The notes beneath the pieces were generated by a model, which was given only the letters and a program-made list of their open reading frames with translations, made no database searches and was not told the DNA's origin. This document shows positions 1 through 64,000 of a stretch of DNA of 64,000 nucleotides, one piece after another (within the stretch, counting starts at the first letter, position 1; every line of letters starts with the position of its first letter). The translations under genes and the position numbers were made by a program. Source of the stretch: Flavitalea plasmicola (lineage in GTDB: Bacteria > Bacteroidota > Bacteroidia > Chitinophagales > Chitinophagaceae). Where the stretch lies: positions 960,956-1,024,955 of the forward strand of contig NZ_JAUOTO010000003.1 of the NCBI RefSeq assembly GCF_030546645.1. Reading direction: 5' to 3'.

Positions 1-1
1 T

Positions 2-1336
2 TCGGCATCTTTACGCGCGGACGGGTCATCCAATGCCCAACCCACCAGCCGGTGGTTCTATTCCCCAGTCGTGGCCGCGGCGTGGAACCTGAAAAATGAG
101 TTCCTCGAAAAGAACAAAGCGCTCGATGATCTCGTTCTCCGCATAAGCGCCGGACGACTGGGACGTCTCCATGCCTACGACAACTTTGCGCAGGGCCCCC
201 AATACACGGCTACTACAGGATATACAGGCAATCTCACCGTACCCGGATACAACGCCTTCAGCGTCCTTACCAGACCGTATTCATTTGGATGGGTGGGCTA
301 TGGCATCCCATGGGGTTATTCTGACCAGGTAAACATAGGAACAGATCTGTCTCTCCTTCGTAATCGTTTGCACGTCTCCCTGGACTGGTATAAAAAGATC
401 GAAAAAGACCTGCTCATCGGTATCCCCGCATTTGCCGAATACGGCTATAAGCAATCCATCGAACCCGGCATGTCCGTCAGCAACACAGGCCTGGATCTTA
501 GCGCCCGGGCGGAAGTCCTCCGGGGAAAGAAAGTTTCCTGGTCCGCAGGCATCAACGTAAACTACAACCGCAATAATCTGAGGTCCCTGCCAAGGGGTTT
601 GAAAGAGATCGTCATTGGCAACCGCCTCCTGCAGGTGGGCCGGCCCGTAGACCAGTATTGGTTATTCGTTAACCAGGGCATCTATACGGCCGACAACCAG
701 GTGCCGGTGGTAAAAGGACTGCCGCTGAAATACAACGGAGTTTCCCTCCGCGCCGGCGATCCCCGATGGAAAGACATGAATGGCGACAACGTTCTCGACA
801 ACAAGGATAAGATCCTGAAAGGACATTCCCTACCCGTCCTTTCCGGAGGAATGGATCACACATTCAAATATGGCCCGTGGAGCTTGTCGCTCGACTTTTA
901 CTATACGCTTGGGAGAAAGATCATGCACCAGGAGATGGCCAATAAATTCGACTTTGTCAATAGGGAAAGCAACCTGAATATGAACTCTGTCAAGGAGATC
1001 ACTTTCTGGGAGGACCGGGGAGACTTCAGCAAATATCCTCTATATAACCCGTGGAGCACCGTCATTCCCTATCGCATCGACCAGGATCTTTTCCTTGAAA
1101 ATGCTTCATTCCTGAAATTGAGATCGCTGGTACTGGGCTATGATCTCAGCAAATACCTGGCGAAGAAAGGCCTTAAGTCGAACAGGTTCTTCGTATACGC
1201 ATCCGTGAATAATGTCTTCACCATAACGCCATACACCGGCGTGGATCCTGAACTCGTGGGGTACGACGGGTACGACGCGGGTTATGGCCAGCCAATACCC
1301 AGGATCTACACGCTCGGCATCAAGACCGAACTATAA
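2..1336 (+). CDS. SusC/RagA-family TonB-dependent outer-membrane porter, 5' truncated
   Basis: The reading frame is already open at base 2, so only the C-terminal 444 residues of a protein normally near 1,000 residues are visible. SusC proteins are 22-strand outer-membrane barrels that import substrate captured by a SusD lid, driven by TonB. Visible family marks are RADGSS at residues 5-10 of the fragment, a GDPRWKDMNGDNVLDNKDK calcium-loop-like stretch near residue 260, and alternating aromatic beta strands ending in a C-terminal strand that closes the barrel. It is followed 35 bp later by a SusD gene, the usual partner order. The plug domain and TonB box lie outside the window. Substrate is unknown; the neighbours contain no hydrolase that would suggest one. 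Confidence 0.93.
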   Translation, partial: SASLRADGSSNAQPTSRWFYSPVVAAAWNLKNEFLEKNKALDDLVLRISAGRLGRLHAYDNFAQGPQYTATTGYTGNLTVPGYNAFSVLTRPYSFGWVGYGIPWGYSDQVNIGTDLSLLRNRLHVSLDWYKKIEKDLLIGIPAFAEYGYKQSIEPGMSVSNTGLDLSARAEVLRGKKVSWSAGINVNYNRNNLRSLPRGLKEIVIGNRLLQVGRPVDQYWLFVNQGIYTADNQVPVVKGLPLKYNGVSLRAGDPRWKDMNGDNVLDNKDKILKGHSLPVLSGGMDHTFKYGPWSLSLDFYYTLGRKIMHQEMANKFDFVNRESNLNMNSVKEITFWEDRGDFSKYPLYNPWSTVIPYRIDQDLFLENASFLKLRSLVLGYDLSKYLAKKGLKSNRFFVYASVNNVFTITPYTGVDPELVGYDGYDAGYGQPIPRIYTLGIKTEL

Positions 1337-1371
1337 AACTAAAGAATTTACATAAACGCAAGGTCATCAAA

Positions 1372-2874
1372 ATGAAAAAATCATTGCTGGCAATCCTGCT
1401 CCTGTTCCCGGCGCTATTCAGCTGTAATAAGGTTTTGGATAAAGATTCCGTACGGGTCGTTGCAGAAAAAAACATGTGGAATACCCTGGAAGATGCACGC
1501 GCAGGGCTCATGGGCGTCTATGCCCTTACCCGTGCAGCGCTTTCCGACAACAACGGGCACTGGATCTACGGCGACGTCAGATCGGGGCAGTTCTACAGCC
1601 CCCAGCGCCAGGACCTGAAAGCCGTTATCGACAATCACCTGAATGCGGCCTATCCTGTGGTGGAGGCCTTATCCGACTGGACGAGGTTCTACGCCATCGT
1701 CAATGCGGCCTGTCTCTTCATCGAACGGGTAGGTAATGTCAAGGCTAACGACAAACGGTATTCGACCAATAATATGACGGTGGATCTGGCGCAGGCAAGG
1801 CTCTTACGGGCATTCGCCTACTTCTATATGGTAAGGATCTGGGGTGATGTGCCCTTTATCATCACCTCTCACGACGGCCAGTTCGAGAACAAACCCCGCG
1901 AAGAACAGGCGAAAATATTGAGCTGGGTGGAGGTAGAGCTGCTCGCGGCGGCGCAGGACCTGCCATTCGGCTACAGTAGGGGCGACATTCAGCAGCCAGG
2001 GAATTACTACAACGAAGATGCCACCCGGTGGGGCGGCGCCCTGGCGACAAAGATCTCCGCCTATGCGATCCTGTCGCATGTAGCGGCCTGGATGGGCAAC
2101 TATTCCAATGTGGCAAAATATACCAAGTTTGTCGAAGACAATTACAGCCGCAGCAACTGCAGCTTTCAATCCACGTCGGACCTGACGAATTCCAACGGGT
2201 TCTTCTATAACAAGAATTCCAGCCAGATGCTGGGATTCAATTCGGACTATGGGCATATAGAAGGCTCATCCACCGGTCACCTGGAAGAGCTCACCCTCGC
2301 CCAACCCGTGATCAACAAAGCCGTTCCCGATATCTATCTGCCGAAGGATACTATCATACGCCTCTTCGATCAGCCCAATGATGAACGGTTCAACCTGGAC
2401 ACGGTGGGCACGCCGGGCTCCGACCGCTACTTCACGAACTTCAACGGCAAATACCCCATATTCAGCAAGATCAAGGTAATGGAAGGCGGCATCATCGATC
2501 CCAACTTCCGGTACTTCACCAGCGCGCTGATCTTTACCCGGCTGGAAGACATCGTCCTGCTGCGCGCAGAAGCTATGGCCGTGCTGGGCGATGTCTCCGG
2601 CGCCCTCAATGAAGTAGCCATCGTCATGTCCAATCGGGGCATCACGACGATTAGTACAACGAATAAAGAGTTGATCGACCTCATCTTCGAAGAGCGCAAC
2701 CGGGAACTGCTGGGAGAAGGACATCGTTGGTATGACCTGGTACGCTACAACAGGATCAAGCAAAACAACCCGGCCTTCACCGGGCTCATCAATTCCGGAG
2801 GAATTTACTGGCCTGTATCCCGCAAGCTCATCGGCCAGAACAGTTTATTAATTCAAAATCCTTACTGGCAATAA
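1372..2874 (+). CDS. SusD/RagB-family surface lipoprotein (pairs with upstream SusC)
   Basis: A 500-residue SusD-like protein, the normal length. The N-terminus is a lipoprotein signal with Cys at residue 18 (ALFSC) followed by Asn-Lys. The body has the helical TPR-like pattern of the family, including an ARLLRAFAYFYMVRIWGDVP segment near residue 142, and a C-terminal GEGHRWYDLVRYNRIKQ segment typical of RagB/SusD. SusD proteins sit on the cell surface as a hinged lid over the SusC barrel and bind the substrate. The gene lies 35 bp after the truncated SusC and 20 bp before the next lipoprotein, so one transcript is likely. The ligand cannot be read from the sequence. Confidence 0.95.
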   Translation: MKKSLLAILLLFPALFSCNKVLDKDSVRVVAEKNMWNTLEDARAGLMGVYALTRAALSDNNGHWIYGDVRSGQFYSPQRQDLKAVIDNHLNAAYPVVEALSDWTRFYAIVNAACLFIERVGNVKANDKRYSTNNMTVDLAQARLLRAFAYFYMVRIWGDVPFIITSHDGQFENKPREEQAKILSWVEVELLAAAQDLPFGYSRGDIQQPGNYYNEDATRWGGALATKISAYAILSHVAAWMGNYSNVAKYTKFVEDNYSRSNCSFQSTSDLTNSNGFFYNKNSSQMLGFNSDYGHIEGSSTGHLEELTLAQPVINKAVPDIYLPKDTIIRLFDQPNDERFNLDTVGTPGSDRYFTNFNGKYPIFSKIKVMEGGIIDPNFRYFTSALIFTRLEDIVLLRAEAMAVLGDVSGALNEVAIVMSNRGITTISTTNKELIDLIFEERNRELLGEGHRWYDLVRYNRIKQNNPAFTGLINSGGIYWPVSRKLIGQNSLLIQNPYWQ

Positions 2875-2894
2875 GGGACCCCAATCTGAAAAAT

Positions 2895-3995
2895 ATGACA
2901 ACGTATATGCGAGCCATAACATTTTTGCTTATCCTGTCCTTCGCGCTGCCTGCCTGTAAGAAGGATGGCGGCTATCACAACTCCCCCGACGCGGATAAGA
3001 AAATCCCTATGAACACGTACGACTATCTGAAAAGCAAGGTCGGCGTATTCGACTCCCTCGTGGCGGTGATCGACAGGCTGGGATTGAAGGAGACATTGAC
3101 GGACAGCAGCATTACGCTCTTCGCCGTCACCAATCAAAGCTTTCAGCTGGCGGTGACGAACCTGAACCGCTTGAGGAAACAATCCGACAAAGACCCGCAA
3201 TACCTGTCCTTCATCGACCGCGAGCAGCTGGATACCATGGTGTGCTACTACATCATTCGGGGTAAATACCTCTCTGATTCACTGCAATTGCAGGATGGTC
3301 TAGACCTCTTCAGCGTACGGTTCGGCTATCCCATGCATGCCAAAAGCACACGGGCTTCCGCATCGGGATTTGAAAAGGGCGGTCCGGAAGTGATCGACTT
3401 CAGCAATACGAAGAGAAGCAAATTCGTCAGATTCTGGTCCAGCACCACCACCGGATCGAATAATATCGAGACGACCAATGGCGTCGTTCATGTGGTAACG
3501 CCCGACCATATCTTCGGTTTTGACGAGTTCGTGTTGCGTCTCACCTTCGTTCCCCCGCCTCCCGACCTGATGACGCTCATCGGCGGCAAGCTCAGCGTAT
3601 TGCGGGACAACAACGGTGGGCCTGATAATGGCGAAGGTTCGAAGAAGGTCATCGACGGTGATGACCACACCAAGTTCCTTTGCGAGTTCCAGGGCCATGT
3701 ATGGATGAAGTTCGAACTGAACCAACCGGCGGTGTCCTCCGTGTATACCCTCACCTCGGCCAATGACGCGCCGGATCGTGATCCCCGCGCCTGGACATTC
3801 GAAGGATCGAATGACGACGTCAACTGGGATGAACTGGACAGAAGATTCAATTTCTTCTTCGAACAGCGCTATCAGCTGAAGGTTTTCACCTTCCCCAACA
3901 CCCAGGCGTATAAATTTTACAGGATCAATATTTCAGAGGTCAACGGGTCGAACCTTTACCAGCAGGCCGAATGGACCATCAATTCAACAAAATAA
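2895..3995 (+). CDS. Fasciclin (FAS1) lipoprotein with C-terminal discoidin-like domain
   Basis: 366 residues. Lipoprotein signal with Cys21 (ALPACKKD). Residues about 41-210 form a FAS1 domain: the first conserved block is SSITLFAVTNQSF and the second is TNGVVHVVTPDHIF. Residues about 228-366 form an F5/8 type C (discoidin)-like beta-sandwich with IDGDDHTKF and WTFEGSNDDVNWDEL, the usual ligand-loop and substitute-for-galactose-binding layout. FAS1 domains mediate adhesion and discoidin domains bind glycans or proteins, so this is probably an accessory surface binder for the porter pair. An in-frame Met at codon 5 is an alternative start. The same C-terminal module is found in the last gene of the operon (15350). 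No catalytic motif is seen. Confidence 0.85.
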   Translation: MTTYMRAITFLLILSFALPACKKDGGYHNSPDADKKIPMNTYDYLKSKVGVFDSLVAVIDRLGLKETLTDSSITLFAVTNQSFQLAVTNLNRLRKQSDKDPQYLSFIDREQLDTMVCYYIIRGKYLSDSLQLQDGLDLFSVRFGYPMHAKSTRASASGFEKGGPEVIDFSNTKRSKFVRFWSSTTTGSNNIETTNGVVHVVTPDHIFGFDEFVLRLTFVPPPPDLMTLIGGKLSVLRDNNGGPDNGEGSKKVIDGDDHTKFLCEFQGHVWMKFELNQPAVSSVYTLTSANDAPDRDPRAWTFEGSNDDVNWDELDRRFNFFFEQRYQLKVFTFPNTQAYKFYRINISEVNGSNLYQQAEWTINSTK

Positions 3996-3996
3996 A

Positions 3997-5091
3997 GTGA
4001 CCATGCAACGCGTCATAAAAAAAGTAACTATTCTCTTTCTGCTGACCGGAATGATCTCCGTCGGCTGCAAAAAATTATACGACCTGCCCGGGGAGAAGGA
4101 CTATCTCAGCTCCAATGTCAATTTTTCCAATAAGACCTTCGAACCCATCCTGGGGAGGACCACCGTCATGGGCGGCTTTAATTCGGACCATAGCACGGAG
4201 CCCCTGAAATTCGAGATCGTCAATGCACGGTTTGGAGACGGACGGCCAATGTCCGACCTCTTCACCGAAGCCGAGACCTATGTGTGGACGGGCACCTATA
4301 CAGGCTTGGAGAAAAGCCTGGATGAGATTGAAGCCAAACGGAAAAAGGAAAAGCACCCCCTCTTTGAGATCCGGCATTCGGGGGAATTCATCATGTGGAG
4401 CGCCTCCACCAATGAACTGATCCCACCCCGTGCGGCTGACAGCACCAATTTCCCGCAGAATACCCGGTATTTCGACCTGAAGGTCAGTAACACGGGCGGT
4501 GAAATGCTGATAAAAGATTTCCAGGTCCGCCCCTGGCGCGAGCGGCCCTATGAACCTTCCAACGACATGAACATCTATACGGGCGGCATAGCACCCAATC
4601 CCAAAGATCCAACCAATCCTGCGGACAGGGATTATATCAGGCCTTTCGTCAATGGGGTGTTGTCCACCCCTTCCGAGAGATACATGGTGAGCAACGACGA
4701 CCGGAAAGATATCGTGGCCTTTATCCGTCCGTTCACGGGTGGAAATGGACACAACTTACGGATCAAGGTGCTGGACAAGGATTCCCTTCCCATCAACCCC
4801 TCCGCTTTCAACGAGACGAAATGGAAGGAGATGATCCATGGGTTCAATATGCAGATAACGAACGAGTATGTCCAGTACGACGTCGCCTATCCGATACCGC
4901 TGGTGGAGGTTCCCACTTCCTATGCTCCTGGCGGAACGAGGGCGCATGCGGAACTGAGATATTCCAGGATCGGGTTCGGCGGATTGAGAGTGACATCGGC
5001 CTTCGGACTGGACTTCGCGATCTACAGGCCCGGGGACTGGGAGATCGTATTCCTTTTCAGGATGGAAAATCCAAAATTTGAAAATGACTAA
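3997..5091 (+). CDS. DUF5007-like lipoprotein of Sus-type operon
   Basis: 364 residues from a GTG codon one base after the preceding stop; an ATG two codons later (4003) is an equally good start. The N-terminus is a lipoprotein signal with Cys24 (SVGCKK). The rest is beta-rich with no catalytic motif I can recognise. From memory it resembles the DUF5007 family, which accompanies FAS1 lipoproteins and SusC/SusD genes in Sphingobacteriia and Chitinophagia; a Pfam search would settle this. The one-base spacing to the gene before and 19 bp to the following SusC argue for co-transcription. Role unknown; by position a surface-exposed accessory of one of the two porters. Confidence 0.75.
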   Translation: MTMQRVIKKVTILFLLTGMISVGCKKLYDLPGEKDYLSSNVNFSNKTFEPILGRTTVMGGFNSDHSTEPLKFEIVNARFGDGRPMSDLFTEAETYVWTGTYTGLEKSLDEIEAKRKKEKHPLFEIRHSGEFIMWSASTNELIPPRAADSTNFPQNTRYFDLKVSNTGGEMLIKDFQVRPWRERPYEPSNDMNIYTGGIAPNPKDPTNPADRDYIRPFVNGVLSTPSERYMVSNDDRKDIVAFIRPFTGGNGHNLRIKVLDKDSLPINPSAFNETKWKEMIHGFNMQITNEYVQYDVAYPIPLVEVPTSYAPGGTRAHAELRYSRIGFGGLRVTSAFGLDFAIYRPGDWEIVFLFRMENPKFEND

Positions 5092-5110
5092 CTGCTAATA
5101 ATCGAATACA

Positions 5111-8100
5111 ATGAAATTACGTTTATACATTCTGCTCTTGCTGACCGGCAGCCTCTTTCCTTCCTGGTTCCTGCTCGCGCAAGCTCCTCCCGCTACGGTC
5201 ACGGTCCGGGGTATGGTGGTGAACAAGACCTCCAACGCTCCGTTGCAGAGCGTCACCATTGCCAATGAAAAGACAGGCAAAGGAGTGGGCATGTCGGATG
5301 CAGAAGGGCGCTTTGAGATCAGGGTGCCTGCCAACGCCTCCCTTGTCTTCAGCTCGGTGGGCCTCGCCACCAAAAAAGTGAAGCTGGAGCCGGGCCAGAC
5401 AAATATAAAAGTGGCCATGGAAACAAATAACCGGTCGATGGATGACGCGATCATTGTCGCCTATCAGAGAAGGACGAAGGAGACGACGACCGGGGCCGTC
5501 AATGTCGTCATGGGAAAAGAGGTACAGGACGTGCCTGTCTCCAATGTGGAGCAGCTGCTGCAGGGTAAAGTGCCCGGTCTGAATATTCAGAACAACACAG
5601 GAGCACCTGGTTTCAGGGGCTCGGTGCAGATGCGGGGACTTTCCAACCTCAGCATTTCAGGCAGCGGCAGCGAATCCTTCCTTCAACCTACATCACCCCT
5701 GTATATCATCGACGGCGTACCCATCGATGCCGACAAGGCGTCAGACTATGGGTTCCAGACCCAGGGACCCGGCATCAGCCCGCTGTCATTGATACCTCCG
5801 GAAGATATCGAATCCATCCAGGTACTCAAAGATGCGCAGGCTACCTCCATGTATGGATCGAGGGGCGCCTACGGCGTTATCATCATCACTACCAGAAGAG
5901 GAAATTCCAAGGTTCCCCGTGTCAGGTATACCGCCAATTATTTTATGACCACTCCCCCCAAGCTCCGCGAGACATTGGGCGGCAATGCCGAACGCCAGCT
6001 GAAGATCGGCCAGATCATCAGCAATGCCCGCAACTACGACGACATCACGCGGATCAACCGAACGGCCTTTCTGGCGGACAGCCTGAACCCTTATTGGAAC
6101 AATTCCACCAACTGGCAGGCCGTCTTCTACCGGACTACCTATAACCAGACGCATAACCTCGCCCTGGACGGCGGCAATACCAAATTCAACTACAAGACGA
6201 ACCTGGGGTATTACACCGAAAAAGGCGTTATCAAGAACACAGGTTTTGACAGGTATAACCTGAATATGAACATGGAGTTCAAGCCCAGTGACAAATTCAG
6301 GGTCTTCAGCTCCCTCTTCGGATCACTGGGTATGCAGGGTAAAGGCAATGGACTGGGGATCCTTCAGCAAGGCGTAGCTGACAACGGAACGGCCTCCACA
6401 CTGCTACCCCCACCCTCCTATTATCAATCTTCCGGCGCCGTGGTGTCGGCCCTGAAAACGAAAAATGACAACAACTCGAGGAACTTGCGGGCAAATGTAG
6501 ATATGCGTTATGAACCATTCCTCGGTGTGGCATTCTCATCCAGCCTTAGCTATGACAATACTTCGGAGACGGAATCCACTTTTACGCCCGCTGCGGCCAA
6601 TAGCCAGTTCGCCCGGGTCTACGATTTCACCGGCAAGAACTTTACGTTGTACAACCGAAACAACTTCACCTATTTCAAAACGATAGCGAGAGATCATACT
6701 ATTTTTGTCAACGCTTTCAACGAGATCTATAAACAAGGCGCCCAATCCCGTATCACCAGACAGGAAAGGACCCCTAACGACCAGGTGCAGGGCCCCATCG
6801 GCTTCGACGCCTATTTTTCACGGGGCGGCGGGGTGCTGGCGAACTTTAAGAACGCCACTATCGCCTCCTTTGCCGGCTCCATTTCCTACGATTATCAAAA
6901 AAGGTTCATAGCGGAATTCTCTTACAGACTGGATGGCACGTCTTCCAATGGATTGGAAAATCTTTATTCCAAGAATCCTTCAGTCGGACTGCGATGGAAC
7001 TTCAGCAAAGAAAAGTGGCTGAAGGATCTTATCTGGCTCTCCTACGGCGCCCTGCGGTTGACCTGGGGACAAAATATCGTGCCGACGGGAAATCTTCAGA
7101 GCATCTATGGCCTCTATAACCTGAACGGCAATTTCAACAACAATCCCACGATCGGGATCAACTACGACCAGATACCCAACCCTTTCCTGAAGCCGACCAC
7201 CACCACGCAGTATAACTTCGGTTTCGAAACGGGTCTTTTCAACGATAAGTTTGTCATCAACTTCGACGCCTACTTCAAGAAAGTGGACAACCTGCTCTTC
7301 GACCGGAATCTTGCCACGAATACAGGCTTTGGCAAGTTGGCCAGCAACGATGCGGGCATCGCCAACTACGGGTATGAGCTGATGGTGACGGCCAGACCCA
7401 TCGTAAGAAAATATTTCACCTGGACAGTGTCTGTCAATGGCGCCATCAACCGGGATGTCCTGCTGAAGCTGCCGGCGGAATACAACGGCCAGTATATCAG
7501 AACTGACAACAGCCCCTACCGGCAGCACACCGTATTTCGCGTAGGACGGAATACGTTGTCCAATTATCTCATCCGGAACATGGGCGTATTCAGCAAAGAT
7601 GAAGATGTGCCCGTAGATCCGGCGACGGGTAAGCGATACCAGACCAATGGTACGGCGTTCAAGGCAGGTGACCCCTATTTCAAGGATGTCAACGGGGATT
7701 ATATCCTGGATGACAAAGACTATGAGGTGGGCGGCAATTCTCAGCCCCTGGTGACAGGCGGCATCTCCACGAATTTGACCTATAAGAATTTCGGATTGAA
7801 TGTCTACGCCACCTTCACCGCCAAGCGCACCATCCTGAACAATGCCCTCTCCGACCGCATGTCCATTACAAGGGATCCCTTCGATCTGCGGGCGGTGGTA
7901 CCTCTGAGCGAACTCGACATCTGGCGCAAGCCGGGGGATCATGCAAGGTATCCCAATCCCTACGACTATGGAAGGTTTAACCAGATCCAGCCCCTTCGGC
8001 CCGACCAGACCCTTTGGGCCGAGGATGGCAGCTACCTGAAAATAAACAATGTCATTGTATCCTATATGTTCAATAGGGCACTCGTCAGGAAGATCGGCTT

Positions 8101-8269
8101 CAACAGCGCCAGGATCTACTTTAGCACGGAGAACCTCGTCACCTTTTCAGGTTACTCGGGCCCGAACCCGGAGAATGTCACCACCCTGGGCAGGGATGTG
8201 TCCAGCGGATATGCCGTCCCCCGTAAATACAACCTCGGTATAAACATAGAACTCAATACTGGCAATTAA
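5111..8269 (+). CDS. SusC/RagA-family TonB-dependent outer-membrane porter
   Basis: A complete 1,052-residue porter. Signal peptide of about 23 residues ends LLA with Gln24 as the predicted first mature residue. Residues about 29-112 are a carboxypeptidase-regulatory-like beta sandwich, the usual N-terminal extension of SusC. The plug follows to about residue 275, with VLKDAQATSMYGSRGAYGVI, a strongly conserved SusC segment, and PLYIIDGVPID. The remainder is the 22-strand barrel; FKAGDPYFKDVNGDYILDDK near residue 850 is the typical late loop. There is no STN domain, so unlike the porter at 28606 it should not signal to a FecR protein. It is the second SusC of the operon and is followed 9 bp later by its own SusD. 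Confidence 0.96.
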   Translation: MKLRLYILLLLTGSLFPSWFLLAQAPPATVTVRGMVVNKTSNAPLQSVTIANEKTGKGVGMSDAEGRFEIRVPANASLVFSSVGLATKKVKLEPGQTNIKVAMETNNRSMDDAIIVAYQRRTKETTTGAVNVVMGKEVQDVPVSNVEQLLQGKVPGLNIQNNTGAPGFRGSVQMRGLSNLSISGSGSESFLQPTSPLYIIDGVPIDADKASDYGFQTQGPGISPLSLIPPEDIESIQVLKDAQATSMYGSRGAYGVIIITTRRGNSKVPRVRYTANYFMTTPPKLRETLGGNAERQLKIGQIISNARNYDDITRINRTAFLADSLNPYWNNSTNWQAVFYRTTYNQTHNLALDGGNTKFNYKTNLGYYTEKGVIKNTGFDRYNLNMNMEFKPSDKFRVFSSLFGSLGMQGKGNGLGILQQGVADNGTASTLLPPPSYYQSSGAVVSALKTKNDNNSRNLRANVDMRYEPFLGVAFSSSLSYDNTSETESTFTPAAANSQFARVYDFTGKNFTLYNRNNFTYFKTIARDHTIFVNAFNEIYKQGAQSRITRQERTPNDQVQGPIGFDAYFSRGGGVLANFKNATIASFAGSISYDYQKRFIAEFSYRLDGTSSNGLENLYSKNPSVGLRWNFSKEKWLKDLIWLSYGALRLTWGQNIVPTGNLQSIYGLYNLNGNFNNNPTIGINYDQIPNPFLKPTTTTQYNFGFETGLFNDKFVINFDAYFKKVDNLLFDRNLATNTGFGKLASNDAGIANYGYELMVTARPIVRKYFTWTVSVNGAINRDVLLKLPAEYNGQYIRTDNSPYRQHTVFRVGRNTLSNYLIRNMGVFSKDEDVPVDPATGKRYQTNGTAFKAGDPYFKDVNGDYILDDKDYEVGGNSQPLVTGGISTNLTYKNFGLNVYATFTAKRTILNNALSDRMSITRDPFDLRAVVPLSELDIWRKPGDHARYPNPYDYGRFNQIQPLRPDQTLWAEDGSYLKINNVIVSYMFNRALVRKIGFNSARIYFSTENLVTFSGYSGPNPENVTTLGRDVSSGYAVPRKYNLGINIELNTGN

Positions 8270-8278
8270 ACCCACTTC

Positions 8279-9805
8279 ATGATGAAAAAGACCATCTGCT
8301 ATATCATATTGCTGCTAGCCGGCCTCGCCGGCCCCGGCTGTAAGAAATTCCTGGATATTCAGCCCATCGATAAGCTATCGGGTAATAACTTCTATCAATC
8401 GAAGGAAGATGTGGTCGCCAATATCTATGATCTGTCAAGGAAATTGTTCAACAAGGTCAACGAAACCCACTTCATCGGCGCGACAGGTGAATACCGGTCA
8501 GGCGAAGTATTGTCGGAAGCGCAATCGGACAATGGTCCCGCACGGGCATATGTCGAGGTCTTGGGAAGGAATGACCTGCTCACCTTGTTGAGCGGCAACC
8601 AGCCTTGGAATTTTTACAATTTTTCAAATATCACCGAGTGGAAGGAATATTATCAGGTGATACAAGGTGCCAATATCCTGCTCAGCAAGCTGGAAAAAGG
8701 CATACCGGGTGTCTCCGAAACGGAAAAGAAACAATTCGAAGGTGAGGCGGCATTTGCCCGGTCGATGGCCTATTTTTTCATGGTACGTCTGTACGGAGAC
8801 GTTCCCTATTTCACCGATGCTTTTCATTCGACGGCGTTGCCCAGGGAAAAGATGGTAACGGTGCTAAATAACTGCATTGCTGACCTGACAAAGTATAAGG
8901 ATAACCTTCCCTGGAGCTATTCCGACCCTGCCCTGAAAGGGGTGCGGGCCAGCAGGGGCAGCATCATCGCATTGCTGATGAATATGAACATGTGGAATGC
9001 GGGGTTTGACAAGAGCAAGGCCGAGCACTATTACGAGGAGACGGCCGCCCTGGGAAATGAGCTGGTGAGTAGCGGCGCCTACCGGCTCCTGCCGCTCAAC
9101 GAATGGTCGACCGTGATAAAAGGGAGGTCCGATGAAAGTCTTTTTGAATTTTATCGCAGTGTCAATTACAATGACGACAACAGCGCCATAGCACCCATCT
9201 CCGATATGTTCGTTCACTATCCTTATAAAAGACCGGAATACACGCACCGGGTGAGCTTTGCTTTCTTCAGGGCTGAATATATGCAGAAGCTTTATCTGGG
9301 CAGTGCCGACAGAAGGGCCACCGTCTGGTTTGACGATAATATCTATGCGGACAATGGAAAATTCATGATGCTCAAGTTTGCGCAAAATTCCTTCATTACG
9401 GGAGACGAGGATAAGAATCCCGACAATACTTTCATGATCTTCCGGTATGCCGGGGAGATCCTCTTATGTGCCGAAGCCCTGGCAGAGCTGGGACGGGACG
9501 ACGAAGCCATCAAGCTGGTGAACATGGTGCGTGACAGGGCCGAAGCAGGACACTACACAGGCGGCGGCGGCGCGGATCTGAAAGATTTTATCTTTTTGGA
9601 GCGTTCGCGTGAGCTCATGGGCGAAGGCCACCATTATTTCGACATGGTTCGCACGCGCCGGATCCTCAGCAGCACCTGGTCCTACAATGTGCTCACCCTG
9701 GATAAATTCAACAGGGGCGCCTGGACCTGGCCCATCAGCAGGAGCGCCCTGGACAACAATCCCTATATGACACTGAATGATTACTGGACCAACGGAGGCA
9801 ACTAA
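8279..9805 (+). CDS. SusD/RagB-family surface lipoprotein (pairs with SusC at 5111)
   Basis: 508 residues, typical SusD length. Starts ATGATGAAAAAG, so either of two adjacent Met codons may be used. Lipoprotein signal with the lipidated Cys in GPGCKKFLDIQP, a very common SusD N-terminus. FARSMAYFFMVRLYGDVPYF near residue 160 and ERSRELMGEGHHYFDMVRTR near the C-terminus are family hallmarks. It should cap the porter encoded 9 bp upstream. There are therefore two complete SusC/SusD pairs in one operon, each followed by a fasciclin-domain lipoprotein, which suggests either duplication of a three-gene block or two related ligands. Confidence 0.95.
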   Translation: MMKKTICYIILLLAGLAGPGCKKFLDIQPIDKLSGNNFYQSKEDVVANIYDLSRKLFNKVNETHFIGATGEYRSGEVLSEAQSDNGPARAYVEVLGRNDLLTLLSGNQPWNFYNFSNITEWKEYYQVIQGANILLSKLEKGIPGVSETEKKQFEGEAAFARSMAYFFMVRLYGDVPYFTDAFHSTALPREKMVTVLNNCIADLTKYKDNLPWSYSDPALKGVRASRGSIIALLMNMNMWNAGFDKSKAEHYYEETAALGNELVSSGAYRLLPLNEWSTVIKGRSDESLFEFYRSVNYNDDNSAIAPISDMFVHYPYKRPEYTHRVSFAFFRAEYMQKLYLGSADRRATVWFDDNIYADNGKFMMLKFAQNSFITGDEDKNPDNTFMIFRYAGEILLCAEALAELGRDDEAIKLVNMVRDRAEAGHYTGGGGADLKDFIFLERSRELMGEGHHYFDMVRTRRILSSTWSYNVLTLDKFNRGAWTWPISRSALDNNPYMTLNDYWTNGGN

Positions 9806-9828
9806 TTACCACATTCCATCAATCAACT

Positions 9829-10542
9829 ATGATAAAAAATACCATTGCGATCTGCGGCCTCGTCCTGCTGGCATTCACCGCCTGCAAACGCGACAAATAT
9901 TATAAGGACGGCGGTCTTGCCCAGGCAAATTTTCCGGGCACGATGCTGGATTACCTGGATGCGCATCCCGCCCCTTTCGACACCATTGCCCAGGTGGTGA
10001 GACTGGCCGGGCTTACCGATATGTTCAACAAAGAAGATATCACTTTCTTCGCGCCGGACGACCAGGTGATCAACCGGACCATCGGCACCATCTATACCGG
10101 CGGGCTGAACAGCTTTTTGTATAGACGGGGCAGAGATACCGTCCGGGACATATCCGAGATCGATTCTTCCATCTGGCGGAAGTATCTCCTGCAGTATATT
10201 TTCAAGGGCGCCAACAGGCTGAAAGACTACCCCCAGATAGATTTCAGTCTGGTGAATATCTATCCCGGCGGCTTGTATTATACCCTGGGCGGGAACGTGA
10301 TGAACATCGGGGTTACGTTTGCCGATGCCAATGGTATCAAATACCTCGGCTATCGGCAGCTGGTGCTGAGCTATATTCCGGATATTTCCAACCCGGACTA
10401 TGACTGGAGAAGTTTTTCTGTTTCCTCGTCAGATATTAAACCAAAGAACGGGGTCGTGCATGCCCTACTGACTGACGGCCTGTACCTGGGCTATGACCCC
10501 AATATTTTTTTCACCGAAGTATATAATGCCGGACTAAAATGA
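9829..10542 (+). CDS. Fasciclin (FAS1) domain lipoprotein
   Basis: 237 residues. Lipoprotein signal with Cys19 (FTACKRD). A single FAS1 domain occupies about residues 38-225: block 1 is EDITFFAPDDQVI, and the C-terminal block NGVVHALLTDGLYLGY contains the conserved Gly-Val-Val-His. It matches the N-terminal half of the lipoprotein at 2895 but lacks the discoidin-like tail. Its stop codon overlaps the next start (ATGA), so the two are probably translationally coupled. FAS1 domains are adhesion modules, and no enzymatic residues are visible. Likely a surface accessory of the second SusC/SusD pair. Confidence 0.85.
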   Translation: MIKNTIAICGLVLLAFTACKRDKYYKDGGLAQANFPGTMLDYLDAHPAPFDTIAQVVRLAGLTDMFNKEDITFFAPDDQVINRTIGTIYTGGLNSFLYRRGRDTVRDISEIDSSIWRKYLLQYIFKGANRLKDYPQIDFSLVNIYPGGLYYTLGGNVMNIGVTFADANGIKYLGYRQLVLSYIPDISNPDYDWRSFSVSSSDIKPKNGVVHALLTDGLYLGYDPNIFFTEVYNAGLK

Positions 10543-12149
10543 AAGCATTTACGTATTTTTTGATCATTGCCGCAACGATGCTTGCCGTACAAAGCTGTAA
10601 GAAGACCGATACCGTGTACAAAGATCCTTATGCCAACGCCAAGCCCCCATTAGGCATAAAGCTGGATCGCGATGCTCCTCCCGTACCTGCCAGCGGAATA
10701 GCGGGCACCACGGTGCATTTTCAGGCTACGGGCCTTGTCGCTTACAAGGATAAGCTCTCCTTTCTTTTCAACGGAGAGAAGGCGGAGATCGTGGGTATTA
10801 CGGAATCCGGCATCGATGTGAAGGTGCCGGCCGCCGCCAGCAGCGGGATAACCTCCATCAACGTCGATGACCAGCTGGTGCTCGGTCCGCCATTCTCCGT
10901 GCTGGGTTTAATAAAGATCGACCCCACTTTCCGCGCACAGGCGGGCGCCAACGATTTTGTCACGGAGGTTTACCCGCTGACAGATGGAAGGAATATTGTC
11001 ATAGGGTTCTTCACCAATTACGATAACAAGGGATACGTCGCCCCCCTGAACAGGATCGTCCGGACATCCGCCGACGGCGACCTGGACCGCACCTTCCGGA
11101 CCGGGAAAGCGGCCAACGGCGGATTAGCCAGCATCATCGAACTGGGAGGCAAATTTGTCATTGCCGGCGGCTTCAGCGGATATGACCAGCGCACCGAGAA
11201 TATCAGCAATATCACCACTCTAAACGCCAACGGTACCATCGATACCATGGGGGTGAAGACCTATCGCCGGCCTTCACAAACGGACACCACCATGTATTTC
11301 CCCAAATTCAACGGCGGGACAAATGACTTTATCAGCCGTCTGTATGTCCATCAAAATAAAATACTCGCGACGGGCAATTTCAGGTACTATGTGAAAAGGA
11401 CATATACCGAGCCGAATTACACGTTTACGAAAGATACCGTGATACTGGATAGCACTGAGATGCGCCAGATCCTTCGTTTCAACCCGGATGGGTCACTGGA
11501 CAGCAGCTTCCGGTTTAACCAGGCGACAGGAAAGGGCTTTCCGGCTGCCAACGGGCCCATCGGCTCCTTTATGCATAATGAGCCGGAAAAACTGGAAAAG
11601 CTGGTGATCTTCGGCAACTTTACCACCTTCGACCAACAACCGGCCGGCCGCATCGTTAGGCTGAACCCCGACGGCACCATCGACAATACCTTTACGCCAG
11701 GCCCAGGCGCAGACAATTCCATCAATAACCTCACTTACAACACCGTCACCAAAAAATACCTCATCACCGGCGATTTCCGGCACTATGCAGGCAAGGCGGC
11801 CCCGGGGATCGCGCTGCTGAACGAGGACGGCACACTGGATGAAAGCTTCATAGGGAAGGAATTCGAAGGCGGCTTTGTGGGTATTGCCCGGCAGCTGAAC
11901 GACGGGCTCATTGTCGTTAGCGGCAGGTTCAAGAAATACAATAACGTTACCCGCAACGGCTTCATGGTGCTGACGGCGACAGGGAATTTTGCATCGGGAT
12001 ACAATGCCACGGGTACCTTTTCCGGTAGCTTGTCAGATATCATCGAAACCCATTCCGCCGACGGGAAAAGAGCGCTGTTGCTGATAGGTTCCATTGACAG
12101 ATTTGATAATCAACCGGTGAGCAATATCATAAGGGTAACCCTGGAATAA
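10539..12149 (+). CDS. Lipoprotein with IPT/TIG-like domain and delta-60 repeats (DUF5008-like)
   Basis: 536 residues, start overlapping the preceding stop by 4 bp. Lipoprotein signal with Cys20 (AVQSCKKTD). Residues about 40-125 look like an Ig-like IPT/TIG sandwich, in the position I associate with DUF5008. From about residue 140 to the C-terminus there are roughly five delta-60-type beta-propeller repeats, recognised by units such as RLNPDGTIDNTFTPG, LLNEDGTLDESF and RFNPDGSLDSSFRFN, each preceded by a GxFxxY strand. This suggests an N-terminal stalk carrying a propeller that binds ligand at the cell surface. No active-site pattern is evident. The family name is from memory. Confidence 0.75.
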   Translation: MKAFTYFLIIAATMLAVQSCKKTDTVYKDPYANAKPPLGIKLDRDAPPVPASGIAGTTVHFQATGLVAYKDKLSFLFNGEKAEIVGITESGIDVKVPAAASSGITSINVDDQLVLGPPFSVLGLIKIDPTFRAQAGANDFVTEVYPLTDGRNIVIGFFTNYDNKGYVAPLNRIVRTSADGDLDRTFRTGKAANGGLASIIELGGKFVIAGGFSGYDQRTENISNITTLNANGTIDTMGVKTYRRPSQTDTTMYFPKFNGGTNDFISRLYVHQNKILATGNFRYYVKRTYTEPNYTFTKDTVILDSTEMRQILRFNPDGSLDSSFRFNQATGKGFPAANGPIGSFMHNEPEKLEKLVIFGNFTTFDQQPAGRIVRLNPDGTIDNTFTPGPGADNSINNLTYNTVTKKYLITGDFRHYAGKAAPGIALLNEDGTLDESFIGKEFEGGFVGIARQLNDGLIVVSGRFKKYNNVTRNGFMVLTATGNFASGYNATGTFSGSLSDIIETHSADGKRALLLIGSIDRFDNQPVSNIIRVTLE

Positions 12150-12190
12150 ACGCCAGCAAAATTAATTATTCAACGAATTAACTGACCAGC

Positions 12191-13882
12191 ATGAAAAAAT
12201 ACCTGTCTCTATTTCATCTGACCCTGTTTGTGGTGGTTACGGCAATAGTATCCTGCAACAAGAAGTTCACCAGGATGTTGCCGGACACAAAGTATACAGA
12301 CACGGTCACCGTCTCTTACGGGCAGCGAAAGGTGCTCTATCTGATCGTGGATGGAGCAAGAGGAACCTCTGTCAACGCGTCCAATACACCCCACATCAAG
12401 ACGTTGTTATCTCATTCCATCTATAGCTGGGTGGCAGTGAATGATCCGGAAGCTACCTCCATCGCCAACAATTGGGCGGACTTGCTGACGGGTGTGAAAA
12501 AGGAAAAGCACAAGGTGGTGGATATGTCATTCGACAATACAAATCTTCAAAACTATCCGGTCCTCTTCCGTCGGATAAAAGAAAGCAACCCTGCCATCAG
12601 TATCGCGGCTTTCACCTCTTCCGCCGACTTTGCCAACCATCTCACCACAGACGCGGATAAAATGAAGCTCCTGAACACGGATGAGGAAACCCGTACGGCT
12701 GTTGTAGAGAACCTGAAGACCGACACAGCCTCTCTGGTTGTCGGGCATTTTACAGATGTCGACAAAGCCGGCGCTCAATCCGGCTATGACACGTCTTTTC
12801 CGGCATATAAAGCTGCCATCGAAAAATTCGATGGCTATGTGGGTGACATCATGACCGCCCTGGGCCAGCGACCGAACTTCGAAAGGGAGGACTGGCTGGT
12901 CGTCATCGCCTCCAGCGGCGGCGGGCCGTTTACCATTCCACCCAATCAAAATGACAATACCATATTCAGTAACCCCGCGGCCAATGCTTTTATCCTTTAT
13001 TACAATCCTAATTACAAGCCCAGGATCATCGTCAAGCCATTCACGGGGAACAGGTACATCGGCAAAACCATCCGGCTGAAAGGCGATGCCGTCACGGCCC
13101 AGATCGATGATGCCGGCGATTATAACATCGACGACACGACAAACTTCACCATAGAGCTCAAGATCAAAAAGAATGAGGAAGCGTTCTTCTGGCCCAGCGT
13201 CCTGGGCAAACGAAATGAATGGTCCGCCGGACATCCCAGCGTCGGGTGGGTGATCTATCTCGAGAACCATTATTGGTACCTGGAATGGCGTGGCACGAAA
13301 GACGGTGATTACCACCAGGTACGGGGCGCCGACCTCAAGAAGGACAAATGGGAGAATATTTCCGTCAAATGTGAAACTCGTGCTGGCAGAAGGTTTATAC
13401 GTACCTATACCAATGGCGCATTTAATAACGAGGGAGAGATCACCGCTTCAGGGAGCTTGAGCAACAACAATGCCTTAAAGCTGGGTTTTTTAAACGGCAA
13501 TGGCCACGGGACCCCCGATGTATATATCACCGATGTCCGGTTTTTTAAATTTACACTCCCCGACGCGACGATCGACCGGTATGCCTGCGAGACTTCCATT
13601 GACCAAAGCCATCCATATTTCAATTTTCTGGCCGGATACTGGCCTGCGACGGATGGACAAGGGACGCTCATAAAGGATTACGGGCCGCTGGAGCACGATT
13701 TTCAAATGCAGGGAACTTACCCCTGGGAAAGCTTCAACGACCTGATCTGTCCGCCTTCTGACCTCAGCCTGGCAGAACTGGTACCCCAAACGACGGATAT
13801 ACCCGCTCAGATCATCACCTGGTTTAAAATTGCCAGCAAGCAAAGCTGGGATCTCGATGGAAGGGTCTGGCTGGACCAATAA
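12191..13882 (+). CDS. Phosphatase-superfamily-like and LamG-domain lipoprotein (DUF4983-like), probable pseudoenzyme
   Basis: 563 residues. Lipoprotein signal with Cys22 (IVSCNKK). Residues about 45-275 resemble the alkaline phosphatase/nucleotide pyrophosphatase fold: LYLIVDGARG carries Asp54 at the first metal ligand, PEATSIANNWADLLTGV lies where the Thr nucleophile is, and DVDKAGAQSGY where a second Asp...His pair lies. However, the hallmark Asp-His-Gly after the core strand is replaced by Ser-Gly-Gly (VVIASSGGG, residues 237-245), and the expected His after Gly194 is missing. Residues about 285-470 are a LamG/concanavalin-like sandwich. The C-terminal segment matches my memory of DUF4983. 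Catalysis therefore looks unlikely; a ligand-binding scaffold is more plausible. Spaced 41 bp and 9 bp from its neighbours. Confidence 0.72.
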   Translation: MKKYLSLFHLTLFVVVTAIVSCNKKFTRMLPDTKYTDTVTVSYGQRKVLYLIVDGARGTSVNASNTPHIKTLLSHSIYSWVAVNDPEATSIANNWADLLTGVKKEKHKVVDMSFDNTNLQNYPVLFRRIKESNPAISIAAFTSSADFANHLTTDADKMKLLNTDEETRTAVVENLKTDTASLVVGHFTDVDKAGAQSGYDTSFPAYKAAIEKFDGYVGDIMTALGQRPNFEREDWLVVIASSGGGPFTIPPNQNDNTIFSNPAANAFILYYNPNYKPRIIVKPFTGNRYIGKTIRLKGDAVTAQIDDAGDYNIDDTTNFTIELKIKKNEEAFFWPSVLGKRNEWSAGHPSVGWVIYLENHYWYLEWRGTKDGDYHQVRGADLKKDKWENISVKCETRAGRRFIRTYTNGAFNNEGEITASGSLSNNNALKLGFLNGNGHGTPDVYITDVRFFKFTLPDATIDRYACETSIDQSHPYFNFLAGYWPATDGQGTLIKDYGPLEHDFQMQGTYPWESFNDLICPPSDLSLAELVPQTTDIPAQIITWFKIASKQSWDLDGRVWLDQ

Positions 13883-13891
13883 CTGAAAATA

Positions 13892-15328
13892 ATGAAAACA
13901 TTCAATTACTTCGATATGGAAAAAATTGGCTGCTTTTGCATATGCCTCCTCTTACTGACGACGGGCTGCAAGAAAAAAGACGTGCAGGACCTGGCATCCA
14001 TTACCTCGGAACCAAGGATCGTCTCTGCGCAAAACATCGTGGCGGGCGAGATCACGAAAGACAATTCCTTCGTTACTGTGCCCTTCCATATCAAACTTTC
14101 CGGTCCGGCAGGCAAGGCTTTCCAGGTCGCGGTAGACGTGAACTATGACACTGTGGCCCAGCTGATCGCCAGTGGCGCCTTGCAGAACACGGTTGCGGCA
14201 GCTTCCAGCGCTGTCGTTCTTCCCAATGTCATCAATGTGTCCTATGGGACAGATAGCGCCACGGGCATCGCTACGGTAAAGCTTTCTGAAGTGGAGGCCA
14301 ACTACGGAAAGAACGTGGCCTTTATGATCCGGCTGATGAATCCCGGCAAAGGCAACAAGATCGACCCGGCGAAATCCACTTGCCTGGTAGTGATCAATTC
14401 CACGGATCTGATGAGCGCCGACGATCTTCACACTTTGTCCATTTCCAATGGCGGCGGCGGTATCTTACACGTGGACTTTCAGCAAAATTATGTCAGTAAT
14501 TCCGGCGGTATCACCATTCCGCTGATCATCAGCCTGGCCAACCAGGCCAGCGCCGCCTTCAATGTAAAAATAAAGCTCAATACCGACACGATCGACAAAC
14601 TCATCGCCTCCAATGTGCTCCCGGCGAACACAGTCCAGCTGACGGCTGCCGAATTTTCCATTGACACCATCGTGAGAATGGGCACCGGCCTAAACTCTGC
14701 CATCGTCAACCTGGCCATTCCCTGGTCCGTATTCGACGCCAACATCACCGCGAACAATTATTTCGCGTTCTATGTAAGCCTGGCGGAACCGACCCGCCAC
14801 ATCCTGCACCCGACAAAAAGTAGCGTCATCGTCCTGGTGAGCCCTTCCGTCAATCTCGACAACAATTCCTACATCACGGGCAATGGCACAGGACTAAAAG
14901 CCGAGTACTTCTCCAACAATCAGTTCCTTGACTTTGACGGAAGGGCGCCCGATATCGTCCGGATAGACCCCACCATCGATTTCCAGGACCACTGGAAGGG
15001 CTCTGCCATCAGTGTTGAGAACAGCTCCGCACGGTGGACAGGCGAGTTCCTGGCCCCGGTACGAGGCCAGTACACTTTCTACCAGACCCGCTGGGACGAC
15101 GGCTGCCGGCTCCTGATCGACGGTAATGCCATCATAGACGATTTCACCGTGGAATGGGATAAGCCTACGAGAAAGGCGACGATAACGCTGGAAAGAGGCC
15201 AGCGCTATAAGATAGAGGCGCAACATCGTCAAAACTATGGCGGTGAGCAGGCGCACCTGGAATATGAAGTGCTGAACCTGATATCCAGGCGTATCGTTCC
15301 TAAGTCTCAATTATTCCCGGCCCCATAA
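13892..15328 (+). CDS. DUF1735-type lipoprotein with C-terminal PA14 domain
   Basis: 478 residues; an internal Met at codon 9 (13916) is an alternative start that leaves a cleaner lipoprotein signal ending TTGCKKKD. Residues about 45-170 and 185-310 are two copies of a beta-sandwich with the pattern VDVNYDTVAQLIASG...SKVEL-like and IKLNTDTIDKLIASNVLP, which I recognise as DUF1735 (BT_3987-like N-terminal) domains common in SusD-linked lipoproteins. Residues about 330-478 form a PA14 domain: GLKAEYFSNNQF, QYTFYQTRWDDGCRLLIDGN and the closing beta strand. PA14 domains bind carbohydrates or related ligands. Likely a multi-domain surface binder. No hydrolase domain is fused. Confidence 0.82.
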   Translation: MKTFNYFDMEKIGCFCICLLLLTTGCKKKDVQDLASITSEPRIVSAQNIVAGEITKDNSFVTVPFHIKLSGPAGKAFQVAVDVNYDTVAQLIASGALQNTVAAASSAVVLPNVINVSYGTDSATGIATVKLSEVEANYGKNVAFMIRLMNPGKGNKIDPAKSTCLVVINSTDLMSADDLHTLSISNGGGGILHVDFQQNYVSNSGGITIPLIISLANQASAAFNVKIKLNTDTIDKLIASNVLPANTVQLTAAEFSIDTIVRMGTGLNSAIVNLAIPWSVFDANITANNYFAFYVSLAEPTRHILHPTKSSVIVLVSPSVNLDNNSYITGNGTGLKAEYFSNNQFLDFDGRAPDIVRIDPTIDFQDHWKGSAISVENSSARWTGEFLAPVRGQYTFYQTRWDDGCRLLIDGNAIIDDFTVEWDKPTRKATITLERGQRYKIEAQHRQNYGGEQAHLEYEVLNLISRRIVPKSQLFPAP

Positions 15329-15349
15329 ATGCAGCAACCAGCAAATAAA

Positions 15350-16162
15350 ATGACCATGCAAAAGCTTTTTAATCTCTTGTTTATACTGAGTCTGTTCGTG
15401 CAATGCAAAAAAGAAACTAAGAAGGCGCCGCCTGTGGTAGAAGAACCCAAGCCTACCGCGGCCTTCACCTACACTTTACCCGACAGCGCCAAATTCCTGG
15501 TCTATCAGTTCTCCAGCTCATCGACCAATTATAAGCAGCTGCTCTGGCAGTTCGGGGATGACAGCAGCTCCACGGAAGTGGCGCCGCTGCATTCCTACCG
15601 GTTTCCCGGCGCGTACCATGTCATACTGAATACGACCAACTCCCAGGGTTACTGGGCTACTAAAGAGATCCTGCTGAATGTAGTGGACCCTAACTTCGAT
15701 CCCACCAAGGTCGGGGAGAACTATATTAAGACCATTGGCGGAACCCTTTCCGTTTCGCGTGACAATGGGGGCGGCCCTACGGCAAATGAAGGATCTTTAC
15801 GGGTGATAGATGAGGACGACGCGACTAAATTCTTCCAATCCGGCTTTGCAGGGGACCTATGGATCAAATTCGAGTTCAATAGCCCTGTGGTTGCAGGCGC
15901 CTACACCATGACCTCCGGCAACGACGCCTGGGACCGCGATCCTAAATCCTGGTCTTTGCAGGGGTCGACGGATGATATCAAATGGATCACCTTGCACACC
16001 ATCAATAGGACACAATGGGGGGCCAACGAACGGAAGAAGAAGATCCTTTATTTCTTCGATAATAATGAGGAGTATAAATTCTACCGGCTGAGCATCAAAG
16101 CCAATAATGGCAGCCGTGATTTTCAGCTAAGCGACTGGACGGTCAATAAGAAGCAGCCCTAA
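15350..16162 (+). CDS. PKD-domain lipoprotein with C-terminal discoidin-like domain
   Basis: The frame is open from an ATG at 15329, immediately after the preceding stop, but the lipoprotein signal starts properly at the ATG at 15350 (or 15356). This gives about 270 residues, with the lipidated Cys in LFVQCKKE. A PKD domain follows (LLWQFGDDSSSTEVAPLHSY, then FPGAYHVILNTTNSQG). The last 140 residues repeat the discoidin-like module of the lipoprotein at 2895: both have IGGxLSVxRDNxGGP, VIDxDDxTKF, DRDPxxWxxxGSxDDxxW and YKFYRxxI. It is the last gene of the import operon; the next gene is 150 bp away. Likely a surface adhesin-like accessory. Confidence 0.82.
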   Translation: MTMQKLFNLLFILSLFVQCKKETKKAPPVVEEPKPTAAFTYTLPDSAKFLVYQFSSSSTNYKQLLWQFGDDSSSTEVAPLHSYRFPGAYHVILNTTNSQGYWATKEILLNVVDPNFDPTKVGENYIKTIGGTLSVSRDNGGGPTANEGSLRVIDEDDATKFFQSGFAGDLWIKFEFNSPVVAGAYTMTSGNDAWDRDPKSWSLQGSTDDIKWITLHTINRTQWGANERKKKILYFFDNNEEYKFYRLSIKANNGSRDFQLSDWTVNKKQP

Positions 16163-16311
16163 GGTTTGTTAGTTTTTAGCCTTCCCAAATTCATAATATA
16201 CTTTATTGCCTTCAATAACATATCGCTTACAGCTGTCTTTGCTCCCTGTTATTTTGGTTATAGAACGAAAATACGGCTATAATTCATAAATTAGTATCTG
16301 ATAAACCTTAT

Positions 16312-17196
16312 ATGCAAATAGAGAAAAAAGATATTAAACAGGAAGTATTCGACCTGTATGACGATTATGCCCACAACAGGTTAAACAGACGTGATTTTAT
16401 GGAAAAGCTTTCTGCCTATGCGGTAGGAAGCATTACAGTCCCTGCACTGATGAGCTTTCTCATGCCCGATTATAAAAATTCCATCCAGGTCAGCGCAGAT
16501 GATCCGCGTCTGAGATCCGAATATGTTAATTACAAATCCGAAAAAGGCGGCGGGACGATCAAGGCATTACTCTCTCAGCCTGTTGACGCGACGAGGAAGT
16601 TGGGTGGCATCGTTGTCGTTCATGAAAATCGTGGATTAAATCCGTACATCGAAGATGTCGGCAGAAGGGCGGCATTGGCCGGTTTTATATCCATCGCCCC
16701 CGATGCTTTAACGCCATTAGGCGGCTACCCGGGTAATGACGACAAAGGCCGCGAGCTGCAGAGTAAAAGGGATAAAAATGAAATGCTGGAGGATTTTATA
16801 GCAGCGTATGAATATCTTAAAAAGCATCCTGATTGTAACGGGAAAATAGGAGTGGTGGGTTTTTGTTTTGGCGGCGGGATCGCCAATTTGATGGCAGTCC
16901 GGCTACCGGAGCTGGCAGCCGCTGTCCCGTTTTACGGAGCGCAGCCACCAACGGAGCTTGTTCCACAGATAAAAGCGCCGCTGCTTTTGCACTATGCAGG
17001 ATTGGATACCCACGTAAATGAAGGATGGCCCGCCTATGAAAGTGCCTTGAAAGAGAACAAAAAAGAGTACACCGCTTACATTTATCCTGGCGTAAACCAT
17101 GGGTTTCATAATGACACGACGCCCCGGTATGACAAAGCCGCAGCAGAGCTGGCCTGGCGACGGACCATCGATTTTTTTACCGAAAAACTAAGCTAA
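16312..17196 (+). CDS. Dienelactone hydrolase family protein, possibly Tat-exported
   Basis: 294 residues. Alpha/beta-hydrolase of the dienelactone hydrolase family with the complete Cys-Asp-His triad: Cys185 in the elbow GFCFGG, Asp232 in AGLDTHV and His263 in GVNHGFH. The motif VHENRGL (residues 103-109) is the usual strand-turn near the active site. The first 55 residues precede the enzyme and contain NRRDFMEKL, a twin-arginine-like motif, followed by a moderately hydrophobic stretch, so export to the periplasm is possible. These enzymes hydrolyse lactones or small esters; the natural substrate is not evident. Gap of 149 bp to the preceding operon suggests its own promoter, but I found no convincing TAnnTTTG box there. 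Confidence 0.88.
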
Positions 17197-17206
17197 GGAC
17201 AGGCTT

Positions 17207-18976
17207 CTATCTGATGAACCTGTATCTGAACCGTCCATTAGGCGCCGTATCACCCGTGTCCAGCCAGTGCATGGGGTCGCCGTCGTCGGGGATATTATCC
17301 GTCCATTTAAAGTCCAGTGAGAAATGCGCACCCGTTATTCCTAACAGCTTCTTAGGGATGCCTAGCTCTAATTCATTGCCTTTGACTTCCATCTTCACTA
17401 TCCCTGCCTGTTTCCAGGTCCCCGCCGCCGTATACTGCTCGAGCGCAACCTCCCCTGCTACGGTCTTCCGGGCCCGGAACTGAAAGCCTTCCCAGGCAGC
17501 GTGTACAGTATCTTGCGTACCGATATAAAGCATCATCCAGTTGCTGTCGGTAGAAGGGGACAAAGTGCCAGCCGTCCTGACATAAAATGACACCAGCCGC
17601 CTGTCCGCAGCCACTTTTGCGTATACGATATCATTCCGACCGGATGTATTCGTATAAGATCTTATTCTTCCATATCCGGCATGATTGCGGTGGAAAGTAT
17701 CGCCTGCATCATCGGTGAACTCCGGCCCTACCCCATTCCAATCGGCGAACAGCCCGTCTATTTGTATCGCATGGTCCCGCATCGCCACCGGCACCGGCCT
17801 GCTCCCTTTATATCGCCGGATGCCTTCCACCAGCTGATAGTAATAATTATCTTTCAATGGTCCTTTTTCAGGCTCGATGTCCCGGCTGTATTCTTCATTG
17901 TATTCATCTACAAAGTAGGATCCACCTGGTGGCACGACCTTGCCTAGCATCTTATTGGGATTTTTGGCAATAAAGCGCATGGCGATCCATTCATTCCAAC
18001 CCGTAACAAACACAAATTCCGGATCCACGGCTATAGCCCGCTTCCATTGCTCGGCAAAATAAAGTCCTTCTCCGCTCCTCAGCTTATCCGGCTCCTTTCC
18101 GTCATGGAAACTTCTGCCAATGTTGGATATGGGATGCTCCGCTACTGCTACGCTGATCTCTTCCGGTCTGCCCTTCTCATGCCATCCATAGTTCTGAGGG
18201 GTATGGTCCAGCCAGGGCCATTTGTCTTTTCCGTCGGCAAACCATTCCTGACCCTTGCTCCAGGCCCAGGAATGACGGCAGGTGAAAAATGCCGCGGTGG
18301 TATCGCTTAAGCCTTCAGGTGGGCATAACATCAGGGGCTTGCCTTTCCAGTAGAACCAAAGTTCCTTGTACAGCCCTTTGGCATAGATGGCTTCATACAG
18401 CCGACGTACTGTCTCTTTTGGCTGGGTATTGACGATGAAGGCAACGGCAGGCGTTGACCGGCCCTCCCGGCGCAACGCTGCATAGGTAGCCAGCAGCCTG
18501 GTCACCTGCGGCAGGTAGATCAGGGCATTGGTCGCATCGAGTATGAGGACATCCACACCCGCATCCGACAGCATTTGCACATGACGACGGATCACCCATT
18601 CATCATCCGACACATAATATCCGAAGGCGGGTTGGCCCCAGTGATGATAGGCATGCGAAGGTCCATATTGCGGATCGGTAGGATGCGCCGCCAGCATCTG
18701 TGTAATATCATAAGGGCTCACCGTGTCCCCGGGATGCTTATCCTGGACGCCCTCATCTTCCCTGGCGGGCGTTTCGTGATCATAGCCATGCGCGCCATGC
18801 CACACGAAATAGAAGACCCCTACATAACGGTCCTTCCGTATGACGCCATGTTGCGCAGCCATTGGAAGCCGACGACCCAGGGCATCAATAGCGGGCCAGG
18901 TGTCGGCCTGCGCGGCGGCAAGTAAACTGCAGCTCATCAATGTCAACCAATACAGGGCCTTTGTTATCAAGTGCAT
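17207..18976 (-). CDS. Secreted GH99/WbsX-like glycosidase-type protein with C-terminal CBM9-like domain
   Basis: The frame extends to 19036, but the signal peptide begins at the ATG at 18976 and ends AAA with Gln23 as first mature residue, so I chose that start (589 residues). Residues about 45-400 look like the TIM-barrel of the GH71/GH99/WbsX-like group: GVFYFVWHGAHG near the start, LSDAGVDVLILDATN, and FVFVTGWNEW near the end, the GWNEW motif being characteristic. Residues about 420-589 form a beta-sandwich with IDGLFADWNGVGPEFTDD, the pattern of CBM9-like domains. A polysaccharide target is inferred; the linkage is unknown. The stop lies 10 bp from the convergent dienelactone hydrolase stop. 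Confidence 0.8.
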   Translation of the reverse strand: MHLITKALYWLTLMSCSLLAAAQADTWPAIDALGRRLPMAAQHGVIRKDRYVGVFYFVWHGAHGYDHETPAREDEGVQDKHPGDTVSPYDITQMLAAHPTDPQYGPSHAYHHWGQPAFGYYVSDDEWVIRRHVQMLSDAGVDVLILDATNALIYLPQVTRLLATYAALRREGRSTPAVAFIVNTQPKETVRRLYEAIYAKGLYKELWFYWKGKPLMLCPPEGLSDTTAAFFTCRHSWAWSKGQEWFADGKDKWPWLDHTPQNYGWHEKGRPEEISVAVAEHPISNIGRSFHDGKEPDKLRSGEGLYFAEQWKRAIAVDPEFVFVTGWNEWIAMRFIAKNPNKMLGKVVPPGGSYFVDEYNEEYSRDIEPEKGPLKDNYYYQLVEGIRRYKGSRPVPVAMRDHAIQIDGLFADWNGVGPEFTDDAGDTFHRNHAGYGRIRSYTNTSGRNDIVYAKVAADRRLVSFYVRTAGTLSPSTDSNWMMLYIGTQDTVHAAWEGFQFRARKTVAGEVALEQYTAAGTWKQAGIVKMEVKGNELELGIPKKLLGITGAHFSLDFKWTDNIPDDGDPMHWLDTGDTAPNGRFRYRFIR

Positions 18977-19062
18977 ACGAATAGTTTCTTCACGGATAAA
19001 ATTAGGGCAATCTGCCTTTTCCGGCGTCCTGTTCAATCCTGCCTCGTTACCTTATTTCTTAA

Positions 19063-19070
19063 TAGATTTG
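19063..19070 (+). promoter_or_regulatory. Candidate -7 element (TAGATTTG) upstream of GNAT gene
   Basis: The eight bases match the Bacteroidota -7 consensus TAnnTTTG exactly and end 7 bp before the ATG at 19078. I see no TTG at the expected -33 distance. If used, transcription would begin at or within a base or two of the start codon, giving a nearly leaderless message. Confidence 0.3.
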
Positions 19071-19077
19071 CGACACT

Positions 19078-19602
19078 ATGATCAAATTGGCAACCTTTGA
19101 ACACATCCCGGCATTGCAGCAGCTGATAGCGATCTCCGTTCGCGGGCTGAGCACTGCATATTATACGCCGGCCCAGATCGAAAGCGCCATCCGGTATGTC
19201 TTCGGCATCGACAGCCAGCTGATCAGCGACGGAACGTATTATATCTTTGAAGAAGATCATGCCATCGTTGGCTGCGGCGGCTGGAGCAAACGAAATACCC
19301 TTTATGGAGGAGACCAGCACAAAGAGACTGAAGACCCACTACTCGATCCGGCTAAAGATGCCGCCAGGATACGGGCATTCTTTGTACATCCCGATCATGC
19401 AAGACGGGGCATCGGCAGACAGATCATCGCCACCTGTGAAGCGGCGGCGAAAAGCAATGGCTTCGCCAGCCTTGAACTGGGCGCCACCCTGCCCGGCGTT
19501 CCACTATACATAGCGATGGGTTACCATCCCCTGCAAAGGATTGATGAGCTCCTGCCTGACGGCGAAGTGCTGGGGATCGTAAAAATGCAGAAAAAGATAT
19601 AA
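19078..19602 (+). CDS. GNAT family N-acetyltransferase
   Basis: 174 residues. GNAT fold: an N-terminal helix pair, then TYYIFEEDHAIVGCGGWSK (strands 2-4), the acetyl-CoA pyrophosphate loop FVHPDHARRGIGRQI (Q/RxxGxG/A motif A) near residues 101-115, and VPLYIAMGYHPLQR, the C-terminal motif B. It transfers an acetyl group from acetyl-CoA to an amine; the substrate cannot be told from sequence. Diverges from the GH99-like gene, with 101 bp between the two start codons for both promoters. Length is normal for a stand-alone GNAT. Confidence 0.9.
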   Translation: MIKLATFEHIPALQQLIAISVRGLSTAYYTPAQIESAIRYVFGIDSQLISDGTYYIFEEDHAIVGCGGWSKRNTLYGGDQHKETEDPLLDPAKDAARIRAFFVHPDHARRGIGRQIIATCEAAAKSNGFASLELGATLPGVPLYIAMGYHPLQRIDELLPDGEVLGIVKMQKKI

Positions 19603-19669
19603 CTACCCTTTTTTTGCCTGAATAACCATTTCGGAATGGCGTCCCATGATTTTCATACATTTGTAACCT

Positions 19670-19966
19670 ATGGCAAAAGAAAAGAACAAACCCGTCCCGG
19701 TGAGATTCGATCTGCGACTACTGGAAGTGCTGAAAGAGGAAGAGAAAATAGAAACGCCTCAACAGGCTTTGAACTTCCTGGCGAAGTTTTGGGAAGACCA
19801 CCGGCCTGCCAAAGATGGCTTTGCAGGCGAGCTCAAAGAGATCGGTACGCCCGCTCCTGTCAGGAAAGGAAAGGAGCCTGCAGCGTTAGCCCACCCTTCC
19901 GGTCTGTCGGGCATCGATCTTGCCATCTGGAAAGCCGAACAAAAAGACAAAATCAAGAACAGCTAA
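19670..19966 (+). CDS. Small protein with possible ribbon-helix-helix N-terminus
   Basis: 98 residues, not a family I can name. The first 45 residues read as a short basic strand (KPVPVRFD) followed by two amphipathic helices (LRLLEVLKEEEK and PQQALNFLAKFWEDH), which is the layout of ribbon-helix-helix DNA-binding proteins. The remainder is Pro/Gly/Ala-rich and ends in a charged helix. No toxin-like gene follows; instead the stop is 3 bp before the start of the NIPSNAP gene, so the pair is probably co-translated. An overlapping frame from 19636 is longer but has no sensible composition. A DNA-binding role is inference only. Confidence 0.6.
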   Translation: MAKEKNKPVPVRFDLRLLEVLKEEEKIETPQQALNFLAKFWEDHRPAKDGFAGELKEIGTPAPVRKGKEPAALAHPSGLSGIDLAIWKAEQKDKIKNS

Positions 19967-19969
19967 CCA

Positions 19970-20761
19970 ATGGACAGACGCAAATTCGTACAGTCGGCAT
20001 TACTTTCAGGCCCCCTGCTGACGGGATTGCTTCCATCTGAAAATGCCCCCGCTATGAGCAGTAAGGATCAGGAATGGTATGAGCTTCGGACCTATCTGTT
20101 TGCCAACGATGCCCAACGGCGGCTGACCGGTGCCTATCTTGAACAGGCCTATCTCCCTGCGCTGAATCGTGCCGGCATTGAAAATATTGGTGTTTTCTCC
20201 GAATGGCAGCCTCAGGCAACAGGTAAAATGTTCCTGCTGATCCCTTTCAAATCCATAGGGTCATTCACGGCGATCAATGGAAAGTTGGCTCATGATGAGG
20301 TGTACCTGCGTGCAGGAGAAGCCTATCTCTCCCCCGACCCTGCCCACCCTGCTTACGAGCGGATAGAGAGCTCCCTGCTAAAAGCATTCGTACAAATGCC
20401 CCGGATTGAACTGCCGGATAAAAAGCCGCGCCTGTTCGAATTACGCTGTTATGAGAGCCCTGGCGAGGCAGCAGGACAAAAGAAGATAGAGATGTTCAAT
20501 GATGCCGGTGAGATCGCTGTCTTTAAAAAGATCGGGGCCCGGCCCGTGTTCTTCGGAGAGACCATTATTGGTCTGCGCAGACCCAACCTGACCTATATGC
20601 TTTGTTTCGATGATATGGCAGCGCATGACGCACGTTGGAAGGCATTCGGCAGCGATCCGGAATGGAAAAAGATCAGCGCGATGCCTGAGTATGCAGATGC
20701 CAGGCTGATCTCCAAGATCACCCGCACTTTCCTGGAGCCCGCCGTTTATTCACAGATCTAA
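19970..20761 (+). CDS. NIPSNAP family protein with twin-arginine-type leader
   Basis: 263 residues. The N-terminus MDRRKFVQSALLSGPLLTG is a Tat-type leader (RRKF then a modest hydrophobic core). Two tandem ferredoxin-like NIPSNAP domains follow, about residues 38-135 (WYELRTYLFANDAQ) and 147-260 (LFELRCYESPGEAAGQKK), each ending in an aromatic strand. NIPSNAP proteins belong to the dimeric alpha/beta-barrel group; their biochemical role is not settled. Export through Tat would imply that the protein folds or binds a cofactor in the cytoplasm. Sits 3 bp after the small putative RHH gene and 6 bp before an amidase, so it is inside a small operon. Confidence 0.88.
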   Translation: MDRRKFVQSALLSGPLLTGLLPSENAPAMSSKDQEWYELRTYLFANDAQRRLTGAYLEQAYLPALNRAGIENIGVFSEWQPQATGKMFLLIPFKSIGSFTAINGKLAHDEVYLRAGEAYLSPDPAHPAYERIESSLLKAFVQMPRIELPDKKPRLFELRCYESPGEAAGQKKIEMFNDAGEIAVFKKIGARPVFFGETIIGLRRPNLTYMLCFDDMAAHDARWKAFGSDPEWKKISAMPEYADARLISKITRTFLEPAVYSQI

Positions 20762-20767
20762 GGATTT

Positions 20768-21583
20768 ATGAGAAAATATATCATCTCTTTCAGCCTGTTC
20801 TTATTCCTGTTCCTGTCATGTAAGGTCAATCCCTATAAGACGACGAACAAAGACTATAAAAGGCAGTCACGGGCATATGCTCGTATACTTAGCCAGACAC
20901 CCCTGGCCACTGACGCAGATTCAGTTCCTCTGTCCCCCTATTGGGTCGGAACGACTAATTTCAACATGCGCAGACCCAACTTTATCATTATCCATCATAC
21001 TGCACAAAACAGCTGCCCCCAGACCTTGCAGACCTTCACCTTGCCCAGGACCCAGGTCAGCGCGCACTACGTTATTTGTAAGGACGGCACCATCTATCAT
21101 ATGCTGAATGACTACCTGCGGGCATGGCAGGCCGGCATCAGCAAATGGGGTAATATCACGGATGTCAATTCCATATCAGTAGGCATTGAGCTGGACAATA
21201 ATGGCGCCGAATCATTTCCCGACGCACAGATCAATAGCCTGCTGCATCTGCTGGACACGTTGAAGCGTTCCTATAAGATACCCGCCGCCAACTTCATCGG
21301 GCACGGCGATATAGCACCCACCCGTAAGAACGATCCCAATGCCGCCTTCCCCTGGAAAGCGCTGGCAGATAAAGGATTTGGACTATGGTATGGCGATACC
21401 ACAGGCATCTGTGTTCCCGAAAGCTTCAGCAGCCTGACCGCCTTGCGGGTCATCGGCTATGATATAAAGGATAGCAGTGCCGCAGTCCTTGCATTCAAGC
21501 GGCATTTTGAACAGGATACCACCCGCACCTGGGGTCTGCCAGAACAGAAGATCCTCTATACATTGTATAGGAAATACGAATAA
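20768..21583 (+). CDS. N-acetylmuramoyl-L-alanine amidase (Amidase_2) lipoprotein
   Basis: 271 residues. Lipoprotein signal with Cys18 (FLSCKVN), and no Lys/Arg at +3, unlike the surface lipoproteins of the first operon. The catalytic domain starts near residue 58. Zn ligands and catalytic residues of the AmpD/Amidase_2 family can be placed: His76/His77 in FIIIHHTAQN, His179 in GHGDIAPTRKNDP and Asp189 in the same motif. It should cleave the amide bond between N-acetylmuramic acid and L-alanine in peptidoglycan fragments, acting from the periplasmic side. Six bp after the NIPSNAP gene. Role in cell-wall recycling or remodelling is inferred from the family. Confidence 0.92.
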   Translation: MRKYIISFSLFLFLFLSCKVNPYKTTNKDYKRQSRAYARILSQTPLATDADSVPLSPYWVGTTNFNMRRPNFIIIHHTAQNSCPQTLQTFTLPRTQVSAHYVICKDGTIYHMLNDYLRAWQAGISKWGNITDVNSISVGIELDNNGAESFPDAQINSLLHLLDTLKRSYKIPAANFIGHGDIAPTRKNDPNAAFPWKALADKGFGLWYGDTTGICVPESFSSLTALRVIGYDIKDSSAAVLAFKRHFEQDTTRTWGLPEQKILYTLYRKYE

Positions 21584-21627
21584 TTCACTTTTTCAATACT
21601 ATTTTTAGACTCATTTCAATTTGCTCC

Positions 21628-22164
21628 ATGACTGAACATGTGGAAATTCCTTTGAACAAAAAGAAATTGACTTTAATGCTCTTTGGGTCGCTCGGGTTCG
21701 TAATTATAGGTTGCTGGTTTATCATAAAGCCTCCCGTGATTGAAAATGCATTTTTGGGCGATCCGGCAGTCATAAGGGTTGCGGGCGTTCTGTCGGTTCT
21801 TTTTTTCGGAATTGTCGCTTTCACCCTTGTGAGAAAGTTGCCTGATAACAGACCTGGCCTGATCATTGACGATCAAGGGATCACGGACAATTCCAGCGGT
21901 GTTTCGGCCGGATTGGTCCTTTGGGAAGATGTACTGGAAATAAAAATAAGCACTGTGTATAAAAATAGGTTCATTATGATCGTAGTGCGCAACCCGGAAG
22001 AATATATCGACAGACAAACCAATCTGATAAAAAGGAAGGCAATGGCGCTTAATCATAGATCCTATGGTTCCCCCATCAGTATTTCTGCCAATGGATTGAA
22101 TGCAAATTTTGATGAGCTGTATGGGATCATTCGAAGGCAATTCGGCAGTCGTGTTTCTCATTGA
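21628..22164 (+). CDS. STM3941-like small membrane protein
   Basis: 178 residues. Two N-terminal transmembrane segments (about residues 14-34 and 48-66) are followed by a cytoplasmic PH-like beta domain that begins RPGLIIDDQGITDNSSG and continues LVLWEDVLEIKIS. This arrangement, including the opening EIPLNKKKL, matches my recollection of the STM3941 family of uncharacterised membrane proteins. Function unknown. It is 44 bp after the amidase gene and convergent with the small monooxygenase-like gene; no clear terminator is seen between them. Confidence 0.75.
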   Translation: MTEHVEIPLNKKKLTLMLFGSLGFVIIGCWFIIKPPVIENAFLGDPAVIRVAGVLSVLFFGIVAFTLVRKLPDNRPGLIIDDQGITDNSSGVSAGLVLWEDVLEIKISTVYKNRFIMIVVRNPEEYIDRQTNLIKRKAMALNHRSYGSPISISANGLNANFDELYGIIRRQFGSRVSH

Positions 22165-22180
22165 ATCATTGTCCCGGGGA

Positions 22181-22501
22181 TCACTTCTTCGTCACATCAT
22201 AACTATCATAATGATAGACCTTCTGTTCAAATTCTAGTAAGACACCTTCGTCCTCAGGATAATACACCGCCTTTTCATAATCTTCTCCTGCAAAACGCTT
22301 CACTGCGTCCATGCTCTCCCATTCCGTAATGGTATAAAAATGACAGCAGTCCTGCTCTTTCCGCCTCCATACTTTTATAGACAGGTTGCCCGGCGTCTCC
22401 CGGTATTCTCTGGTGCCATCGTTCAGCAGAAAATCCAGGTAGCTATCCGCGTGCTGAAGGGACGTCCTTCCATGCCATATTCTGGTTATCATTTGCTGCA
22501 T
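22181..22501 (-). CDS. Antibiotic-biosynthesis-monooxygenase-like (ABM) small protein
   Basis: 106 residues, with an alternative ATG at codon 4. Dimeric alpha/beta-barrel pattern: the first strand is ITRIWHGRT, then a helix SYLDFLLNDGTREYRETPG, a strand LSIKVWRRKEQ and CHFYTITEWESMDAVKRFAG, the conserved closing segment of ABM-fold proteins. Such proteins are often heme-degrading or quinone-forming monooxygenases, but many have no known substrate; none is suggested here. Transcribed in the minus direction, possibly with the DUF1905 gene behind it (36 bp gap). Confidence 0.7.
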   Translation of the reverse strand: MQQMITRIWHGRTSLQHADSYLDFLLNDGTREYRETPGNLSIKVWRRKEQDCCHFYTITEWESMDAVKRFAGEDYEKAVYYPEDEGVLLEFEQKVYHYDSYDVTKK

Positions 22502-22537
22502 TTTTTATATATCCAGGATGGTTAAATTTATTGCCAT

Positions 22538-22828
22538 CTATATTCTTTCCTCCAACTGCACAGTCACCAGGTCGCCCGCGTCCTTGCCAATGGTCTTACG
22601 CAGATCAGCCTTTATCGGCAACTTATGCCTTCCATCACCTAATGCCATGAAAGAGCTTTGGAATGGATGCCCATCCACCGTACCTCTTACCTTTACCAGC
22701 CCCCTGGTACCAAAAAACACTGCTGAATCAGGCCAGACCAGGTAAGTCCAGCCGCCTTTGTTGGGACTCTTTTGCAGTTCGGCAGTAAATCGTTTATTCA
22801 AGCTGCCCTTTGCAGGTGTTTGCTTCAT
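22538..22828 (-). CDS. DUF1905 family protein
   Basis: 96 residues. The whole protein matches the DUF1905 pattern: [20 protein letters not shown] at the front, [20 protein letters not shown] in the middle (the conserved small beta barrel with GDGRH) and [20 protein letters not shown] at the end. It is a compact beta-barrel of unknown biochemical role, often found near methyltransferases or YdeI-like proteins. Here the methyltransferase at 22912 lies 83 bp upstream on the same strand. Confidence 0.85.
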
Positions 22829-22911
22829 AAAACAATATTTCTTACAAAGGTACCTTGTTCTCTAAAGAGCAGCAGGCGGCAATCACGACTTTTTAAGGGC
22901 TATTTACGTCA

Positions 22912-23661
22912 TTATTTTTCAATCCTTGCCACCCTGAGCAGAATGGGGAACCTTCCTTTTATCGTCTTATCGTTCCCCCAGCTTGCTTTCAACGTATCAC
23001 GCACCAGGTCGATCGGATCATGACCCTTTTCCTTTTCATAATGCTTTACGGCCGACCAGGTCCCGATGTATCCGACCAGGTGCTCGAACGACCATTCAAC
23101 GCTATGCTCAAAGGCAGGGGCATTGATCTCCCGGTAAGGGAAGGGAATGGTCTTGTAATCTTCATCGATATATCTCCTTTCCTTATCCCAGTACGGTCCT
23201 ACGATAGTACGGTAGAAGCCGCCAATGATCTTGTCGATAGCAGGATTGGTTCGTATAAGTCCATACCCGATGACGGCCAGCACACCCCCTGACCTGATCG
23301 TTCTGTGCACTTCCTTATAGAAAGCGTCGAAGTCGAACCAATGAATAGCCTGCGCCACCGCGATCAGGTCGAAGGTGTCATCAGGGAAAGTAGTCTTTTC
23401 CGCACGCTGCACTGAATATTCGATGTGCTCGTGCCTGACAGCATGATCTATCTGCTGTTGACTGATGTCAGTCGCCATCACCCTGTCAAAATACTCCGCC
23501 AGCACCCCGGCCACTTGTCCATTGCCCGTTCCACAGTCCCATGCGTTTTCTCTGCCTGGAACAATAGACAGCAAATAATCAAACATTCCCTTGGGGTACG
23601 TCGGCCGGAACCTGGCATATTTATCTGATTGGCTTGAAAAATTATCTTTCATAAAGGACAT
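22912..23661 (-). CDS. Class I SAM-dependent methyltransferase
   Basis: 249 residues. Methyltransferase motif I is AWDCGTGNGQVAG (residues about 40-52), the acidic residue after strand 2 lies in VMATDISQQQI, the post-II region is FPDDTFDLIAVAQAIHWFD, and motif III is IRSGGVLAVIGYGL. This places it in the UbiE/COQ5-like group that methylates small molecules; the acceptor cannot be deduced. Starts 3 bp after the stop of the Gly/Cys-tailed membrane protein on the same strand, so the two are likely co-transcribed. A second Met at codon 4 is an alternative start. Confidence 0.9.
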   Translation of the reverse strand: MSFMKDNFSSQSDKYARFRPTYPKGMFDYLLSIVPGRENAWDCGTGNGQVAGVLAEYFDRVMATDISQQQIDHAVRHEHIEYSVQRAEKTTFPDDTFDLIAVAQAIHWFDFDAFYKEVHRTIRSGGVLAVIGYGLIRTNPAIDKIIGGFYRTIVGPYWDKERRYIDEDYKTIPFPYREINAPAFEHSVEWSFEHLVGYIGTWSAVKHYEKEKGHDPIDLVRDTLKASWGNDKTIKGRFPILLRVARIEK

Positions 23662-23664
23662 CTT

Positions 23665-25071
23665 TTAATCGCCACCCCCACACCCGCCGCATCCACCACC
23701 ACCTCCTCCTCCACAGCTCCCGCCACCGCAGCTGCTTCCCCCGCTGCAGCTGCTCCCACCGTTTGAAGAGCCCCAGGAACTTACGGGCGTATAACTTGCA
23801 AATATCCCTGTGAGCAACACGCCTTCCGTTAGGCCGTTTATGGCCGGAATACCTTCCAGGGCAAACTTTGACACTAACTCCGCATCTTTACTCACCAGCC
23901 TTTCAAGCCTTTCTTTAACTCTCGCGCGGACCAGCGAAGATTTCGAGAAAGATCTCAATGCCACGAAAAACAAAACGGACAGTACGGCCGCTTCCAGCAA
24001 CAGCAAAACAAAAGGCCGGTCGTTCATCATGGCCTGGATACACCTGACCAATAGCATCATGTAAAAAGCGAAATGAAAAAGATATGCCCGGGCAAAGGAT
24101 TCCGGACGACGCCCAAATTTATTCAGGGCCTCCAGCGCAGGGTGGGAAAATTTCCCCCGCGTATACCATTTGTCATAAAGTTCGTCATAGGCATGTATGC
24201 TGCCATCCTCTGCTTCTGCATAAGCAGTGATCAGAGGATTCTCTTCCTTCGGGAAAGTCCGGTACTTTGCTTTCTTCACCTGGAAGAAATTATCCTTGGT
24301 CACTTCGATCAGCTCCCTTCTTGTCAGATCGATGATGCTTGCCTGCAAAGCCCGATGCCTGCCATATAAAAGGTCAGCCATCTGGAAGGTGGAGACATCG
24401 GTTGGAAAATAGTCCGCGACCACCCCGTCAATACTTCGCTTCACCTGCCAGCGGTAGATGACGTAGGAAAAAAACAGTGCGGCCCCATACAAAGGAAAGA
24501 ATACGAGAAAATGTGGACCTCCGAGTGTAAAAGGTGATAAGGTATGATACACGCCATCTATGAATAAGAAGGGAGAGAGCAGCAGGATCACGACTGACGC
24601 AACAGCCGATCTGTTCCAGGTAACACGAGGTTCTTCCGGTATGCTGACACCCGGTTCGGGGGGTGGCCAGACATCGGATGGAGGATCGACGTCAAATAGA
24701 GAGCGATATTGTGCAAGGGTTTCCTTATACCATTCCTGGTGTTTGTGGTCCTCCTGGTCGCCACCGGAGGAAGGATGGTGATGGATGTCTTTACCCAGGG
24801 TGTCACGGCAGAGGTCTTTCCAGTAAGATTGCGTGTAGGTCAGATGCAGATGCCATACTTCATCCACCGTCCGAGAGGGAGAAGCTCCCTTTTCGGAAAT
24901 ACAGCACAGCAGGATGAACTTCCTGTATTCTTCGATGGCTCTATGTGTAAATTCGATCGACCATTTTTGTGTGGCGGCAAGTTTGGCAGAGAAAGGAACC
25001 ACCGCCGTTCCATCATCGATAGGAAAGCTTTGAATTTTGTCCCAGAGTGGCAGGTGTTCTTGCGGTACCAT
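23665..25071 (-). CDS. TIGR04222-like membrane protein with Gly/Cys-rich C-terminal tail
   Basis: The frame extends to a TTG at 25083, but the ATG at 25071 gives 468 residues and is preferred. The N-terminal 125 residues resemble the glycine-rich-domain-protein helical module, with TVDEVWHLHLTYTQSYW as the hallmark. Four hydrophobic segments follow (about residues 160-180, 195-215, 315-335 and 345-365), with a soluble insert between the second and third. The last 35 residues consist almost only of Gly, Ser and Cys (for example SCGGGSCGGGGGGGCGGCGG), the trait of the TIGR04222 group. Function is unknown. The Cys-rich tail could bind metal or be modified; that is inference. Confidence 0.78.
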   Translation of the reverse strand: MVPQEHLPLWDKIQSFPIDDGTAVVPFSAKLAATQKWSIEFTHRAIEEYRKFILLCCISEKGASPSRTVDEVWHLHLTYTQSYWKDLCRDTLGKDIHHHPSSGGDQEDHKHQEWYKETLAQYRSLFDVDPPSDVWPPPEPGVSIPEEPRVTWNRSAVASVVILLLSPFLFIDGVYHTLSPFTLGGPHFLVFFPLYGAALFFSYVIYRWQVKRSIDGVVADYFPTDVSTFQMADLLYGRHRALQASIIDLTRRELIEVTKDNFFQVKKAKYRTFPKEENPLITAYAEAEDGSIHAYDELYDKWYTRGKFSHPALEALNKFGRRPESFARAYLFHFAFYMMLLVRCIQAMMNDRPFVLLLLEAAVLSVLFFVALRSFSKSSLVRARVKERLERLVSKDAELVSKFALEGIPAINGLTEGVLLTGIFASYTPVSSWGSSNGGSSCSGGSSCGGGSCGGGGGGGCGGCGGGD

Positions 25072-25192
25072 TTGGATACCCAAAGCTAAAACAAAGTTCT
25101 AATTAATGCAATACCCTGATATTTATTCAATGTTATCCTTCGCCGCACACGGATTGCAGCCAACATACATATATTTAAGCACAAATTTTCTC

Positions 25193-26365
25193 ATGAAACC
25201 TTTATCCATCCTCCTTCTGCTGGCCTTGCTCTCCTGCAATGGCGTCGGCAAAAAGGAGGCCGACTATACACGTGCTTACACGCTCACCGGTAAGATCGCA
25301 GGTCTCGATGAAGGACAGGTCTACATATGCCACAGACAGAAAGAAAATAAATTTGATACCGCGGATATTCACGATGGTGTTTTCGAATTCACCGGCCGTG
25401 CAGATACCCCCGAATTCTGCAACCTGGGATTTTTCAACCAGGGCAATATGGACTTCCGGTTCGGGTTTTTCCTGCAGAATGGTAAGCTGGAGCTCACCGC
25501 CCGTATAGATTCATTACAGGACGACGCAGTAATGATCACTGGAGCCCCGGCCCAGGATGATTTCAGTGTATTAAGCAAGGCGCTCGTGCCGGTCCATACC
25601 GTTGCACAAAGCCTGGACAGTCTTTTTAAGATTGCATCCGATGCGAACAACAAAAAATTGCAGGATAGTCTCGTTAATGTTGCGAAGATCATTGGACAAC
25701 AGGAAAAGGATCTGATAAAGAAGTTTGTATGGCAACATCCTTCGTCCTATGTCTCCGCATTTGAGCTTTCTACGGCCTTTGCCACGAACCCGGATGGAAA
25801 GGAATTAGACAGTCTCTACGAGCGGTTGGACGCACCTGTTCGGGCGTCCTACTATGGCCAGAAAGTAAAAGAGGTCCGGGACAAGGCCCTCCTCACCGAT
25901 GTGGGCCAGCCCGCTCCGGACTTTACCCTGAACAGTTCCGAAGGCAAGCCCATCTCTCTCTCTTCCTTCAAAGGTAAATATGTATTGATAGATTTCTGGG
26001 CCAGCTGGTGCGGGCCCTGTCGCAGGGAAAACCCCGCCATCGTTGCTGCCTGGCAACGCTACCATCCCAAGGGGTTCAATATCCTCGGCGTGTCGTTGGA
26101 TGATAAGAAGGACAAATGGCTGGAAGCTATCAAAAAGGATCAGCTGCCCTGGACGCACGTGGCCGATCTCAACGGATGGCGGAGCAGCGCTGCCGTACTC
26201 TATGGTATAAGAGGCATACCTATGAATTTCCTGCTGGATAAGGACGGAAGGATCATCGCCAAAAACCTTCGGGGAGAAGCGCTGGAGCAGGAGTTGTCAA
26301 CACTTTTTCAGGACAAGACACACAAAAAAACAAAACCCCCGTATCACGGGGGCTTCATTCACTAA
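25193..26365 (+). CDS. TlpA/ResA-type thioredoxin lipoprotein with DUF4369-like N-terminus
   Basis: The open frame begins at 25106, but a lipoprotein signal with Cys15 (ALLSCNG) begins at the ATG at 25193, giving 390 residues. The first half resembles the DUF4369 beta-domain (YTLTGKIAGLDEGQVYIC). The second half is a thioredoxin of the AhpC/TSA-Redoxin type starting at VGQPAPDFTLNSSEGKPISL with the active site WASWCGPCRREN (Cys273 and Cys276) and the cis-Pro loop RGIPMNFLLDKDG. These proteins reduce or isomerise disulfides in the periplasm. The last 16 codons contain a hairpin that ends the convergent gene (see 26336). Divergent from the TIGR04222-like gene. Confidence 0.9.
   Translation: MKPLSILLLLALLSCNGVGKKEADYTRAYTLTGKIAGLDEGQVYICHRQKENKFDTADIHDGVFEFTGRADTPEFCNLGFFNQGNMDFRFGFFLQNGKLELTARIDSLQDDAVMITGAPAQDDFSVLSKALVPVHTVAQSLDSLFKIASDANNKKLQDSLVNVAKIIGQQEKDLIKKFVWQHPSSYVSAFELSTAFATNPDGKELDSLYERLDAPVRASYYGQKVKEVRDKALLTDVGQPAPDFTLNSSEGKPISLSSFKGKYVLIDFWASWCGPCRRENPAIVAAWQRYHPKGFNILGVSLDDKKDKWLEAIKKDQLPWTHVADLNGWRSSAAVLYGIRGIPMNFLLDKDGRIIAKNLRGEALEQELSTLFQDKTHKKTKPPYHGGFIH
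26336..26352 (-). terminator. Hairpin terminator of the 26379 gene, located inside the thioredoxin coding end
   Basis: CCCCCG and CGGGGG form a 6-bp GC stem around a 5-base loop. Read on the minus strand it is followed by TTTTGTTTTTTTG, a proper U-tract. It lies within the last codons of the convergent thioredoxin gene. Confidence 0.75.
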
Positions 26366-26378
26366 CTTCGGAACTATA

Positions 26379-26720
26379 TTAAAATGTTCCCTGATCTTTT
26401 GGCACGATGCGCGCAACAGCCCAACCGGAACTGCGCGTAGCAGAAAGCGAAATGATCTGGTCTGCATTTTCGACCGTGATGTGATAAGAGATCTTGCCGC
26501 TGGCCTCTTCCTTGCTTAGAGCCGTGATCCAATAATCCTTGTATTCCTTTTTAATGCTTGCTAAAAGCTTCGAGGGTAATTTGTCGGAGAGAATATTCCG
26601 TACCACGGTGTTGCTCTTCTTGGAGCGCTCACCTTCATTGTTAAAATTACCGTTATTAGCGTGAGCATGCACAGTTCCAAGGGTCAGACATAGGACGATC
26701 GGAAAAATGGACTTTTTCAT
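26379..26720 (-). CDS. Small periplasmic PepSY-like protein
   Basis: 113 residues with a cleavable signal peptide ending HAHA (mature start Asn, the one predicted signal peptidase I substrate here without Gln at +1). The mature part contains LPSKLLASIKKEYKDYWITALSK-type sequence followed by YHITVENADQIISLSATRSSGW, which resembles the PepSY-like/BLIP-like small exported proteins of Bacteroidota. No enzymatic residues. Convergent with the thioredoxin gene, with its terminator in that gene. Function unknown. Confidence 0.68.
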   Translation of the reverse strand: MKKSIFPIVLCLTLGTVHAHANNGNFNNEGERSKKSNTVVRNILSDKLPSKLLASIKKEYKDYWITALSKEEASGKISYHITVENADQIISLSATRSSGWAVARIVPKDQGTF

Positions 26721-27032
26721 GAGGGTATGTGTTTTTTACTTTTTGCCCGCTTATAACGGGATTCAAAGACTTAAAGTATTTCCCGGACGGAAAATTTTCT
26801 CCATTTTTACTTACCGTTATATATAATTGCTAATGGCATGCATAACTGCTTATAAAACAGTTGCTATAATAGTCCCTATAGATGAGGACCTTTTAGATGG
26901 ATGGAGTAGCCAGGAAAAAACAGGCGATCCACGCGATCAACTCAACAAGGCCTATTATATAAAGTATATATTTCATAATCCTTCCCCCTTCGTATTACTT
27001 TTAGCAAATCGTATGCCCTGCCCAAAAAAAGA
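26721..27032. other. AT-rich intergenic stretch without a supported gene
   Basis: About 310 bp between the start of the PepSY-like gene and the terminator of the SusD gene at 27079. It must hold the promoter of the former; I found no exact TAnnTTTG box on the minus strand. An open frame on the plus strand (26827-27303) crosses the terminator and the SusD 3' end antisense and lacks features of a gene. Confidence 0.6.
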
Positions 27033-27056
27033 GGACCGCCCCAGCAGGAGCGGTCC
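27033..27056 (-). terminator. Rho-independent terminator of the SusC/SusD operon
   Basis: GGACCGC and GCGGTCC form a 7-bp stem around a 10-base loop. On the minus strand it is followed by TCTTTTTTT, 23 bp beyond the SusD stop codon. It shares the GGACCGCCCCAG left arm with the hairpin at the other end of this operon (32214). Confidence 0.85.
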
Positions 27057-27078
27057 ATTTCCCATTGTTGACTGTCTA

Positions 27079-28599
27079 TTAAGGTTTATCCCACCATACT
27101 CTGCCCGTCAGGTCGTCCTTCCCTCCCAAACCGGGCTGTGTCTGTACCGCCGCATTATAATTGGCGGTGTTGATATTCGGTTCGCTGCTGGGGTATGCCT
27201 GCCTCCTGGGAATGGGAATATTATTGTTATCAGGCGCTGGTGTGAGCGCAGGATATCCCGTACGTCTCCATTCCGCCCAGGCCTCATACCCATTCATATA
27301 TAAATGCACCCAGCGCTGGTACCCGATCTGACGTAAAGCATTGGCCGCATCATACACTATTTCCGGCCGCGCCAGATAAGCACCCAGGCCGGTGGTATCG
27401 CCTTCGTCGGTTCGGGAATAGGGGGTTCTTTCCACATCATCCACCGCGCCAGATTTAAAACTATTCCGGTTCCATTGGCGTACCGAGGCTTCAATAGCTG
27501 CCTTGTATTTCAACGCAGCATCTGCATCGCCTCCGGACAGCCATCCCAACTTATCCGCCTCGGCTTCTGCCAGCAACATCTGAGCGTAGGTGACGATATA
27601 ACAGGGTGCGTTCTGGGCGCGTACATGCACTCCCATAAAAGAGACCTGCGAAGATTGGATGGCCGAAATGTCATTGCCATCCAAACCATAGGGCACTCCG
27701 GCATAGTCGCCTGTGGCGGGAGCCGGATCGGCGAATATGGGCAGGCGGGGATCCTGCAGCGGATTCATATAATCCGTCATGGTCTTGCTGATCCAGTACC
27801 AGGGGCGGTTTTGCACATCGGCTACGTAATACCAGTAATTCTGGTTCGTGGGATCCGACAGGTGCACGTACACCGCATTTCCGCTGTTATTGGTAATAAA
27901 CCCGCCTGCTATTGCATCGGCAAATTCCACCTTGCCTTTGTCGGGGTCTATCTTCGACAAACGCAAAGCCATCAGGGCCCGCATGGAATTCGCAAGCCTT
28001 CGCCATTTATCCATTTGGGTGTTAGGGTCATCGCCATATAACAGGTCCCCCGCCACCCCATTCCCGTCATCTATCTGAGCCGCCGCTTCTTTCAGTTCTT
28101 TCAGCAAGTCGGCATAGATGTCCTTCTGTGCATCGTATTTTGGCGCAAAGTTGTCCTTTGCTTTCAAAGCCTGAGAATACGGAATATCTCCCCAGCGGTC
28201 AGTCATATGCCAATAGAAATAGGCGCGCAGGATGCGGGCTACGGCCAGCTGGTTGTTCTTCGAACCCTCACTTGCATTGAACGTCTTGCCGTCTATGATG
28301 GTTTGAAGGTTTTCCAGCGGACCACTGTAAATGCCATAGAAATTGAAATTCACTGAAATATACCTCGAATCATCCGTATACGGCTTTTCCGCCCATTGCT
28401 GCGTATACAGCGCTCCGGAGATCCCTTCGATGATCACGGGTATATAATTGATCGAGGAAGTGAGCAATTGAGCATTGGAAGCGATGGTAGGGCTATTGGG
28501 ACTGACGTTGATATCGGAGGGAAACTTCTTGCATCCGGGTGCAGCCCCCCACACTGTTATAATTGCTGCTATTATTAAGAATTTGGTTCTCATGATCAT
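27079..28599 (-). CDS. SusD/RagB-like lipoprotein (SusD-like_2 type)
   Basis: 506 residues; Met3 (28593) is an alternative start. Lipoprotein signal ending GAAPGCKKFPSD. Unlike the SusD proteins of the first operon it follows the SusD-like_2 pattern: NVSPNSPTIASNAQLLTSSI after the lipobox, a YTQQWAEKPYTDDSRY stretch, RAYFYWHMTDRWGDIPYSQA, and the C-terminal AWAEWRRTGYPALTPA. Surface lid for the porter encoded immediately upstream (6 bp gap). It ends the sigma/FecR/SusC/SusD series and is followed by a strong terminator. Ligand unknown. Confidence 0.93.
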   Translation of the reverse strand: MIMRTKFLIIAAIITVWGAAPGCKKFPSDINVSPNSPTIASNAQLLTSSINYIPVIIEGISGALYTQQWAEKPYTDDSRYISVNFNFYGIYSGPLENLQTIIDGKTFNASEGSKNNQLAVARILRAYFYWHMTDRWGDIPYSQALKAKDNFAPKYDAQKDIYADLLKELKEAAAQIDDGNGVAGDLLYGDDPNTQMDKWRRLANSMRALMALRLSKIDPDKGKVEFADAIAGGFITNNSGNAVYVHLSDPTNQNYWYYVADVQNRPWYWISKTMTDYMNPLQDPRLPIFADPAPATGDYAGVPYGLDGNDISAIQSSQVSFMGVHVRAQNAPCYIVTYAQMLLAEAEADKLGWLSGGDADAALKYKAAIEASVRQWNRNSFKSGAVDDVERTPYSRTDEGDTTGLGAYLARPEIVYDAANALRQIGYQRWVHLYMNGYEAWAEWRRTGYPALTPAPDNNNIPIPRRQAYPSSEPNINTANYNAAVQTQPGLGGKDDLTGRVWWDKP

Positions 28600-28605
28600 G
28601 ATTTT

Positions 28606-31600
28606 TTAAAAAGAAATTGTCAGGTTAAGACCGTAGGAACGTGCAGTGGCGAGTTGACCGGTTTCCAGCCAGTTAAGGGTAGAAGCTCCCGTGGCCAGTT
28701 CGGCAGGGTTCACTCCCTTGGGCGCTTTCTGCCAGATCATCCAGACATTCCGTGCAATAAAAGCCAGATTCATGCTTCTGAAAGGCAGGGAAGGAATTTT
28801 TGTCTTGCTGAAAGAGTAGCCCAGTCTTGCTTCCCGCAACCGAATATAAGAGGCATCTTCCGTCCACGCTTCATACACCTTTGTCCCGATGGTCTTTCTG
28901 TAATAATCCCTTGCCTTTACGTAGGCGGTTACGGGCTGCCCGGTAACCGAGGAAATACCCGAAACTTTTACTCCGCCTCCGGCGGCTATGTCATCTCTGA
29001 TATTCTTTCCCTTATCGTTCATCGCAGCCGTCTCGGCCGCCTGCCCGCTTTTTACTGCCAGCATCTTCGTCCAGCTGATGAACTTCCCTCCATCCTGGAA
29101 GTCGACGGCGGCGGACAGATCGAAATTCTTCCAGGTCACTGTATTTTGCCAGCCGCCTGTAAACTTGGGCAATACGTTACCCAGTTCGTGTCCTGACTCA
29201 TACATGGGCAGATTGGCAGCGTCCAGCAGGATCTTCCCCGTTTTTTGATCCCGTTTGTAACCATTGCCCACGATCGTTCCGAAAGGTTCTCCCTCCTTGG
29301 CCAGCAAATACATATCCACACTGGCATACCGGTTGTTATCCAACTGGTAGGTATGAAGACCAGGATACAGCGCTTTGACCATGCTCGTATTATGGCTGAC
29401 ATTAAATGTGCTGGTCCAGCTGAAATGCTTCGTCATCACCGGTGTGGCATTGATGGTGACCTCAATGCCATGGTTTTCTATATTGCCCGCATTGATCACC
29501 GAAGTGGTATAACCGCTGGCGCCCGACACATCCAGGGGCAGTACGGCGTCCTTATTATTCTGGTGATAATAAGTGGTACTGAATCCTATCCGACCCTGCA
29601 GGAATTTCATGTCCAGTCCCGCTTCGTACGCCGTGCCCAGCGAAGGCTTCAGGTTGGGATTGTTCAAAGTATCCGGCACTTCCATGGGGAAGCTGCCATT
29701 ATAAGGCTGGCCCAGGTTGAAGTAACCGGTGGTCAGATAAGGAGGGATGTCCGAACCTGCCTGTGCAAAGCTTAATCTCAGTTTGCCATAAGACAGCGGC
29801 CGCCATTTGAGCAGTTCGCTGAAGACCATGCTCGCAGAGACGGATGGATACAGGTAAGAATTGTTGTTCTGTGGAAGAGTGGAAGAAATATCGTTACGCA
29901 GACTGGCATCCAGGAAGTAGGTATTCTTATATCCCAGGGTTACCGACCCATAAGCGCTCCTTACCTGTTTTTTCCTCAGGAAATTAACTACGGATGGCCT
30001 TTCCAATGAGTTGGCGATGTTGTAAAAACCCGGCGTGACGAATCCTCCTTGCGTTTCCTCCTGAAGGTAATCATAACGTTGGGTGAGTATATTTCCGCCC
30101 AAATTGGCGTTTAAGGAGATGTCCCCCCATTCCTTGTTGTATTGGGCCAGCAATTCATAGTTCATTTCCTTGGACTGGTATTTGCCTATCCAGAACGAAG
30201 GGGTGCCCCTTCCGCCCGGTGCATTGCGGCCGTCCAGGTTTTGAGTAAAGCCGTCCTGTCTTGCAAATCCAGTCACCGAAAGGCCGGGAAGGATCGTCCA
30301 ACGGAGTCCAACGTCCCCGAAGAAACGGTCGCGTCCATCATGCGCAGGGTTCTCATAGGCATCGAAATAGGGATTATTCCAGTCAATGGGTGTCGCGTCC
30401 GTATACACGCCTTCCGGACTTGGATCTCCTACATTCCATTGATAGAATGTCCCGTCCGGATATTTATACTGTTTCAGCTTTTTCATATCCAGGTTGCGCT
30501 GGAACCATTGATACATATTCCGGGAACCCAGGGACTGGTAGCCTTGTGAGGGACGTTGCCCTTTATTTTGGGCATAGTTCAGGTTGACCGTGGCCACCAG
30601 GGCGGACGTAATATTCAAAGATCCGCTGAAACTGAGATTATTCCGTTTGAGATAGGTGTTCGGCTCGATGCCTGTAATATCGGTGTTGTTATACGAGAGG
30701 CGGAAAGTAGTGTTCTGACCGCCTCCGGTGAGAGAAAGACTGTTATTCAGCGTGCGTCCCGTCACAAAATATTCTTTGATATTATCCGGATGGGGTACGA
30801 ACGGGGTAGCCTTGCCGAAGTCAGGGTCCGCACGATAAAAGCTGTACTGGTGGCGGACCAGCGTTCCATCCATTTTTGGCCCCCAGCTTTCATCCCAGGT
30901 GCCGTCCACATACTTGGTGTCGACCCCATTGATGGGGACGGTCTCAAAATTCAGGGAGAAGCCTGCACCATAAGTGTTCTGCAGGGGCATGAAATTACCT
31001 GCTTTCTCTATCGAGGCGGCAGAGCTAAATACCACAGTGGGCTTGCTGTTCCTGCTTCCTTTTTTAGTAGTGATGAGGATTACGCCAAACTGGCCCCGTA
31101 AGCCATAGAGGGCGGAAGCCGCCGGGCCTTTCAATACATTCACCGACTCAATGTCCTCAGGGTTGATATCCTGCGCCAGGTTGCCGAAATCCCGCCCGTT
31201 CTTACTTGCATAATTGGAGTTGGAGATAGGAGTATTGTCTACCACGATCAATGGCTCTCCATCGCCAGTGACGGAATTGACGCCCCTGATCTGGATCTTT
31301 TGGGTGCCCCCCATACTGGCGGCGGAAGACCCCGACACCTGCACTCCGGCTATTTTACCTCCCAATGACCCGATGACATTCTGCTCCTTGGCAACGGTGA
31401 GATTACTGCCGCTGATCTGCTGGGTAGAATAACCCACCGACCGCTCTTTCCGGGTGATACCCAGCGCCGTAACAACCACTTCATCCAGCTTACTGCTTCC
31501 CTGCTGCATGACAAATGTATAGGTCGCGATCTCGTTGTCCGACACCCGGACATCCCTGGTGACCGTCTCGAAGCCGACGGCCGAAACCTTTAATTTATAG

Positions 31601-32163
31601 CTGCCCGCTCTCAGACCCGTGAGCATAAACTCCCCGCTGTTGTCGGCAGCAATGGCTCTGTTCGTACCTTCCACCGTTATCGTGGCATTAGGCAAGGGTT
31701 CTCCCGTCGCCGTGGTGATCTTCCCTTTAATACCTCCGTCCAATACGACATTGACGTTTGGCCGGGCCACCACCAACGGATTTACCCTTATTTTTTTAAT
31801 GATGATATTGCTGTTGACCTGTTCATATTCCAGGCCCGTATTACGCAGCAGCGCGTCCAGCACGCGGGAGACAGGGATATCAGTCCCCTGGTAATTGATA
31901 TTATTGTACCCGACTATGTCGTTTGTCTTATAGGTGAAGGGCAGGTTGGTAAGCGTTTCTATTTTCCGCAAAGCATGCTTCAACGAGACATTCTTCAGCT
32001 GGATGGACAGCGTCATTTTATCCAGATCCTGGCCACTGCTGTCACGTGCCACCAGCAATCCGCCTGAAATGAGCAGTATGCCCAGGAAAAATGCTCTCAT
32101 AATTAGACCTTTGTTTTTTGATAACAGGGCATGCGGATGCAGGCATGATACATGCAAATTCAT
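28606..32163 (-). CDS. SusC-family TonB-dependent transducer with STN domain
   Basis: 1,185 residues. The first 21 residues precede the signal peptide (Met22 at 32100 is an alternative start), but a pre-leader of this kind is common in Chitinophagaceae transducers. Predicted mature N-terminus is Gln45. Residues about 50-125 are the STN domain (LSIQLKNVSLKHALRKIE, then TNDIVGYNNINYQGTDIPVS), the periplasmic signalling domain that contacts FecR. A carboxypeptidase-regulatory domain (147-233) and a plug with VNVLKGPAASALYGLRGQFG follow, then the barrel. On substrate binding it should signal to the anti-sigma protein at 32313. It is the only one of the three porters here that carries STN. Confidence 0.95.
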   Translation of the reverse strand: MNLHVSCLHPHALLSKNKGLIMRAFFLGILLISGGLLVARDSSGQDLDKMTLSIQLKNVSLKHALRKIETLTNLPFTYKTNDIVGYNNINYQGTDIPVSRVLDALLRNTGLEYEQVNSNIIIKKIRVNPLVVARPNVNVVLDGGIKGKITTATGEPLPNATITVEGTNRAIAADNSGEFMLTGLRAGSYKLKVSAVGFETVTRDVRVSDNEIATYTFVMQQGSSKLDEVVVTALGITRKERSVGYSTQQISGSNLTVAKEQNVIGSLGGKIAGVQVSGSSAASMGGTQKIQIRGVNSVTGDGEPLIVVDNTPISNSNYASKNGRDFGNLAQDINPEDIESVNVLKGPAASALYGLRGQFGVILITTKKGSRNSKPTVVFSSAASIEKAGNFMPLQNTYGAGFSLNFETVPINGVDTKYVDGTWDESWGPKMDGTLVRHQYSFYRADPDFGKATPFVPHPDNIKEYFVTGRTLNNSLSLTGGGQNTTFRLSYNNTDITGIEPNTYLKRNNLSFSGSLNITSALVATVNLNYAQNKGQRPSQGYQSLGSRNMYQWFQRNLDMKKLKQYKYPDGTFYQWNVGDPSPEGVYTDATPIDWNNPYFDAYENPAHDGRDRFFGDVGLRWTILPGLSVTGFARQDGFTQNLDGRNAPGGRGTPSFWIGKYQSKEMNYELLAQYNKEWGDISLNANLGGNILTQRYDYLQEETQGGFVTPGFYNIANSLERPSVVNFLRKKQVRSAYGSVTLGYKNTYFLDASLRNDISSTLPQNNNSYLYPSVSASMVFSELLKWRPLSYGKLRLSFAQAGSDIPPYLTTGYFNLGQPYNGSFPMEVPDTLNNPNLKPSLGTAYEAGLDMKFLQGRIGFSTTYYHQNNKDAVLPLDVSGASGYTTSVINAGNIENHGIEVTINATPVMTKHFSWTSTFNVSHNTSMVKALYPGLHTYQLDNNRYASVDMYLLAKEGEPFGTIVGNGYKRDQKTGKILLDAANLPMYESGHELGNVLPKFTGGWQNTVTWKNFDLSAAVDFQDGGKFISWTKMLAVKSGQAAETAAMNDKGKNIRDDIAAGGGVKVSGISSVTGQPVTAYVKARDYYRKTIGTKVYEAWTEDASYIRLREARLGYSFSKTKIPSLPFRSMNLAFIARNVWMIWQKAPKGVNPAELATGASTLNWLETGQLATARSYGLNLTISF

Positions 32164-32213
32164 ATATTTGATGAGTTTTAAGTAATTCGTAACAGGGTTA
32201 TATTAAAACTTCG

Positions 32214-32243
32214 GACCGCCCCAGTCGCAACCTGGGAGCGGTC
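32214..32243 (+). terminator. Hairpin with U-tract on the plus strand, between fecR and STN-susC
   Basis: GACCGC CCCAG pairs with CTGGG A GCGGTC (11 bp with one bulged A, 7-base loop), followed on the plus strand by TCTTTTTTT. No plus-strand gene ends here. On the minus strand it lies in the leader between the FecR stop (32313) and the SusC start, without a good U-tract, so it could act as an attenuator or RNA-processing structure. Confidence 0.55.
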
Positions 32244-32312
32244 TCTTTTTTTAATAAAGTTATGTTGGCGGGGATATGTTCATAAGCATATAGTTGAATG
32301 TTGGTTTGAATC

Positions 32313-33311
32313 CTATTGAATGATCCATACGCCGTCGGCCTGACGCAGCATCGTATCGGTCAGCCTGCACAATACCTGTAACGCCTGCTCTATCCCTATC
32401 TCCCTTCTGAATGACGTGGAAACCTTCAGGTTCAGAATGGTGGCATTGTCGATCCTGATCTTTACATTGTAAAGCCTTTCGAGGTCCGCGATGATATCCT
32501 CCAGCGTCTCATCCTCATACGACATATTGCCCTGCTGCCATGCAGCCACGGCAGCCGGAGCGATCTTTTTTTCGACCACCGGGTCAGCCTGGCTGCCGAC
32601 TTTCACCAGCTGTCCCTTCACCAGGGTCGCTACTGCGACATTGTCGTAGCTTACCCTTACTTTTCCCGCACTCACGGAAACAATGATATTTTTTCTGTCC
32701 GGATAAGCTTTGATGTTAAAAGCCGTACCCAGGACGGTGGTAGAGATCCTGCCGGTATGAATGATGAACGGGGCTTTCTCAACATGCTTTACGTCGAAAT
32801 AGGCTTCGCCGGACAATGTCACCTCCCTTTTGCCGTCCTTAAAATGCGCGGGGAATTCAAGTGAGCTGGAAGCATTCAGCCACACCTGCGTGCTATCGGG
32901 TAACAGAACATATTTATATTCGCTTCGTTCGGTGATCGTCCTGGTGAGGGTGGCCGCCGCCGGCGTAACGGGGGCCCGGCCTGTGCTATGGAGCAGCCAG
33001 GTGATAGCTACGATCGTCAGCAGGCCGGCAAGGACTATGATGCCCGTCACCGGCTGCTTCCGGTGACGTTTCTTCAGCTGCGTAACATCGGTGACCTTTG
33101 CTTTGTCCGTCAGGACGAGGTCTCCCAATTCATTTACATACGTCAGAGAGGAAGGGGCCTGCGCTTTCTCCTCGTATAGGCTTTTGATCAGCCTTCTCAA
33201 CGCCTCATCCTGTCCGGACGCCCGGATGTATGAAAAGAACTCTTCCAGCTCTTCCCGGGTACACTTATTCTCCAGATATTGCCTGAACAGGTATTTTAGT
33301 CTTTCTTCCAT
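32313..33311 (-). CDS. FecR family anti-sigma factor
   Basis: 332 residues. The N-terminal cytoplasmic part (1-85) has the FecR helical start (LFRQYLENKCTREELEEFF). One transmembrane segment lies near residues 88-110 (GIIVLAGLLTIVAITWLL). The periplasmic FecR domain follows, with LPDSTQVWLNASSSLEFP and VSAGKVRVSY, and a C-terminal DUF4974/STN-like domain (LEDIIADLERLYNVKIRI ... FRREIGIEQAL). It should hold the sigma factor of the next gene inactive until the STN-SusC transducer signals through its C-terminal domain. The stop is 149 bp before the SusC start, room for a sigma-dependent promoter. Confidence 0.94.
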   Translation of the reverse strand: MEERLKYLFRQYLENKCTREELEEFFSYIRASGQDEALRRLIKSLYEEKAQAPSSLTYVNELGDLVLTDKAKVTDVTQLKKRHRKQPVTGIIVLAGLLTIVAITWLLHSTGRAPVTPAAATLTRTITERSEYKYVLLPDSTQVWLNASSSLEFPAHFKDGKREVTLSGEAYFDVKHVEKAPFIIHTGRISTTVLGTAFNIKAYPDRKNIIVSVSAGKVRVSYDNVAVATLVKGQLVKVGSQADPVVEKKIAPAAVAAWQQGNMSYEDETLEDIIADLERLYNVKIRIDNATILNLKVSTSFRREIGIEQALQVLCRLTDTMLRQADGVWIIQ

Positions 33312-33384
33312 TAGAAAAGGTATTAACCTCCTATGGAAGACGAAGCAGCCGGCAACTATTCCTACCCGGTGAAAAAAAATAATT

Positions 33385-33945
33385 CTAGAAGAAAAAGAAC
33401 CCGGAATTACGGGCTACGAAGTTGCGGATGGACTTGATGGCGGCGGACAGCTGGTTTTTGACAGTATGACGGGAAATAGATAATTCCTCCGCTATTTGGG
33501 CGTGATCCAGGCCTTCTTTCTTGTGTAGACAATAAATGCGCTTGCGCTGGGGAGGCAGCAGATCGATGGCCTGCTGGATGATCCGGTTGTATTCCTTCGC
33601 CTCCATCCATTCATCCGTATCGTTGCGGGCCTGCGAAATATTATTCCAGATCGTGTCCTTCAGACGGCTGTCGGCAGCAGCTTTGCGGAGAAAATCGATC
33701 ACCTTGTTCTCCGTCACCCGGTAGAGCCATGCTTCTATATTATGAATTTCCTGCAGGTGATGTCGGTGCTCCCATAACTTCAGGAACACCTCCTGGATAA
33801 TATCCTTCACATGCAGCTCCGATTTGACCAGGCATAGCGCCAGCATGTATAGCCGGTGTTCGTATTGCTGGAAGACATCCGCGAAGAACATCTCCAACGC
33901 ACGCTCGTCTCCATCGCCATTTATGGGGTGCAGGTAGCCGGTCAT
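33385..33945 (-). CDS. ECF RNA polymerase sigma factor (FecI-like, Bacteroidota type)
   Basis: 186 residues. Sigma region 2 runs about residues 15-85 (KDIIQEVFLKLWEHRHHLQE and IEAWLYRVTENKVIDFLRK, the -10 recognition helix), and region 4 about 120-175 (LLPPQRKRIYCLHKKEGLDH, then EELSISRHTVKNQL, a helix-turn-helix). The length and DHAQIAEELSISRHTVKN motif fit the sigma factors that partner FecR in Bacteroidota. It should direct RNA polymerase to the SusC/SusD genes downstream once released by FecR at 32313 (73 bp gap). The C-terminus is four Phe residues, unusual but short. Confidence 0.94.
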   Translation of the reverse strand: MTGYLHPINGDGDERALEMFFADVFQQYEHRLYMLALCLVKSELHVKDIIQEVFLKLWEHRHHLQEIHNIEAWLYRVTENKVIDFLRKAAADSRLKDTIWNNISQARNDTDEWMEAKEYNRIIQQAIDLLPPQRKRIYCLHKKEGLDHAQIAEELSISRHTVKNQLSAAIKSIRNFVARNSGFFFF

Positions 33946-33981
33946 GATTAAAATTAAACAAAAAATAACAAACGAGCTTCC

Positions 33982-34674
33982 TCATGCAATCCTCTTTTTC
34001 AACTTCCAGAAACTGATCATCCTCCTTGCCTTAAATCCCAGGTATGCATAAATGCCGATCGCCCGCTGGTTGCTCTGCAGCACATGCAGGTAGGGCGTAC
34101 GCCCCTTTTTCAGGTTGGACCTGCATACATGTGCCGTCAGTTGCCGCGCATATCCCCTTCCCGTGTATGCGGGGTCTGTACAAATAGCGCTGATCTCCAT
34201 CAGCCCTTCCGGCCGCATACGCTCCCCCGCAATAGCCACCAGCGCGCCCTCCTGCCGGATACCGAAATAATTTCCCAGCAGATGCGTATCAGGTTGATAA
34301 TAGCCCGGCTGAACCTTATTAATTAAGTTGAACATGTCGTCCTTGTCTGCTGCCGTAAGTGGGAGGATAGATGTATCCGTTGCAATGTCCAACAGCTCCG
34401 GCAGTACCATCTGTAGACAAGGTAATTCCTTTATCACCTCCCAATGAGGAGGCAGGGGCGGAAGACCCCCGATGAGGAAAAAAACTTCATCCGGCAGCAA
34501 CCATTCATCCAGCGCCAGGATCTTTTCCGGCGAGGCATGATCATAAGCGGCGAAAGGCAGTATCCCTCTTCGAAAACGTTTTACGGCAGCAGTGCCGGTG
34601 GCGAAAGCTCTTTGATCGCTTGTCAATGCCGACCAGGCAGGATTGTCTAATTGCAGGAGGTGCTCGTGGTTCAT
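33982..34674 (-). CDS. GNAT family N-acetyltransferase, two-part
   Basis: The frame starts at a TTG at 34680; the ATG at 34674 gives 230 residues and is preferred. The first 110 residues have no acetyltransferase motif. The C-terminal half is a GNAT domain of the FR47 type: EISAICTDPAYTGRGYARQL contains the acetyl-CoA loop (RGYA), and HVLQSNQRAIGIYAYLGFK is the closing motif. Substrate unknown. The gene is 15 bp after the permease and 36 bp before the sigma gene on the same strand, so it may be part of a longer transcript. Confidence 0.85.
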   Translation of the reverse strand: MNHEHLLQLDNPAWSALTSDQRAFATGTAAVKRFRRGILPFAAYDHASPEKILALDEWLLPDEVFFLIGGLPPLPPHWEVIKELPCLQMVLPELLDIATDTSILPLTAADKDDMFNLINKVQPGYYQPDTHLLGNYFGIRQEGALVAIAGERMRPEGLMEISAICTDPAYTGRGYARQLTAHVCRSNLKKGRTPYLHVLQSNQRAIGIYAYLGFKARRMISFWKLKKRIA

Positions 34675-34695
34675 ATGCAAATGTAAGCCGCCCCT

Positions 34696-37077
34696 CTATT
34701 CCGCCCGCAAGCTATCTGCCGGGTTGACCACGGCTGCTTTTATGGATTGATAGCTGACTGTCGCCAACATAAGTATTGCCAGCGATAGCCCCGCCAGGGC
34801 GAAGATCTCCCATCCTATATCGATCCGGTAAGCAAATCCCGCCAACCAGGTGTGCATGAGCCACCAGGTCAGTGGGAAAGCAATCAGCATAGCCAACGCC
34901 ATCAGGCCGACGAAGCTCCTGGAAAGCAACAATGTCACATTTCCAACGGAGGCGCCCAGTACTTTGCGGATACCGATCTCGCGGGTCCTGGATTCTGCGT
35001 TGTAGGCTGCCAGCCCTGACAGTCCAAGACAGGAGATCAGGATGGCCAGGGCGGCAAAATAGCGGGAAAGCAGCGATACCCTTTGTTCCGAAACATATAA
35101 GGACTGATAGGCCTGGTCGAGGAAATTATATTCGAATACATAGCCCGGGTTAAAACGCTTGTAAAGGCTCGTCAATCCGGCCAGCGTTTCCCTTTCCCGC
35201 CCCGCTGCCATTCGCACCATCACCATCGAGGTATGCGCGGGATTAAAATAGAACACCATCGGCATGATCGTCTCATGCAGTGAAGTGACATGGAAATCCT
35301 TCACCACTCCGATGATCGTCATATCCCGGTCCCACATCCGGATGGTAGTGCCGACAGGATGCTGCAACCCCATGGCCCTGATGGCCGTTTCATTGCAGAT
35401 CAATTTTGAAGAGTCCGCCCCATAGGCCGGCGAAAAATCCCGCCCCTCTTTCAGGCGGATCCCCATGGTCTGTAAGAGACCGTAATCTAAGGCCCTTACC
35501 CCAAAATTGATCTGCGCATCTTTTGGTTTTCCCGGCCAGGAGATACCGTAAGTGGCGGAACCAAGATCACCCTGCACGATATTTTGCTCCATGGTCGAAG
35601 CGCTGACGATGCCCGGCACTTTCCGGAGTTCCGCAAGGAAAGCCTTCGGGTCTTGCGCCAATGCTCCTTCCTTATCAAAATAGACCACATGGTCCCTGTC
35701 GTAACCTAAATTTTTGGATTGTATATAGGCCACCTGCCGGTAGATAACGATCATCGAGACGATCAGCACCAGGGAGATAGTGAACTGAAAAACAACCAGC
35801 CCTTTCCTGGTCAGCAGCTCCAGCACGGAGTTACGCAGCTTGCCTTTCAGCACGAGGATCGGTTTGAAACCCGATAGATAGAAGGCCGGATAGCTACCGG
35901 CAAGGATTCCCGTCAATAAGGTGATCCCTAACATGGAGGCCAGCACGGGTGGCGTGAACGCCACATCCAGTTGCTTGCCTGTCACCTGGCTGAATACAGG
36001 CAGCAGTAAGGAGACAAGCAAGAATGCCCCCAGCAGGGAAAGCATGGCCGTCAGCCCGGCCTCTGCCAGGAACTGGAAGATCAGGGCCTGTCTGGAAGAG
36101 CCCATCACTTTCTTGATGCCGACTTCTTTTGCCCTGCGCGAGGCCTTTGCCGTGGAAAGGTTCATGAAATTGATACAAGCGATCAGCAGTATGATGATGG
36201 CTACCACCGAGAATATACGCACGTACTCGATCCTGCCCCCTACCACGACGCCATTTTCATATCTCCCGTACAGATAGGCGCTGGAATAAGGCCGGACAAA
36301 GAGCGTGTAGCGCGTTTGTCCATTGTATCGTTTCACGAAATCCACGATCTTCTTATCAAAAGCCGCGACATTCGTCCCCGGCTTCAATAGCAGGTAAGTG
36401 AATGGTCCTTCATTCCACCATTTCTGTCCATTGGTCCAGATGTCATTGATCAACAGGTCATGAGTAAGAATGAAGTCGAAGGTCATGGAACTATTTGAAG
36501 GCAGGCGGGCAAGGACCCCGGTGACTACGGACTGCTGTTTTTTTCCAAACATATCCCAGGAGATCGTACGGCCCATGGCCTGGCTCGCACCGCCGAAAAG
36601 CTTACCGGCCATCTCTTCGGAGAGGACAATGCTGTTCTTATCTGTAAGCACCTGCTCCCCCTTTCCCTGGAGAAATGGAAAAGAAAAAAGACGGAAGAAA
36701 TCCTTGCCGGCAAAGATGCCCGCAGATTTTACTACTTTATCGACCGTCCGCATTTGCAGGTACACCCCCACTTTCTTCAGGTCCATGACAGCCGTAGCCG
36801 CTGCCACTTCCGGCAGGTCCGTCTGCATTGCAGACGCCAGCAACCCCTGGGTCCCCTCGTGAACCTGGATCTCTCCATTCACCTTGTTTTCCTCCATCAC
36901 CTGGTATAGCCGGCTATCATTGGCATGGAACTTATCAAATCTCCATTCGTCATGTACCCACAGGTAAATGAGGAAAGTGCATGCCAGTCCCGTGGACAAC
37001 CCGATCCAGTTGATGAAAAAAGAACTCTTATGACGACGGAGATTGCGGATGGCGATAAGCAGGTAGTGGTGCAGCAT
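34696..37077 (-). CDS. MacB/FtsX-type ABC transporter permease
   Basis: The frame extends to 37176, but the family start is the ATG at 37077 (MLHHYLLIAIRNLRRHKSS), giving 793 residues, the usual length. Layout: transmembrane helix near residues 22-42, MacB-like periplasmic core (about 45-245), FtsX permease domain 1 (about 285-405, with STAKASRRAKEVGIKKVMGS), a fourth helix and second periplasmic domain (about 430-670), and FtsX domain 2 (about 675-785, with AESRTREIGIRKVLGAS). Such duplicated permeases work with a separate ATPase to move lipids, peptides or lipoproteins; no ATPase gene is nearby. Located 21 bp after the PQQ gene. Confidence 0.92.
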   Translation of the reverse strand: MLHHYLLIAIRNLRRHKSSFFINWIGLSTGLACTFLIYLWVHDEWRFDKFHANDSRLYQVMEENKVNGEIQVHEGTQGLLASAMQTDLPEVAAATAVMDLKKVGVYLQMRTVDKVVKSAGIFAGKDFFRLFSFPFLQGKGEQVLTDKNSIVLSEEMAGKLFGGASQAMGRTISWDMFGKKQQSVVTGVLARLPSNSSMTFDFILTHDLLINDIWTNGQKWWNEGPFTYLLLKPGTNVAAFDKKIVDFVKRYNGQTRYTLFVRPYSSAYLYGRYENGVVVGGRIEYVRIFSVVAIIILLIACINFMNLSTAKASRRAKEVGIKKVMGSSRQALIFQFLAEAGLTAMLSLLGAFLLVSLLLPVFSQVTGKQLDVAFTPPVLASMLGITLLTGILAGSYPAFYLSGFKPILVLKGKLRNSVLELLTRKGLVVFQFTISLVLIVSMIVIYRQVAYIQSKNLGYDRDHVVYFDKEGALAQDPKAFLAELRKVPGIVSASTMEQNIVQGDLGSATYGISWPGKPKDAQINFGVRALDYGLLQTMGIRLKEGRDFSPAYGADSSKLICNETAIRAMGLQHPVGTTIRMWDRDMTIIGVVKDFHVTSLHETIMPMVFYFNPAHTSMVMVRMAAGRERETLAGLTSLYKRFNPGYVFEYNFLDQAYQSLYVSEQRVSLLSRYFAALAILISCLGLSGLAAYNAESRTREIGIRKVLGASVGNVTLLLSRSFVGLMALAMLIAFPLTWWLMHTWLAGFAYRIDIGWEIFALAGLSLAILMLATVSYQSIKAAVVNPADSLRAE

Positions 37078-37197
37078 GTTCTCAAGTTTGGTAATTCGGA
37101 GCACACGGGATGCCGGGCTTTTAAATAGCTGATAACCAAATGTATGAATCGGAGGATCCACTTCGACATTGTCCATTTTCGAACACTGGTCGTCCGT

Positions 37198-39354
37198 TTA
37201 TCTGTTCCCCAGGGCAAAAGCAATATAGCTATCGCCGGACGGCGTATTCAGCTTTCCCCCTCCACAGGCGATGACAACGTATTGCCTGCCTTCCAGCTCA
37301 TACACGGCCGGGGTGGCATACGCAGGCACCGGGAGTGTATACTCCCACAATAATTTACCTGTGCGCTTGTTGAATGCCCTGAGCTTTCCATCCTTTGCGG
37401 CTGCGATGAAGAGCAAACCTCCCGCTGTGACCACACCAGCTCCATAATTCTCCACGCCGGTTGGTTCCTTTGCCTGCGGAAAAGCAGGATCACTGCCTAA
37501 GGCTGTCTTCCAGACATAGGCGCCTGTATTGAGATCGATGGCATTCAGCGTACCCCATGGTGGAGAAATGGCAGGGTAACCTTCCTTGCTTAAGAATTTA
37601 TTATAGCCCATCATGGCATAAGGCAATTTCGCAGGATCATCTTTTATGGCAGCACTGTCCACAAAAGCATTTTTTTGCTCCCTACCAATGTTCAGCACAA
37701 AGCTGGCCAGCGCCTTTCTCTCCCCTCCTGTGAGTTGCCTGAATGCCGGCATCATCCTTCGGCCGCTCTGTACCAACGTATCAAAAGCAGCAGGCGAATA
37801 CTTTTGCTGAATATTCTCCAGGGACGGGATGGCGCCCCCTCCTTTCCGCTGCTGTCCATGACAGCTCATACAATTGGCCTGGTAGAGGCGGAGGCCCGCC
37901 TGGAGGTTGTTCTCATGTCCCGCTGGTGTCATCTCCACCCGCTTTGCCTGCATGATCCAGGCCATTTCATTGGCATTGACATACAAGATCCCCGTTGCCG
38001 GGTCAAAGGTAGGGCCGCCCCATTCCGCACCGCCGTCCAGTCCCGGGAACTCCACCGTACCTTCCATGGAGGGCGGGTTGAATAAATGATCTTTTTTGTA
38101 GCCCTGGAATCTTTTTTTCACTTCTGCGAAGGACGAGTCTGACAGGTAAGGGTTGATATCCTTCTCCGTCATCAGCTGCCGCATAAAAGGCGCCGGCGCC
38201 GTAGGATACGGCTGCATGGGTGATAGCTTCTCCCCTTCCAGCTCACTGATGGCCGGCACAGGTTGCTCTACGACGTCATACACTGGCTTGCCCGTCACAC
38301 GGTCGAAAATATACAGGAATCCCATCTTGGTGGTCAATGCCAGGGCCTCTGTCTTTTTTCCGCCCCTGTTGATCGTGACCAATGCGGGAGGCGAGCTGCA
38401 GTCCCTGTCCCACACATCATGATGAATGACCTGGTAATGCCATGCCAGCTTTCCCGTCGCCGCATCGATGGCCAGCACGCTGTTGCCAAAAAGATTATTG
38501 CCTTTTCTTCTGCCGCCGTAAAAATCATAGGAGGCCGAACCCGTTGCCGCGAATAGCAGCCCCCTTGCCTCATCCAGGCTAAAGCCACTCCAGGCATTGG
38601 CGCCCCCGATGAACCGGTAGGCCGTAGTATCGTCCCAGGTCTCAAAACCTGCCTCTCCAGGCTGTGGGATGGTATGAAAGATCCACACCTGTCTGCCGGT
38701 GCGCACATCATAAGCCCTTATGTGACCCGGCGCCGCCGAAGGGCCTTCATCCACCCGGGAGCCCATGATCAGCAGATCCCGGTAGATCGTGGGGGGCGAA
38801 GTGGCCGTGATGAACAGGTTGCTCACATCCCTGCCCAGGCCTTCATGCAGATCGATCTTTCCCTGATGACCAAAATCCTGCACCAGATGCCCATTCAGGG
38901 CATTGACGGCATAGAGGTTCGAGCCGGCGGTATAATAGATCCTTTTATCGTCCGCTCCATCAGTCCAATAGGTGACACCCCTGCAATTATTCAGGATAAA
39001 GAACATTTTTTTATCGCTGCCAAGCGAATCGAATGGATTGAACTCCCATTTCCGCTGTCCCGTCCTGGCATCGATGGCAAAAAGCTTCATCCCGGGAGAC
39101 GTGCCGTATAGCAGCCCGTCCACGATGATGGGATTACATTGTATCTGGGAATGATGAGCCGTGTCGACATCTCCGGAATGGTATTCCCAGGCGACCCTTA
39201 ATTGCGAAACATTGCCCGTATCCACCTGTGTCAGCGAAGAATAATGAATGCATTCATCCGAGCCTTTGTATTTTGTCCAGCCGGCATATGCTCTGTGAGA
39301 TGACGAACGGCAGGCGCATAACAAGAGAAGTACGCCTGGAATGATTTTTCTCAT
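37198..39354 (-). CDS. PQQ-dependent dehydrogenase (quinoprotein) with internal cytochrome c domain, lipoprotein
   Basis: The frame opens at 39489 inside the preceding gene; a lipoprotein signal (LLLLCACRS) begins at the ATG at 39354, so I chose that start (718 residues). The N-terminus AGWTKYKGSDECIHYSSLTQ is the first propeller strand of glucose-dehydrogenase-like quinoproteins. Repeated strands such as LYAVNALNGHLV, VLAIDAATGKLAWHYQ and LRAFNKRTGKLLWEY define the eight-bladed propeller. A cytochrome c module with Cys495-Met-Ser-Cys498-His499 is inserted before the last blades, with Met ligand candidates in SGRRMMPAFRQL. It should oxidise an alcohol or sugar in the periplasm and pass electrons through the heme. 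Substrate unknown. Confidence 0.92.
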   Translation of the reverse strand: MRKIIPGVLLLLCACRSSSHRAYAGWTKYKGSDECIHYSSLTQVDTGNVSQLRVAWEYHSGDVDTAHHSQIQCNPIIVDGLLYGTSPGMKLFAIDARTGQRKWEFNPFDSLGSDKKMFFILNNCRGVTYWTDGADDKRIYYTAGSNLYAVNALNGHLVQDFGHQGKIDLHEGLGRDVSNLFITATSPPTIYRDLLIMGSRVDEGPSAAPGHIRAYDVRTGRQVWIFHTIPQPGEAGFETWDDTTAYRFIGGANAWSGFSLDEARGLLFAATGSASYDFYGGRRKGNNLFGNSVLAIDAATGKLAWHYQVIHHDVWDRDCSSPPALVTINRGGKKTEALALTTKMGFLYIFDRVTGKPVYDVVEQPVPAISELEGEKLSPMQPYPTAPAPFMRQLMTEKDINPYLSDSSFAEVKKRFQGYKKDHLFNPPSMEGTVEFPGLDGGAEWGGPTFDPATGILYVNANEMAWIMQAKRVEMTPAGHENNLQAGLRLYQANCMSCHGQQRKGGGAIPSLENIQQKYSPAAFDTLVQSGRRMMPAFRQLTGGERKALASFVLNIGREQKNAFVDSAAIKDDPAKLPYAMMGYNKFLSKEGYPAISPPWGTLNAIDLNTGAYVWKTALGSDPAFPQAKEPTGVENYGAGVVTAGGLLFIAAAKDGKLRAFNKRTGKLLWEYTLPVPAYATPAVYELEGRQYVVIACGGGKLNTPSGDSYIAFALGNR

Positions 39355-39367
39355 GGCAATCAGTTGA

Positions 39368-40585
39368 TTATTTTTTGGCCTTGTAAGTCCGGATCGTGAC
39401 GGCCTGAAGAGCCGGTAATTCGTTTGACGGTTTGTCCAGGTAAAAATAAGATGTTGCCGACACATCGTCGCTCCGGTAGAACATAACATAACCGTCCGGC
39501 AATGAAGGGTCGCTAAGGTCCGTTATTTTTCCCGGAGTGTACAAGGGTTTCACCGGCCCCTGCTGGTCGTCGATAGTGACAGGTATCAACGGCACCCCTT
39601 TTGCCTGCAGCTGCGCCACCAGCTTCTTCTCATTGCTTCCCATTTCCGGCAACACCACCTTACAATCCTTTTTGAAATAGATAGGGTCCGGTATATGCCA
39701 TCTGTAAAAGGCCCACCCCCTTCCATCCTTATTAGCCGAAAGACAACCAGCATAATCATTGTAGAATTCGCCTTCTCCCCAGCCGGAACCTATATAATCC
39801 TCCGTGCCCGTGCCTGATAAAGTGGGATATTGTCTGTCCCCATCCAGGTACATCTTCACCTCGCCCTCTCCCCACCAATGCTTTTCATAAACAGGATTTT
39901 CCACCACTCCCACATTGACGCCCAGGAATCTTCCTTTGCCCGAAACCCGGGGCAGCACCTGAAAATCCTCCCCCAGCCGGGTGGCGGTATCCCTGTGCCA
40001 CCAGGCATGAAAATAAAGATTGCTTTCTTTCCACTGGGTCACCTGCTGGAAATCGATATCGTAAAAAAGATGACTTAGCCTTATACTGCTTTCATTGGTC
40101 ACCTGTATCCGGGCGCCCCTGCGAAAAGGCATGGGGATATAGCAGACAAATGATCTCCCTTCCGGGTTGGCGAAAAGTGCGTTGTGGAATACGGTTGTTC
40201 GTCCCAGGCCCATGCCAAAGAAGTCCCCCAGCGGCGCCGATACCGCAGGCCTGACAGCGTCATCCCAGAACATCTCGATCTTCAGGCTGCGCAGCATTTC
40301 TGGACTACGGTCATCAATCGTTATCCAGATCCTGTTAATGATCCCTGCACCTTTTACTTTCAGCAGCTGTTTCGTCTCTCCCGGTGCCAGGTCATCGGAA
40401 GGATAACCTTTCGCTCCGTTGTTTCGCGTGGCGCCCTTGCCTTTCTCCGCACCCGGATTTTCAAAGCTGGCCCAACGAGGGCTACTGGTGCTGTCAAATT
40501 CGAAAAGGACTTTTCCCCCGAGCGCCTGACCGGTCACCATAGAACATAGTAATAGCAAAGAAATGAGCAGGAATGGAATTCTCAT
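39368..40585 (-). CDS. DUF2961 / GH172 family secreted glycosidase
   Basis: 405 residues, signal peptide ending VTG with Gln20 as first mature residue. The DUF2961 double jelly-roll is complete: LGDFFGMGLGRTTVFHN, YIPMPFRRGARIQVTNES, HWWGEGEVKMYLDGDRQYPT and SGTGTEDYIGSGWGEGEFYN. DUF2961 is now GH172, with difructose-anhydride synthase/hydrolase and arabinofuranosidase activities described; Glu262 (GTEDY) and Glu240/Glu242 are in the expected active-site segments. The protein would release furanosyl sugars outside the inner membrane. Followed 13 bp later by the PQQ dehydrogenase, which suggests sequential handling of the released sugar, an inference. Confidence 0.9.
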   Translation of the reverse strand: MRIPFLLISLLLLCSMVTGQALGGKVLFEFDSTSSPRWASFENPGAEKGKGATRNNGAKGYPSDDLAPGETKQLLKVKGAGIINRIWITIDDRSPEMLRSLKIEMFWDDAVRPAVSAPLGDFFGMGLGRTTVFHNALFANPEGRSFVCYIPMPFRRGARIQVTNESSIRLSHLFYDIDFQQVTQWKESNLYFHAWWHRDTATRLGEDFQVLPRVSGKGRFLGVNVGVVENPVYEKHWWGEGEVKMYLDGDRQYPTLSGTGTEDYIGSGWGEGEFYNDYAGCLSANKDGRGWAFYRWHIPDPIYFKKDCKVVLPEMGSNEKKLVAQLQAKGVPLIPVTIDDQQGPVKPLYTPGKITDLSDPSLPDGYVMFYRSDDVSATSYFYLDKPSNELPALQAVTIRTYKAKK

Positions 40586-40682
40586 ATAATATCAATCGTT
40601 AAATGTCCTGGCTATGAAAGGTACATTTATTTTTCAAAACAGTGCGTTCGTATATGCGATACATCTGGCAATGCCATTGCTG

Positions 40683-41900
40683 TTAATTATTGCTCAATTT
40701 CTTTTCAAGTACTGCCCTCTCCGCCTCCGATCCGGCCAACGCCAGCGCCTGTACAAAATGCTGCCTGGCCTTCTCCCTATCGACACCCGTATACAGTTCG
40801 CCCAGCAGCGAATGATAGAATAGATTACCCGTCAGCTGCAGCCCCTCCGCTTCCACTATCGCCTTTTCTTTTCCATAAACCCTAAAAAAAGCATACGCCC
40901 TGTTCAACGCAGCAATAGGAGAATACTCCAGGATCAACAACTGATTATACAGACGCAGAATGTTTTCCCACTTCTCCTGCTCCGCCACCTGATGTGTATG
41001 CCACCAGGCAATCGCCGCCTCTACATGATACTTCGATATCTCTCCCCTTCCAGATGCCTGCACAAAAAAATGGCTCCCCCTGTCGATCAGCTCCTGGTCC
41101 CAACGGCTGGTATCCTGTTCTTCATATAACACCAGCTCCCCGCTGTCGTCGATCCTGGCATCAAAACGGGATGCCTGAAAACACATGAGGGCCATCAGCG
41201 CATACACTTTGGGTTTGCCGGTGGGTGGATGGCCCAGGAGCAGGTAAGTCAGCCGCATGGCCTCTAAACAAAAATCTTTCCTCAATACCTTGTCAACGCT
41301 GGCCGAATAATATCCTTCATTGAACAGTAAATAAAGGTATACCAGCACCGTATCCAGCCGGGCGCTTATTGCACCGCCTTCGGGAAAGGCTATTTCCACC
41401 TCCTCTGCCCTCAGCTTTTCCTTTGCCCGGAACAACCGCTTGTTTATATTTCCTTTGGATGTAAGCAGGGCCTGCGCGATCTCGTCGATGGTGAAACCGC
41501 AAAGAACGCGCAGGGCCATACTTACCTGGGCTTCTACAGGTATGGAAGGGTGGCAGATGGCAAACAGCATCTGCAGCTGGCTGTCAGTAATATTCTGGCC
41601 TGAAAGGTCGATATCCATTTCAAAGCTGCGCTCGCCGCCTTGTATCAGATCCTTCCTGACCCGCTTTTCAAACACCTTGTCATGTTTCAGATAATTCAGC
41701 GCATTGTTCCTTGCTACAGCATACAACCAGGCTACGGGATTGGAGGGCACCCCCTTCATGCCCCAGGTCTCGGCTGCGGATAAAAAAGTGTCACTGACGA
41801 TGTCTTCCGCAATGTCCATATATGCCATCCCAAAACGGCTGCATAACACTGTCACCATCTTGCCATATTCCTTTCTGTAAAGGTCCGGTATCAGGTCCAT
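40683..41900 (-). CDS. ECF42-type RNA polymerase sigma factor with C-terminal TPR-like extension
   Basis: The ATG at 41900 (405 residues) avoids overlap with the preceding gene; one at 41918 is also possible. Sigma region 2 (DIAEDIVSDTFLSAAETW, PVAWLYAVARNNALNYLK) and region 4 (FTIDEIAQALLTSKGNINKR) occupy the first 175 residues. The remaining 230 residues are helical, with NRAYAFFRVYGKEKAIVEAE and RQHFVQALALAGSEAERAVL, the DUF6596-like TPR extension of ECF42 sigma factors. These are not controlled by an anti-sigma factor; the extension itself is thought to regulate. The DGPF protein just upstream is the standard ECF42 partner. Confidence 0.92.
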   Translation of the reverse strand: MDLIPDLYRKEYGKMVTVLCSRFGMAYMDIAEDIVSDTFLSAAETWGMKGVPSNPVAWLYAVARNNALNYLKHDKVFEKRVRKDLIQGGERSFEMDIDLSGQNITDSQLQMLFAICHPSIPVEAQVSMALRVLCGFTIDEIAQALLTSKGNINKRLFRAKEKLRAEEVEIAFPEGGAISARLDTVLVYLYLLFNEGYYSASVDKVLRKDFCLEAMRLTYLLLGHPPTGKPKVYALMALMCFQASRFDARIDDSGELVLYEEQDTSRWDQELIDRGSHFFVQASGRGEISKYHVEAAIAWWHTHQVAEQEKWENILRLYNQLLILEYSPIAALNRAYAFFRVYGKEKAIVEAEGLQLTGNLFYHSLLGELYTGVDREKARQHFVQALALAGSEAERAVLEKKLSNN

Positions 41901-41904
41901 GGCT

Positions 41905-42267
41905 CTACGAATTATCATCCGGTGCGACCAGCGGCCTTACCTCCACCTTGCCACCCCCGAAAAGCATCGGGCAGGCCTTGGCTATTTCGACAGCCTCTTC
42001 GACGGATGGGGTCTTTACCACAATGTAGCCGTTGATAAACTCTTTTACTTCTGTGTACGGACCGTCAGTGACCACATTGCCTGGCGCCACAGTCTTCGAT
42101 TCTCTTATTCCAAGCCGGTGGCCGCCGTCGGCCAACATATCCCTGGCGGCAATGCCGCCCATCCAATTACTCCAGCTGGTCATCATTTCCTGCAATTGGG
42201 CAGGGGTCAGCTGAGGCGCAGGTTCAGTAGGAGTACTTGTTCGGAAGATCAATGCAAACTCTTTCAT
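41905..42267 (-). CDS. YCII-related DGPF-domain protein (partner of ECF42 sigma)
   Basis: The frame begins at 42306, but the family start MKEFALIFR is the ATG at 42267, giving 120 residues. YCII/DGPF pattern: MTSWSNWMGGIAARDML, then LADGGHRLG, VTDGPYTEVKEFINGYIVVK (the DGPF-equivalent segment) and EEAVEIAKACPMLFGGGKVEVRPL. DGPF proteins occur beside ECF42 sigma factors and may be targets or co-regulators; their activity is not established. Four bases separate its stop from the chosen sigma start, consistent with co-translation. Diverges from the large secreted protein at 42453. Confidence 0.92.
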   Translation of the reverse strand: MKEFALIFRTSTPTEPAPQLTPAQLQEMMTSWSNWMGGIAARDMLADGGHRLGIRESKTVAPGNVVTDGPYTEVKEFINGYIVVKTPSVEEAVEIAKACPMLFGGGKVEVRPLVAPDDNS

Positions 42268-42452
42268 TTTAATACATTTTAAGGTTATTGTATATCCTAT
42301 AGACAACCCACCTTTTCCGGTTAGGACAAATAGAGGAAATATTTATTTTTCCCACCCGGCATGCTTATCGTAATATCAAAAAGTATAAAAAATAGATCAA
42401 ATCTATCCCATTTCCCCATCCCGTCTGCGTTTACTTGCACCCAAACTGTAGT

Positions 42453-44537
42453 ATGAATAAACCGGGCCTCCTGCTTTGCATCGTCCTGTCCATTGCCTTA
42501 TCCCTCCGGGCACAGTCAAACATCTCCATCACAGCAGACGGCTCTTCTGTTACCTATGCCTTTGCAGTAAAGGAGCTCACCTGTTTCCTGGGATCTACTT
42601 CCCTGCATATTCACCTCTCCACTGACGCCACCTTGTCGGCAGGCAGCTTTTTCATCGACAACGATTCTGCACGCAAACGTATCCTCCTTACCGGCAGTAA
42701 CGAAACATCCATGCTGCACGCGGTATATACTTTTCTCGAACAATTGGGCTTCCGTTTTGAGATCACCGGCCCTGTCTACCCTTCCCGGCTCAACCCCGAA
42801 AAATTAAGGGCTGGCCGCACATTCATTCAACCCTTTGTCCTTCAAAGAGGTATCCGCCAGCACCTCAACTTTCCCATGGATATCTCCTCCTACCCGCTGG
42901 AAGAGGCCCAAACATATATAAAGAACCTGGCCAGGCTCCGTTTTAACTGCATTACTTTTCACAGCTATCCCGGACAATGGTACGAGGTTCGCAGAAAAGA
43001 TACTACCGAGTGGGCCGGCAATTTTTTTTATGGTCAGCAATATAACATTCCGGCACTGTCTTCCATAAAGGAAAAAGTGCGCAACCGTACCGTTTACTGC
43101 ATCCCGGCCATCGAACCCTTTTATAATGACACGCCCGTCAAAAGCAAAATGGCCATCTACTGGCTGCAGGAGGTCATGCGGGAGTGCAAAAGGACAGGTT
43201 TGACCATCCGTTTCTCCTTCGAGGCCCGCAGTGCGGCCACCGATGTATCCCGCACGCTGGAGACAGCCCGCGCCATCCTTACCGAATATCCCCTTATTGA
43301 CGAGCTGGAGCTAATGACTGAAGAGACAGGCGGATGGGAACCACCCGCCACCCGCGTCCATACGGAAGAGATGCTCACCACGCATTTCGGACAGGACGCG
43401 TTGAATGATCGCACTATCACAGCGCCTGTCCGGGATGGACAACCGGGGCTTGATTATCTCTTTGGCCAGATCGGACATAATATCCGGGCATTAAAGACCA
43501 TCACCGATACCCTTCTGCGTCCGAAAGGTATCAAAGGATGCCTGGGCCTGTATGTCGCCATCCCGGAATACCTTCCCGCCACCTGGCGTTTGCTACAGAA
43601 ATACGCTCCCGGTCAAAATTATTCCATCATGCCGGCACATGGCGCGCGAAAGACATCGCTGCAGCTTCCCCTGACCGGTATAAATAAAAAGGACTGGAAT
43701 AATACCATGATCTATTCCTGGATAGAGTTCGACGGTATCATGTACCTGCAGCAAAACGCCGTTCGCGGCATCCGCCGCCTGCTGGAATATGCGCAGGACC
43801 TCAATGGTCCGGGCATTCCCATCGGGTCGATGTGTTTCAACCACTGGCGGACGGCGGAGAACAGGGTGACGGCACGATACGCCGCCCTGGCAACCTTGTA
43901 TGGCCCCGCAGACGAAGGAGATTTCTACCGGGAATATGCACAAGGCCTGGGCATCGGTCAGGTCAACTCATTTACTTCGGCTATGAAGATCATCGACGAT
44001 GCAGATTGGTTTGCCACCACCAGTCTCACCAATGTGGGATTTTGTTTTGCCGGCGCCTGGGGAAAAGGTTTCGCCGGCTTCGGCAGGCTTAATAAAGACC
44101 ACCTGAAGAAAGGCCGGGAAATGTATCAGCAGGCCCTGGACCTGATCCAGCATTGCGCCCCCGGTACTACCAGCAAGGCAGGCCGTGGCTTCCTCGCCTT
44201 CCTGGACAATCGCCTGCGCGCCACCATCGTTTATTTCAAGGCTTATGAAAAAGGCGCAACACTGCAGGCCTTTAATAAGATCTCCGGACGCTTTCCTGAA
44301 ACTAAAAATCAAATAGCAGCCATCTGCGATGAAGCCGCTCTGCTGTTTCGCCAGTACATTCAACTACAATCTATGCTGTTGCCTGACAGGGGCAGTGAAG
44401 GTACCCTTGTCAGCGCTTATTATACGCCCATTGCTATCCTCCAGCGGATCCGGTATGAATACGCGGGTATTCCTTACAACGACCCGCCGGCCACAGGCAA
44501 GCCGGCAGACGCCCCGCCTCCGCCTATTACCTTTTGA
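42453..44537 (+). CDS. Large secreted protein, GH20/GH67-N-like domain, unclassified hydrolase
   Basis: The frame starts at a TTG at 42435; the ATG at 42453 begins a signal peptide ending LRA with Gln21 as first mature residue (694 residues). Residues about 25-125 resemble the N-terminal alpha/beta domain of hexosaminidases and alpha-glucuronidases (RILLTGSNETSMLHAVYTFL, then EQLGFRFEITGPVYP). The central 400 residues look like a TIM barrel (YIKNLARLRFNCITFHSYPG; IDELELMTEETGGWEPP), and the last 150 residues are helical. I cannot assign a CAZy family. The acidic pair in MTEETGG is a candidate active site. The Pro-rich C-terminus has no sorting domain. A glycosidase role is inferred. Confidence 0.68.
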   Translation: MNKPGLLLCIVLSIALSLRAQSNISITADGSSVTYAFAVKELTCFLGSTSLHIHLSTDATLSAGSFFIDNDSARKRILLTGSNETSMLHAVYTFLEQLGFRFEITGPVYPSRLNPEKLRAGRTFIQPFVLQRGIRQHLNFPMDISSYPLEEAQTYIKNLARLRFNCITFHSYPGQWYEVRRKDTTEWAGNFFYGQQYNIPALSSIKEKVRNRTVYCIPAIEPFYNDTPVKSKMAIYWLQEVMRECKRTGLTIRFSFEARSAATDVSRTLETARAILTEYPLIDELELMTEETGGWEPPATRVHTEEMLTTHFGQDALNDRTITAPVRDGQPGLDYLFGQIGHNIRALKTITDTLLRPKGIKGCLGLYVAIPEYLPATWRLLQKYAPGQNYSIMPAHGARKTSLQLPLTGINKKDWNNTMIYSWIEFDGIMYLQQNAVRGIRRLLEYAQDLNGPGIPIGSMCFNHWRTAENRVTARYAALATLYGPADEGDFYREYAQGLGIGQVNSFTSAMKIIDDADWFATTSLTNVGFCFAGAWGKGFAGFGRLNKDHLKKGREMYQQALDLIQHCAPGTTSKAGRGFLAFLDNRLRATIVYFKAYEKGATLQAFNKISGRFPETKNQIAAICDEAALLFRQYIQLQSMLLPDRGSEGTLVSAYYTPIAILQRIRYEYAGIPYNDPPATGKPADAPPPPITF

Positions 44538-44616
44538 GCTTTTCCCCTCCCTGGTAATTCATGCGACGGAATATGGAGAGAGGGGCGCCTGCTTCTCTTT
44601 AATTATCTTTGCGGAC

Positions 44617-45186
44617 ATGGACAACCCATTGATCAACTACCTGCAGCTTTTCACACCCTTGCCGGAAGAAGACAAGGTGCTGCTGACGGATGCATTTGAG
44701 CCCCATAGTTTTAAAGAAGGCGAAGCCCTCTTTCGCGGCGGCGCCATCTGCCGGGAAATGTTCTTCATCTGTAAGGGTGTGCTTCGCATCCTCGCTTCCA
44801 ACGCAAAAGGCGCCGAGGTGACCCATTATTTCCTCAGCGAAAACACATTCTGTACCATTCTCAACAGTTTCAACAACAATGTTCCAGCCGAAGAGACCAT
44901 TGAAGCCGCCTGCGGGACGGAAGTGCTGGTGATCGCTAAGACAAGGCTGCTCTCCCTTTATAATAAGATCACCTACCTGCAGGCGCTGGTCAACCAAATC
45001 ACCCAGCAGAAGCTGCTGGACAAGATACAGACGCGCAATGCCTACCTGGGGCAGGACGCATTGACCCGGTATAGATTGTTCATGATGCGGCAACCCGATA
45101 TCGCCTTGCGGGTACCGCTGAAGGATGTGGCATCTTACCTGGAGATCACACCACAGTCGCTCAGCCGCATCCGGAAAAAGGTGTAG
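44617..45186 (+). CDS. Crp/Fnr family transcriptional regulator
   Basis: The frame is open from 44329, overlapping the previous gene, but the family start is the ATG at 44617 (MDNPLINYLQLF), giving 189 residues. A cyclic-nucleotide-binding-type beta roll spans residues 10-125 (FKEGEALFRGGAICREMFFI), a long dimer helix about 110-145, and the C-terminal helix-turn-helix is VPLKDVASYLEITPQSLSRI. In the recognition helix, the position held by Glu in FNR is Gln (TPQSLSR). No Cys cluster for an iron-sulfur centre is evident. It is followed by a perfect AATT-centred palindrome and an SDR gene, the likely target. Confidence 0.9.
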   Translation: MDNPLINYLQLFTPLPEEDKVLLTDAFEPHSFKEGEALFRGGAICREMFFICKGVLRILASNAKGAEVTHYFLSENTFCTILNSFNNNVPAEETIEAACGTEVLVIAKTRLLSLYNKITYLQALVNQITQQKLLDKIQTRNAYLGQDALTRYRLFMMRQPDIALRVPLKDVASYLEITPQSLSRIRKKV

Positions 45187-45205
45187 TCCTGCGCTCCTCT
45201 ATTTC

Positions 45206-45219
45206 TTACCAATTGGTAA
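45206..45219. promoter_or_regulatory. Perfect palindrome TTACCAATTGGTAA, candidate Crp/Fnr-type operator
   Basis: 14-bp perfect palindrome with the TTxxC-N4-GxxAA geometry of Crp/Fnr sites. Its centre is 55 bp upstream of the SDR start codon (45268) and 20 bp beyond the stop of the adjacent Crp/Fnr gene. Confidence 0.6.
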
Positions 45220-45267
45220 CTTCCTTCTCCACACTCCTGCTGAACTTTGTGCCTGAAAAAAAATATT

Positions 45268-46002
45268 ATGGCACAGCACAACAACACACTCAAAGACAAA
45301 AAAGTACTCCTTTTCGGCGGTAGTTCCGGCCTGGGCCTTGCCACTGCCAGAGCCGCAGCTGCAGAAGGAGCCATCGTCACCATCGTATCCAGCAACCAGC
45401 AACGCATCGGCCTGGCCTTACAACTTCTGCCTGCCAACGCCACAGGGCAAGCCATCGACCTCAGCCAGGAAAAGAACATACAGCAATTTTTCGCAGCAGC
45501 CGCCCAATTCGATCACTTCGTATATACTGCAGGCGAGAACCTCAGGCTCACTAACATCAGCGACACGGATATTGACACCGCCCGCAGTTTTTTCAATCTT
45601 CGCTACTGGTGTGCCTTCGCTGCCGTCAAATACGGCGCATCCCATATCAATCCCGGCGGCTCCATTAGTCTCACTGGTGGCATCGCGGGGGCAAGACCCG
45701 GCAAGGGATGGTCCGTTGCGTCCAGCATCTGCGGCATGATGGAAGGTTTCACCCGCGCCATGGCTGTGGAGCTGGCGCCCATACGCGTCAATTGTGTCGT
45801 CCCCGGCGTGATCAGGACGGATTTATGGAGCAGCATGCCGGAAGCAGACAGGGAGCAGCTGTATGCCAGCGTTGGCAGTAGCTCACTGTTGCAACGGGTA
45901 GGCGAAGCAGAAGACATCGCTCAAACCTATTGCTATCTCATGAAACAAACCTTCGGCACCGGTCAATGTCTGACGGTGGACGGCGGTGCCGTTTTGATAT
46001 AA
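45268..46002 (+). CDS. Atypical SDR-family oxidoreductase
   Basis: The frame starts at a TTG at 45247; the ATG at 45268 (MAQHNNTLKDKK) gives 244 residues. Rossmann fold with LFGGSSGLGLATARA (TGxxxGxG-type NAD(P) loop), DHFVYTAGENL (NAG-like motif) and RVNCVVPGVIRTDLW. The catalytic segment is unusual: aligning MEGFTRAMAVELAP with other SDRs, the YxxxK pair falls on Ala...Cys in SVASSICGMMEG, so both the Tyr and Lys are missing. The Ser-strand (SISLTGGIAG) is present. It may be a binding protein or use other residues. Convergent with a SnoaL-like gene across a strong terminator. Confidence 0.88.
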   Translation: MAQHNNTLKDKKVLLFGGSSGLGLATARAAAAEGAIVTIVSSNQQRIGLALQLLPANATGQAIDLSQEKNIQQFFAAAAQFDHFVYTAGENLRLTNISDTDIDTARSFFNLRYWCAFAAVKYGASHINPGGSISLTGGIAGARPGKGWSVASSICGMMEGFTRAMAVELAPIRVNCVVPGVIRTDLWSSMPEADREQLYASVGSSSLLQRVGEAEDIAQTYCYLMKQTFGTGQCLTVDGGAVLI

Positions 46003-46005
46003 AAA

Positions 46006-46040
46006 ATAAACACCCGGTGAATGACCCACCGGGTGTTTAT
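46006..46040. terminator. Bidirectional hairpin terminator
   Basis: ATAAACACCCGGTG pairs perfectly with CACCGGGTGTTTAT (14 bp, 7-base loop). The A-rich 5' flank and T-rich 3' arm allow termination from both sides, between the convergent SDR (stop 46002) and SnoaL-like (stop 46056) genes. Confidence 0.88.
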
Positions 46041-46055
46041 TATGAAACGTTCTCT

Positions 46056-46424
46056 TTATGACTGCTGCTCCAGTAATGGCCTGGGATCGAACACCACCTT
46101 CAGATGGCTGATCTTTCCACGTTGCAGATGGTACCATCCGCATCCGAAGATCGTTTTTCCCGAGATCTCCAGGTCGTACAAGAGGCAAACATCATCTCCG
46201 TCCTCGAATGCTTTCCTGATATGATATTTCAAACGCATTTTCTCCATATCCTGAAAATAAGCATCCGCGCCATGACGTGCGCCCAGGACTCCATCGAATT
46301 CCATGTCATCGTTGACACATGACCTTGCGGCCTTAAGATCGCCGGCGTTCAAGGCTTTAATACAGGTCAACACCACTTCTTTCGCACTGGTCCGGGACAG
46401 TGCGGCTGACTTTTCTTTTATCAT
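46056..46424 (-). CDS. SnoaL-like / NTF2-fold small protein
   Basis: 122 residues. NTF2-like cone: an N-terminal helix pair (EVVLTCIKALNAGDLKAARS), the catalytic-site strand VNDDMEFDGVLGARHGADAY, and C-terminal strands DVCLLYDLEISGKTIFGCGW and GKISHLKVVFDPRP. SnoaL-type proteins are cyclases, isomerases or simple binders; the Asp after VND could be functional. Substrate unknown. Short intergenic space (75 bp) to the alpha/beta-hydrolase upstream on the same strand. Confidence 0.85.
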   Translation of the reverse strand: MIKEKSAALSRTSAKEVVLTCIKALNAGDLKAARSCVNDDMEFDGVLGARHGADAYFQDMEKMRLKYHIRKAFEDGDDVCLLYDLEISGKTIFGCGWYHLQRGKISHLKVVFDPRPLLEQQS

Positions 46425-46499
46425 AACCTCATTTTCATGCGGCCAAAGAAATTATTGTGCCAGCCCGTTGTCCCTTCTTCCAGTGTAGTACATTTCTTA

Positions 46500-47255
46500 T
46501 CATTTAGCAACGGCCCCTCTGGCGGCAGCCTCGATCACGGCAGCTACGGCCCCTGGCTGGGAAACAAATACCACATGACTTGCCTTGATCTCCGTGACAA
46601 CGGAACCGGCGCGTTTGGACATCTGCCGCTCCGTGTCGGGATTGATCGCCTTATCCTCTGTTGCGACAATGGCCCAGCTGGGTTTGGACTTCCAGGCTGC
46701 CGCCGTCAAAGGCGTGACAGCGCATTTTGCGTTCCATGCCCCTTGCGAAGCATACATGAACGCTGCCTTGTCCGCGGGCAGGTCGGCACAAAATCCTGCA
46801 TGAAATTTTGCCTTGTCAAAATAAATGTATCCCTTTTCATCAGGCGGCAAAGCACCATTCTCCGGAGCAGGCGGAGCGGCCGTAGCCCATTTCAGCACAT
46901 TCTCGCCGGCATCCGGCAGGAAAGCGGCCACGTACACGAGACCCACCACTTTTGAGGAGGCGCCGGCCTGGGATATAACGGCCCCTCCGTAAGAATGCCC
47001 TACCAGGATGACGGGTCCCTCCAGCTTGTCCAGGACCCGGTCTACTGATGCCACATCGTCTTCCAATGAGCTCAGTGGATTCTGTACGGCGATGACGTTG
47101 TATCCCTTTGCCGATAATAGCTTATACACCGCCTCCCAACCGGAGGCATCGGCAAAAGCGCCGTGCACCAATACAATGTTTTTTACGGGTCCTGAGGATT
47201 GGGCCATCGCTCCAAAGGATAGCAAGGCCCCTAATAAAACCGCAGCATACTTCAT
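46500..47255 (-). CDS. Secreted alpha/beta-hydrolase
   Basis: 251 residues with a signal peptide ending AMA and Gln19 as first mature residue. Alpha/beta-hydrolase fold: IVLVHGAFADASGW (oxyanion loop), nucleophile elbow GHSYGG with the Ser near residue 98, acidic residue in IVATEDKAINPD and His in IKASHVVFVSQP. It matches the EstC/salicylate-esterase-like group of short esterases. It should act in the periplasm or outside the cell. Substrate unknown. Same orientation as the SnoaL-like gene that follows it. Confidence 0.9.
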   Translation of the reverse strand: MKYAAVLLGALLSFGAMAQSSGPVKNIVLVHGAFADASGWEAVYKLLSAKGYNVIAVQNPLSSLEDDVASVDRVLDKLEGPVILVGHSYGGAVISQAGASSKVVGLVYVAAFLPDAGENVLKWATAAPPAPENGALPPDEKGYIYFDKAKFHAGFCADLPADKAAFMYASQGAWNAKCAVTPLTAAAWKSKPSWAIVATEDKAINPDTERQMSKRAGSVVTEIKASHVVFVSQPGAVAAVIEAAARGAVAK

Positions 47256-47545
47256 GGTTGATAATTTACCACAATGGTACGGCAGCCTGGTTTTTCAGGC
47301 AATTGCCAAATGAGCGTTTCTGTTGTACGAATGATGGGTATATTTAACGCTTCGCGTAAGATTCTTTTAAGCGCTTTTTAATGTATACTTTGGGAAATTC
47401 GCGCTTACTTTTGACCAGGCGATAGCGGTATTGATTCCCCTAAAAATAATCACAATGCATTAAACCATGCTCCGGCGCCCCGGTCACATGGCCGCGTCCT
47501 TATCGATCCGTTGACCATCCGGAAAACCGGGCCCGCTTTTTGCGC
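47256..47545. other. Intergenic region between divergent hydrolase and kinase genes
   Basis: About 290 bp of the 392-bp gap. It contains a 10-bp palindrome GGCAATTGCC at 47298-47307, 47 bp from the hydrolase start, but little else that I recognise. No open frame with gene-like composition. Confidence 0.5.
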
Positions 47546-47576
47546 TTGCTGGCGAACATTTTATAAAGTAAATTTG
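47546..47576 (+). promoter_or_regulatory. Bacteroidota-type promoter for the PfkB kinase gene
   Basis: TTG at 47546-47548 and TAAATTTG at 47569-47576 are separated by 20 bp. This fits the primary-sigma consensus of the phylum (TTG at -33, 19-21 bp, TAnnTTTG at -7). Transcription would start near 47583, leaving a leader of about 65 bases before the ATG at 47648. Confidence 0.65.
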
Positions 47577-47647
47577 TAATTGGTTCAATAATAGGATGTA
47601 ACCGATAGGCTTGGCATAATTAATTAGCATACAATAATTTAAGAAGC

Positions 47648-48544
47648 ATGTACGACATTTGTTGCGTAGGACATATCACTCTGGATAAAGTGGTGACTCC
47701 CAAAGCCACCGTTTATATGGCAGGCGGCACTTCCTTCTATTTTTCCAATGCCATCAGCAATATGGACCTGAGCTATACCCTGGTGACTGCCCTTGCCGAA
47801 AAGGACAAGGACATCGTAGAAGAACTCCGGTCTAAAGGCATCGAGGTCATCGCCCTTCCCAGCGTTTATACTGTTTATTTCGAAAATATCTATACCAGGG
47901 ACCAGGACCACCGTGTACAGCGGGTTTCACAGAAAGCAGACCCCTTTACGGCGGATCAGCTGCTGGCCGTCGATGCACGGATCTTTCACCTGGGCCCCCT
48001 GCTGGCCGATGACATTCCCTGGGAACTGATCAGGCCCCTTTCAGAAAAAGGCATAGTGTCCCTTGATGTACAGGGCTATCTTCGGGAAGTCCGCAACAAG
48101 AATGTACACGCCATTGACTGGCCTGCTAAGAAGGAAGCCCTTCGACACGTGCATGTTCTGAAAGCGAATGAGTCGGAAATGATGGTGCTGACAGGAGAGA
48201 ATGACGTTCGCAAAGGCGCCAGGATCCTGTTCGAATGGGGCGTGAAGGAAGTGGTCATCACCCTGGGCAGCAAGGGCAGCGTTATCTACAACGGCCGCAA
48301 TTTCTATATCATCCCTGCCTATAGCCCCACTACTTCCGTCGTCGATGCAACAGGTTGCGGCGACACCTACATGGCAGGGTACCTCTATTGCCGGGCAAAA
48401 GGGAAGGGTCTGCAGGAATCCGGCGAGTTCGCCGCCGCCATGGCTACGCTTAAAATAGAATCCTCCGGCCCTTTCACTGGCACGGAAGATGACGTGATGG
48501 CTTTGCTCGCCAACAACAAGCGGAGAGTATTCCTGGAAGTCTGA
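47648..48544 (+). CDS. PfkB family carbohydrate kinase
   Basis: 298 residues. Ribokinase fold: the opening YDICCVGHITLDKVV, the GGTSFYFSNAISNM Gly-rich lid segment, and VVDATGCGDTYMAGYLYCRA, the PfkB signature 2 with the catalytic Asp in GCGD and the anion hole. Phosphorylates a sugar or a sugar-like alcohol using ATP in the cytoplasm; the acceptor cannot be told from sequence. It has its own promoter and stands alone between a divergent hydrolase and the regulator gene at 48803. Confidence 0.92.
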   Translation: MYDICCVGHITLDKVVTPKATVYMAGGTSFYFSNAISNMDLSYTLVTALAEKDKDIVEELRSKGIEVIALPSVYTVYFENIYTRDQDHRVQRVSQKADPFTADQLLAVDARIFHLGPLLADDIPWELIRPLSEKGIVSLDVQGYLREVRNKNVHAIDWPAKKEALRHVHVLKANESEMMVLTGENDVRKGARILFEWGVKEVVITLGSKGSVIYNGRNFYIIPAYSPTTSVVDATGCGDTYMAGYLYCRAKGKGLQESGEFAAAMATLKIESSGPFTGTEDDVMALLANNKRRVFLEV

Positions 48545-48714
48545 CCCAACGTCTACCCCTAACGGCATTTCCGGTGCCCGGGTGCGTTTGAATGCCGAAA
48601 AATTGACGCCCGTCTGTCAGTGGCCTGAGCTCAAAATGGCCCTTGAATAAATACTTGTTTAGTTGCAATGACTTAATAATCAATCAGGTAGAAGCTGGTG
48701 GTCCTCCCTGCAGG

Positions 48715-48728
48715 TACGAATTTTCGTA
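48715..48728. promoter_or_regulatory. Upstream palindrome of a tandem operator pair (TACGAATTTTCGTA)
   Basis: Six-base arms TACGAA/TTCGTA around a TT centre. A TATTTTTG box (48727-48734) overlaps its right end, matching TAnnTTTG. The second, better copy lies 30 bp downstream. Confidence 0.55.
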
Positions 48729-48743
48729 TTTTTGTTAAGCCGG

Positions 48744-48759
48744 ATACGAAATTTCGTAT
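48744..48759. promoter_or_regulatory. Downstream palindrome of a tandem operator pair (ATACGAAATTTCGTAT)
   Basis: Perfect 16-bp palindrome, about 43 bp before the start codon of the AAA+ regulator. The two copies are spaced 30 bp, nearly three helical turns, so a dimer pair could bind one face of the DNA. Confidence 0.65.
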
Positions 48760-48802
48760 ATTGTCCATAATTCTGTGCTAAAAACCATTAACACCCTTAT
48801 AA

Positions 48803-51439
48803 ATGAAAGACCCCCTCTCCTTATCGGCCTTGATCTCGGCTTTTGGCAACGATCTGGCCGGCGTTGGTGATAGGGAAAGCCTGCTCCGCGTGGTTGCCAG
48901 GCATTTTAACGAGCAACTAACCTTCAGCGATATACTCCTTTCCATTGTCAATGAAGACAAGCAGACGCATAGTGTCACCCTCTACCATACTGATCCCTCC
49001 CGCCAGGAAAAGAGCGAATATGCCTCTCTGTCACATGAAAAATTCAGGATAGAGGACGGCGTTTGTAATATCACCATGGCCTCTCCCTCCCCTCTTGTCG
49101 TAGACATAGCCAGTATCCTTCTTCGGCCAGCCCCCCCTCGTTATATAGCCCGATGGTACCGTCCTGCCATCAGCAGGATGATCGCCGTTCGCCTGCGAAG
49201 CCACAATCAGCTGCTGGGTGCCCTCTTTTTCTTTTTCGAAAAAGCGCACATCGGCATCGATGACCTGGGGGTGGTGCAGCATTTTTCCTATATGATCGCG
49301 CCAGCTTTGAAGAACATCCTGACCGAGGAAAGGACCTCCCGGCAACAACAGGACAACGAAACCCTGCTTTCCCTCAGCACCGACTTTGTCAAGGTCCGGG
49401 ATAAAGAAGACCTGTTCCGGCAGCTGAACATCCGTCTGCGGCAGCTCTTTGTATTTGATCATAGCTGTATAGCCCTCGTCGACAAAGAGAAAAAGATCTT
49501 CAGGGCCAGCTTCCTTCACCAGCCTGCTGCCGGCCCTTTCGACGACGACTATGTCCGCAAAGCAAATGAAGGTATTCCCTATGACGGGGGACTGGTCGAA
49601 GCCACACTAGCCACCGACCAGCCCCTGATCTTCGACCTCGACGAATACATGTCCCCCGAAGCGCCTGAATTTATCCGTCATAGCCATGACAGGGGTATCA
49701 AAGAAGTCGTTATGATGGCCCTGCGGAAAGAAGGAGAAAGCTTCGGCTTCCTTATCCTTTTCTCTACATCAAAGGGCTGGTTCACCTCCCGTCACCTGGA
49801 TATCATCCGCCCACTCTCCCACCAGCTGTCCATCGCCTTTACGAATATACTTGCCCACGAGGCCATCCTGGAGAGTGCGCATGACAAAACGCTGATATTG
49901 TCGCTTGGCAAGGACCTCGCTTCCACCCGTAATAAAAAGGATTTTCCAACTGTCATCCAACGGACCTTACGCCCTATCCTGCCATACGATGAGCTGACGA
50001 TCTCCCGCCTCAATCCTGACAACGAAACACATAGCGTTTATTTGGACGATCTTTCAGCCGCATCAAAAAGCCACCCGGATTATATCACGCGCGTTGCCCG
50101 GAAATATCCCGTGCAGGATGGCGTATATGAAGTCCTGCTCCAATCGGGGGCCCCCCTGGTCTATGACATGGACCAGCTCATCCGGAATGAGGTTGTTCCG
50201 CCTTACGTCACTTTTTTTCATGGGATCGGTATGCGGGAAATGCTGGCCATCCCGCTAAAGGAAAATGATAAAGGGATCGGCGGTGTCTTCGTCTACCTGA
50301 AGGAAAAAGGAAAGCTCAGTCATCTTAGCTTCAGCCTGCTGCAGGGCCTCTCCGCGCAGATCTCCATTGGCCTCACCAACATCCGGGCTTATGAAGAGAT
50401 CGAAAGCCAGCTGGAGGAGATCCATCATTATAAGTCCCGGCTGGAAGAAGAGAACTACTACCTCCAGGAACAGGTCAGGACGGCGCATGGGTTCACCGAA
50501 ATGGTCGGCGCTGGCAGCGCCATGCAGAAGCTCTTTCAGTTGGTGTCCATCGTCAGCCCCTCCGACAGCACCGTGCTCATTGTCGGTGAGGCCGGGACGG
50601 GCAAAGAGCTGGTGGCAAAAGCCATCCACAACGCCTCTCTCCGCAAAGGCAAATGTATGATCAAGGTCAACTGCGCCGACCTGCCCGCCAACCTGGTGGA
50701 AAGCGAGCTGTTCGGCCATGAGAAAGGCAGCTTCCCGGGCGCAGTGGAAAGACGCATCGGAAAATTTGAGCTCGCCAATGGCAGCACCTTGTTCCTGGAT
50801 GAGATGGGAGAAATGCCGCTGGAGCTGCAAGGCAAGCTGCTGCGCGCCATGCAGGAGGGCGAGATCGAACGCATGGGGGGGGAAAGTGTCATCAAGACCA
50901 ATGTACGCATCATCGCTGCCACCAATCGTGACCTGCGAAAAGAAGTGGAAGCAGGAAAGTTCCGCAGCGATCTTTTCCACCGGCTCAACGTATTCCCCAT
51001 CCACCTTCCTCCTTTGCGTGATAGAAAAGAAGATCTTCCCATGCTGGCTTCTCATTTCATCAGCCAGCAGGCCCAACGCTCCGGCAAGAAAATTACCAAT
51101 ATCTCCCGGCGGGTGCTCGAGAACCTCATGCGCTATGACTGGCCCGGCAATGTCCGTGAGCTCGGGCAGCTCATCGAACGCAGCGTACTGATGACCACGG
51201 GGTCCACGATCAGGGAGATCCCTCTGCCCACCGACCTGCATACAGGCCCCTCCGACCCTGCCCATGGGAACTCTTTAAAAACACTCGATGAATTGGAAAG
51301 AGATCATATTCTGGCGGTATTGAAAAAATGCGGCCATAAGATCGGCGGTCCGGGCGGTGCAGCCGAGCTCCTCCGCCTGCCCGCCACCACCCTTCATTCC
51401 AAGATCAAAAAATTAGGCATTAAGAAGAAATTGGAATGA
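48803..51439 (+). CDS. Triple-GAF, sigma54-type AAA+ regulator with GSFPGA loop
   Basis: 878 residues. Three GAF-like sensor repeats (about 10-185, 190-360, 365-540) are followed by a coiled linker (YEEIESQLEEIHHYKSRLEE), an AAA+ domain (about 565-790) and a Fis-type HTH (about 830-878, LDELERDHILAVLKKCG). Walker A is GEAGTGKE (from residue 595), Walker B TLFLDEMGEM, and the sensor region RIIAATNRDL. The sigma54-contact loop, normally GAFTGA, reads GSFPGA (residues 642-647), replacing Thr with Pro. This residue is needed for sigma54 activation in studied members, so this protein may not act through sigma54 in the usual way. Paired palindromes lie just upstream. Confidence 0.92.
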   Translation: MKDPLSLSALISAFGNDLAGVGDRESLLRVVARHFNEQLTFSDILLSIVNEDKQTHSVTLYHTDPSRQEKSEYASLSHEKFRIEDGVCNITMASPSPLVVDIASILLRPAPPRYIARWYRPAISRMIAVRLRSHNQLLGALFFFFEKAHIGIDDLGVVQHFSYMIAPALKNILTEERTSRQQQDNETLLSLSTDFVKVRDKEDLFRQLNIRLRQLFVFDHSCIALVDKEKKIFRASFLHQPAAGPFDDDYVRKANEGIPYDGGLVEATLATDQPLIFDLDEYMSPEAPEFIRHSHDRGIKEVVMMALRKEGESFGFLILFSTSKGWFTSRHLDIIRPLSHQLSIAFTNILAHEAILESAHDKTLILSLGKDLASTRNKKDFPTVIQRTLRPILPYDELTISRLNPDNETHSVYLDDLSAASKSHPDYITRVARKYPVQDGVYEVLLQSGAPLVYDMDQLIRNEVVPPYVTFFHGIGMREMLAIPLKENDKGIGGVFVYLKEKGKLSHLSFSLLQGLSAQISIGLTNIRAYEEIESQLEEIHHYKSRLEEENYYLQEQVRTAHGFTEMVGAGSAMQKLFQLVSIVSPSDSTVLIVGEAGTGKELVAKAIHNASLRKGKCMIKVNCADLPANLVESELFGHEKGSFPGAVERRIGKFELANGSTLFLDEMGEMPLELQGKLLRAMQEGEIERMGGESVIKTNVRIIAATNRDLRKEVEAGKFRSDLFHRLNVFPIHLPPLRDRKEDLPMLASHFISQQAQRSGKKITNISRRVLENLMRYDWPGNVRELGQLIERSVLMTTGSTIREIPLPTDLHTGPSDPAHGNSLKTLDELERDHILAVLKKCGHKIGGPGGAAELLRLPATTLHSKIKKLGIKKKLE

Positions 51440-51442
51440 CCC

Positions 51443-51742
51443 TTACTTTTCCCTGTTCATAGGCGCCAGTATCTTCCGGTCTATATAAAAAGTCCCAAAC
51501 GGCACCACGCAAGCCACCAACACTTTCCAGGTCGTGGTCCCAAACTTCCAGCCATGCTCCACACCGACGCTCAGTGTGTGGACGACAAACAACAAAAAAA
51601 GCAGTCCATGCACAGGCCCAATGACGCGCACCCAATAAGGGTCGCCCAAAATGTATTTCACCGGTACTGCAACACCCACCAGCGCCAACAGGGATATCCC
51701 CTCCAGAAAAGCGATGATCCTTAATCTTTTGATCCTTGCCAT
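51443..51742 (-). CDS. DUF3817 membrane protein
   Basis: 99 residues with three transmembrane segments (about 8-28, 36-60 and 72-90). DUF3817 marks are RIIAFLEGISLLALV, YWVRVIGPVHGLLFLLFV and KVLVACVVPFGTFYID. Function unknown; often annotated as integral membrane protein. The stop is 3 bp from that of the convergent regulator, with no terminator between them. Followed upstream on the same strand by another small membrane protein (10 bp gap). Confidence 0.88.
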   Translation of the reverse strand: MARIKRLRIIAFLEGISLLALVGVAVPVKYILGDPYWVRVIGPVHGLLFLLFVVHTLSVGVEHGWKFGTTTWKVLVACVVPFGTFYIDRKILAPMNREK

Positions 51743-51752
51743 ATTTCAATTA

Positions 51753-52223
51753 TTAAAAAGTTCTGAAAAGAGGTCGCCTGGCAAAAGGAGAAAATGGCCA
51801 GGGAACTGCCAGCAGGATGACCGCCAGTGCCGCCAGGTACCACAAGGTCATGGTCCTGAATTTCCCGACGTCCGTTGTCTTTCGTTTGGCGGCAGCCGAT
51901 CCGACAGTGATCAGGATAATCGCCAGCGTCATCAGCAGGATATGGATCAGGCCAAAGAAAAACACCGGCAGCTGTCGCATTGCTTCCTTATAATGTCCCC
52001 TGAACCATTGCACCAGCGGGCTGTTGAAATACAGGCAATACCCGATCACCAGCTGCACATGAGCCAATGTCGCCGTAATATGCCGCACTTTATTGTCTGT
52101 TGGTGAAAAAACATTCCGGCCGGACCATCCGCGAATACCCCGCCACAAGGCATACACTAATCCCGACAACACCAGCCAGCGAAATAGGGAGTGGAAGAAC
52201 AACAGCAGTGAATATGCTTTCAT
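51753..52223 (-). CDS. Conserved four-helix membrane protein of Bacteroidota
   Basis: The frame begins at a TTG at 52232; the ATG at 52223 gives 156 residues. Four hydrophobic helices with conserved His residues (LLFFHSLFRWLVL; ITATLAHVQLVIGYCLYF; GLIHILLMTLAIILI; WYLAALAVILLAVPWPF). I recall similar proteins annotated as cytochrome-b-like because of the membrane His residues, but heme binding is unproven. Same strand and 10 bp from the DUF3817 gene, likely co-transcribed. Confidence 0.75.
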   Translation of the reverse strand: MKAYSLLLFFHSLFRWLVLSGLVYALWRGIRGWSGRNVFSPTDNKVRHITATLAHVQLVIGYCLYFNSPLVQWFRGHYKEAMRQLPVFFFGLIHILLMTLAIILITVGSAAAKRKTTDVGKFRTMTLWYLAALAVILLAVPWPFSPFARRPLFRTF

Positions 52224-52278
52224 AAGATGCAAAGCTCCGCACCTGGTGCAATCACTCTTAGCACTTTTAAATCAACTT

Positions 52279-53187
52279 TTAGGATTTTTCAATCCCTTCT
52301 CTAAAACTACTGGGTGTCACCCCCTCATACTTGCGAAAAAGACGGGCAAAGTAAGACTGATCCGTAAATCCTACTTCCAGGGCCACCGCACTGATGGATA
52401 GTGAAGTCTGTCGTAAAAGGACCTTGGCTTCCGCAAGGATCATCTCATCGATCCACTGCGTGGGGGATTTTCCCGTAAAAGCCTTTATATTTTTATTGAG
52501 ATGGTTGGGCGTAACATGCAGTAAGGAAGCATAGTCCGTCACAAGGCGTTTTGTCCTGAAATGCGTATACACCAGCTTCCTGAATTCCTCGAACATGGCG
52601 CCCATCCCCGGGCGATGTCCCTGACGCTCGAATCGGCTCACCTGGTTGATCTCGCAAAGCAACACCAGCAGGTAAGGCTGGATAATATCCATCCGCTCCA
52701 GGCCATAAGTGGAATATTCGAAGAACAATCTTTTGAACAGCTGCAGGATGAATTGTGAAGATTGCCGGTCGGAACGTATATGATAAGGGAATCCCCAGGA
52801 GCTAAGGAATCCGAAATCCCGGATGAGCTCATTCTTCCCATAGATACCCTGCAACAGCGCATCCTGGAAGTGACATAAATAACCCTTATTGACATCTCCT
52901 TGCCCGAAAGAGAACACCTGGCCCGCAGGGACCAGCAACAGCTCTCCCCGCCGGGTTTTGTATCGCCTGCTGCCGATGGTCATGATGGCTTCCCCTTCTG
53001 TAATATAAATAAATGTGTGACCGGTGCTCCGCGAGGCGGGGACGGCCTCACGCACCAGACGGTACATATCCTCCACCCGAACGATAAAGAACTGGCTGAA
53101 ATCACCCTTCATCAGCTGCCCCAGCTCCGGCGAAGCCATATACCGTTCAGTAAACCCACGGCTATCATATACCTTTATTTTCGGCAT
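52279..53187 (-). CDS. AraC family transcriptional regulator
   Basis: The frame begins at a TTG at 53193; the ATG at 53187 gives 302 residues. N-terminal cupin-like ligand-binding half (HTFIYITEGEAIMTIGSRRY, GELLLVPAGQVFSFGQ). The C-terminal double helix-turn-helix spans about residues 200-300, with DYASLLHVTPNHLNKNIKAF and ALEVGFTDQSYFARLFRKYE, the AraC/XylS signature. Probably regulates a nearby or distant metabolic gene; the two small membrane proteins 47 bp downstream on the same strand are possible targets. The pentapeptide-repeat gene upstream is 25 bp away. Confidence 0.92.
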   Translation of the reverse strand: MPKIKVYDSRGFTERYMASPELGQLMKGDFSQFFIVRVEDMYRLVREAVPASRSTGHTFIYITEGEAIMTIGSRRYKTRRGELLLVPAGQVFSFGQGDVNKGYLCHFQDALLQGIYGKNELIRDFGFLSSWGFPYHIRSDRQSSQFILQLFKRLFFEYSTYGLERMDIIQPYLLVLLCEINQVSRFERQGHRPGMGAMFEEFRKLVYTHFRTKRLVTDYASLLHVTPNHLNKNIKAFTGKSPTQWIDEMILAEAKVLLRQTSLSISAVALEVGFTDQSYFARLFRKYEGVTPSSFREGIEKS

Positions 53188-53211
53188 GCCCAAATATAGG
53201 GCGAAACCCTT

Positions 53212-53616
53212 TTATTTTTTCCGGTGCTCGTTCAGCAGCTCGCCGATATCCACCCCGTCAATTTTCAGTCCCTTTATATTGCAATCCTTCAGCTCTACGC
53301 CGCTGAGATTGCAGTTCTCCAGCACACTGCCTTCCAGGTGGCAGTTCTCAAACTTCAATGGGCGCATCTTCGCCTGCGGATCATACATCGGATGGCCTTT
53401 CGGCGGCATACCAATATTGTGGATATAGGCGCCGCCCAATTGAGCGCCCTCGATCTCCAGGTCGCTGAGATTGGCATCCAAGATCCGTGTGCCCGCCATC
53501 ATCACGTCCTGAAAAAGGCAGTCTTTCAGCATCGCCTTGACAAACTTTGATCCATTGACGACTGCCTCGCTGACATCCAGCTGCATTTGTGCGTTCCGTA
53601 TCTTCGTCGGTTCCAT
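53212..53616 (-). CDS. Pentapeptide-repeat-like protein
   Basis: 134 residues, with repeats of the A(D/N)LXX type: ANLSDLEIEGAQLGGAYI in the first half and LKFENCHLEGSVLENCNLSG, VELKDCNIKGLKIDG in the second. These form a right-handed quadrilateral beta helix. Repeats are interrupted by a 20-residue loop (IGMPPKGHPMYDPQAK). No signal peptide, so cytoplasmic. Known pentapeptide proteins can mimic DNA or bind proteins; nothing here indicates a partner. Same strand as, and just before, the AraC gene. Confidence 0.82.
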   Translation of the reverse strand: MEPTKIRNAQMQLDVSEAVVNGSKFVKAMLKDCLFQDVMMAGTRILDANLSDLEIEGAQLGGAYIHNIGMPPKGHPMYDPQAKMRPLKFENCHLEGSVLENCNLSGVELKDCNIKGLKIDGVDIGELLNEHRKK

Positions 53617-53687
53617 CAGTTTTTTTCCAAAGCTAACTTAGAAAAAGAGTATTTACGGAGTGCAAAAAGGTCAATCCCAGGGGGTGA

Positions 53688-54062
53688 TCATGACAGCTCT
53701 GCCAATCTGAAGTATGCAATAAATATTGAAATAACCAATGCTATTAGATTGGTAACCACATTTTTTGGTTCATGAAGTCTGTAATGTATGCGTGCCGCAA
53801 AAACCATAATCACTGCAAAACATATTGCTGTCAGCGGTGTCAGCACCGCCGCAACTCCCAGCAGCCAGGGCAGGATGATCCCCACGGCTCCCAGCATCTC
53901 CGAAATGCCAATAAACCTGATAAAGGCGCCAGGCAGACCCGCCACCCCCGTCTGCCCTTTCTTCTCTACCAATACTCTTTCAGAATAGATGGATTTGCAA
54001 AAGCCTGAATAGCCAAACAACAATGCCAGCAAGGCCTGGCAGGACCATAATATCGTGTTCAT
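53688..54062 (-). CDS. DoxX family membrane protein
   Basis: 124 residues with four transmembrane segments. DoxX-like features are ALLALLFGYSGFCKSIY at the N-terminus, FIRFIGISEMLGAVGIILPW in the middle and LTPLTAICFAVIMVFAARIH. DoxX proteins are small inner-membrane proteins tied to redox balance or quinone handling; function is not established for this type. A perfect FNR-like palindrome lies 57 bp (centre) upstream of its start, next to the Crp/Fnr gene. Confidence 0.88.
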   Translation of the reverse strand: MNTILWSCQALLALLFGYSGFCKSIYSERVLVEKKGQTGVAGLPGAFIRFIGISEMLGAVGIILPWLLGVAAVLTPLTAICFAVIMVFAARIHYRLHEPKNVVTNLIALVISIFIAYFRLAELS

Positions 54063-54110
54063 AGCTTTGTTATTTTATACTACAAAGCTCGAACACCCCG
54101 ACGGCAATCC

Positions 54111-54128
54111 TTTTGACAATTGTCAAAA
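54111..54128. promoter_or_regulatory. Perfect palindrome TTTTGACAATTGTCAAAA, FNR-like operator candidate
   Basis: 18-bp perfect palindrome containing TTGAC-N4-GTCAA, close to the FNR consensus TTGAT-N4-ATCAA. Centre 57 bp upstream of the DoxX start (54062), two bases beyond the stop of the adjacent Crp/Fnr gene (54131). Confidence 0.65.
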
Positions 54129-54130
54129 AC

Positions 54131-54694
54131 CTAATGCTGCGCCCGTATCCGGCTCAATGTCTCCTGCGTGATGCCCAGATAGCTGGCGATCATACCCAGC
54201 GGAACCCGCTGAATAAATGTAGGATTATTCTCCATCAACGTCTGGTATCGTTGTGCCGCCGTCGCAAAATGCAGCTCATCAAAACGCTGCTGTAATTGTA
54301 TCAGGCCAAAGCTGACCAGCAGCCTCCCCAGCCGCTCGATATCATGATATTGCTTGTATAGCAGCTCCAGCTCATCATGATGCAACCCCCATAGCACGGA
54401 ATCTTCCAGCAGCACGATCCCTCTTCTATCAGGCTTGCGGGTCAGGAAACTGATGATGGAAGATGCAAACATGTCCTCCGCGCTCAACCAGTCAGTGACA
54501 TCCTTGCCATCTTTATAATAAAAGGTCCGGGTGAGCCCCCGCTCTATGAAATAAACAAAATGACACACAGAATCCTGCTTCACCAGCAAATGGTCCTTTG
54601 GCAACTCCACCTTCCGGAGGATCGATGCCAGCGCATCCCTGCCTTCCTTTGTCAACTGGACGAATTGTCCTACCCTGTTGAAAAATTTTTCCAT
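54131..54694 (-). CDS. Crp/Fnr family transcriptional regulator
   Basis: The frame begins at 54790, but the family start is the ATG at 54694 (MEKFFNRVGQFVQL), giving 187 residues. Nucleotide-binding-type beta roll (LPKDHLLVKQDSVCHFVYFI), dimer helix, and the C-terminal HTH VPLGMIASYLGITQETLSRI. The recognition helix keeps Glu-x-x-Ser-Arg, the FNR arrangement that reads TTGA. No iron-sulfur Cys cluster is visible, so oxygen sensing is not implied. The likely target is the DoxX gene beyond the palindrome at 54111. Diverges from the FG-GAP protein gene. Confidence 0.9.
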   Translation of the reverse strand: MEKFFNRVGQFVQLTKEGRDALASILRKVELPKDHLLVKQDSVCHFVYFIERGLTRTFYYKDGKDVTDWLSAEDMFASSIISFLTRKPDRRGIVLLEDSVLWGLHHDELELLYKQYHDIERLGRLLVSFGLIQLQQRFDELHFATAAQRYQTLMENNPTFIQRVPLGMIASYLGITQETLSRIRAQH

Positions 54695-54862
54695 ATTGAT
54701 GCTGTCGGTAATACAGATGTAGGTCATTAAAGGTAGAAGGTTTTTCGTAACAACCATATTTTCTCTGGCCCGACAATTGCAGGAAAACACTTACCAAATC
54801 CCACGTACTCACTGCAAACTTGCATGATCTCTTCCCGCCTTATGACGTAAATCTTATCAATT

Positions 54863-57142
54863 ATGAATAATCTTTACTCTTGCCGCAGGACAGCTGCTTT
54901 GCTGGTCTTGTCCTTCGTGACCCTTCTTTCCAGTGTTTTCCCTTCCTTTTCCCAGCCTGTCGGCGGATGGGGGAAGATCACCGACAGCGGCTTCAGCCCC
55001 ATCACCTTTCCCGGCTTTCTGGGAGGTTTTAATGTCAGGGGTATGATCGCCTTTGACATCGATGGGGATGGCAGAAAGGATGCCGTCGTCGTAAATGCCT
55101 CTCCCGTGAATGCCATCACTGTTCTGCAGAACCTGAGCGCCCCCGGCGTCCCGGATTTTGAGGACGCGGCTTCCCCGGCCGCCGGCAACTCTCCCGGGTC
55201 GATCGCTTATGGCGACCTGGATGGAGATGGCAAACCAGATCTGCTGGTGGCCAATCTGGGCGACCATAATATTTCGATATTCCGGAACAACAGCACCCCC
55301 GGCCATCTGTCCTTTGACACAGCGGTTAAAGTGGGTAATGTCACTTTCCTCGGCAGCCTGCTCATCCAGGACTTTGATCACGATGGCAAGCCGGACATTG
55401 CTTTCCCGGCTATTCCTGAGGACAACACGCATGGATACAACGGGTTTGCCATCTTTCGCAACACCAGCTCCCCAGGAACTTTTTCTTTCCAGCCCAGGGT
55501 CGACTTCACTACCGTGGCCTTTCCAGAGGCCGTATCTTCAGGCGACCTCACGGGAGACAGCTTACCTGAACTGATCTATTGCCCTGACTTGTCTAATAAG
55601 TTTTCCATTCTGGTGAATACCAGCACGCCTGGTGTCCTATCCTTCGATACGGCGGTCAGCTGGCCCATCGGCAACTATCCCATCGGCTCAGCCATAGGCG
55701 ACTTTGATGGAGACGGCCTGCCTGATATAGCCGTGTCCGTCAGCCATTATAACACGTTGTCCCTGTTCAGGAATACCCGTACAGGCACCGGACTTTCCTT
55801 TGACCAGACAGAACTCACTGTCGGAGACACCCTCCACCCTTATCCCGGAGGCGTTAGCATCAGTGACCTTAATATGGACGGAAAACCCGACCTGTTCATC
55901 CGGTGTAATAATAGCAGAGGCGGCGCCCTGCTGCAGAATGAGACGGCCGCACCCGGATCGTTTGCTTTTGCTCCCCAAAGATTTATTTCGATCCTGCCCG
56001 ATACGTCCATCGTACAAGATCCCTTCGGCGAAGGCGCCGCCGATGGACTGGCCATCGACGACTTTGACGGAGACGGCAGGCCCGATCTCCTGATGACCGA
56101 CTACCGACCGCAGTTTACTATCGTTTACAACACACTGAATATCCGTCTGAACAGGATCGGCGCTCCCCTGGTCGCCCCTTCCGGCGCTTCGCCGGTATCC
56201 GATACCATTGCCACTTATATCACCATCGATACCACCGTGCAGACTCATAACGGGACCCCCTATTTGCAAAGACATTTTGATATCGAGCCGGCCAGCAACC
56301 CTGCCACTTCGACGGCCACCGTCACGTTGTATTACAACCAGCAGGACTTTGATAATTTCAACGCACTGGCGGCTCATGGGGACGATCTGCCCACCGCCGC
56401 CTCCGACACCGCGGACAAAGCGCATATTCTGATCTTCCAGTACCATGGCACCAGCGCCACCCGGCGGCCTGGAAGCTACTCCGGCAGCAGCCAGCTGATC
56501 AATCCCGATGACAGCAAGATCGTTTGGAACAACTCCTCCTCCCGTTGGGAGATTACTTTCGACGTTACAGGCTTCAGCGGCTTCTTCCTGGGAACCTCCG
56601 GTACTGTGCTGCCGCTTACCCTGCTCTCGTTCGACGGCCACCGGCAAGGCGCCGACGCCCTCCTGGACTGGACCGCCACCGATGAGATCGATGTCAGCCG
56701 CTTTGAAGTACAGCGCAGCCCCAACGGCGGCAGCTTCACCTCCATCGGCGTAGTCCCCGCAACAGCCGACATGCATCGCTATTCCTATATAGACGCCGCC
56801 ACGCAGAATAAGGCTTATTTCTACCGGCTAAAGATCGTCGACCTTGACGGAAAATATAGCTATAGCAGGATCGTCAGCATAGCTGGAAGCAATAGCCTGT
56901 ACGGCCTGAACCTTTTTCCCAACCCTGCCCATGGCCTTGTCACCATTCAACACCCGGCGGTCACAGGCGGCACCGCACAAATTCAGCTCCTTGACCTGTC
57001 CGGGCGTGTACTCCGTACCATTAAAGTTGCTCCCGGCAGCGCCCAGATCACCCTTAACCTGGATGGACTGGCCGCCGGCATTTACCAGGTGCAGTGGTCA
57101 GATGGCAGTCATAAGGTCAGCTGCCCGTTGCTGGTAAAATAA
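54863..57142 (+). CDS. FG-GAP/VCBS-repeat surface protein with type IX secretion sorting domain
   Basis: 759 residues, signal peptide ending SFS with Gln31 as first mature residue. Residues about 50-430 contain seven or more FG-GAP/VCBS propeller repeats with calcium-binding loops (DIDGDGRKDAVV, DLDGDGKPDLLV, DFDHDGKPDIAF, DFDGDGRPDLLM). An Ig-like region follows (about 440-600), a short fibronectin-like part (LLDWTATDEIDVSRFEVQRS), and residues about 680-759 are a type A T9SS C-terminal domain (LFPNPAHGLVTIQHP ... LDGLAAGIYQVQW). It should be exported and anchored at the surface. Ligand unknown. Confidence 0.92.
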   Translation: MNNLYSCRRTAALLVLSFVTLLSSVFPSFSQPVGGWGKITDSGFSPITFPGFLGGFNVRGMIAFDIDGDGRKDAVVVNASPVNAITVLQNLSAPGVPDFEDAASPAAGNSPGSIAYGDLDGDGKPDLLVANLGDHNISIFRNNSTPGHLSFDTAVKVGNVTFLGSLLIQDFDHDGKPDIAFPAIPEDNTHGYNGFAIFRNTSSPGTFSFQPRVDFTTVAFPEAVSSGDLTGDSLPELIYCPDLSNKFSILVNTSTPGVLSFDTAVSWPIGNYPIGSAIGDFDGDGLPDIAVSVSHYNTLSLFRNTRTGTGLSFDQTELTVGDTLHPYPGGVSISDLNMDGKPDLFIRCNNSRGGALLQNETAAPGSFAFAPQRFISILPDTSIVQDPFGEGAADGLAIDDFDGDGRPDLLMTDYRPQFTIVYNTLNIRLNRIGAPLVAPSGASPVSDTIATYITIDTTVQTHNGTPYLQRHFDIEPASNPATSTATVTLYYNQQDFDNFNALAAHGDDLPTAASDTADKAHILIFQYHGTSATRRPGSYSGSSQLINPDDSKIVWNNSSSRWEITFDVTGFSGFFLGTSGTVLPLTLLSFDGHRQGADALLDWTATDEIDVSRFEVQRSPNGGSFTSIGVVPATADMHRYSYIDAATQNKAYFYRLKIVDLDGKYSYSRIVSIAGSNSLYGLNLFPNPAHGLVTIQHPAVTGGTAQIQLLDLSGRVLRTIKVAPGSAQITLNLDGLAAGIYQVQWSDGSHKVSCPLLVK

Positions 57143-57157
57143 ATGCGGACGACCCGT

Positions 57158-57179
57158 GTGCCATAACCGGGCACTTTTT
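57158..57179 (+). terminator. Hairpin terminator after the FG-GAP gene
   Basis: GTGCC and GGCAC form a 5-bp stem with a 7-base loop and a run of five T, 16 bp beyond the stop codon of the T9SS protein. Short but correctly placed. Confidence 0.6.
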
Positions 57180-57266
57180 ATTGCGCTGTAAATCCAATGG
57201 CATGATTCTCATATGATTGGAATATTGGCATTTTAATGGCAGTCCTTTCGCCAAACGTTTTCGTAT

Positions 57267-58757
57267 ATGCGTCCAGTCTTCTGCGTTTGCGTCCTGCTGA
57301 CATTATTTGGTCTGCTTTCGCCTTCATGCACAAACGCCCAAAACTTTGAAAAGATCGTCTTCAATGCCAATGACAGCGCCAGCGACTATTACTTGGCCAT
57401 TCCACCTTCCGTACCAGCAAAAGCCGCCCTTATCATTCTCACCAGCATGCGTCCCCCGGAATCCGTCCTGCCAGAAACGATGCTGCACAATGCCGCTTAC
57501 GCCAATGGTATGCTTACCATTGTAGCTTCCATGGGCGACAATCTTTTTGCCGACACGGCCACCGTGACCCGTATCAATACCATCTTTCGGCATATCCTCA
57601 CCCGCTTTCCCATTGATAGCTCCCGGGTAGCCCTGGCCGGCTATTCCTTTGCCGGCAATATCGCGCTCCGCTATGCGGAATTAACCAATGAATATCCCGC
57701 AAGATTTCTCCTTCATCCCCGTGCCGTATTCACCGTGGACAGTCCCGTCGATTGCTTTGCGCTCTGGCAATGGTGCGAAAGGGCCATCAAAAAGAACTAC
57801 TATCCCGGCAGCGTAGGCGATGGAAAATTCTTATTGGATGTCATGACAAAGAACTATGGCTCTATCCAGGAACACCCGGAAGTTTACAAACAGCTTACTC
57901 CCTTCAACCACGCATCGGACCAACCCGGTAATGAACAGTATCTGCAGCACACCGCCGTCCGGTTGTACTACGACACGGACATTGAATGGCAGCTGAAGTA
58001 CCGGCGCAACAGCTACTACGATACCTATATGCCCGATGCGTCGGAAATGATCAGCAGGCTCCTGCTGGGGGGCAATGACAAAGCTGAGTTTGTGGCCGCC
58101 CGGTCCGGAAGGCGAAGCAACGGGATTCGCAGTCCCAATGCTTTTTCCATCGTAGATGAGGCGGCATGCATGCAATGGCTGAAAACAACCTTGGATGTCT
58201 TCGACCCCAATTCCTGGGCGCCGCCATACAAGCTGCCGATCCCGTCCGGCTGGACCACCGAACGCTTCTTCTTCCCATTTGACTTTGCACCGCAGATCCC
58301 ATATAAAGGAGCAGAAGAGCTGAGGTTTGCTCCCGGCTGGGCAGACGGCGCCAGCGATGAGCACTGGGCCTATGCCTTTTTATGGTGGCTGGAAGGGCAT
58401 CCCCAGCTGACTGCGGAGAAACTACAGACCCACCTGCAGGATTATTACAGTGGTCTCGTCGGACAAAATATAGTGCCCCGTAAAATACCCAGGGATCGGC
58501 TGATCCCCGCAAAAGCAAACATTAAAGCAACCACCACGGCCCCCGGCGACAAAGCAACATTTGCAGGCACCGTCGTGATGCTGGATTATCTCACTCAAAC
58601 CCCTATGACACTCAATGTGCTTATTCACTGGAAAGATCTGCAGCTGCCGGACAGGTCAGCCGTCTTTTTTGAAATATCCCCGCGCCCGCTGGGGCACCGG
58701 ATATGGACGCAGCTAAATACGCTGAACAAGGAGCTGGATTTGCCGAAAGCCCATTAA
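57267..58757 (+). CDS. Secreted alpha/beta-hydrolase-like protein with an unknown C-terminal region
   Basis: 496 residues, signal peptide ending TNA with Gln25 as first mature residue. Residues about 25-310 have the alpha/beta-hydrolase layout: ALIILTSMRPPESVLPE (oxyanion strand), a nucleophile elbow GYSFAGN with Ser near 128, and FYDTDIEW-type strands, with His in FNHASD as a possible triad member. The last 180 residues (from about DVFDPNSWAPPYKLP) form a second domain with no family I recognise. An esterase or peptidase role is possible but unproven. Directly upstream of the glutaminyl cyclase (16 bp). Confidence 0.65.
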   Translation: MRPVFCVCVLLTLFGLLSPSCTNAQNFEKIVFNANDSASDYYLAIPPSVPAKAALIILTSMRPPESVLPETMLHNAAYANGMLTIVASMGDNLFADTATVTRINTIFRHILTRFPIDSSRVALAGYSFAGNIALRYAELTNEYPARFLLHPRAVFTVDSPVDCFALWQWCERAIKKNYYPGSVGDGKFLLDVMTKNYGSIQEHPEVYKQLTPFNHASDQPGNEQYLQHTAVRLYYDTDIEWQLKYRRNSYYDTYMPDASEMISRLLLGGNDKAEFVAARSGRRSNGIRSPNAFSIVDEAACMQWLKTTLDVFDPNSWAPPYKLPIPSGWTTERFFFPFDFAPQIPYKGAEELRFAPGWADGASDEHWAYAFLWWLEGHPQLTAEKLQTHLQDYYSGLVGQNIVPRKIPRDRLIPAKANIKATTTAPGDKATFAGTVVMLDYLTQTPMTLNVLIHWKDLQLPDRSAVFFEISPRPLGHRIWTQLNTLNKELDLPKAH

Positions 58758-58773
58758 AATGTTAGCTTAGATC

Positions 58774-59607
58774 ATGCGTTCCAAACCCGGCTTATTCCTG
58801 TTGGCTTCCTGCTTCCTGTCCATTGCGTGCAATAACGAGACAGATACTTCCCATGTTCCGGCGACAGCTGTATCTGCTCAGCCTGCTGCCATACCCGTCA
58901 TCAATTACTCCGTCACAGCCTATCTGCCTCATGACACGGCCCTGTTCACGGAAGGTTTCCTTGTACACAACGGACAGCTCTTCGAAAGCACTGGCTCCCC
59001 GGAAGAATTTCCCGATGCAGAATCCCTGGTAGGCATCATCGACCCCCACACAGGAAAGCTGGATCAGAAGATCAGGCTGGATAAAGAAGAATATTTCGGC
59101 GAAGGCATTGCCTTCCTGAAAGACAAACTCTACCAGCTGACCTACCTCAACCAAAAAGGCTTTATCTATGACGCCGTCACCTTTAAAAAGACCGGTGAGT
59201 TCACCTTCGCAAGCAAACAGGGATGGGGACTTACCACTGACGGCGCTCACCTCATCATGGATGACAGCTCCGACGTCCTTACTTTTCTTGATCCCTCGAC
59301 GCTCAAAGCCGTAAAGACCCTGAAAGTGACAATGAGCGGTATTGCCCGCGACAGTCTCAATGAATTGGAATTTATAAAAGGATACATCTATGCCAATGTC
59401 TGGTATACCAATTATATCCTGAAGATCGACCCTGCCACCGGCAAGGTGATAGCACGACTGGACCTGTCCTCCATCGTTGCTGACGCGCGTAATAAGAATC
59501 CCCGCGCCAACGTACTCAACGGCATTGCATATGACCCCGCATCCGACAAGATCTACGTTGTAGGTAAACGATGGCCGAATATCTATCAGATAGATTTTCC
59601 ACATTGA
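58774..59607 (+). CDS. Glutaminyl-peptide cyclotransferase (bacterial/plant type), lipoprotein
   Basis: 277 residues. Lipoprotein signal with Cys19 (FLSIACNNE), without Lys/Arg at +3. The rest is the five-bladed propeller of the bacterial/plant glutaminyl cyclase: TEGFLVHNGQLFESTGSPEE, FGEGIAFLKDKLYQLTYLNQ, ASKQGWGLTTDGAHLIMDDS, LNELEFIKGYIYANVWYTN and ANVLNGIAYDPASDKIYVVG are its conserved blocks, including the active-site Glu in LNELE. It converts N-terminal Gln to pyroglutamate on exported proteins. Ten proteins in this window are predicted to expose N-terminal Gln, so suitable substrates are plentiful. Confidence 0.93.
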   Translation: MRSKPGLFLLASCFLSIACNNETDTSHVPATAVSAQPAAIPVINYSVTAYLPHDTALFTEGFLVHNGQLFESTGSPEEFPDAESLVGIIDPHTGKLDQKIRLDKEEYFGEGIAFLKDKLYQLTYLNQKGFIYDAVTFKKTGEFTFASKQGWGLTTDGAHLIMDDSSDVLTFLDPSTLKAVKTLKVTMSGIARDSLNELEFIKGYIYANVWYTNYILKIDPATGKVIARLDLSSIVADARNKNPRANVLNGIAYDPASDKIYVVGKRWPNIYQIDFPH

Positions 59608-59723
59608 CCGGGATGCATCCACCCGTTCGTGTATAGGGGAAAATCCGTAAGGTTTAAGTTAATAATTGAATAGCCCCCCATCCTGCTGTGTCGTAGTTTT
59701 AGCCAACTACCAACAACGATCCC

Positions 59724-62426
59724 ATGTCAATATTGCGCACTGTAACCTTTACCTGCCTCCTGCTATTGAGCCTGGCCCCTGCCGCAAAAGCCCAATCCGA
59801 TGAAACCACGCCCAGATATGGCAACCTCGCCACCATCGCCATTGCTTCCGGCAGCGGCCGCCCATCCTCCTCACTGGATGGACTGAATGACGGCTTGACT
59901 CCTACCCCTCCGGGTGACCGCCGTTATGCCCCGACCCGGCCGCGCCTGGGAACGCAATGGCTTCAATACGAATGGCGTCAGCCCGTTCATATCAATAGGA
60001 TCGAGCTGTTCTTCTGGAATTATGGCAACCTGGTCCGCCTGCCCCAGGCCTATCATATCACTTATTGGGACGGTCACCAGTTCTCTCCGGTAAAAGCGCC
60101 TGCCGGTCTGGGACTGACCAATAACCAATATAATGCTACCACTTTTGAGGCCATCTCCACCACCCGCCTCCGGCTGGAGCTGGATTCCGTCGATCGCTGG
60201 ACTGCCACCCTGGTGGAATGGAAAGTCCCCCAGCCCGCCGGAGCGCCCGATTATCCCCCCATCGTCAATGCCGGTCCGGACCGCGATATGGTGACTGGCG
60301 GGAAAACATGGCTGGCGGGCAGCACCCGGTCTGTCAGCCCCATCACGTCTACCTCCTGGAGCCAGGCCTCCGGCCCGGGCAAAGCGCAATTCGCCGATGC
60401 TCTCTCCGCCCACACCACCGCCACCTTTACCAGCCCGGGTGACTACACCCTCCAATTTACAGCCAGTCAGGGTAGTCTCTCCACCACTTCCTCGTTAGTA
60501 GTCAAAGTACGGCCCCGCCCAAAAGATAAAAGACTCGACGTCGTATATACCAGACATTACAGCATCGATAGCAAGCTGTGGAACGACCGTGTCAAAAATA
60601 TCATCGTCAACTGGATACCCTTATGTATCGACCAGATCGAACGAACGGACCTTACGACAGGGGAAGGCGGCCTGGATAATTTCATCGAGGCGGCCAAAGC
60701 TCTCCGCGGGGAGCCCCACGGCGTCCACAAAGGTTATGTCTTCTCCAATGCCTGGGTCCACCAGACTGTAGAATCCATCTGCGAAGCCCTCATGGTCGAC
60801 GCCAAAGGAGATACGGCGATCCTCGCCGCACAGGAAAAAATGAAGGCTACCCTGGAAAAATGGATCCCCATCATCCTTGCGGCCCAGGAACCGGATGGCT
60901 ATTTGCAGACAGCCTATACCCTCCGTGACACAAGCCGCTGGCATACACGCTGGTCCCCCGAAGGCCGGGGTAACCATGAAGGATATGTTTCCGGCTATTT
61001 CATAGAGTCGGCTATCAACCACTATACTTTGACGGAAGGAAAGGACCGCCGGCTGTACAATGCCGCCAAAAGGCTGGCAGACTGCTGGGTGGCCAGCATC
61101 GGCCCGGGAAAGATAGCCTGGTATGACGGCCACCAGGAGATGGAGCAGGCCCTGGTACGTTTCGGCCGCTTCGTCAACGATATGGAAGGCGGCGGCCATG
61201 GCGACAGCTATATACAGCTGGCTAAATTCCTGCTGGACAACCGCAACCATGGCAGCGAATATGATCAAAGCCATGTCCCTGTCCAACAACAATATGAAGC
61301 CGTAGGACATGCGGTCCGCGCTACCTATACCTACTCCGGCATGGCCGACGTGGCGGCGGAAACCAGGGACCCGGATTATCAAAGCGCCGTCCTATCCCTC
61401 TGGGACAATATGGTCAATAAAAAATACTATCTGACAGGCGGCATTGGCAGCGGAGAGACCTCCGAAGGATTTGGTCCGGACTATTCTCTTCGCAACAACG
61501 CCTACTGCGAATCCTGCTCCAGCTGCGGCCTGATCTTCTTCCAGTACAAGATGAACCTGGCTTATCATGACGCCCGGTATGCCGACCTTTACGAAGAGAC
61601 CATGTACAATGCCCTGCTGGGATCGCTCTCCCTGGACGGCAAAGACTTTTATTACACCAACGCGCTGTCCTCCTCCCAGCCCCGCTATCAGTGGCATGTC
61701 TGCCCGTGCTGCGTAGGCAATATTCCCCGCACCCTGCTGATGATGCCCACCTGGACCTACGTGCGGGGCGACGACGGCTTATATGTCAACATGTACATCG
61801 GCAGCACCATCCGTGTAGAAAAGGTTGCCGGCACAGACATTCTCATGACCCAGCAGACCGACTACCCCTGGAATGGACATATCATCCTTACGGTCGATCC
61901 ACAACAGCCGGCAACGCAGCCATTTACCGTCTATCTCCGTATTCCTGACCGTACCACCAGCGCCCTTTATTCGCCTGTCCCCGAAGTGAAAGGCTACCGG
62001 TCCGTCACTGTCAACGGTCAGGCCCAAACGCCCGCCATCACCAACGGTTACATAGCCATCCGGCGGACCTGGAAGAAAGGGGATAAGATCGTGCTGGACC
62101 TGCCCATGACCATCCAGCAGATCACCGCCGACGAAAAAATAGAGGCCGACCGTGGACGTATTGCCCTCCGTTATGGTCCACTGCTGTACAATGTAGAAAC
62201 AGCCGACAACCAGGATATCAACAAAGCGCTCGGCACAGGTCCTCTTTCCCTGGAATGGAAGGACAGCCTGCTCCATGGCATCATGGCCATCAAAGGCACA
62301 TGGGCCGATGGCATGCCACTGCTGGCGATTCCGAATTACACCCGGCTGAATCGCGTCGCTCCCACTCCTTTTCCGTTGCAAACGCCCGACAAAACACCTG
62401 CATCAATTATCTGGATAAAGAAATAA
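59724..62426 (+). CDS. GH127-family beta-L-arabinofuranosidase-type protein with discoidin and PKD-like N-terminus
   Basis: 900 residues, signal peptide ending AKA with Gln24 as first mature residue. Residues about 28-170 are a discoidin-like domain (YEWRQPVHINRIELFFWNYG), 178-262 a PKD/Ig-like sandwich (PPIVNAGPDRDMVTGGKTWL), and 265-900 a GH127 (DUF1680) alpha/alpha barrel with C-terminal beta domains. The zinc-thiolate active site is recognisable: Glu596 and Cys598 (CESCSSCG) and the Cys662-Cys663 pair in VCPCCVGN, matching the Glu-x-Cys and Cys-Cys of characterised members, where the first Cys of the pair is the nucleophile. Releases beta-L-arabinofuranose in known cases; substrate here not proven. 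Confidence 0.93.
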   Translation: MSILRTVTFTCLLLLSLAPAAKAQSDETTPRYGNLATIAIASGSGRPSSSLDGLNDGLTPTPPGDRRYAPTRPRLGTQWLQYEWRQPVHINRIELFFWNYGNLVRLPQAYHITYWDGHQFSPVKAPAGLGLTNNQYNATTFEAISTTRLRLELDSVDRWTATLVEWKVPQPAGAPDYPPIVNAGPDRDMVTGGKTWLAGSTRSVSPITSTSWSQASGPGKAQFADALSAHTTATFTSPGDYTLQFTASQGSLSTTSSLVVKVRPRPKDKRLDVVYTRHYSIDSKLWNDRVKNIIVNWIPLCIDQIERTDLTTGEGGLDNFIEAAKALRGEPHGVHKGYVFSNAWVHQTVESICEALMVDAKGDTAILAAQEKMKATLEKWIPIILAAQEPDGYLQTAYTLRDTSRWHTRWSPEGRGNHEGYVSGYFIESAINHYTLTEGKDRRLYNAAKRLADCWVASIGPGKIAWYDGHQEMEQALVRFGRFVNDMEGGGHGDSYIQLAKFLLDNRNHGSEYDQSHVPVQQQYEAVGHAVRATYTYSGMADVAAETRDPDYQSAVLSLWDNMVNKKYYLTGGIGSGETSEGFGPDYSLRNNAYCESCSSCGLIFFQYKMNLAYHDARYADLYEETMYNALLGSLSLDGKDFYYTNALSSSQPRYQWHVCPCCVGNIPRTLLMMPTWTYVRGDDGLYVNMYIGSTIRVEKVAGTDILMTQQTDYPWNGHIILTVDPQQPATQPFTVYLRIPDRTTSALYSPVPEVKGYRSVTVNGQAQTPAITNGYIAIRRTWKKGDKIVLDLPMTIQQITADEKIEADRGRIALRYGPLLYNVETADNQDINKALGTGPLSLEWKDSLLHGIMAIKGTWADGMPLLAIPNYTRLNRVAPTPFPLQTPDKTPASIIWIKK

Positions 62427-62451
62427 CTTAGCGATCATAATTCACCCATAC

Positions 62452-64000
62452 ATGAGAAAACAACTGCTTTTATTTATCGTATGCTGCATCGCCTTTCTTG
62501 GGAACCCTGCCTATGCCCAACTGGCTCCCGGCGAATACGCCCCCTGCCAGGAAATGCCCAGTCTCATCACCCGTTTTGAGGCAGATCACAGTGCCTTAGA
62601 GCGGTTTTATACTACCCCCGCCAATGCCAGCGGCTTCGGTCGCGGCGGCGGAGATCAGGAAAGCGGAGGCGCCTCACCGGAAAAACGCGCCCGGCTGGAA
62701 ACGCTCTGCCATGACTACCTGAAAAAGCTGGAGCAAATAGACTTTAAAAGCCTCCCACAGGAATGCAAGGTCGATTATATCCTCTTCAGGCGCGACCTCG
62801 ATGCCAGGTTGCAGGTGTCCGCGAATGAGAGGGCCGGCTACGAAAAAATAAAGAAATGGTTCCCTTTCTCCGACTCTATTTACGCTGTGGAAAAGCTCCG
62901 CCGCCGCGGCCACCAGCCCGACGCGCAAGCCACGGCCAAAAACTGGTTTGACTTTTCCGAACAGATAAAACAGCTGAAGAACCGCCTGAAAACAGACAGC
63001 TCGGTTACCATGGACCAGATCTACCAGGCCGGCCTGGTCATCAACGACCTGAAAAGGTCCATCGCCTCCGTCTATAATTTTTTCAACGGCTATGACCCGC
63101 TCTTCACCTGGTGGATGCCGAAACCATACAAGGAGCTCGACGATGCGCTCGCTTCCTATGCCGACGTATTTTCCGATAAGAAAAAAGCCTTTACCCCGCC
63201 CGACAACAGCGGCATCGTCGGCAAACCCGCTGGCCGGGAAGAGCTGCTGCGGCAGCTGAAATACGAAATGATCCCCTACTCGCCGGAAGAGCTGATCGAC
63301 ATCGCCAATAAGGAATTCGCCTGGTGCGACGCGGAAATGCTGAAAGCTTCCAAAGAAATGGGCTTCGGCGACAACTGGAAAGCCGCCCTGGAGAAAGTAA
63401 AGAATACGTATGTACCAGCCGGTAAGCAACCGGAAATGATCCTCGACCTCTTTTCCCAATCGGTGGATTTCCTGAAAAAAAACGACCTCATCACTGTTCC
63501 GCCACTGGCCGAAGAGACCTTCGGCATGATGATGATGACGCCGGAACGGCAGCTGGTCAACCCCTTCTTCCTGGGAGGCAATGATATCATCATCTCCTAT
63601 CCCACCAATACCATGGATGAGGACGACAGATTGATGAGTATGCGGGGAAATAACCCCCATTTCTCCCGCGCCACCGTTCACCATGAATTGATTGCAGGGC
63701 ATAACCTTGAATTTTACTCAAACGCCCGCTACCGCACCTACCGCAACTTCGAAACCCCTTTCTGGATAGAAGGCTGGTCGCTGTATTGGGAGCTGCTGCT
63801 CTGGGACCTGAAGTTTCCCAGGGGACCCGAAGACAGGATGGGCATGCTATTCTGGCATATGCACCGCTGCGCCCGCATCATCTTCTCCCTCAACTACCAC
63901 CTGGGCAAATGGACGCCCCAGCAATGCATCGACTTTCTCGTCGACCGGGTTGGTCATGAAAGGGCCAATGCCGCCGGAGAGGTCCGCAGATCCTTCGTGG
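62452..64000 (+). CDS. DUF885-family protein, 3' truncated
   Basis: The frame opens at the ATG at 62452, has a signal peptide ending AYA with Gln23, and runs without a stop through the end of the window (516 codons visible, the family is about 600). DUF885 features are AWCDAEMLKASKEMGFGD, a Met-rich TFGMMMMTPERQL loop, and VHHELIAGHNLEFY, the HExxxGH-like motif that resembles a zinc-peptidase helix, followed by FWIEGWSLYWE. DUF885 proteins are peptidase-like exported enzymes with unsettled substrates. It is 25 bp after the GH127 gene, same direction. A long antisense frame covers it but is a shadow. Confidence 0.88.
   Translation, partial: MRKQLLLFIVCCIAFLGNPAYAQLAPGEYAPCQEMPSLITRFEADHSALERFYTTPANASGFGRGGGDQESGGASPEKRARLETLCHDYLKKLEQIDFKSLPQECKVDYILFRRDLDARLQVSANERAGYEKIKKWFPFSDSIYAVEKLRRRGHQPDAQATAKNWFDFSEQIKQLKNRLKTDSSVTMDQIYQAGLVINDLKRSIASVYNFFNGYDPLFTWWMPKPYKELDDALASYADVFSDKKKAFTPPDNSGIVGKPAGREELLRQLKYEMIPYSPEELIDIANKEFAWCDAEMLKASKEMGFGDNWKAALEKVKNTYVPAGKQPEMILDLFSQSVDFLKKNDLITVPPLAEETFGMMMMTPERQLVNPFFLGGNDIIISYPTNTMDEDDRLMSMRGNNPHFSRATVHHELIAGHNLEFYSNARYRTYRNFETPFWIEGWSLYWELLLWDLKFPRGPEDRMGMLFWHMHRCARIIFSLNYHLGKWTPQQCIDFLVDRVGHERANAAGEVRRSFV

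Follow-up and report, generated by a model that had tools for sequence, protein, structure and literature searches.

Polysaccharide utilisation locus (PUL) 5 of Bacteroides thetaiotaomicron, BT0262-90, contains the likely counterpart of the operon analysed here. Its primary substrate is listed as arabinogalactan (PMC3243724, Table 2). B. thetaiotaomicron possesses another PUL for arabinogalactan, and without the regulator BT0267 its growth fell only to 78.9% (PMC3243724). BT0268 is described as arabinogalactan-responsive (PMC6874557, PMC5061871), and one table gives the substrate of BT0273 and BT0270 as "Unknown" (PMC13088901). The annotation published for BT0269-75 and BT0277-79 includes a SusD, a DUF5007 protein, a further SusD and an alkaline phosphatase family protein, while BT0275 is labelled DUF5124, not DUF5008 (PMC10434189).

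The window, a stretch of 64,000 nucleotides of the Flavitalea plasmicola genome, opens with an operon that shares with the core of this PUL, BT0268-BT0279, the SusD pair, the DUF5007 protein and the alkaline phosphatase family protein, B. thetaiotaomicron being compared by its published annotation only. The connection is made by two probably Bacteroidaceae genomes, G657 and G771, in which the same nine genes stand in the same order next to HTCS and GH43 genes (in G657 two ORFs make up the HTCS; in G771 the first FAS1 gene is not called). The nine core proteins of the window and of G657 display 23-42% identity. One GH43 protein of these copies has 6euf as its best PDB match (715 bits), with galactan 1,3-beta-galactosidases lower in the list; the label GH43_24, used below for this query, derives from these matches. 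The twin SusCD gene order of the arabinogalactan PUL is thus reached via these two homologues, and in B. thetaiotaomicron by annotation only. The operon family very likely includes the Bacteroides PUL. A first, sequence-only reading of the window had named no assigned substrate for such gene sets, and had counted a known substrate of an orthologous locus as evidence against itself; the two probably Bacteroidaceae copies fit the BT0268-BT0279 annotation, and such a substrate is therefore on record, by distant homology only. These copies differ from the window in their adjacent HTCS, their GH43 genes, a protein of M60 fold without HEXXH and a second phosphodiesterase (PDE), whereas the window harbors PA14 and PKD-discoidin proteins, without adjacent HTCS or linked hydrolase. 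With moderate confidence, we read the operon as the part of an arabinogalactan-PUL-like locus family that serves uptake and binding at the outer membrane, in an enzyme-free form and with a likely glycoprotein ligand.

Organisation and boundaries of the operon

The operon of 11 plus-strand genes is genuine: in the ORF list, successive gaps are of 35, 20, 1, 19, 9, 23, -4, 41, 9 and 0 bp, as the sequence-only reading had described (gaps of 0-41 bp, one 4-bp overlap). Domain matches agree with its description of two porter pairs, each SusC and SusD being followed by a fasciclin (FAS1) lipoprotein. SusC1, a TonB-dependent porter, is truncated by the window edge to its 3' part (1..1336); the full gene codes for 988 aa (its ATG, G000:C13:959325, lies 1.6 kb ahead of base 1), contains a plug domain and passes the TIGR04056 cut-off of 368 bits with 423 bits. 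It is followed by the lipoprotein SusD1 (1372..2874; PF07980/PF14322), a FAS1 and F5/8-type C (discoidin) lipoprotein (2895..3995; PF02469 E 1e-8, PF00754 E 3e-6) and a DUF5007 lipoprotein with a GTG start (3997..5091; PF16398 E 4e-63), whose family profile finds no solved relative up to E 0.1. The second pair comprises SusC2 (5111..8269), a TonB-dependent porter with CarbopepD_reg_2 and plug domains (PF13715, PF07715; TIGR04056 656 bits), and the lipoprotein SusD2 (8279..9805; PF07980 E 2e-25). PF07980 is above cut-off for both SusD, and their closest solved structures are distinct, 3hdx for SusD1 (460 bits) and 3iv0 for SusD2 (321 bits). The second FAS1 lipoprotein (9829..10542; PF02469 E 1.6e-4, 22.3 bits against a cut-off of 22) precedes a DUF5008 and DUF5122/delta-60 beta-propeller lipoprotein (10539..12149; PF16400 E 2e-15, PF17164 E 9e-32), a probable pseudo-phosphodiesterase and DUF4983 lipoprotein (12191..13882; PF01663 E 8e-10, PF16356 E 2e-8), a PA14 lipoprotein as gene 10 (13892..15328; PF07691 E 1e-14) and, as last gene of the block, a PKD and F5/8-type C (discoidin) lipoprotein (15329..16162; PF18911 E 3e-9, PF00754 E 1e-5). 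The F5/8 matches of this last protein and of 2895-3995 (27.7 bits against 28.2) are slightly below the Pfam cut-off.

These assignments uphold the DUF5007, DUF5008, DUF4983 and PKD domains of the sequence-only reading, its discoidin part in the last gene being borderline. The DUF1735-like lipoprotein proposed for 13892-15328 is not recovered by Pfam up to E 0.01, where the matches are PA14, GLEYA, Lectin_like and DUF4973. The statement that all accessory parts are adhesion or binding modules fails by fold for 12191-13882, which starts with a phosphodiesterase domain; LamG is not called in this protein, DUF4983 being called instead, and Laminin_G_3 occurs in a distant homologue. The accessory folds that can be named, being binding modules or a degenerate enzyme, would suit an adhesion or partner-recognition island, in which the FAS1, discoidin, PA14 and PKD lipoproteins would fix the cell to a surface or to another organism and the porters would act as signal receptors. 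This is improbable: the STN signalling domain is absent from both SusC, homologous loci adjoin HTCS regulators and GH43 genes, and the likely B. thetaiotaomicron counterpart is a nutrient locus (PMC3243724). Nothing specific favours the partner-cell recognition that had been suggested.

Immediately 5' of SusC1 are found 476 bp without any ORF of 80 aa, then an ORF of 155 aa in divergent orientation and a permease of the MacB/FtsX type, and therefore no hydrolase precedes SusC1 in the operon. The first enzymes met in the upstream direction are of the glyoxalase type, the BD-FAE esterase type and the M81 family, the esterase being separated from SusC1 by the permease and the divergent gene; none of the upstream genes scanned is a glycan hydrolase belonging to the operon. 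A hydrolase or lyase just upstream of base 1, which the sequence-only reading had named as another observation that would speak against it, was looked for and not found in the operon. At the other end, the closest relative (L011/L117, 82-84% DNA identity) aligns up to base 16161, the end of the block, and has no further similarity to the window beyond it. The dienelactone hydrolase at 16312 was rejected as an operon member, since a gap of ~150 bp precedes it and the closest relative has no such gene after its operon. The GH99-like protein at 17207-19036 lies on the opposite strand, scores 24.5 bits against a Pfam cut-off of 33 and matches no solved structure up to E 0.01. Promoter and terminator counts in 15900-19200 do not exceed those in shuffles, and the TTTG/TAnnTTTG promoter pattern has no match upstream of SusC1. 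The operon and its near flanks thus show no active hydrolase that shares the transcription unit, as had been claimed. The adjacent SusC and SusD define a SusCD-type uptake locus; as for a PUL in the strict sense, genes 1-11 contain no intact enzyme domain, and no HTCS or similar sensor is present among the upstream genes scanned and the genes just downstream.

Conservation, the M60 sister form and the ligand

Of 80 named loci, 78 have exactly the order SusC1-SusD1-FAS1-DUF5007-SusC2-SusD2-FAS1-DUF5008-PDE, which exceeds chance. A sister form is found in Pedobacter, Mucilaginibacter, Niabella, Flavisolibacter and relatives (L078, L079, L081, L083, L085, L087). Its first nine genes are ordered as in the window, but gene 10 encodes an M60 peptidase, followed by a second degenerate PDE, in place of the PA14 and PKD/discoidin proteins, and these loci form a separate clade in the SusC2 tree. 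The peptidase lies within the operon of 16 out of the 20 copies examined for M60, and HEXXH is intact in all 18 M60 sequences examined from these loci. The window copy itself nests among Sphingobacteriaceae copies, acquisition from that family being the best reading; the GC3 of 0.63-0.70 in ten operon genes (28 other ORFs: mean 0.61, sd 0.04) is not taken as evidence of transfer.

Around window-like copies the flanking enzymes vary (GtaA-type in 6/20, GH92 in 2/20), and in L136 PA14 is followed at a distance of 3 bp by a GH2-type gene, in line with the operon. Such varied carbohydrate enzymes, together with the larch arabinogalactan used as test substrate in B. thetaiotaomicron (PMC3243724, Table 1), would fit an ordinary polysaccharide utilisation system with unlinked hydrolases, a plain plant or fungal polysaccharide as ligand and the unusual lipoproteins as surface glycan-binding proteins. 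Two porters accompanied by the same non-hydrolase lipoproteins in nearly all named loci, and a peptidase inside the sister operon, make this rather unlikely. A RagAB-like peptide importer, with oligopeptides or glycopeptides as the cargo of the SusCD pairs and carbohydrate playing an incidental part, would account for the M60 peptidase, and the weak relatives of G657 SusC1 include RagA structures. The SusCD architecture is common to both systems, but the sequence relation is weak: RagA matches do not exceed 62 bits, and other SusC homologues score higher, at up to 95 bits. RagAB is not known to have twin porters. Moreover, GH2, GH27 and GH29 genes adjoin several sister copies and BT0268 responds to arabinogalactan according to the descriptions cited above, all of which leaves such an importer with little probability.

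The glycoprotein ligand gains support because the M60 peptidase resides in the operon of most copies examined for it; of the protein, matrix or glycoconjugate ligand originally preferred over a plain polysaccharide, it is this glycoprotein part that is retained. In the enzyme-free uptake core favoured here, the two SusCD pairs would form two TonB-driven importers. The FAS1, discoidin, DUF5007, DUF5008-propeller, pseudo-phosphodiesterase/DUF4983, PA14 and PKD lipoproteins would constitute a surface layer holding a complex glycan, most likely that of an O-glycosylated glycoprotein of the arabinogalactan-protein kind. It might be conjectured that plant fasciclin-like arabinogalactan proteins are contacted, through their FAS1 domains, by the FAS1 lipoproteins. 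Cleavage would fall to enzymes whose genes lie elsewhere or in other organisms, and in the sister form to the M60 peptidase. The window copy contains no working digestive enzyme and may therefore capture glycans or glycopeptides released by enzymes made elsewhere.

The host genome has no M60 match, and its best match to the GH43_24-type galactanase reaches 25 bits over ~100 residues; classical arabinogalactan breakdown is therefore not evident in this host, and arabinogalactan was rejected as its proven substrate. BLAST with the GH43 protein reveals no GH43_24-type gene in the downstream flanks of 20 window-like copies. In the Sphingobacterium family, such a gene is present in 36/66 operon-bearing and 41/135 other genomes (odds ratio 2.75, Fisher p 0.0012, kinship and genome size being ignored), and 30 of the 66 operon-bearing genomes are without it. 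A widespread orphan operon of environmental Bacteroidota is hereby tied to a gut locus of known substrate, which allows ligand tests to be designed, and, given the M60 sister form, purified SusD proteins would allow a direct test of polysaccharide against glycoprotein.

A phosphodiesterase fold with a degenerate active site

The N-terminal part of 12191-13882, overlooked by the sequence-only reading at the start of the DUF4983 lipoprotein, is a PF01663 phosphodiesterase domain (39.2 bits, cut-off 23); the two G771 homologues remain below this cut-off (20.1 and 20.8 bits). The family profile matches the nucleotide pyrophosphatase/phosphodiesterase structures 7mw8 and 2gsn, of the alkaline-phosphatase superfamily fold. 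Six active-site positions, the nucleophile and five metal ligands, were counted in 91 PDE1 and 18 PDE2 sequences. The first metal-ligand aspartate is kept in 89/91 PDE1 and 18/18 PDE2, while T or S occupies the nucleophile position, where the alignment is gapped, in 9/91 and 2/18. In the DxxGH motif, Asp is found in 37/91 PDE1 and 0/18 PDE2, and His in 1/91 and 0/18; in the SDHG motif, the corresponding counts are 1/91 and 0/18 for Asp, 5/91 and 16/18 for His. The window protein retains 2/6 positions, the maximum over the 109 sequences being 4/6 (L090): it shares the fold and the first metal-ligand aspartate with the active enzymes, but has lost the nucleophile and three of the four other metal-ligand positions examined. 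It is best read as a pseudoenzyme, its phosphodiesterase probably dead, and an active phosphodiesterase acting on a phosphoglycan or GPI anchor is made unlikely by these losses. Since the fold is retained and most catalytic residues are gone, the domain is taken as a putative binding domain, and a degenerate phosphodiesterase would be a standing part of an uptake system. More tentatively, the operon may encode a glycoprotein importer made of receptors alone, with enzyme folds (the PDE throughout, M60 in the probably Bacteroidaceae copies) turned into lectin-like surface parts, and may have switched between protease-bearing and protease-free forms.

To note, in a profile search the DUF4983 part matches jelly-roll chains of the PDB, including pentraxins and the receptor-binding part of tetanus toxin; this is taken as a remote similarity of a lectin-like fold, and no toxin is implied.

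Content and limits of the operon

The operon comprises ten complete genes and one cut gene, all on the plus strand of 2-16162, with gaps of 35, 20, 1, 19, 9, 23, -4, 41, 9 and 0 bp according to the ORF list. The window lies at C13:960956-1024955 of an 8.73 Mb genome in 19 contigs, and the cut gene, SusC1, starts at C13:959325 (L003:3326 in the upstream flank); its full-length product (988 residues) scores 423 bits against the SusC model (cut-off 368). From the first to the last gene, Pfam and NCBIfam identify SusC1, SusD1, FAS1 with F5/8, DUF5007, SusC2, SusD2, FAS1, DUF5008 with DUF5122, PF01663 with DUF4983, PA14, and PKD with F5/8. This agrees with the eleven plus-strand genes, two porter pairs and FAS1 lipoproteins of the sequence-only reading. 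Judged by eye, the N-termini of all nine non-SusC products resemble lipoprotein signal sequences and have a cysteine somewhere around residues 18-26.

A hydrolase or lyase upstream in the same operon had been named as what would speak against the absence of degradative enzymes. Instead, SusC1 is preceded by 476 bp, then by a divergent 155-residue ORF without Pfam match and a MacB/FtsX permease, further upstream of which are genes for a BD-FAE-like esterase, a glyoxalase-type protein, a cNMP-binding protein, an M81 family protein and two MutS-like proteins; an ABC system and another SusCD pair lie ~11-17 kb upstream. In the closest relative, L011, from a Chitinophagaceae MAG, the MutS-like genes are immediately 5' of the operon, and the alignment with the window extends from ~280 bp before SusC1 to base 16161, where similarity ends. 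These alignment limits and the position of the MutS-like genes indicate that the operon is a discrete unit. Since similarity stops at 16161, the dienelactone hydrolase and GH99-like genes that follow were rejected as members.

In the window genome, a segment of ~7.5 kb (L002:10464-18045; M81, cNMP-binding, glyoxalase-type, esterase, permease), absent from L011, separates the MutS-like genes from the operon. The GH99-like gene (17207-19036, minus strand) is convergent to the operon, falls under the Pfam cut-off and has no solved relative up to E 0.01. Elsewhere, the minus strand carries another SusC (STN, CarboxypepD and plug)/SusD-like_2 pair at 27079-32163 and, at 37198-39489, a PQQ-dependent dehydrogenase with a cytochrome c domain, adjoining a MacB/FtsX permease.

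Conservation and origin

A profile built from five DUF5007 proteins yielded 80 named loci, the best 80 of 174 relatives and thus a set biased towards close kin. The exact order SusC1-SusD1-FAS1-DUF5007-SusC2-SusD2-FAS1-DUF5008-PDE was found in 78 of these best 80; of the two exceptions, L077 runs off the contig edge and L080 has no called PDE ORF between DUF5008 and PA14. The 47 genomes behind the loci hold 82 DUF5007 matches, one to six per genome. Matches are present in 5/198 genomes sampled from the order of the window and 5/395 from the phylum (own genome and weak matches counted in both), in 1/201 genomes of family f31, presumably the Bacteroidaceae, and in 75/201 of those in the Sphingobacterium family f23, including 66 with E up to 1e-40. 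Family f23 is taken as Sphingobacteriaceae because its genome G199 and Sphingobacterium sp. CZ-2 (G801) share identical match coordinates.

In a midpoint-rooted SusC2 tree of 43 hand-chosen rows, the window and L011, both Chitinophagaceae, form a 100/100 pair within a 100/100 clade that also contains five Pedobacter and six Mucilaginibacter rows and is nested among Sphingobacteriaceae rows. Chitinophaga copies branch elsewhere, and seven rows, the M60-type copies (with an M60 peptidase as gene 10) together with those of f31, are grouped apart with 100/100 support. The placement of the window/L011 pair is consistent with the complete operon having been acquired from Sphingobacteriaceae.

The phosphodiesterase-like protein and two downstream forms

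All accessory parts had been described as binding modules. This holds for FAS1, F5/8, PA14 and PKD, but the N-terminal part of the product of 12191-13882 matches PF01663 (39.2 bits), an enzyme fold; a profile of 20 such PDE sequences matches the NPP structures 7mw8 and 2gsn. Six active-site positions, leaving out the last NPP metal-binding histidine, were counted in 91 distinct sequences of this gene (PDE1) and 18 of the second PDE gene of M60-type and f31 copies (PDE2). The first aspartate is kept in 89/91 PDE1 and 18/18 PDE2, and T or S occupies the nucleophile position, where the alignment is gapped, in 9/91 and 2/18. The DxxGH aspartate is kept in 37/91 and 0/18 and its histidine in 1/91 and 0/18; for SDHG, the values are 1/91 and 0/18 (aspartate) and 5/91 and 16/18 (histidine). 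The window protein retains two of six positions, L090 four but without the first aspartate, and all others three at most. Judging from the alignment, PDE is very probably dead as an enzyme, which says nothing on binding.

Downstream flanks of up to 20 kb were compared for 40 copies hand-picked from the 82, 20 window-like and 20 others. PA14 follows the PDE gene in 19/20 window-like copies (exception L130), and the next gene is PKD-F5/8-like in 16 and FAS1-F5/8-like in three (together 19/20, exception L136); BLAST detected no M60 in these 20 flanks. In 16/20 other copies, an M60 peptidase and then a second PDE follow the PDE gene (exceptions L149, L153, L154, L156). The M60 of L085 is confirmed by Pfam, and five more of the best 80 of 174 loci fall in the same cluster. 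HEXXH is intact, with a conserved glutamate further on, in 18/18 M60 sequences from these 16 M60-bearing loci, one further L147 copy being left out. It is absent from both f31 M60-fold proteins, whose Pfam match is limited to the initial third of the M60 profile. B. thetaiotaomicron was described in 2012 as having four M60-like proteins, three with the zinc motif (PMC3267712); this count would be consistent with a dead fourth protein encoded in its arabinogalactan locus.

Possible substrate and neighbouring enzymes

DUF5007 occurs in 3/18 genomes of one f31 genus, including G657 and G771. In these two the core order is the same and is accompanied by an M60-fold protein, a second PDE and a neighbouring HTCS, beyond which lie GH43 genes; the HTCS is split into two ORFs in G657 and the first FAS1 ORF is uncalled in G771. 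The best PDB match of one GH43 protein is 6euf (715 bits), which we take to be B. thetaiotaomicron BT0265, galactan 1,3-beta-galactosidases standing lower in the list. By sequence it would be of the type here labelled GH43_24, a subfamily reported to contain exo-beta-1,3-galactanases (PMC8406133). BT0269-75 are annotated as SusD, hypothetical, DUF5007, SusD and DUF5124 rather than DUF5008; for BT0277-79 the labels are carbohydrate-binding, alkaline phosphatase family and hypothetical (PMC10434189). Table 2 of PMC3243724 lists arabinogalactan as the primary substrate of BT0262-90, growth at 78.9% of wild type upon deletion of the HTCS BT0267, and BT3674-87 as a second arabinogalactan PUL. BT0268 supplied an arabinogalactan-responsive promoter (PMC6874557) and is termed an arabinogalactan PUL gene in PMC5061871. 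The closest solved structures to SusD1 and SusD2 of the window are 3hdx (460 bits) and 3iv0 (321 bits), SusD1 of G657 reaching 575 bits with 3hdx. Both are presumably structural-genomics entries from B. thetaiotaomicron. The former is present in a JCSG table (PMC3069752). No functional study of the accessory proteins (DUF4983, DUF5008, DUF5007, fasciclin with SusD, BT0270, BT0272, BT0274 and BT0276-BT0279) was found in the literature searched, mostly outside subscription journals; of the three DUF names only DUF5007 was mentioned there, and titles and abstracts on fasciclin with SusD or DUF5007 described no operon of this kind.

The sequence-only reading named no assigned substrate; one is thus on record for BT0262-90, but the own genome, which has no M60 match and a single 25-bit match to the GH43_24-type protein, speaks against its simple carry-over to the window operon. 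Among the 47 operon-bearing relatives, 35 have some match to this protein, 24 at E up to 1e-30. In the 201 f23 genomes, the gene is present in 36/66 operon bearers vs 41/135 others (odds ratio 2.75, Fisher p 0.0012, ignoring relatedness and genome size). BLAST detected none in the 20 window-like downstream flanks.

Enzymes consistently next to the operon, which the earlier note had proposed to look for, did not emerge: neighbouring genes vary, and none of the enzymes beyond the operon recurs throughout the flanks compared. GtaA-type six-hairpin proteins adjoin 6/20 window-like copies (L120-L124, L132, Pedobacter), on the same strand and ~70-890 bp downstream, both of those scanned harboring PF16335/PF17168/PF16334. 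GH92 adjoins 2/20, and in Pedobacter hiemivivus a GH2-type gene (L136:13821-18026), 3 bp after PA14 and in the usual PKD-discoidin place, looks co-transcribed with the operon. Five Sphingobacterium loci have a GH92 cluster upstream of the operon (one member scanned); GH2, GH27, GH29, PL8 and NHL proteins occur near M60-type copies, in a few loci each.

In the proposed working, the surface lipoproteins would collect a large glycosylated ligand and the SusD lids would hand fragments to two TonB-driven porters, which may serve two product classes, e.g. glycopeptides and free oligosaccharides. The enzyme-free form would depend on hydrolases from other loci or from neighbouring organisms. At 59724-62426 (plus strand), 43 kb from the operon, lies a GH127 beta-L-arabinofuranosidase-like gene (PF07944, E 4e-66), an observation that is suggestive only. 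The GH127 family is associated with the arabinosides that hydroxyproline-rich glycoproteins of plants carry.
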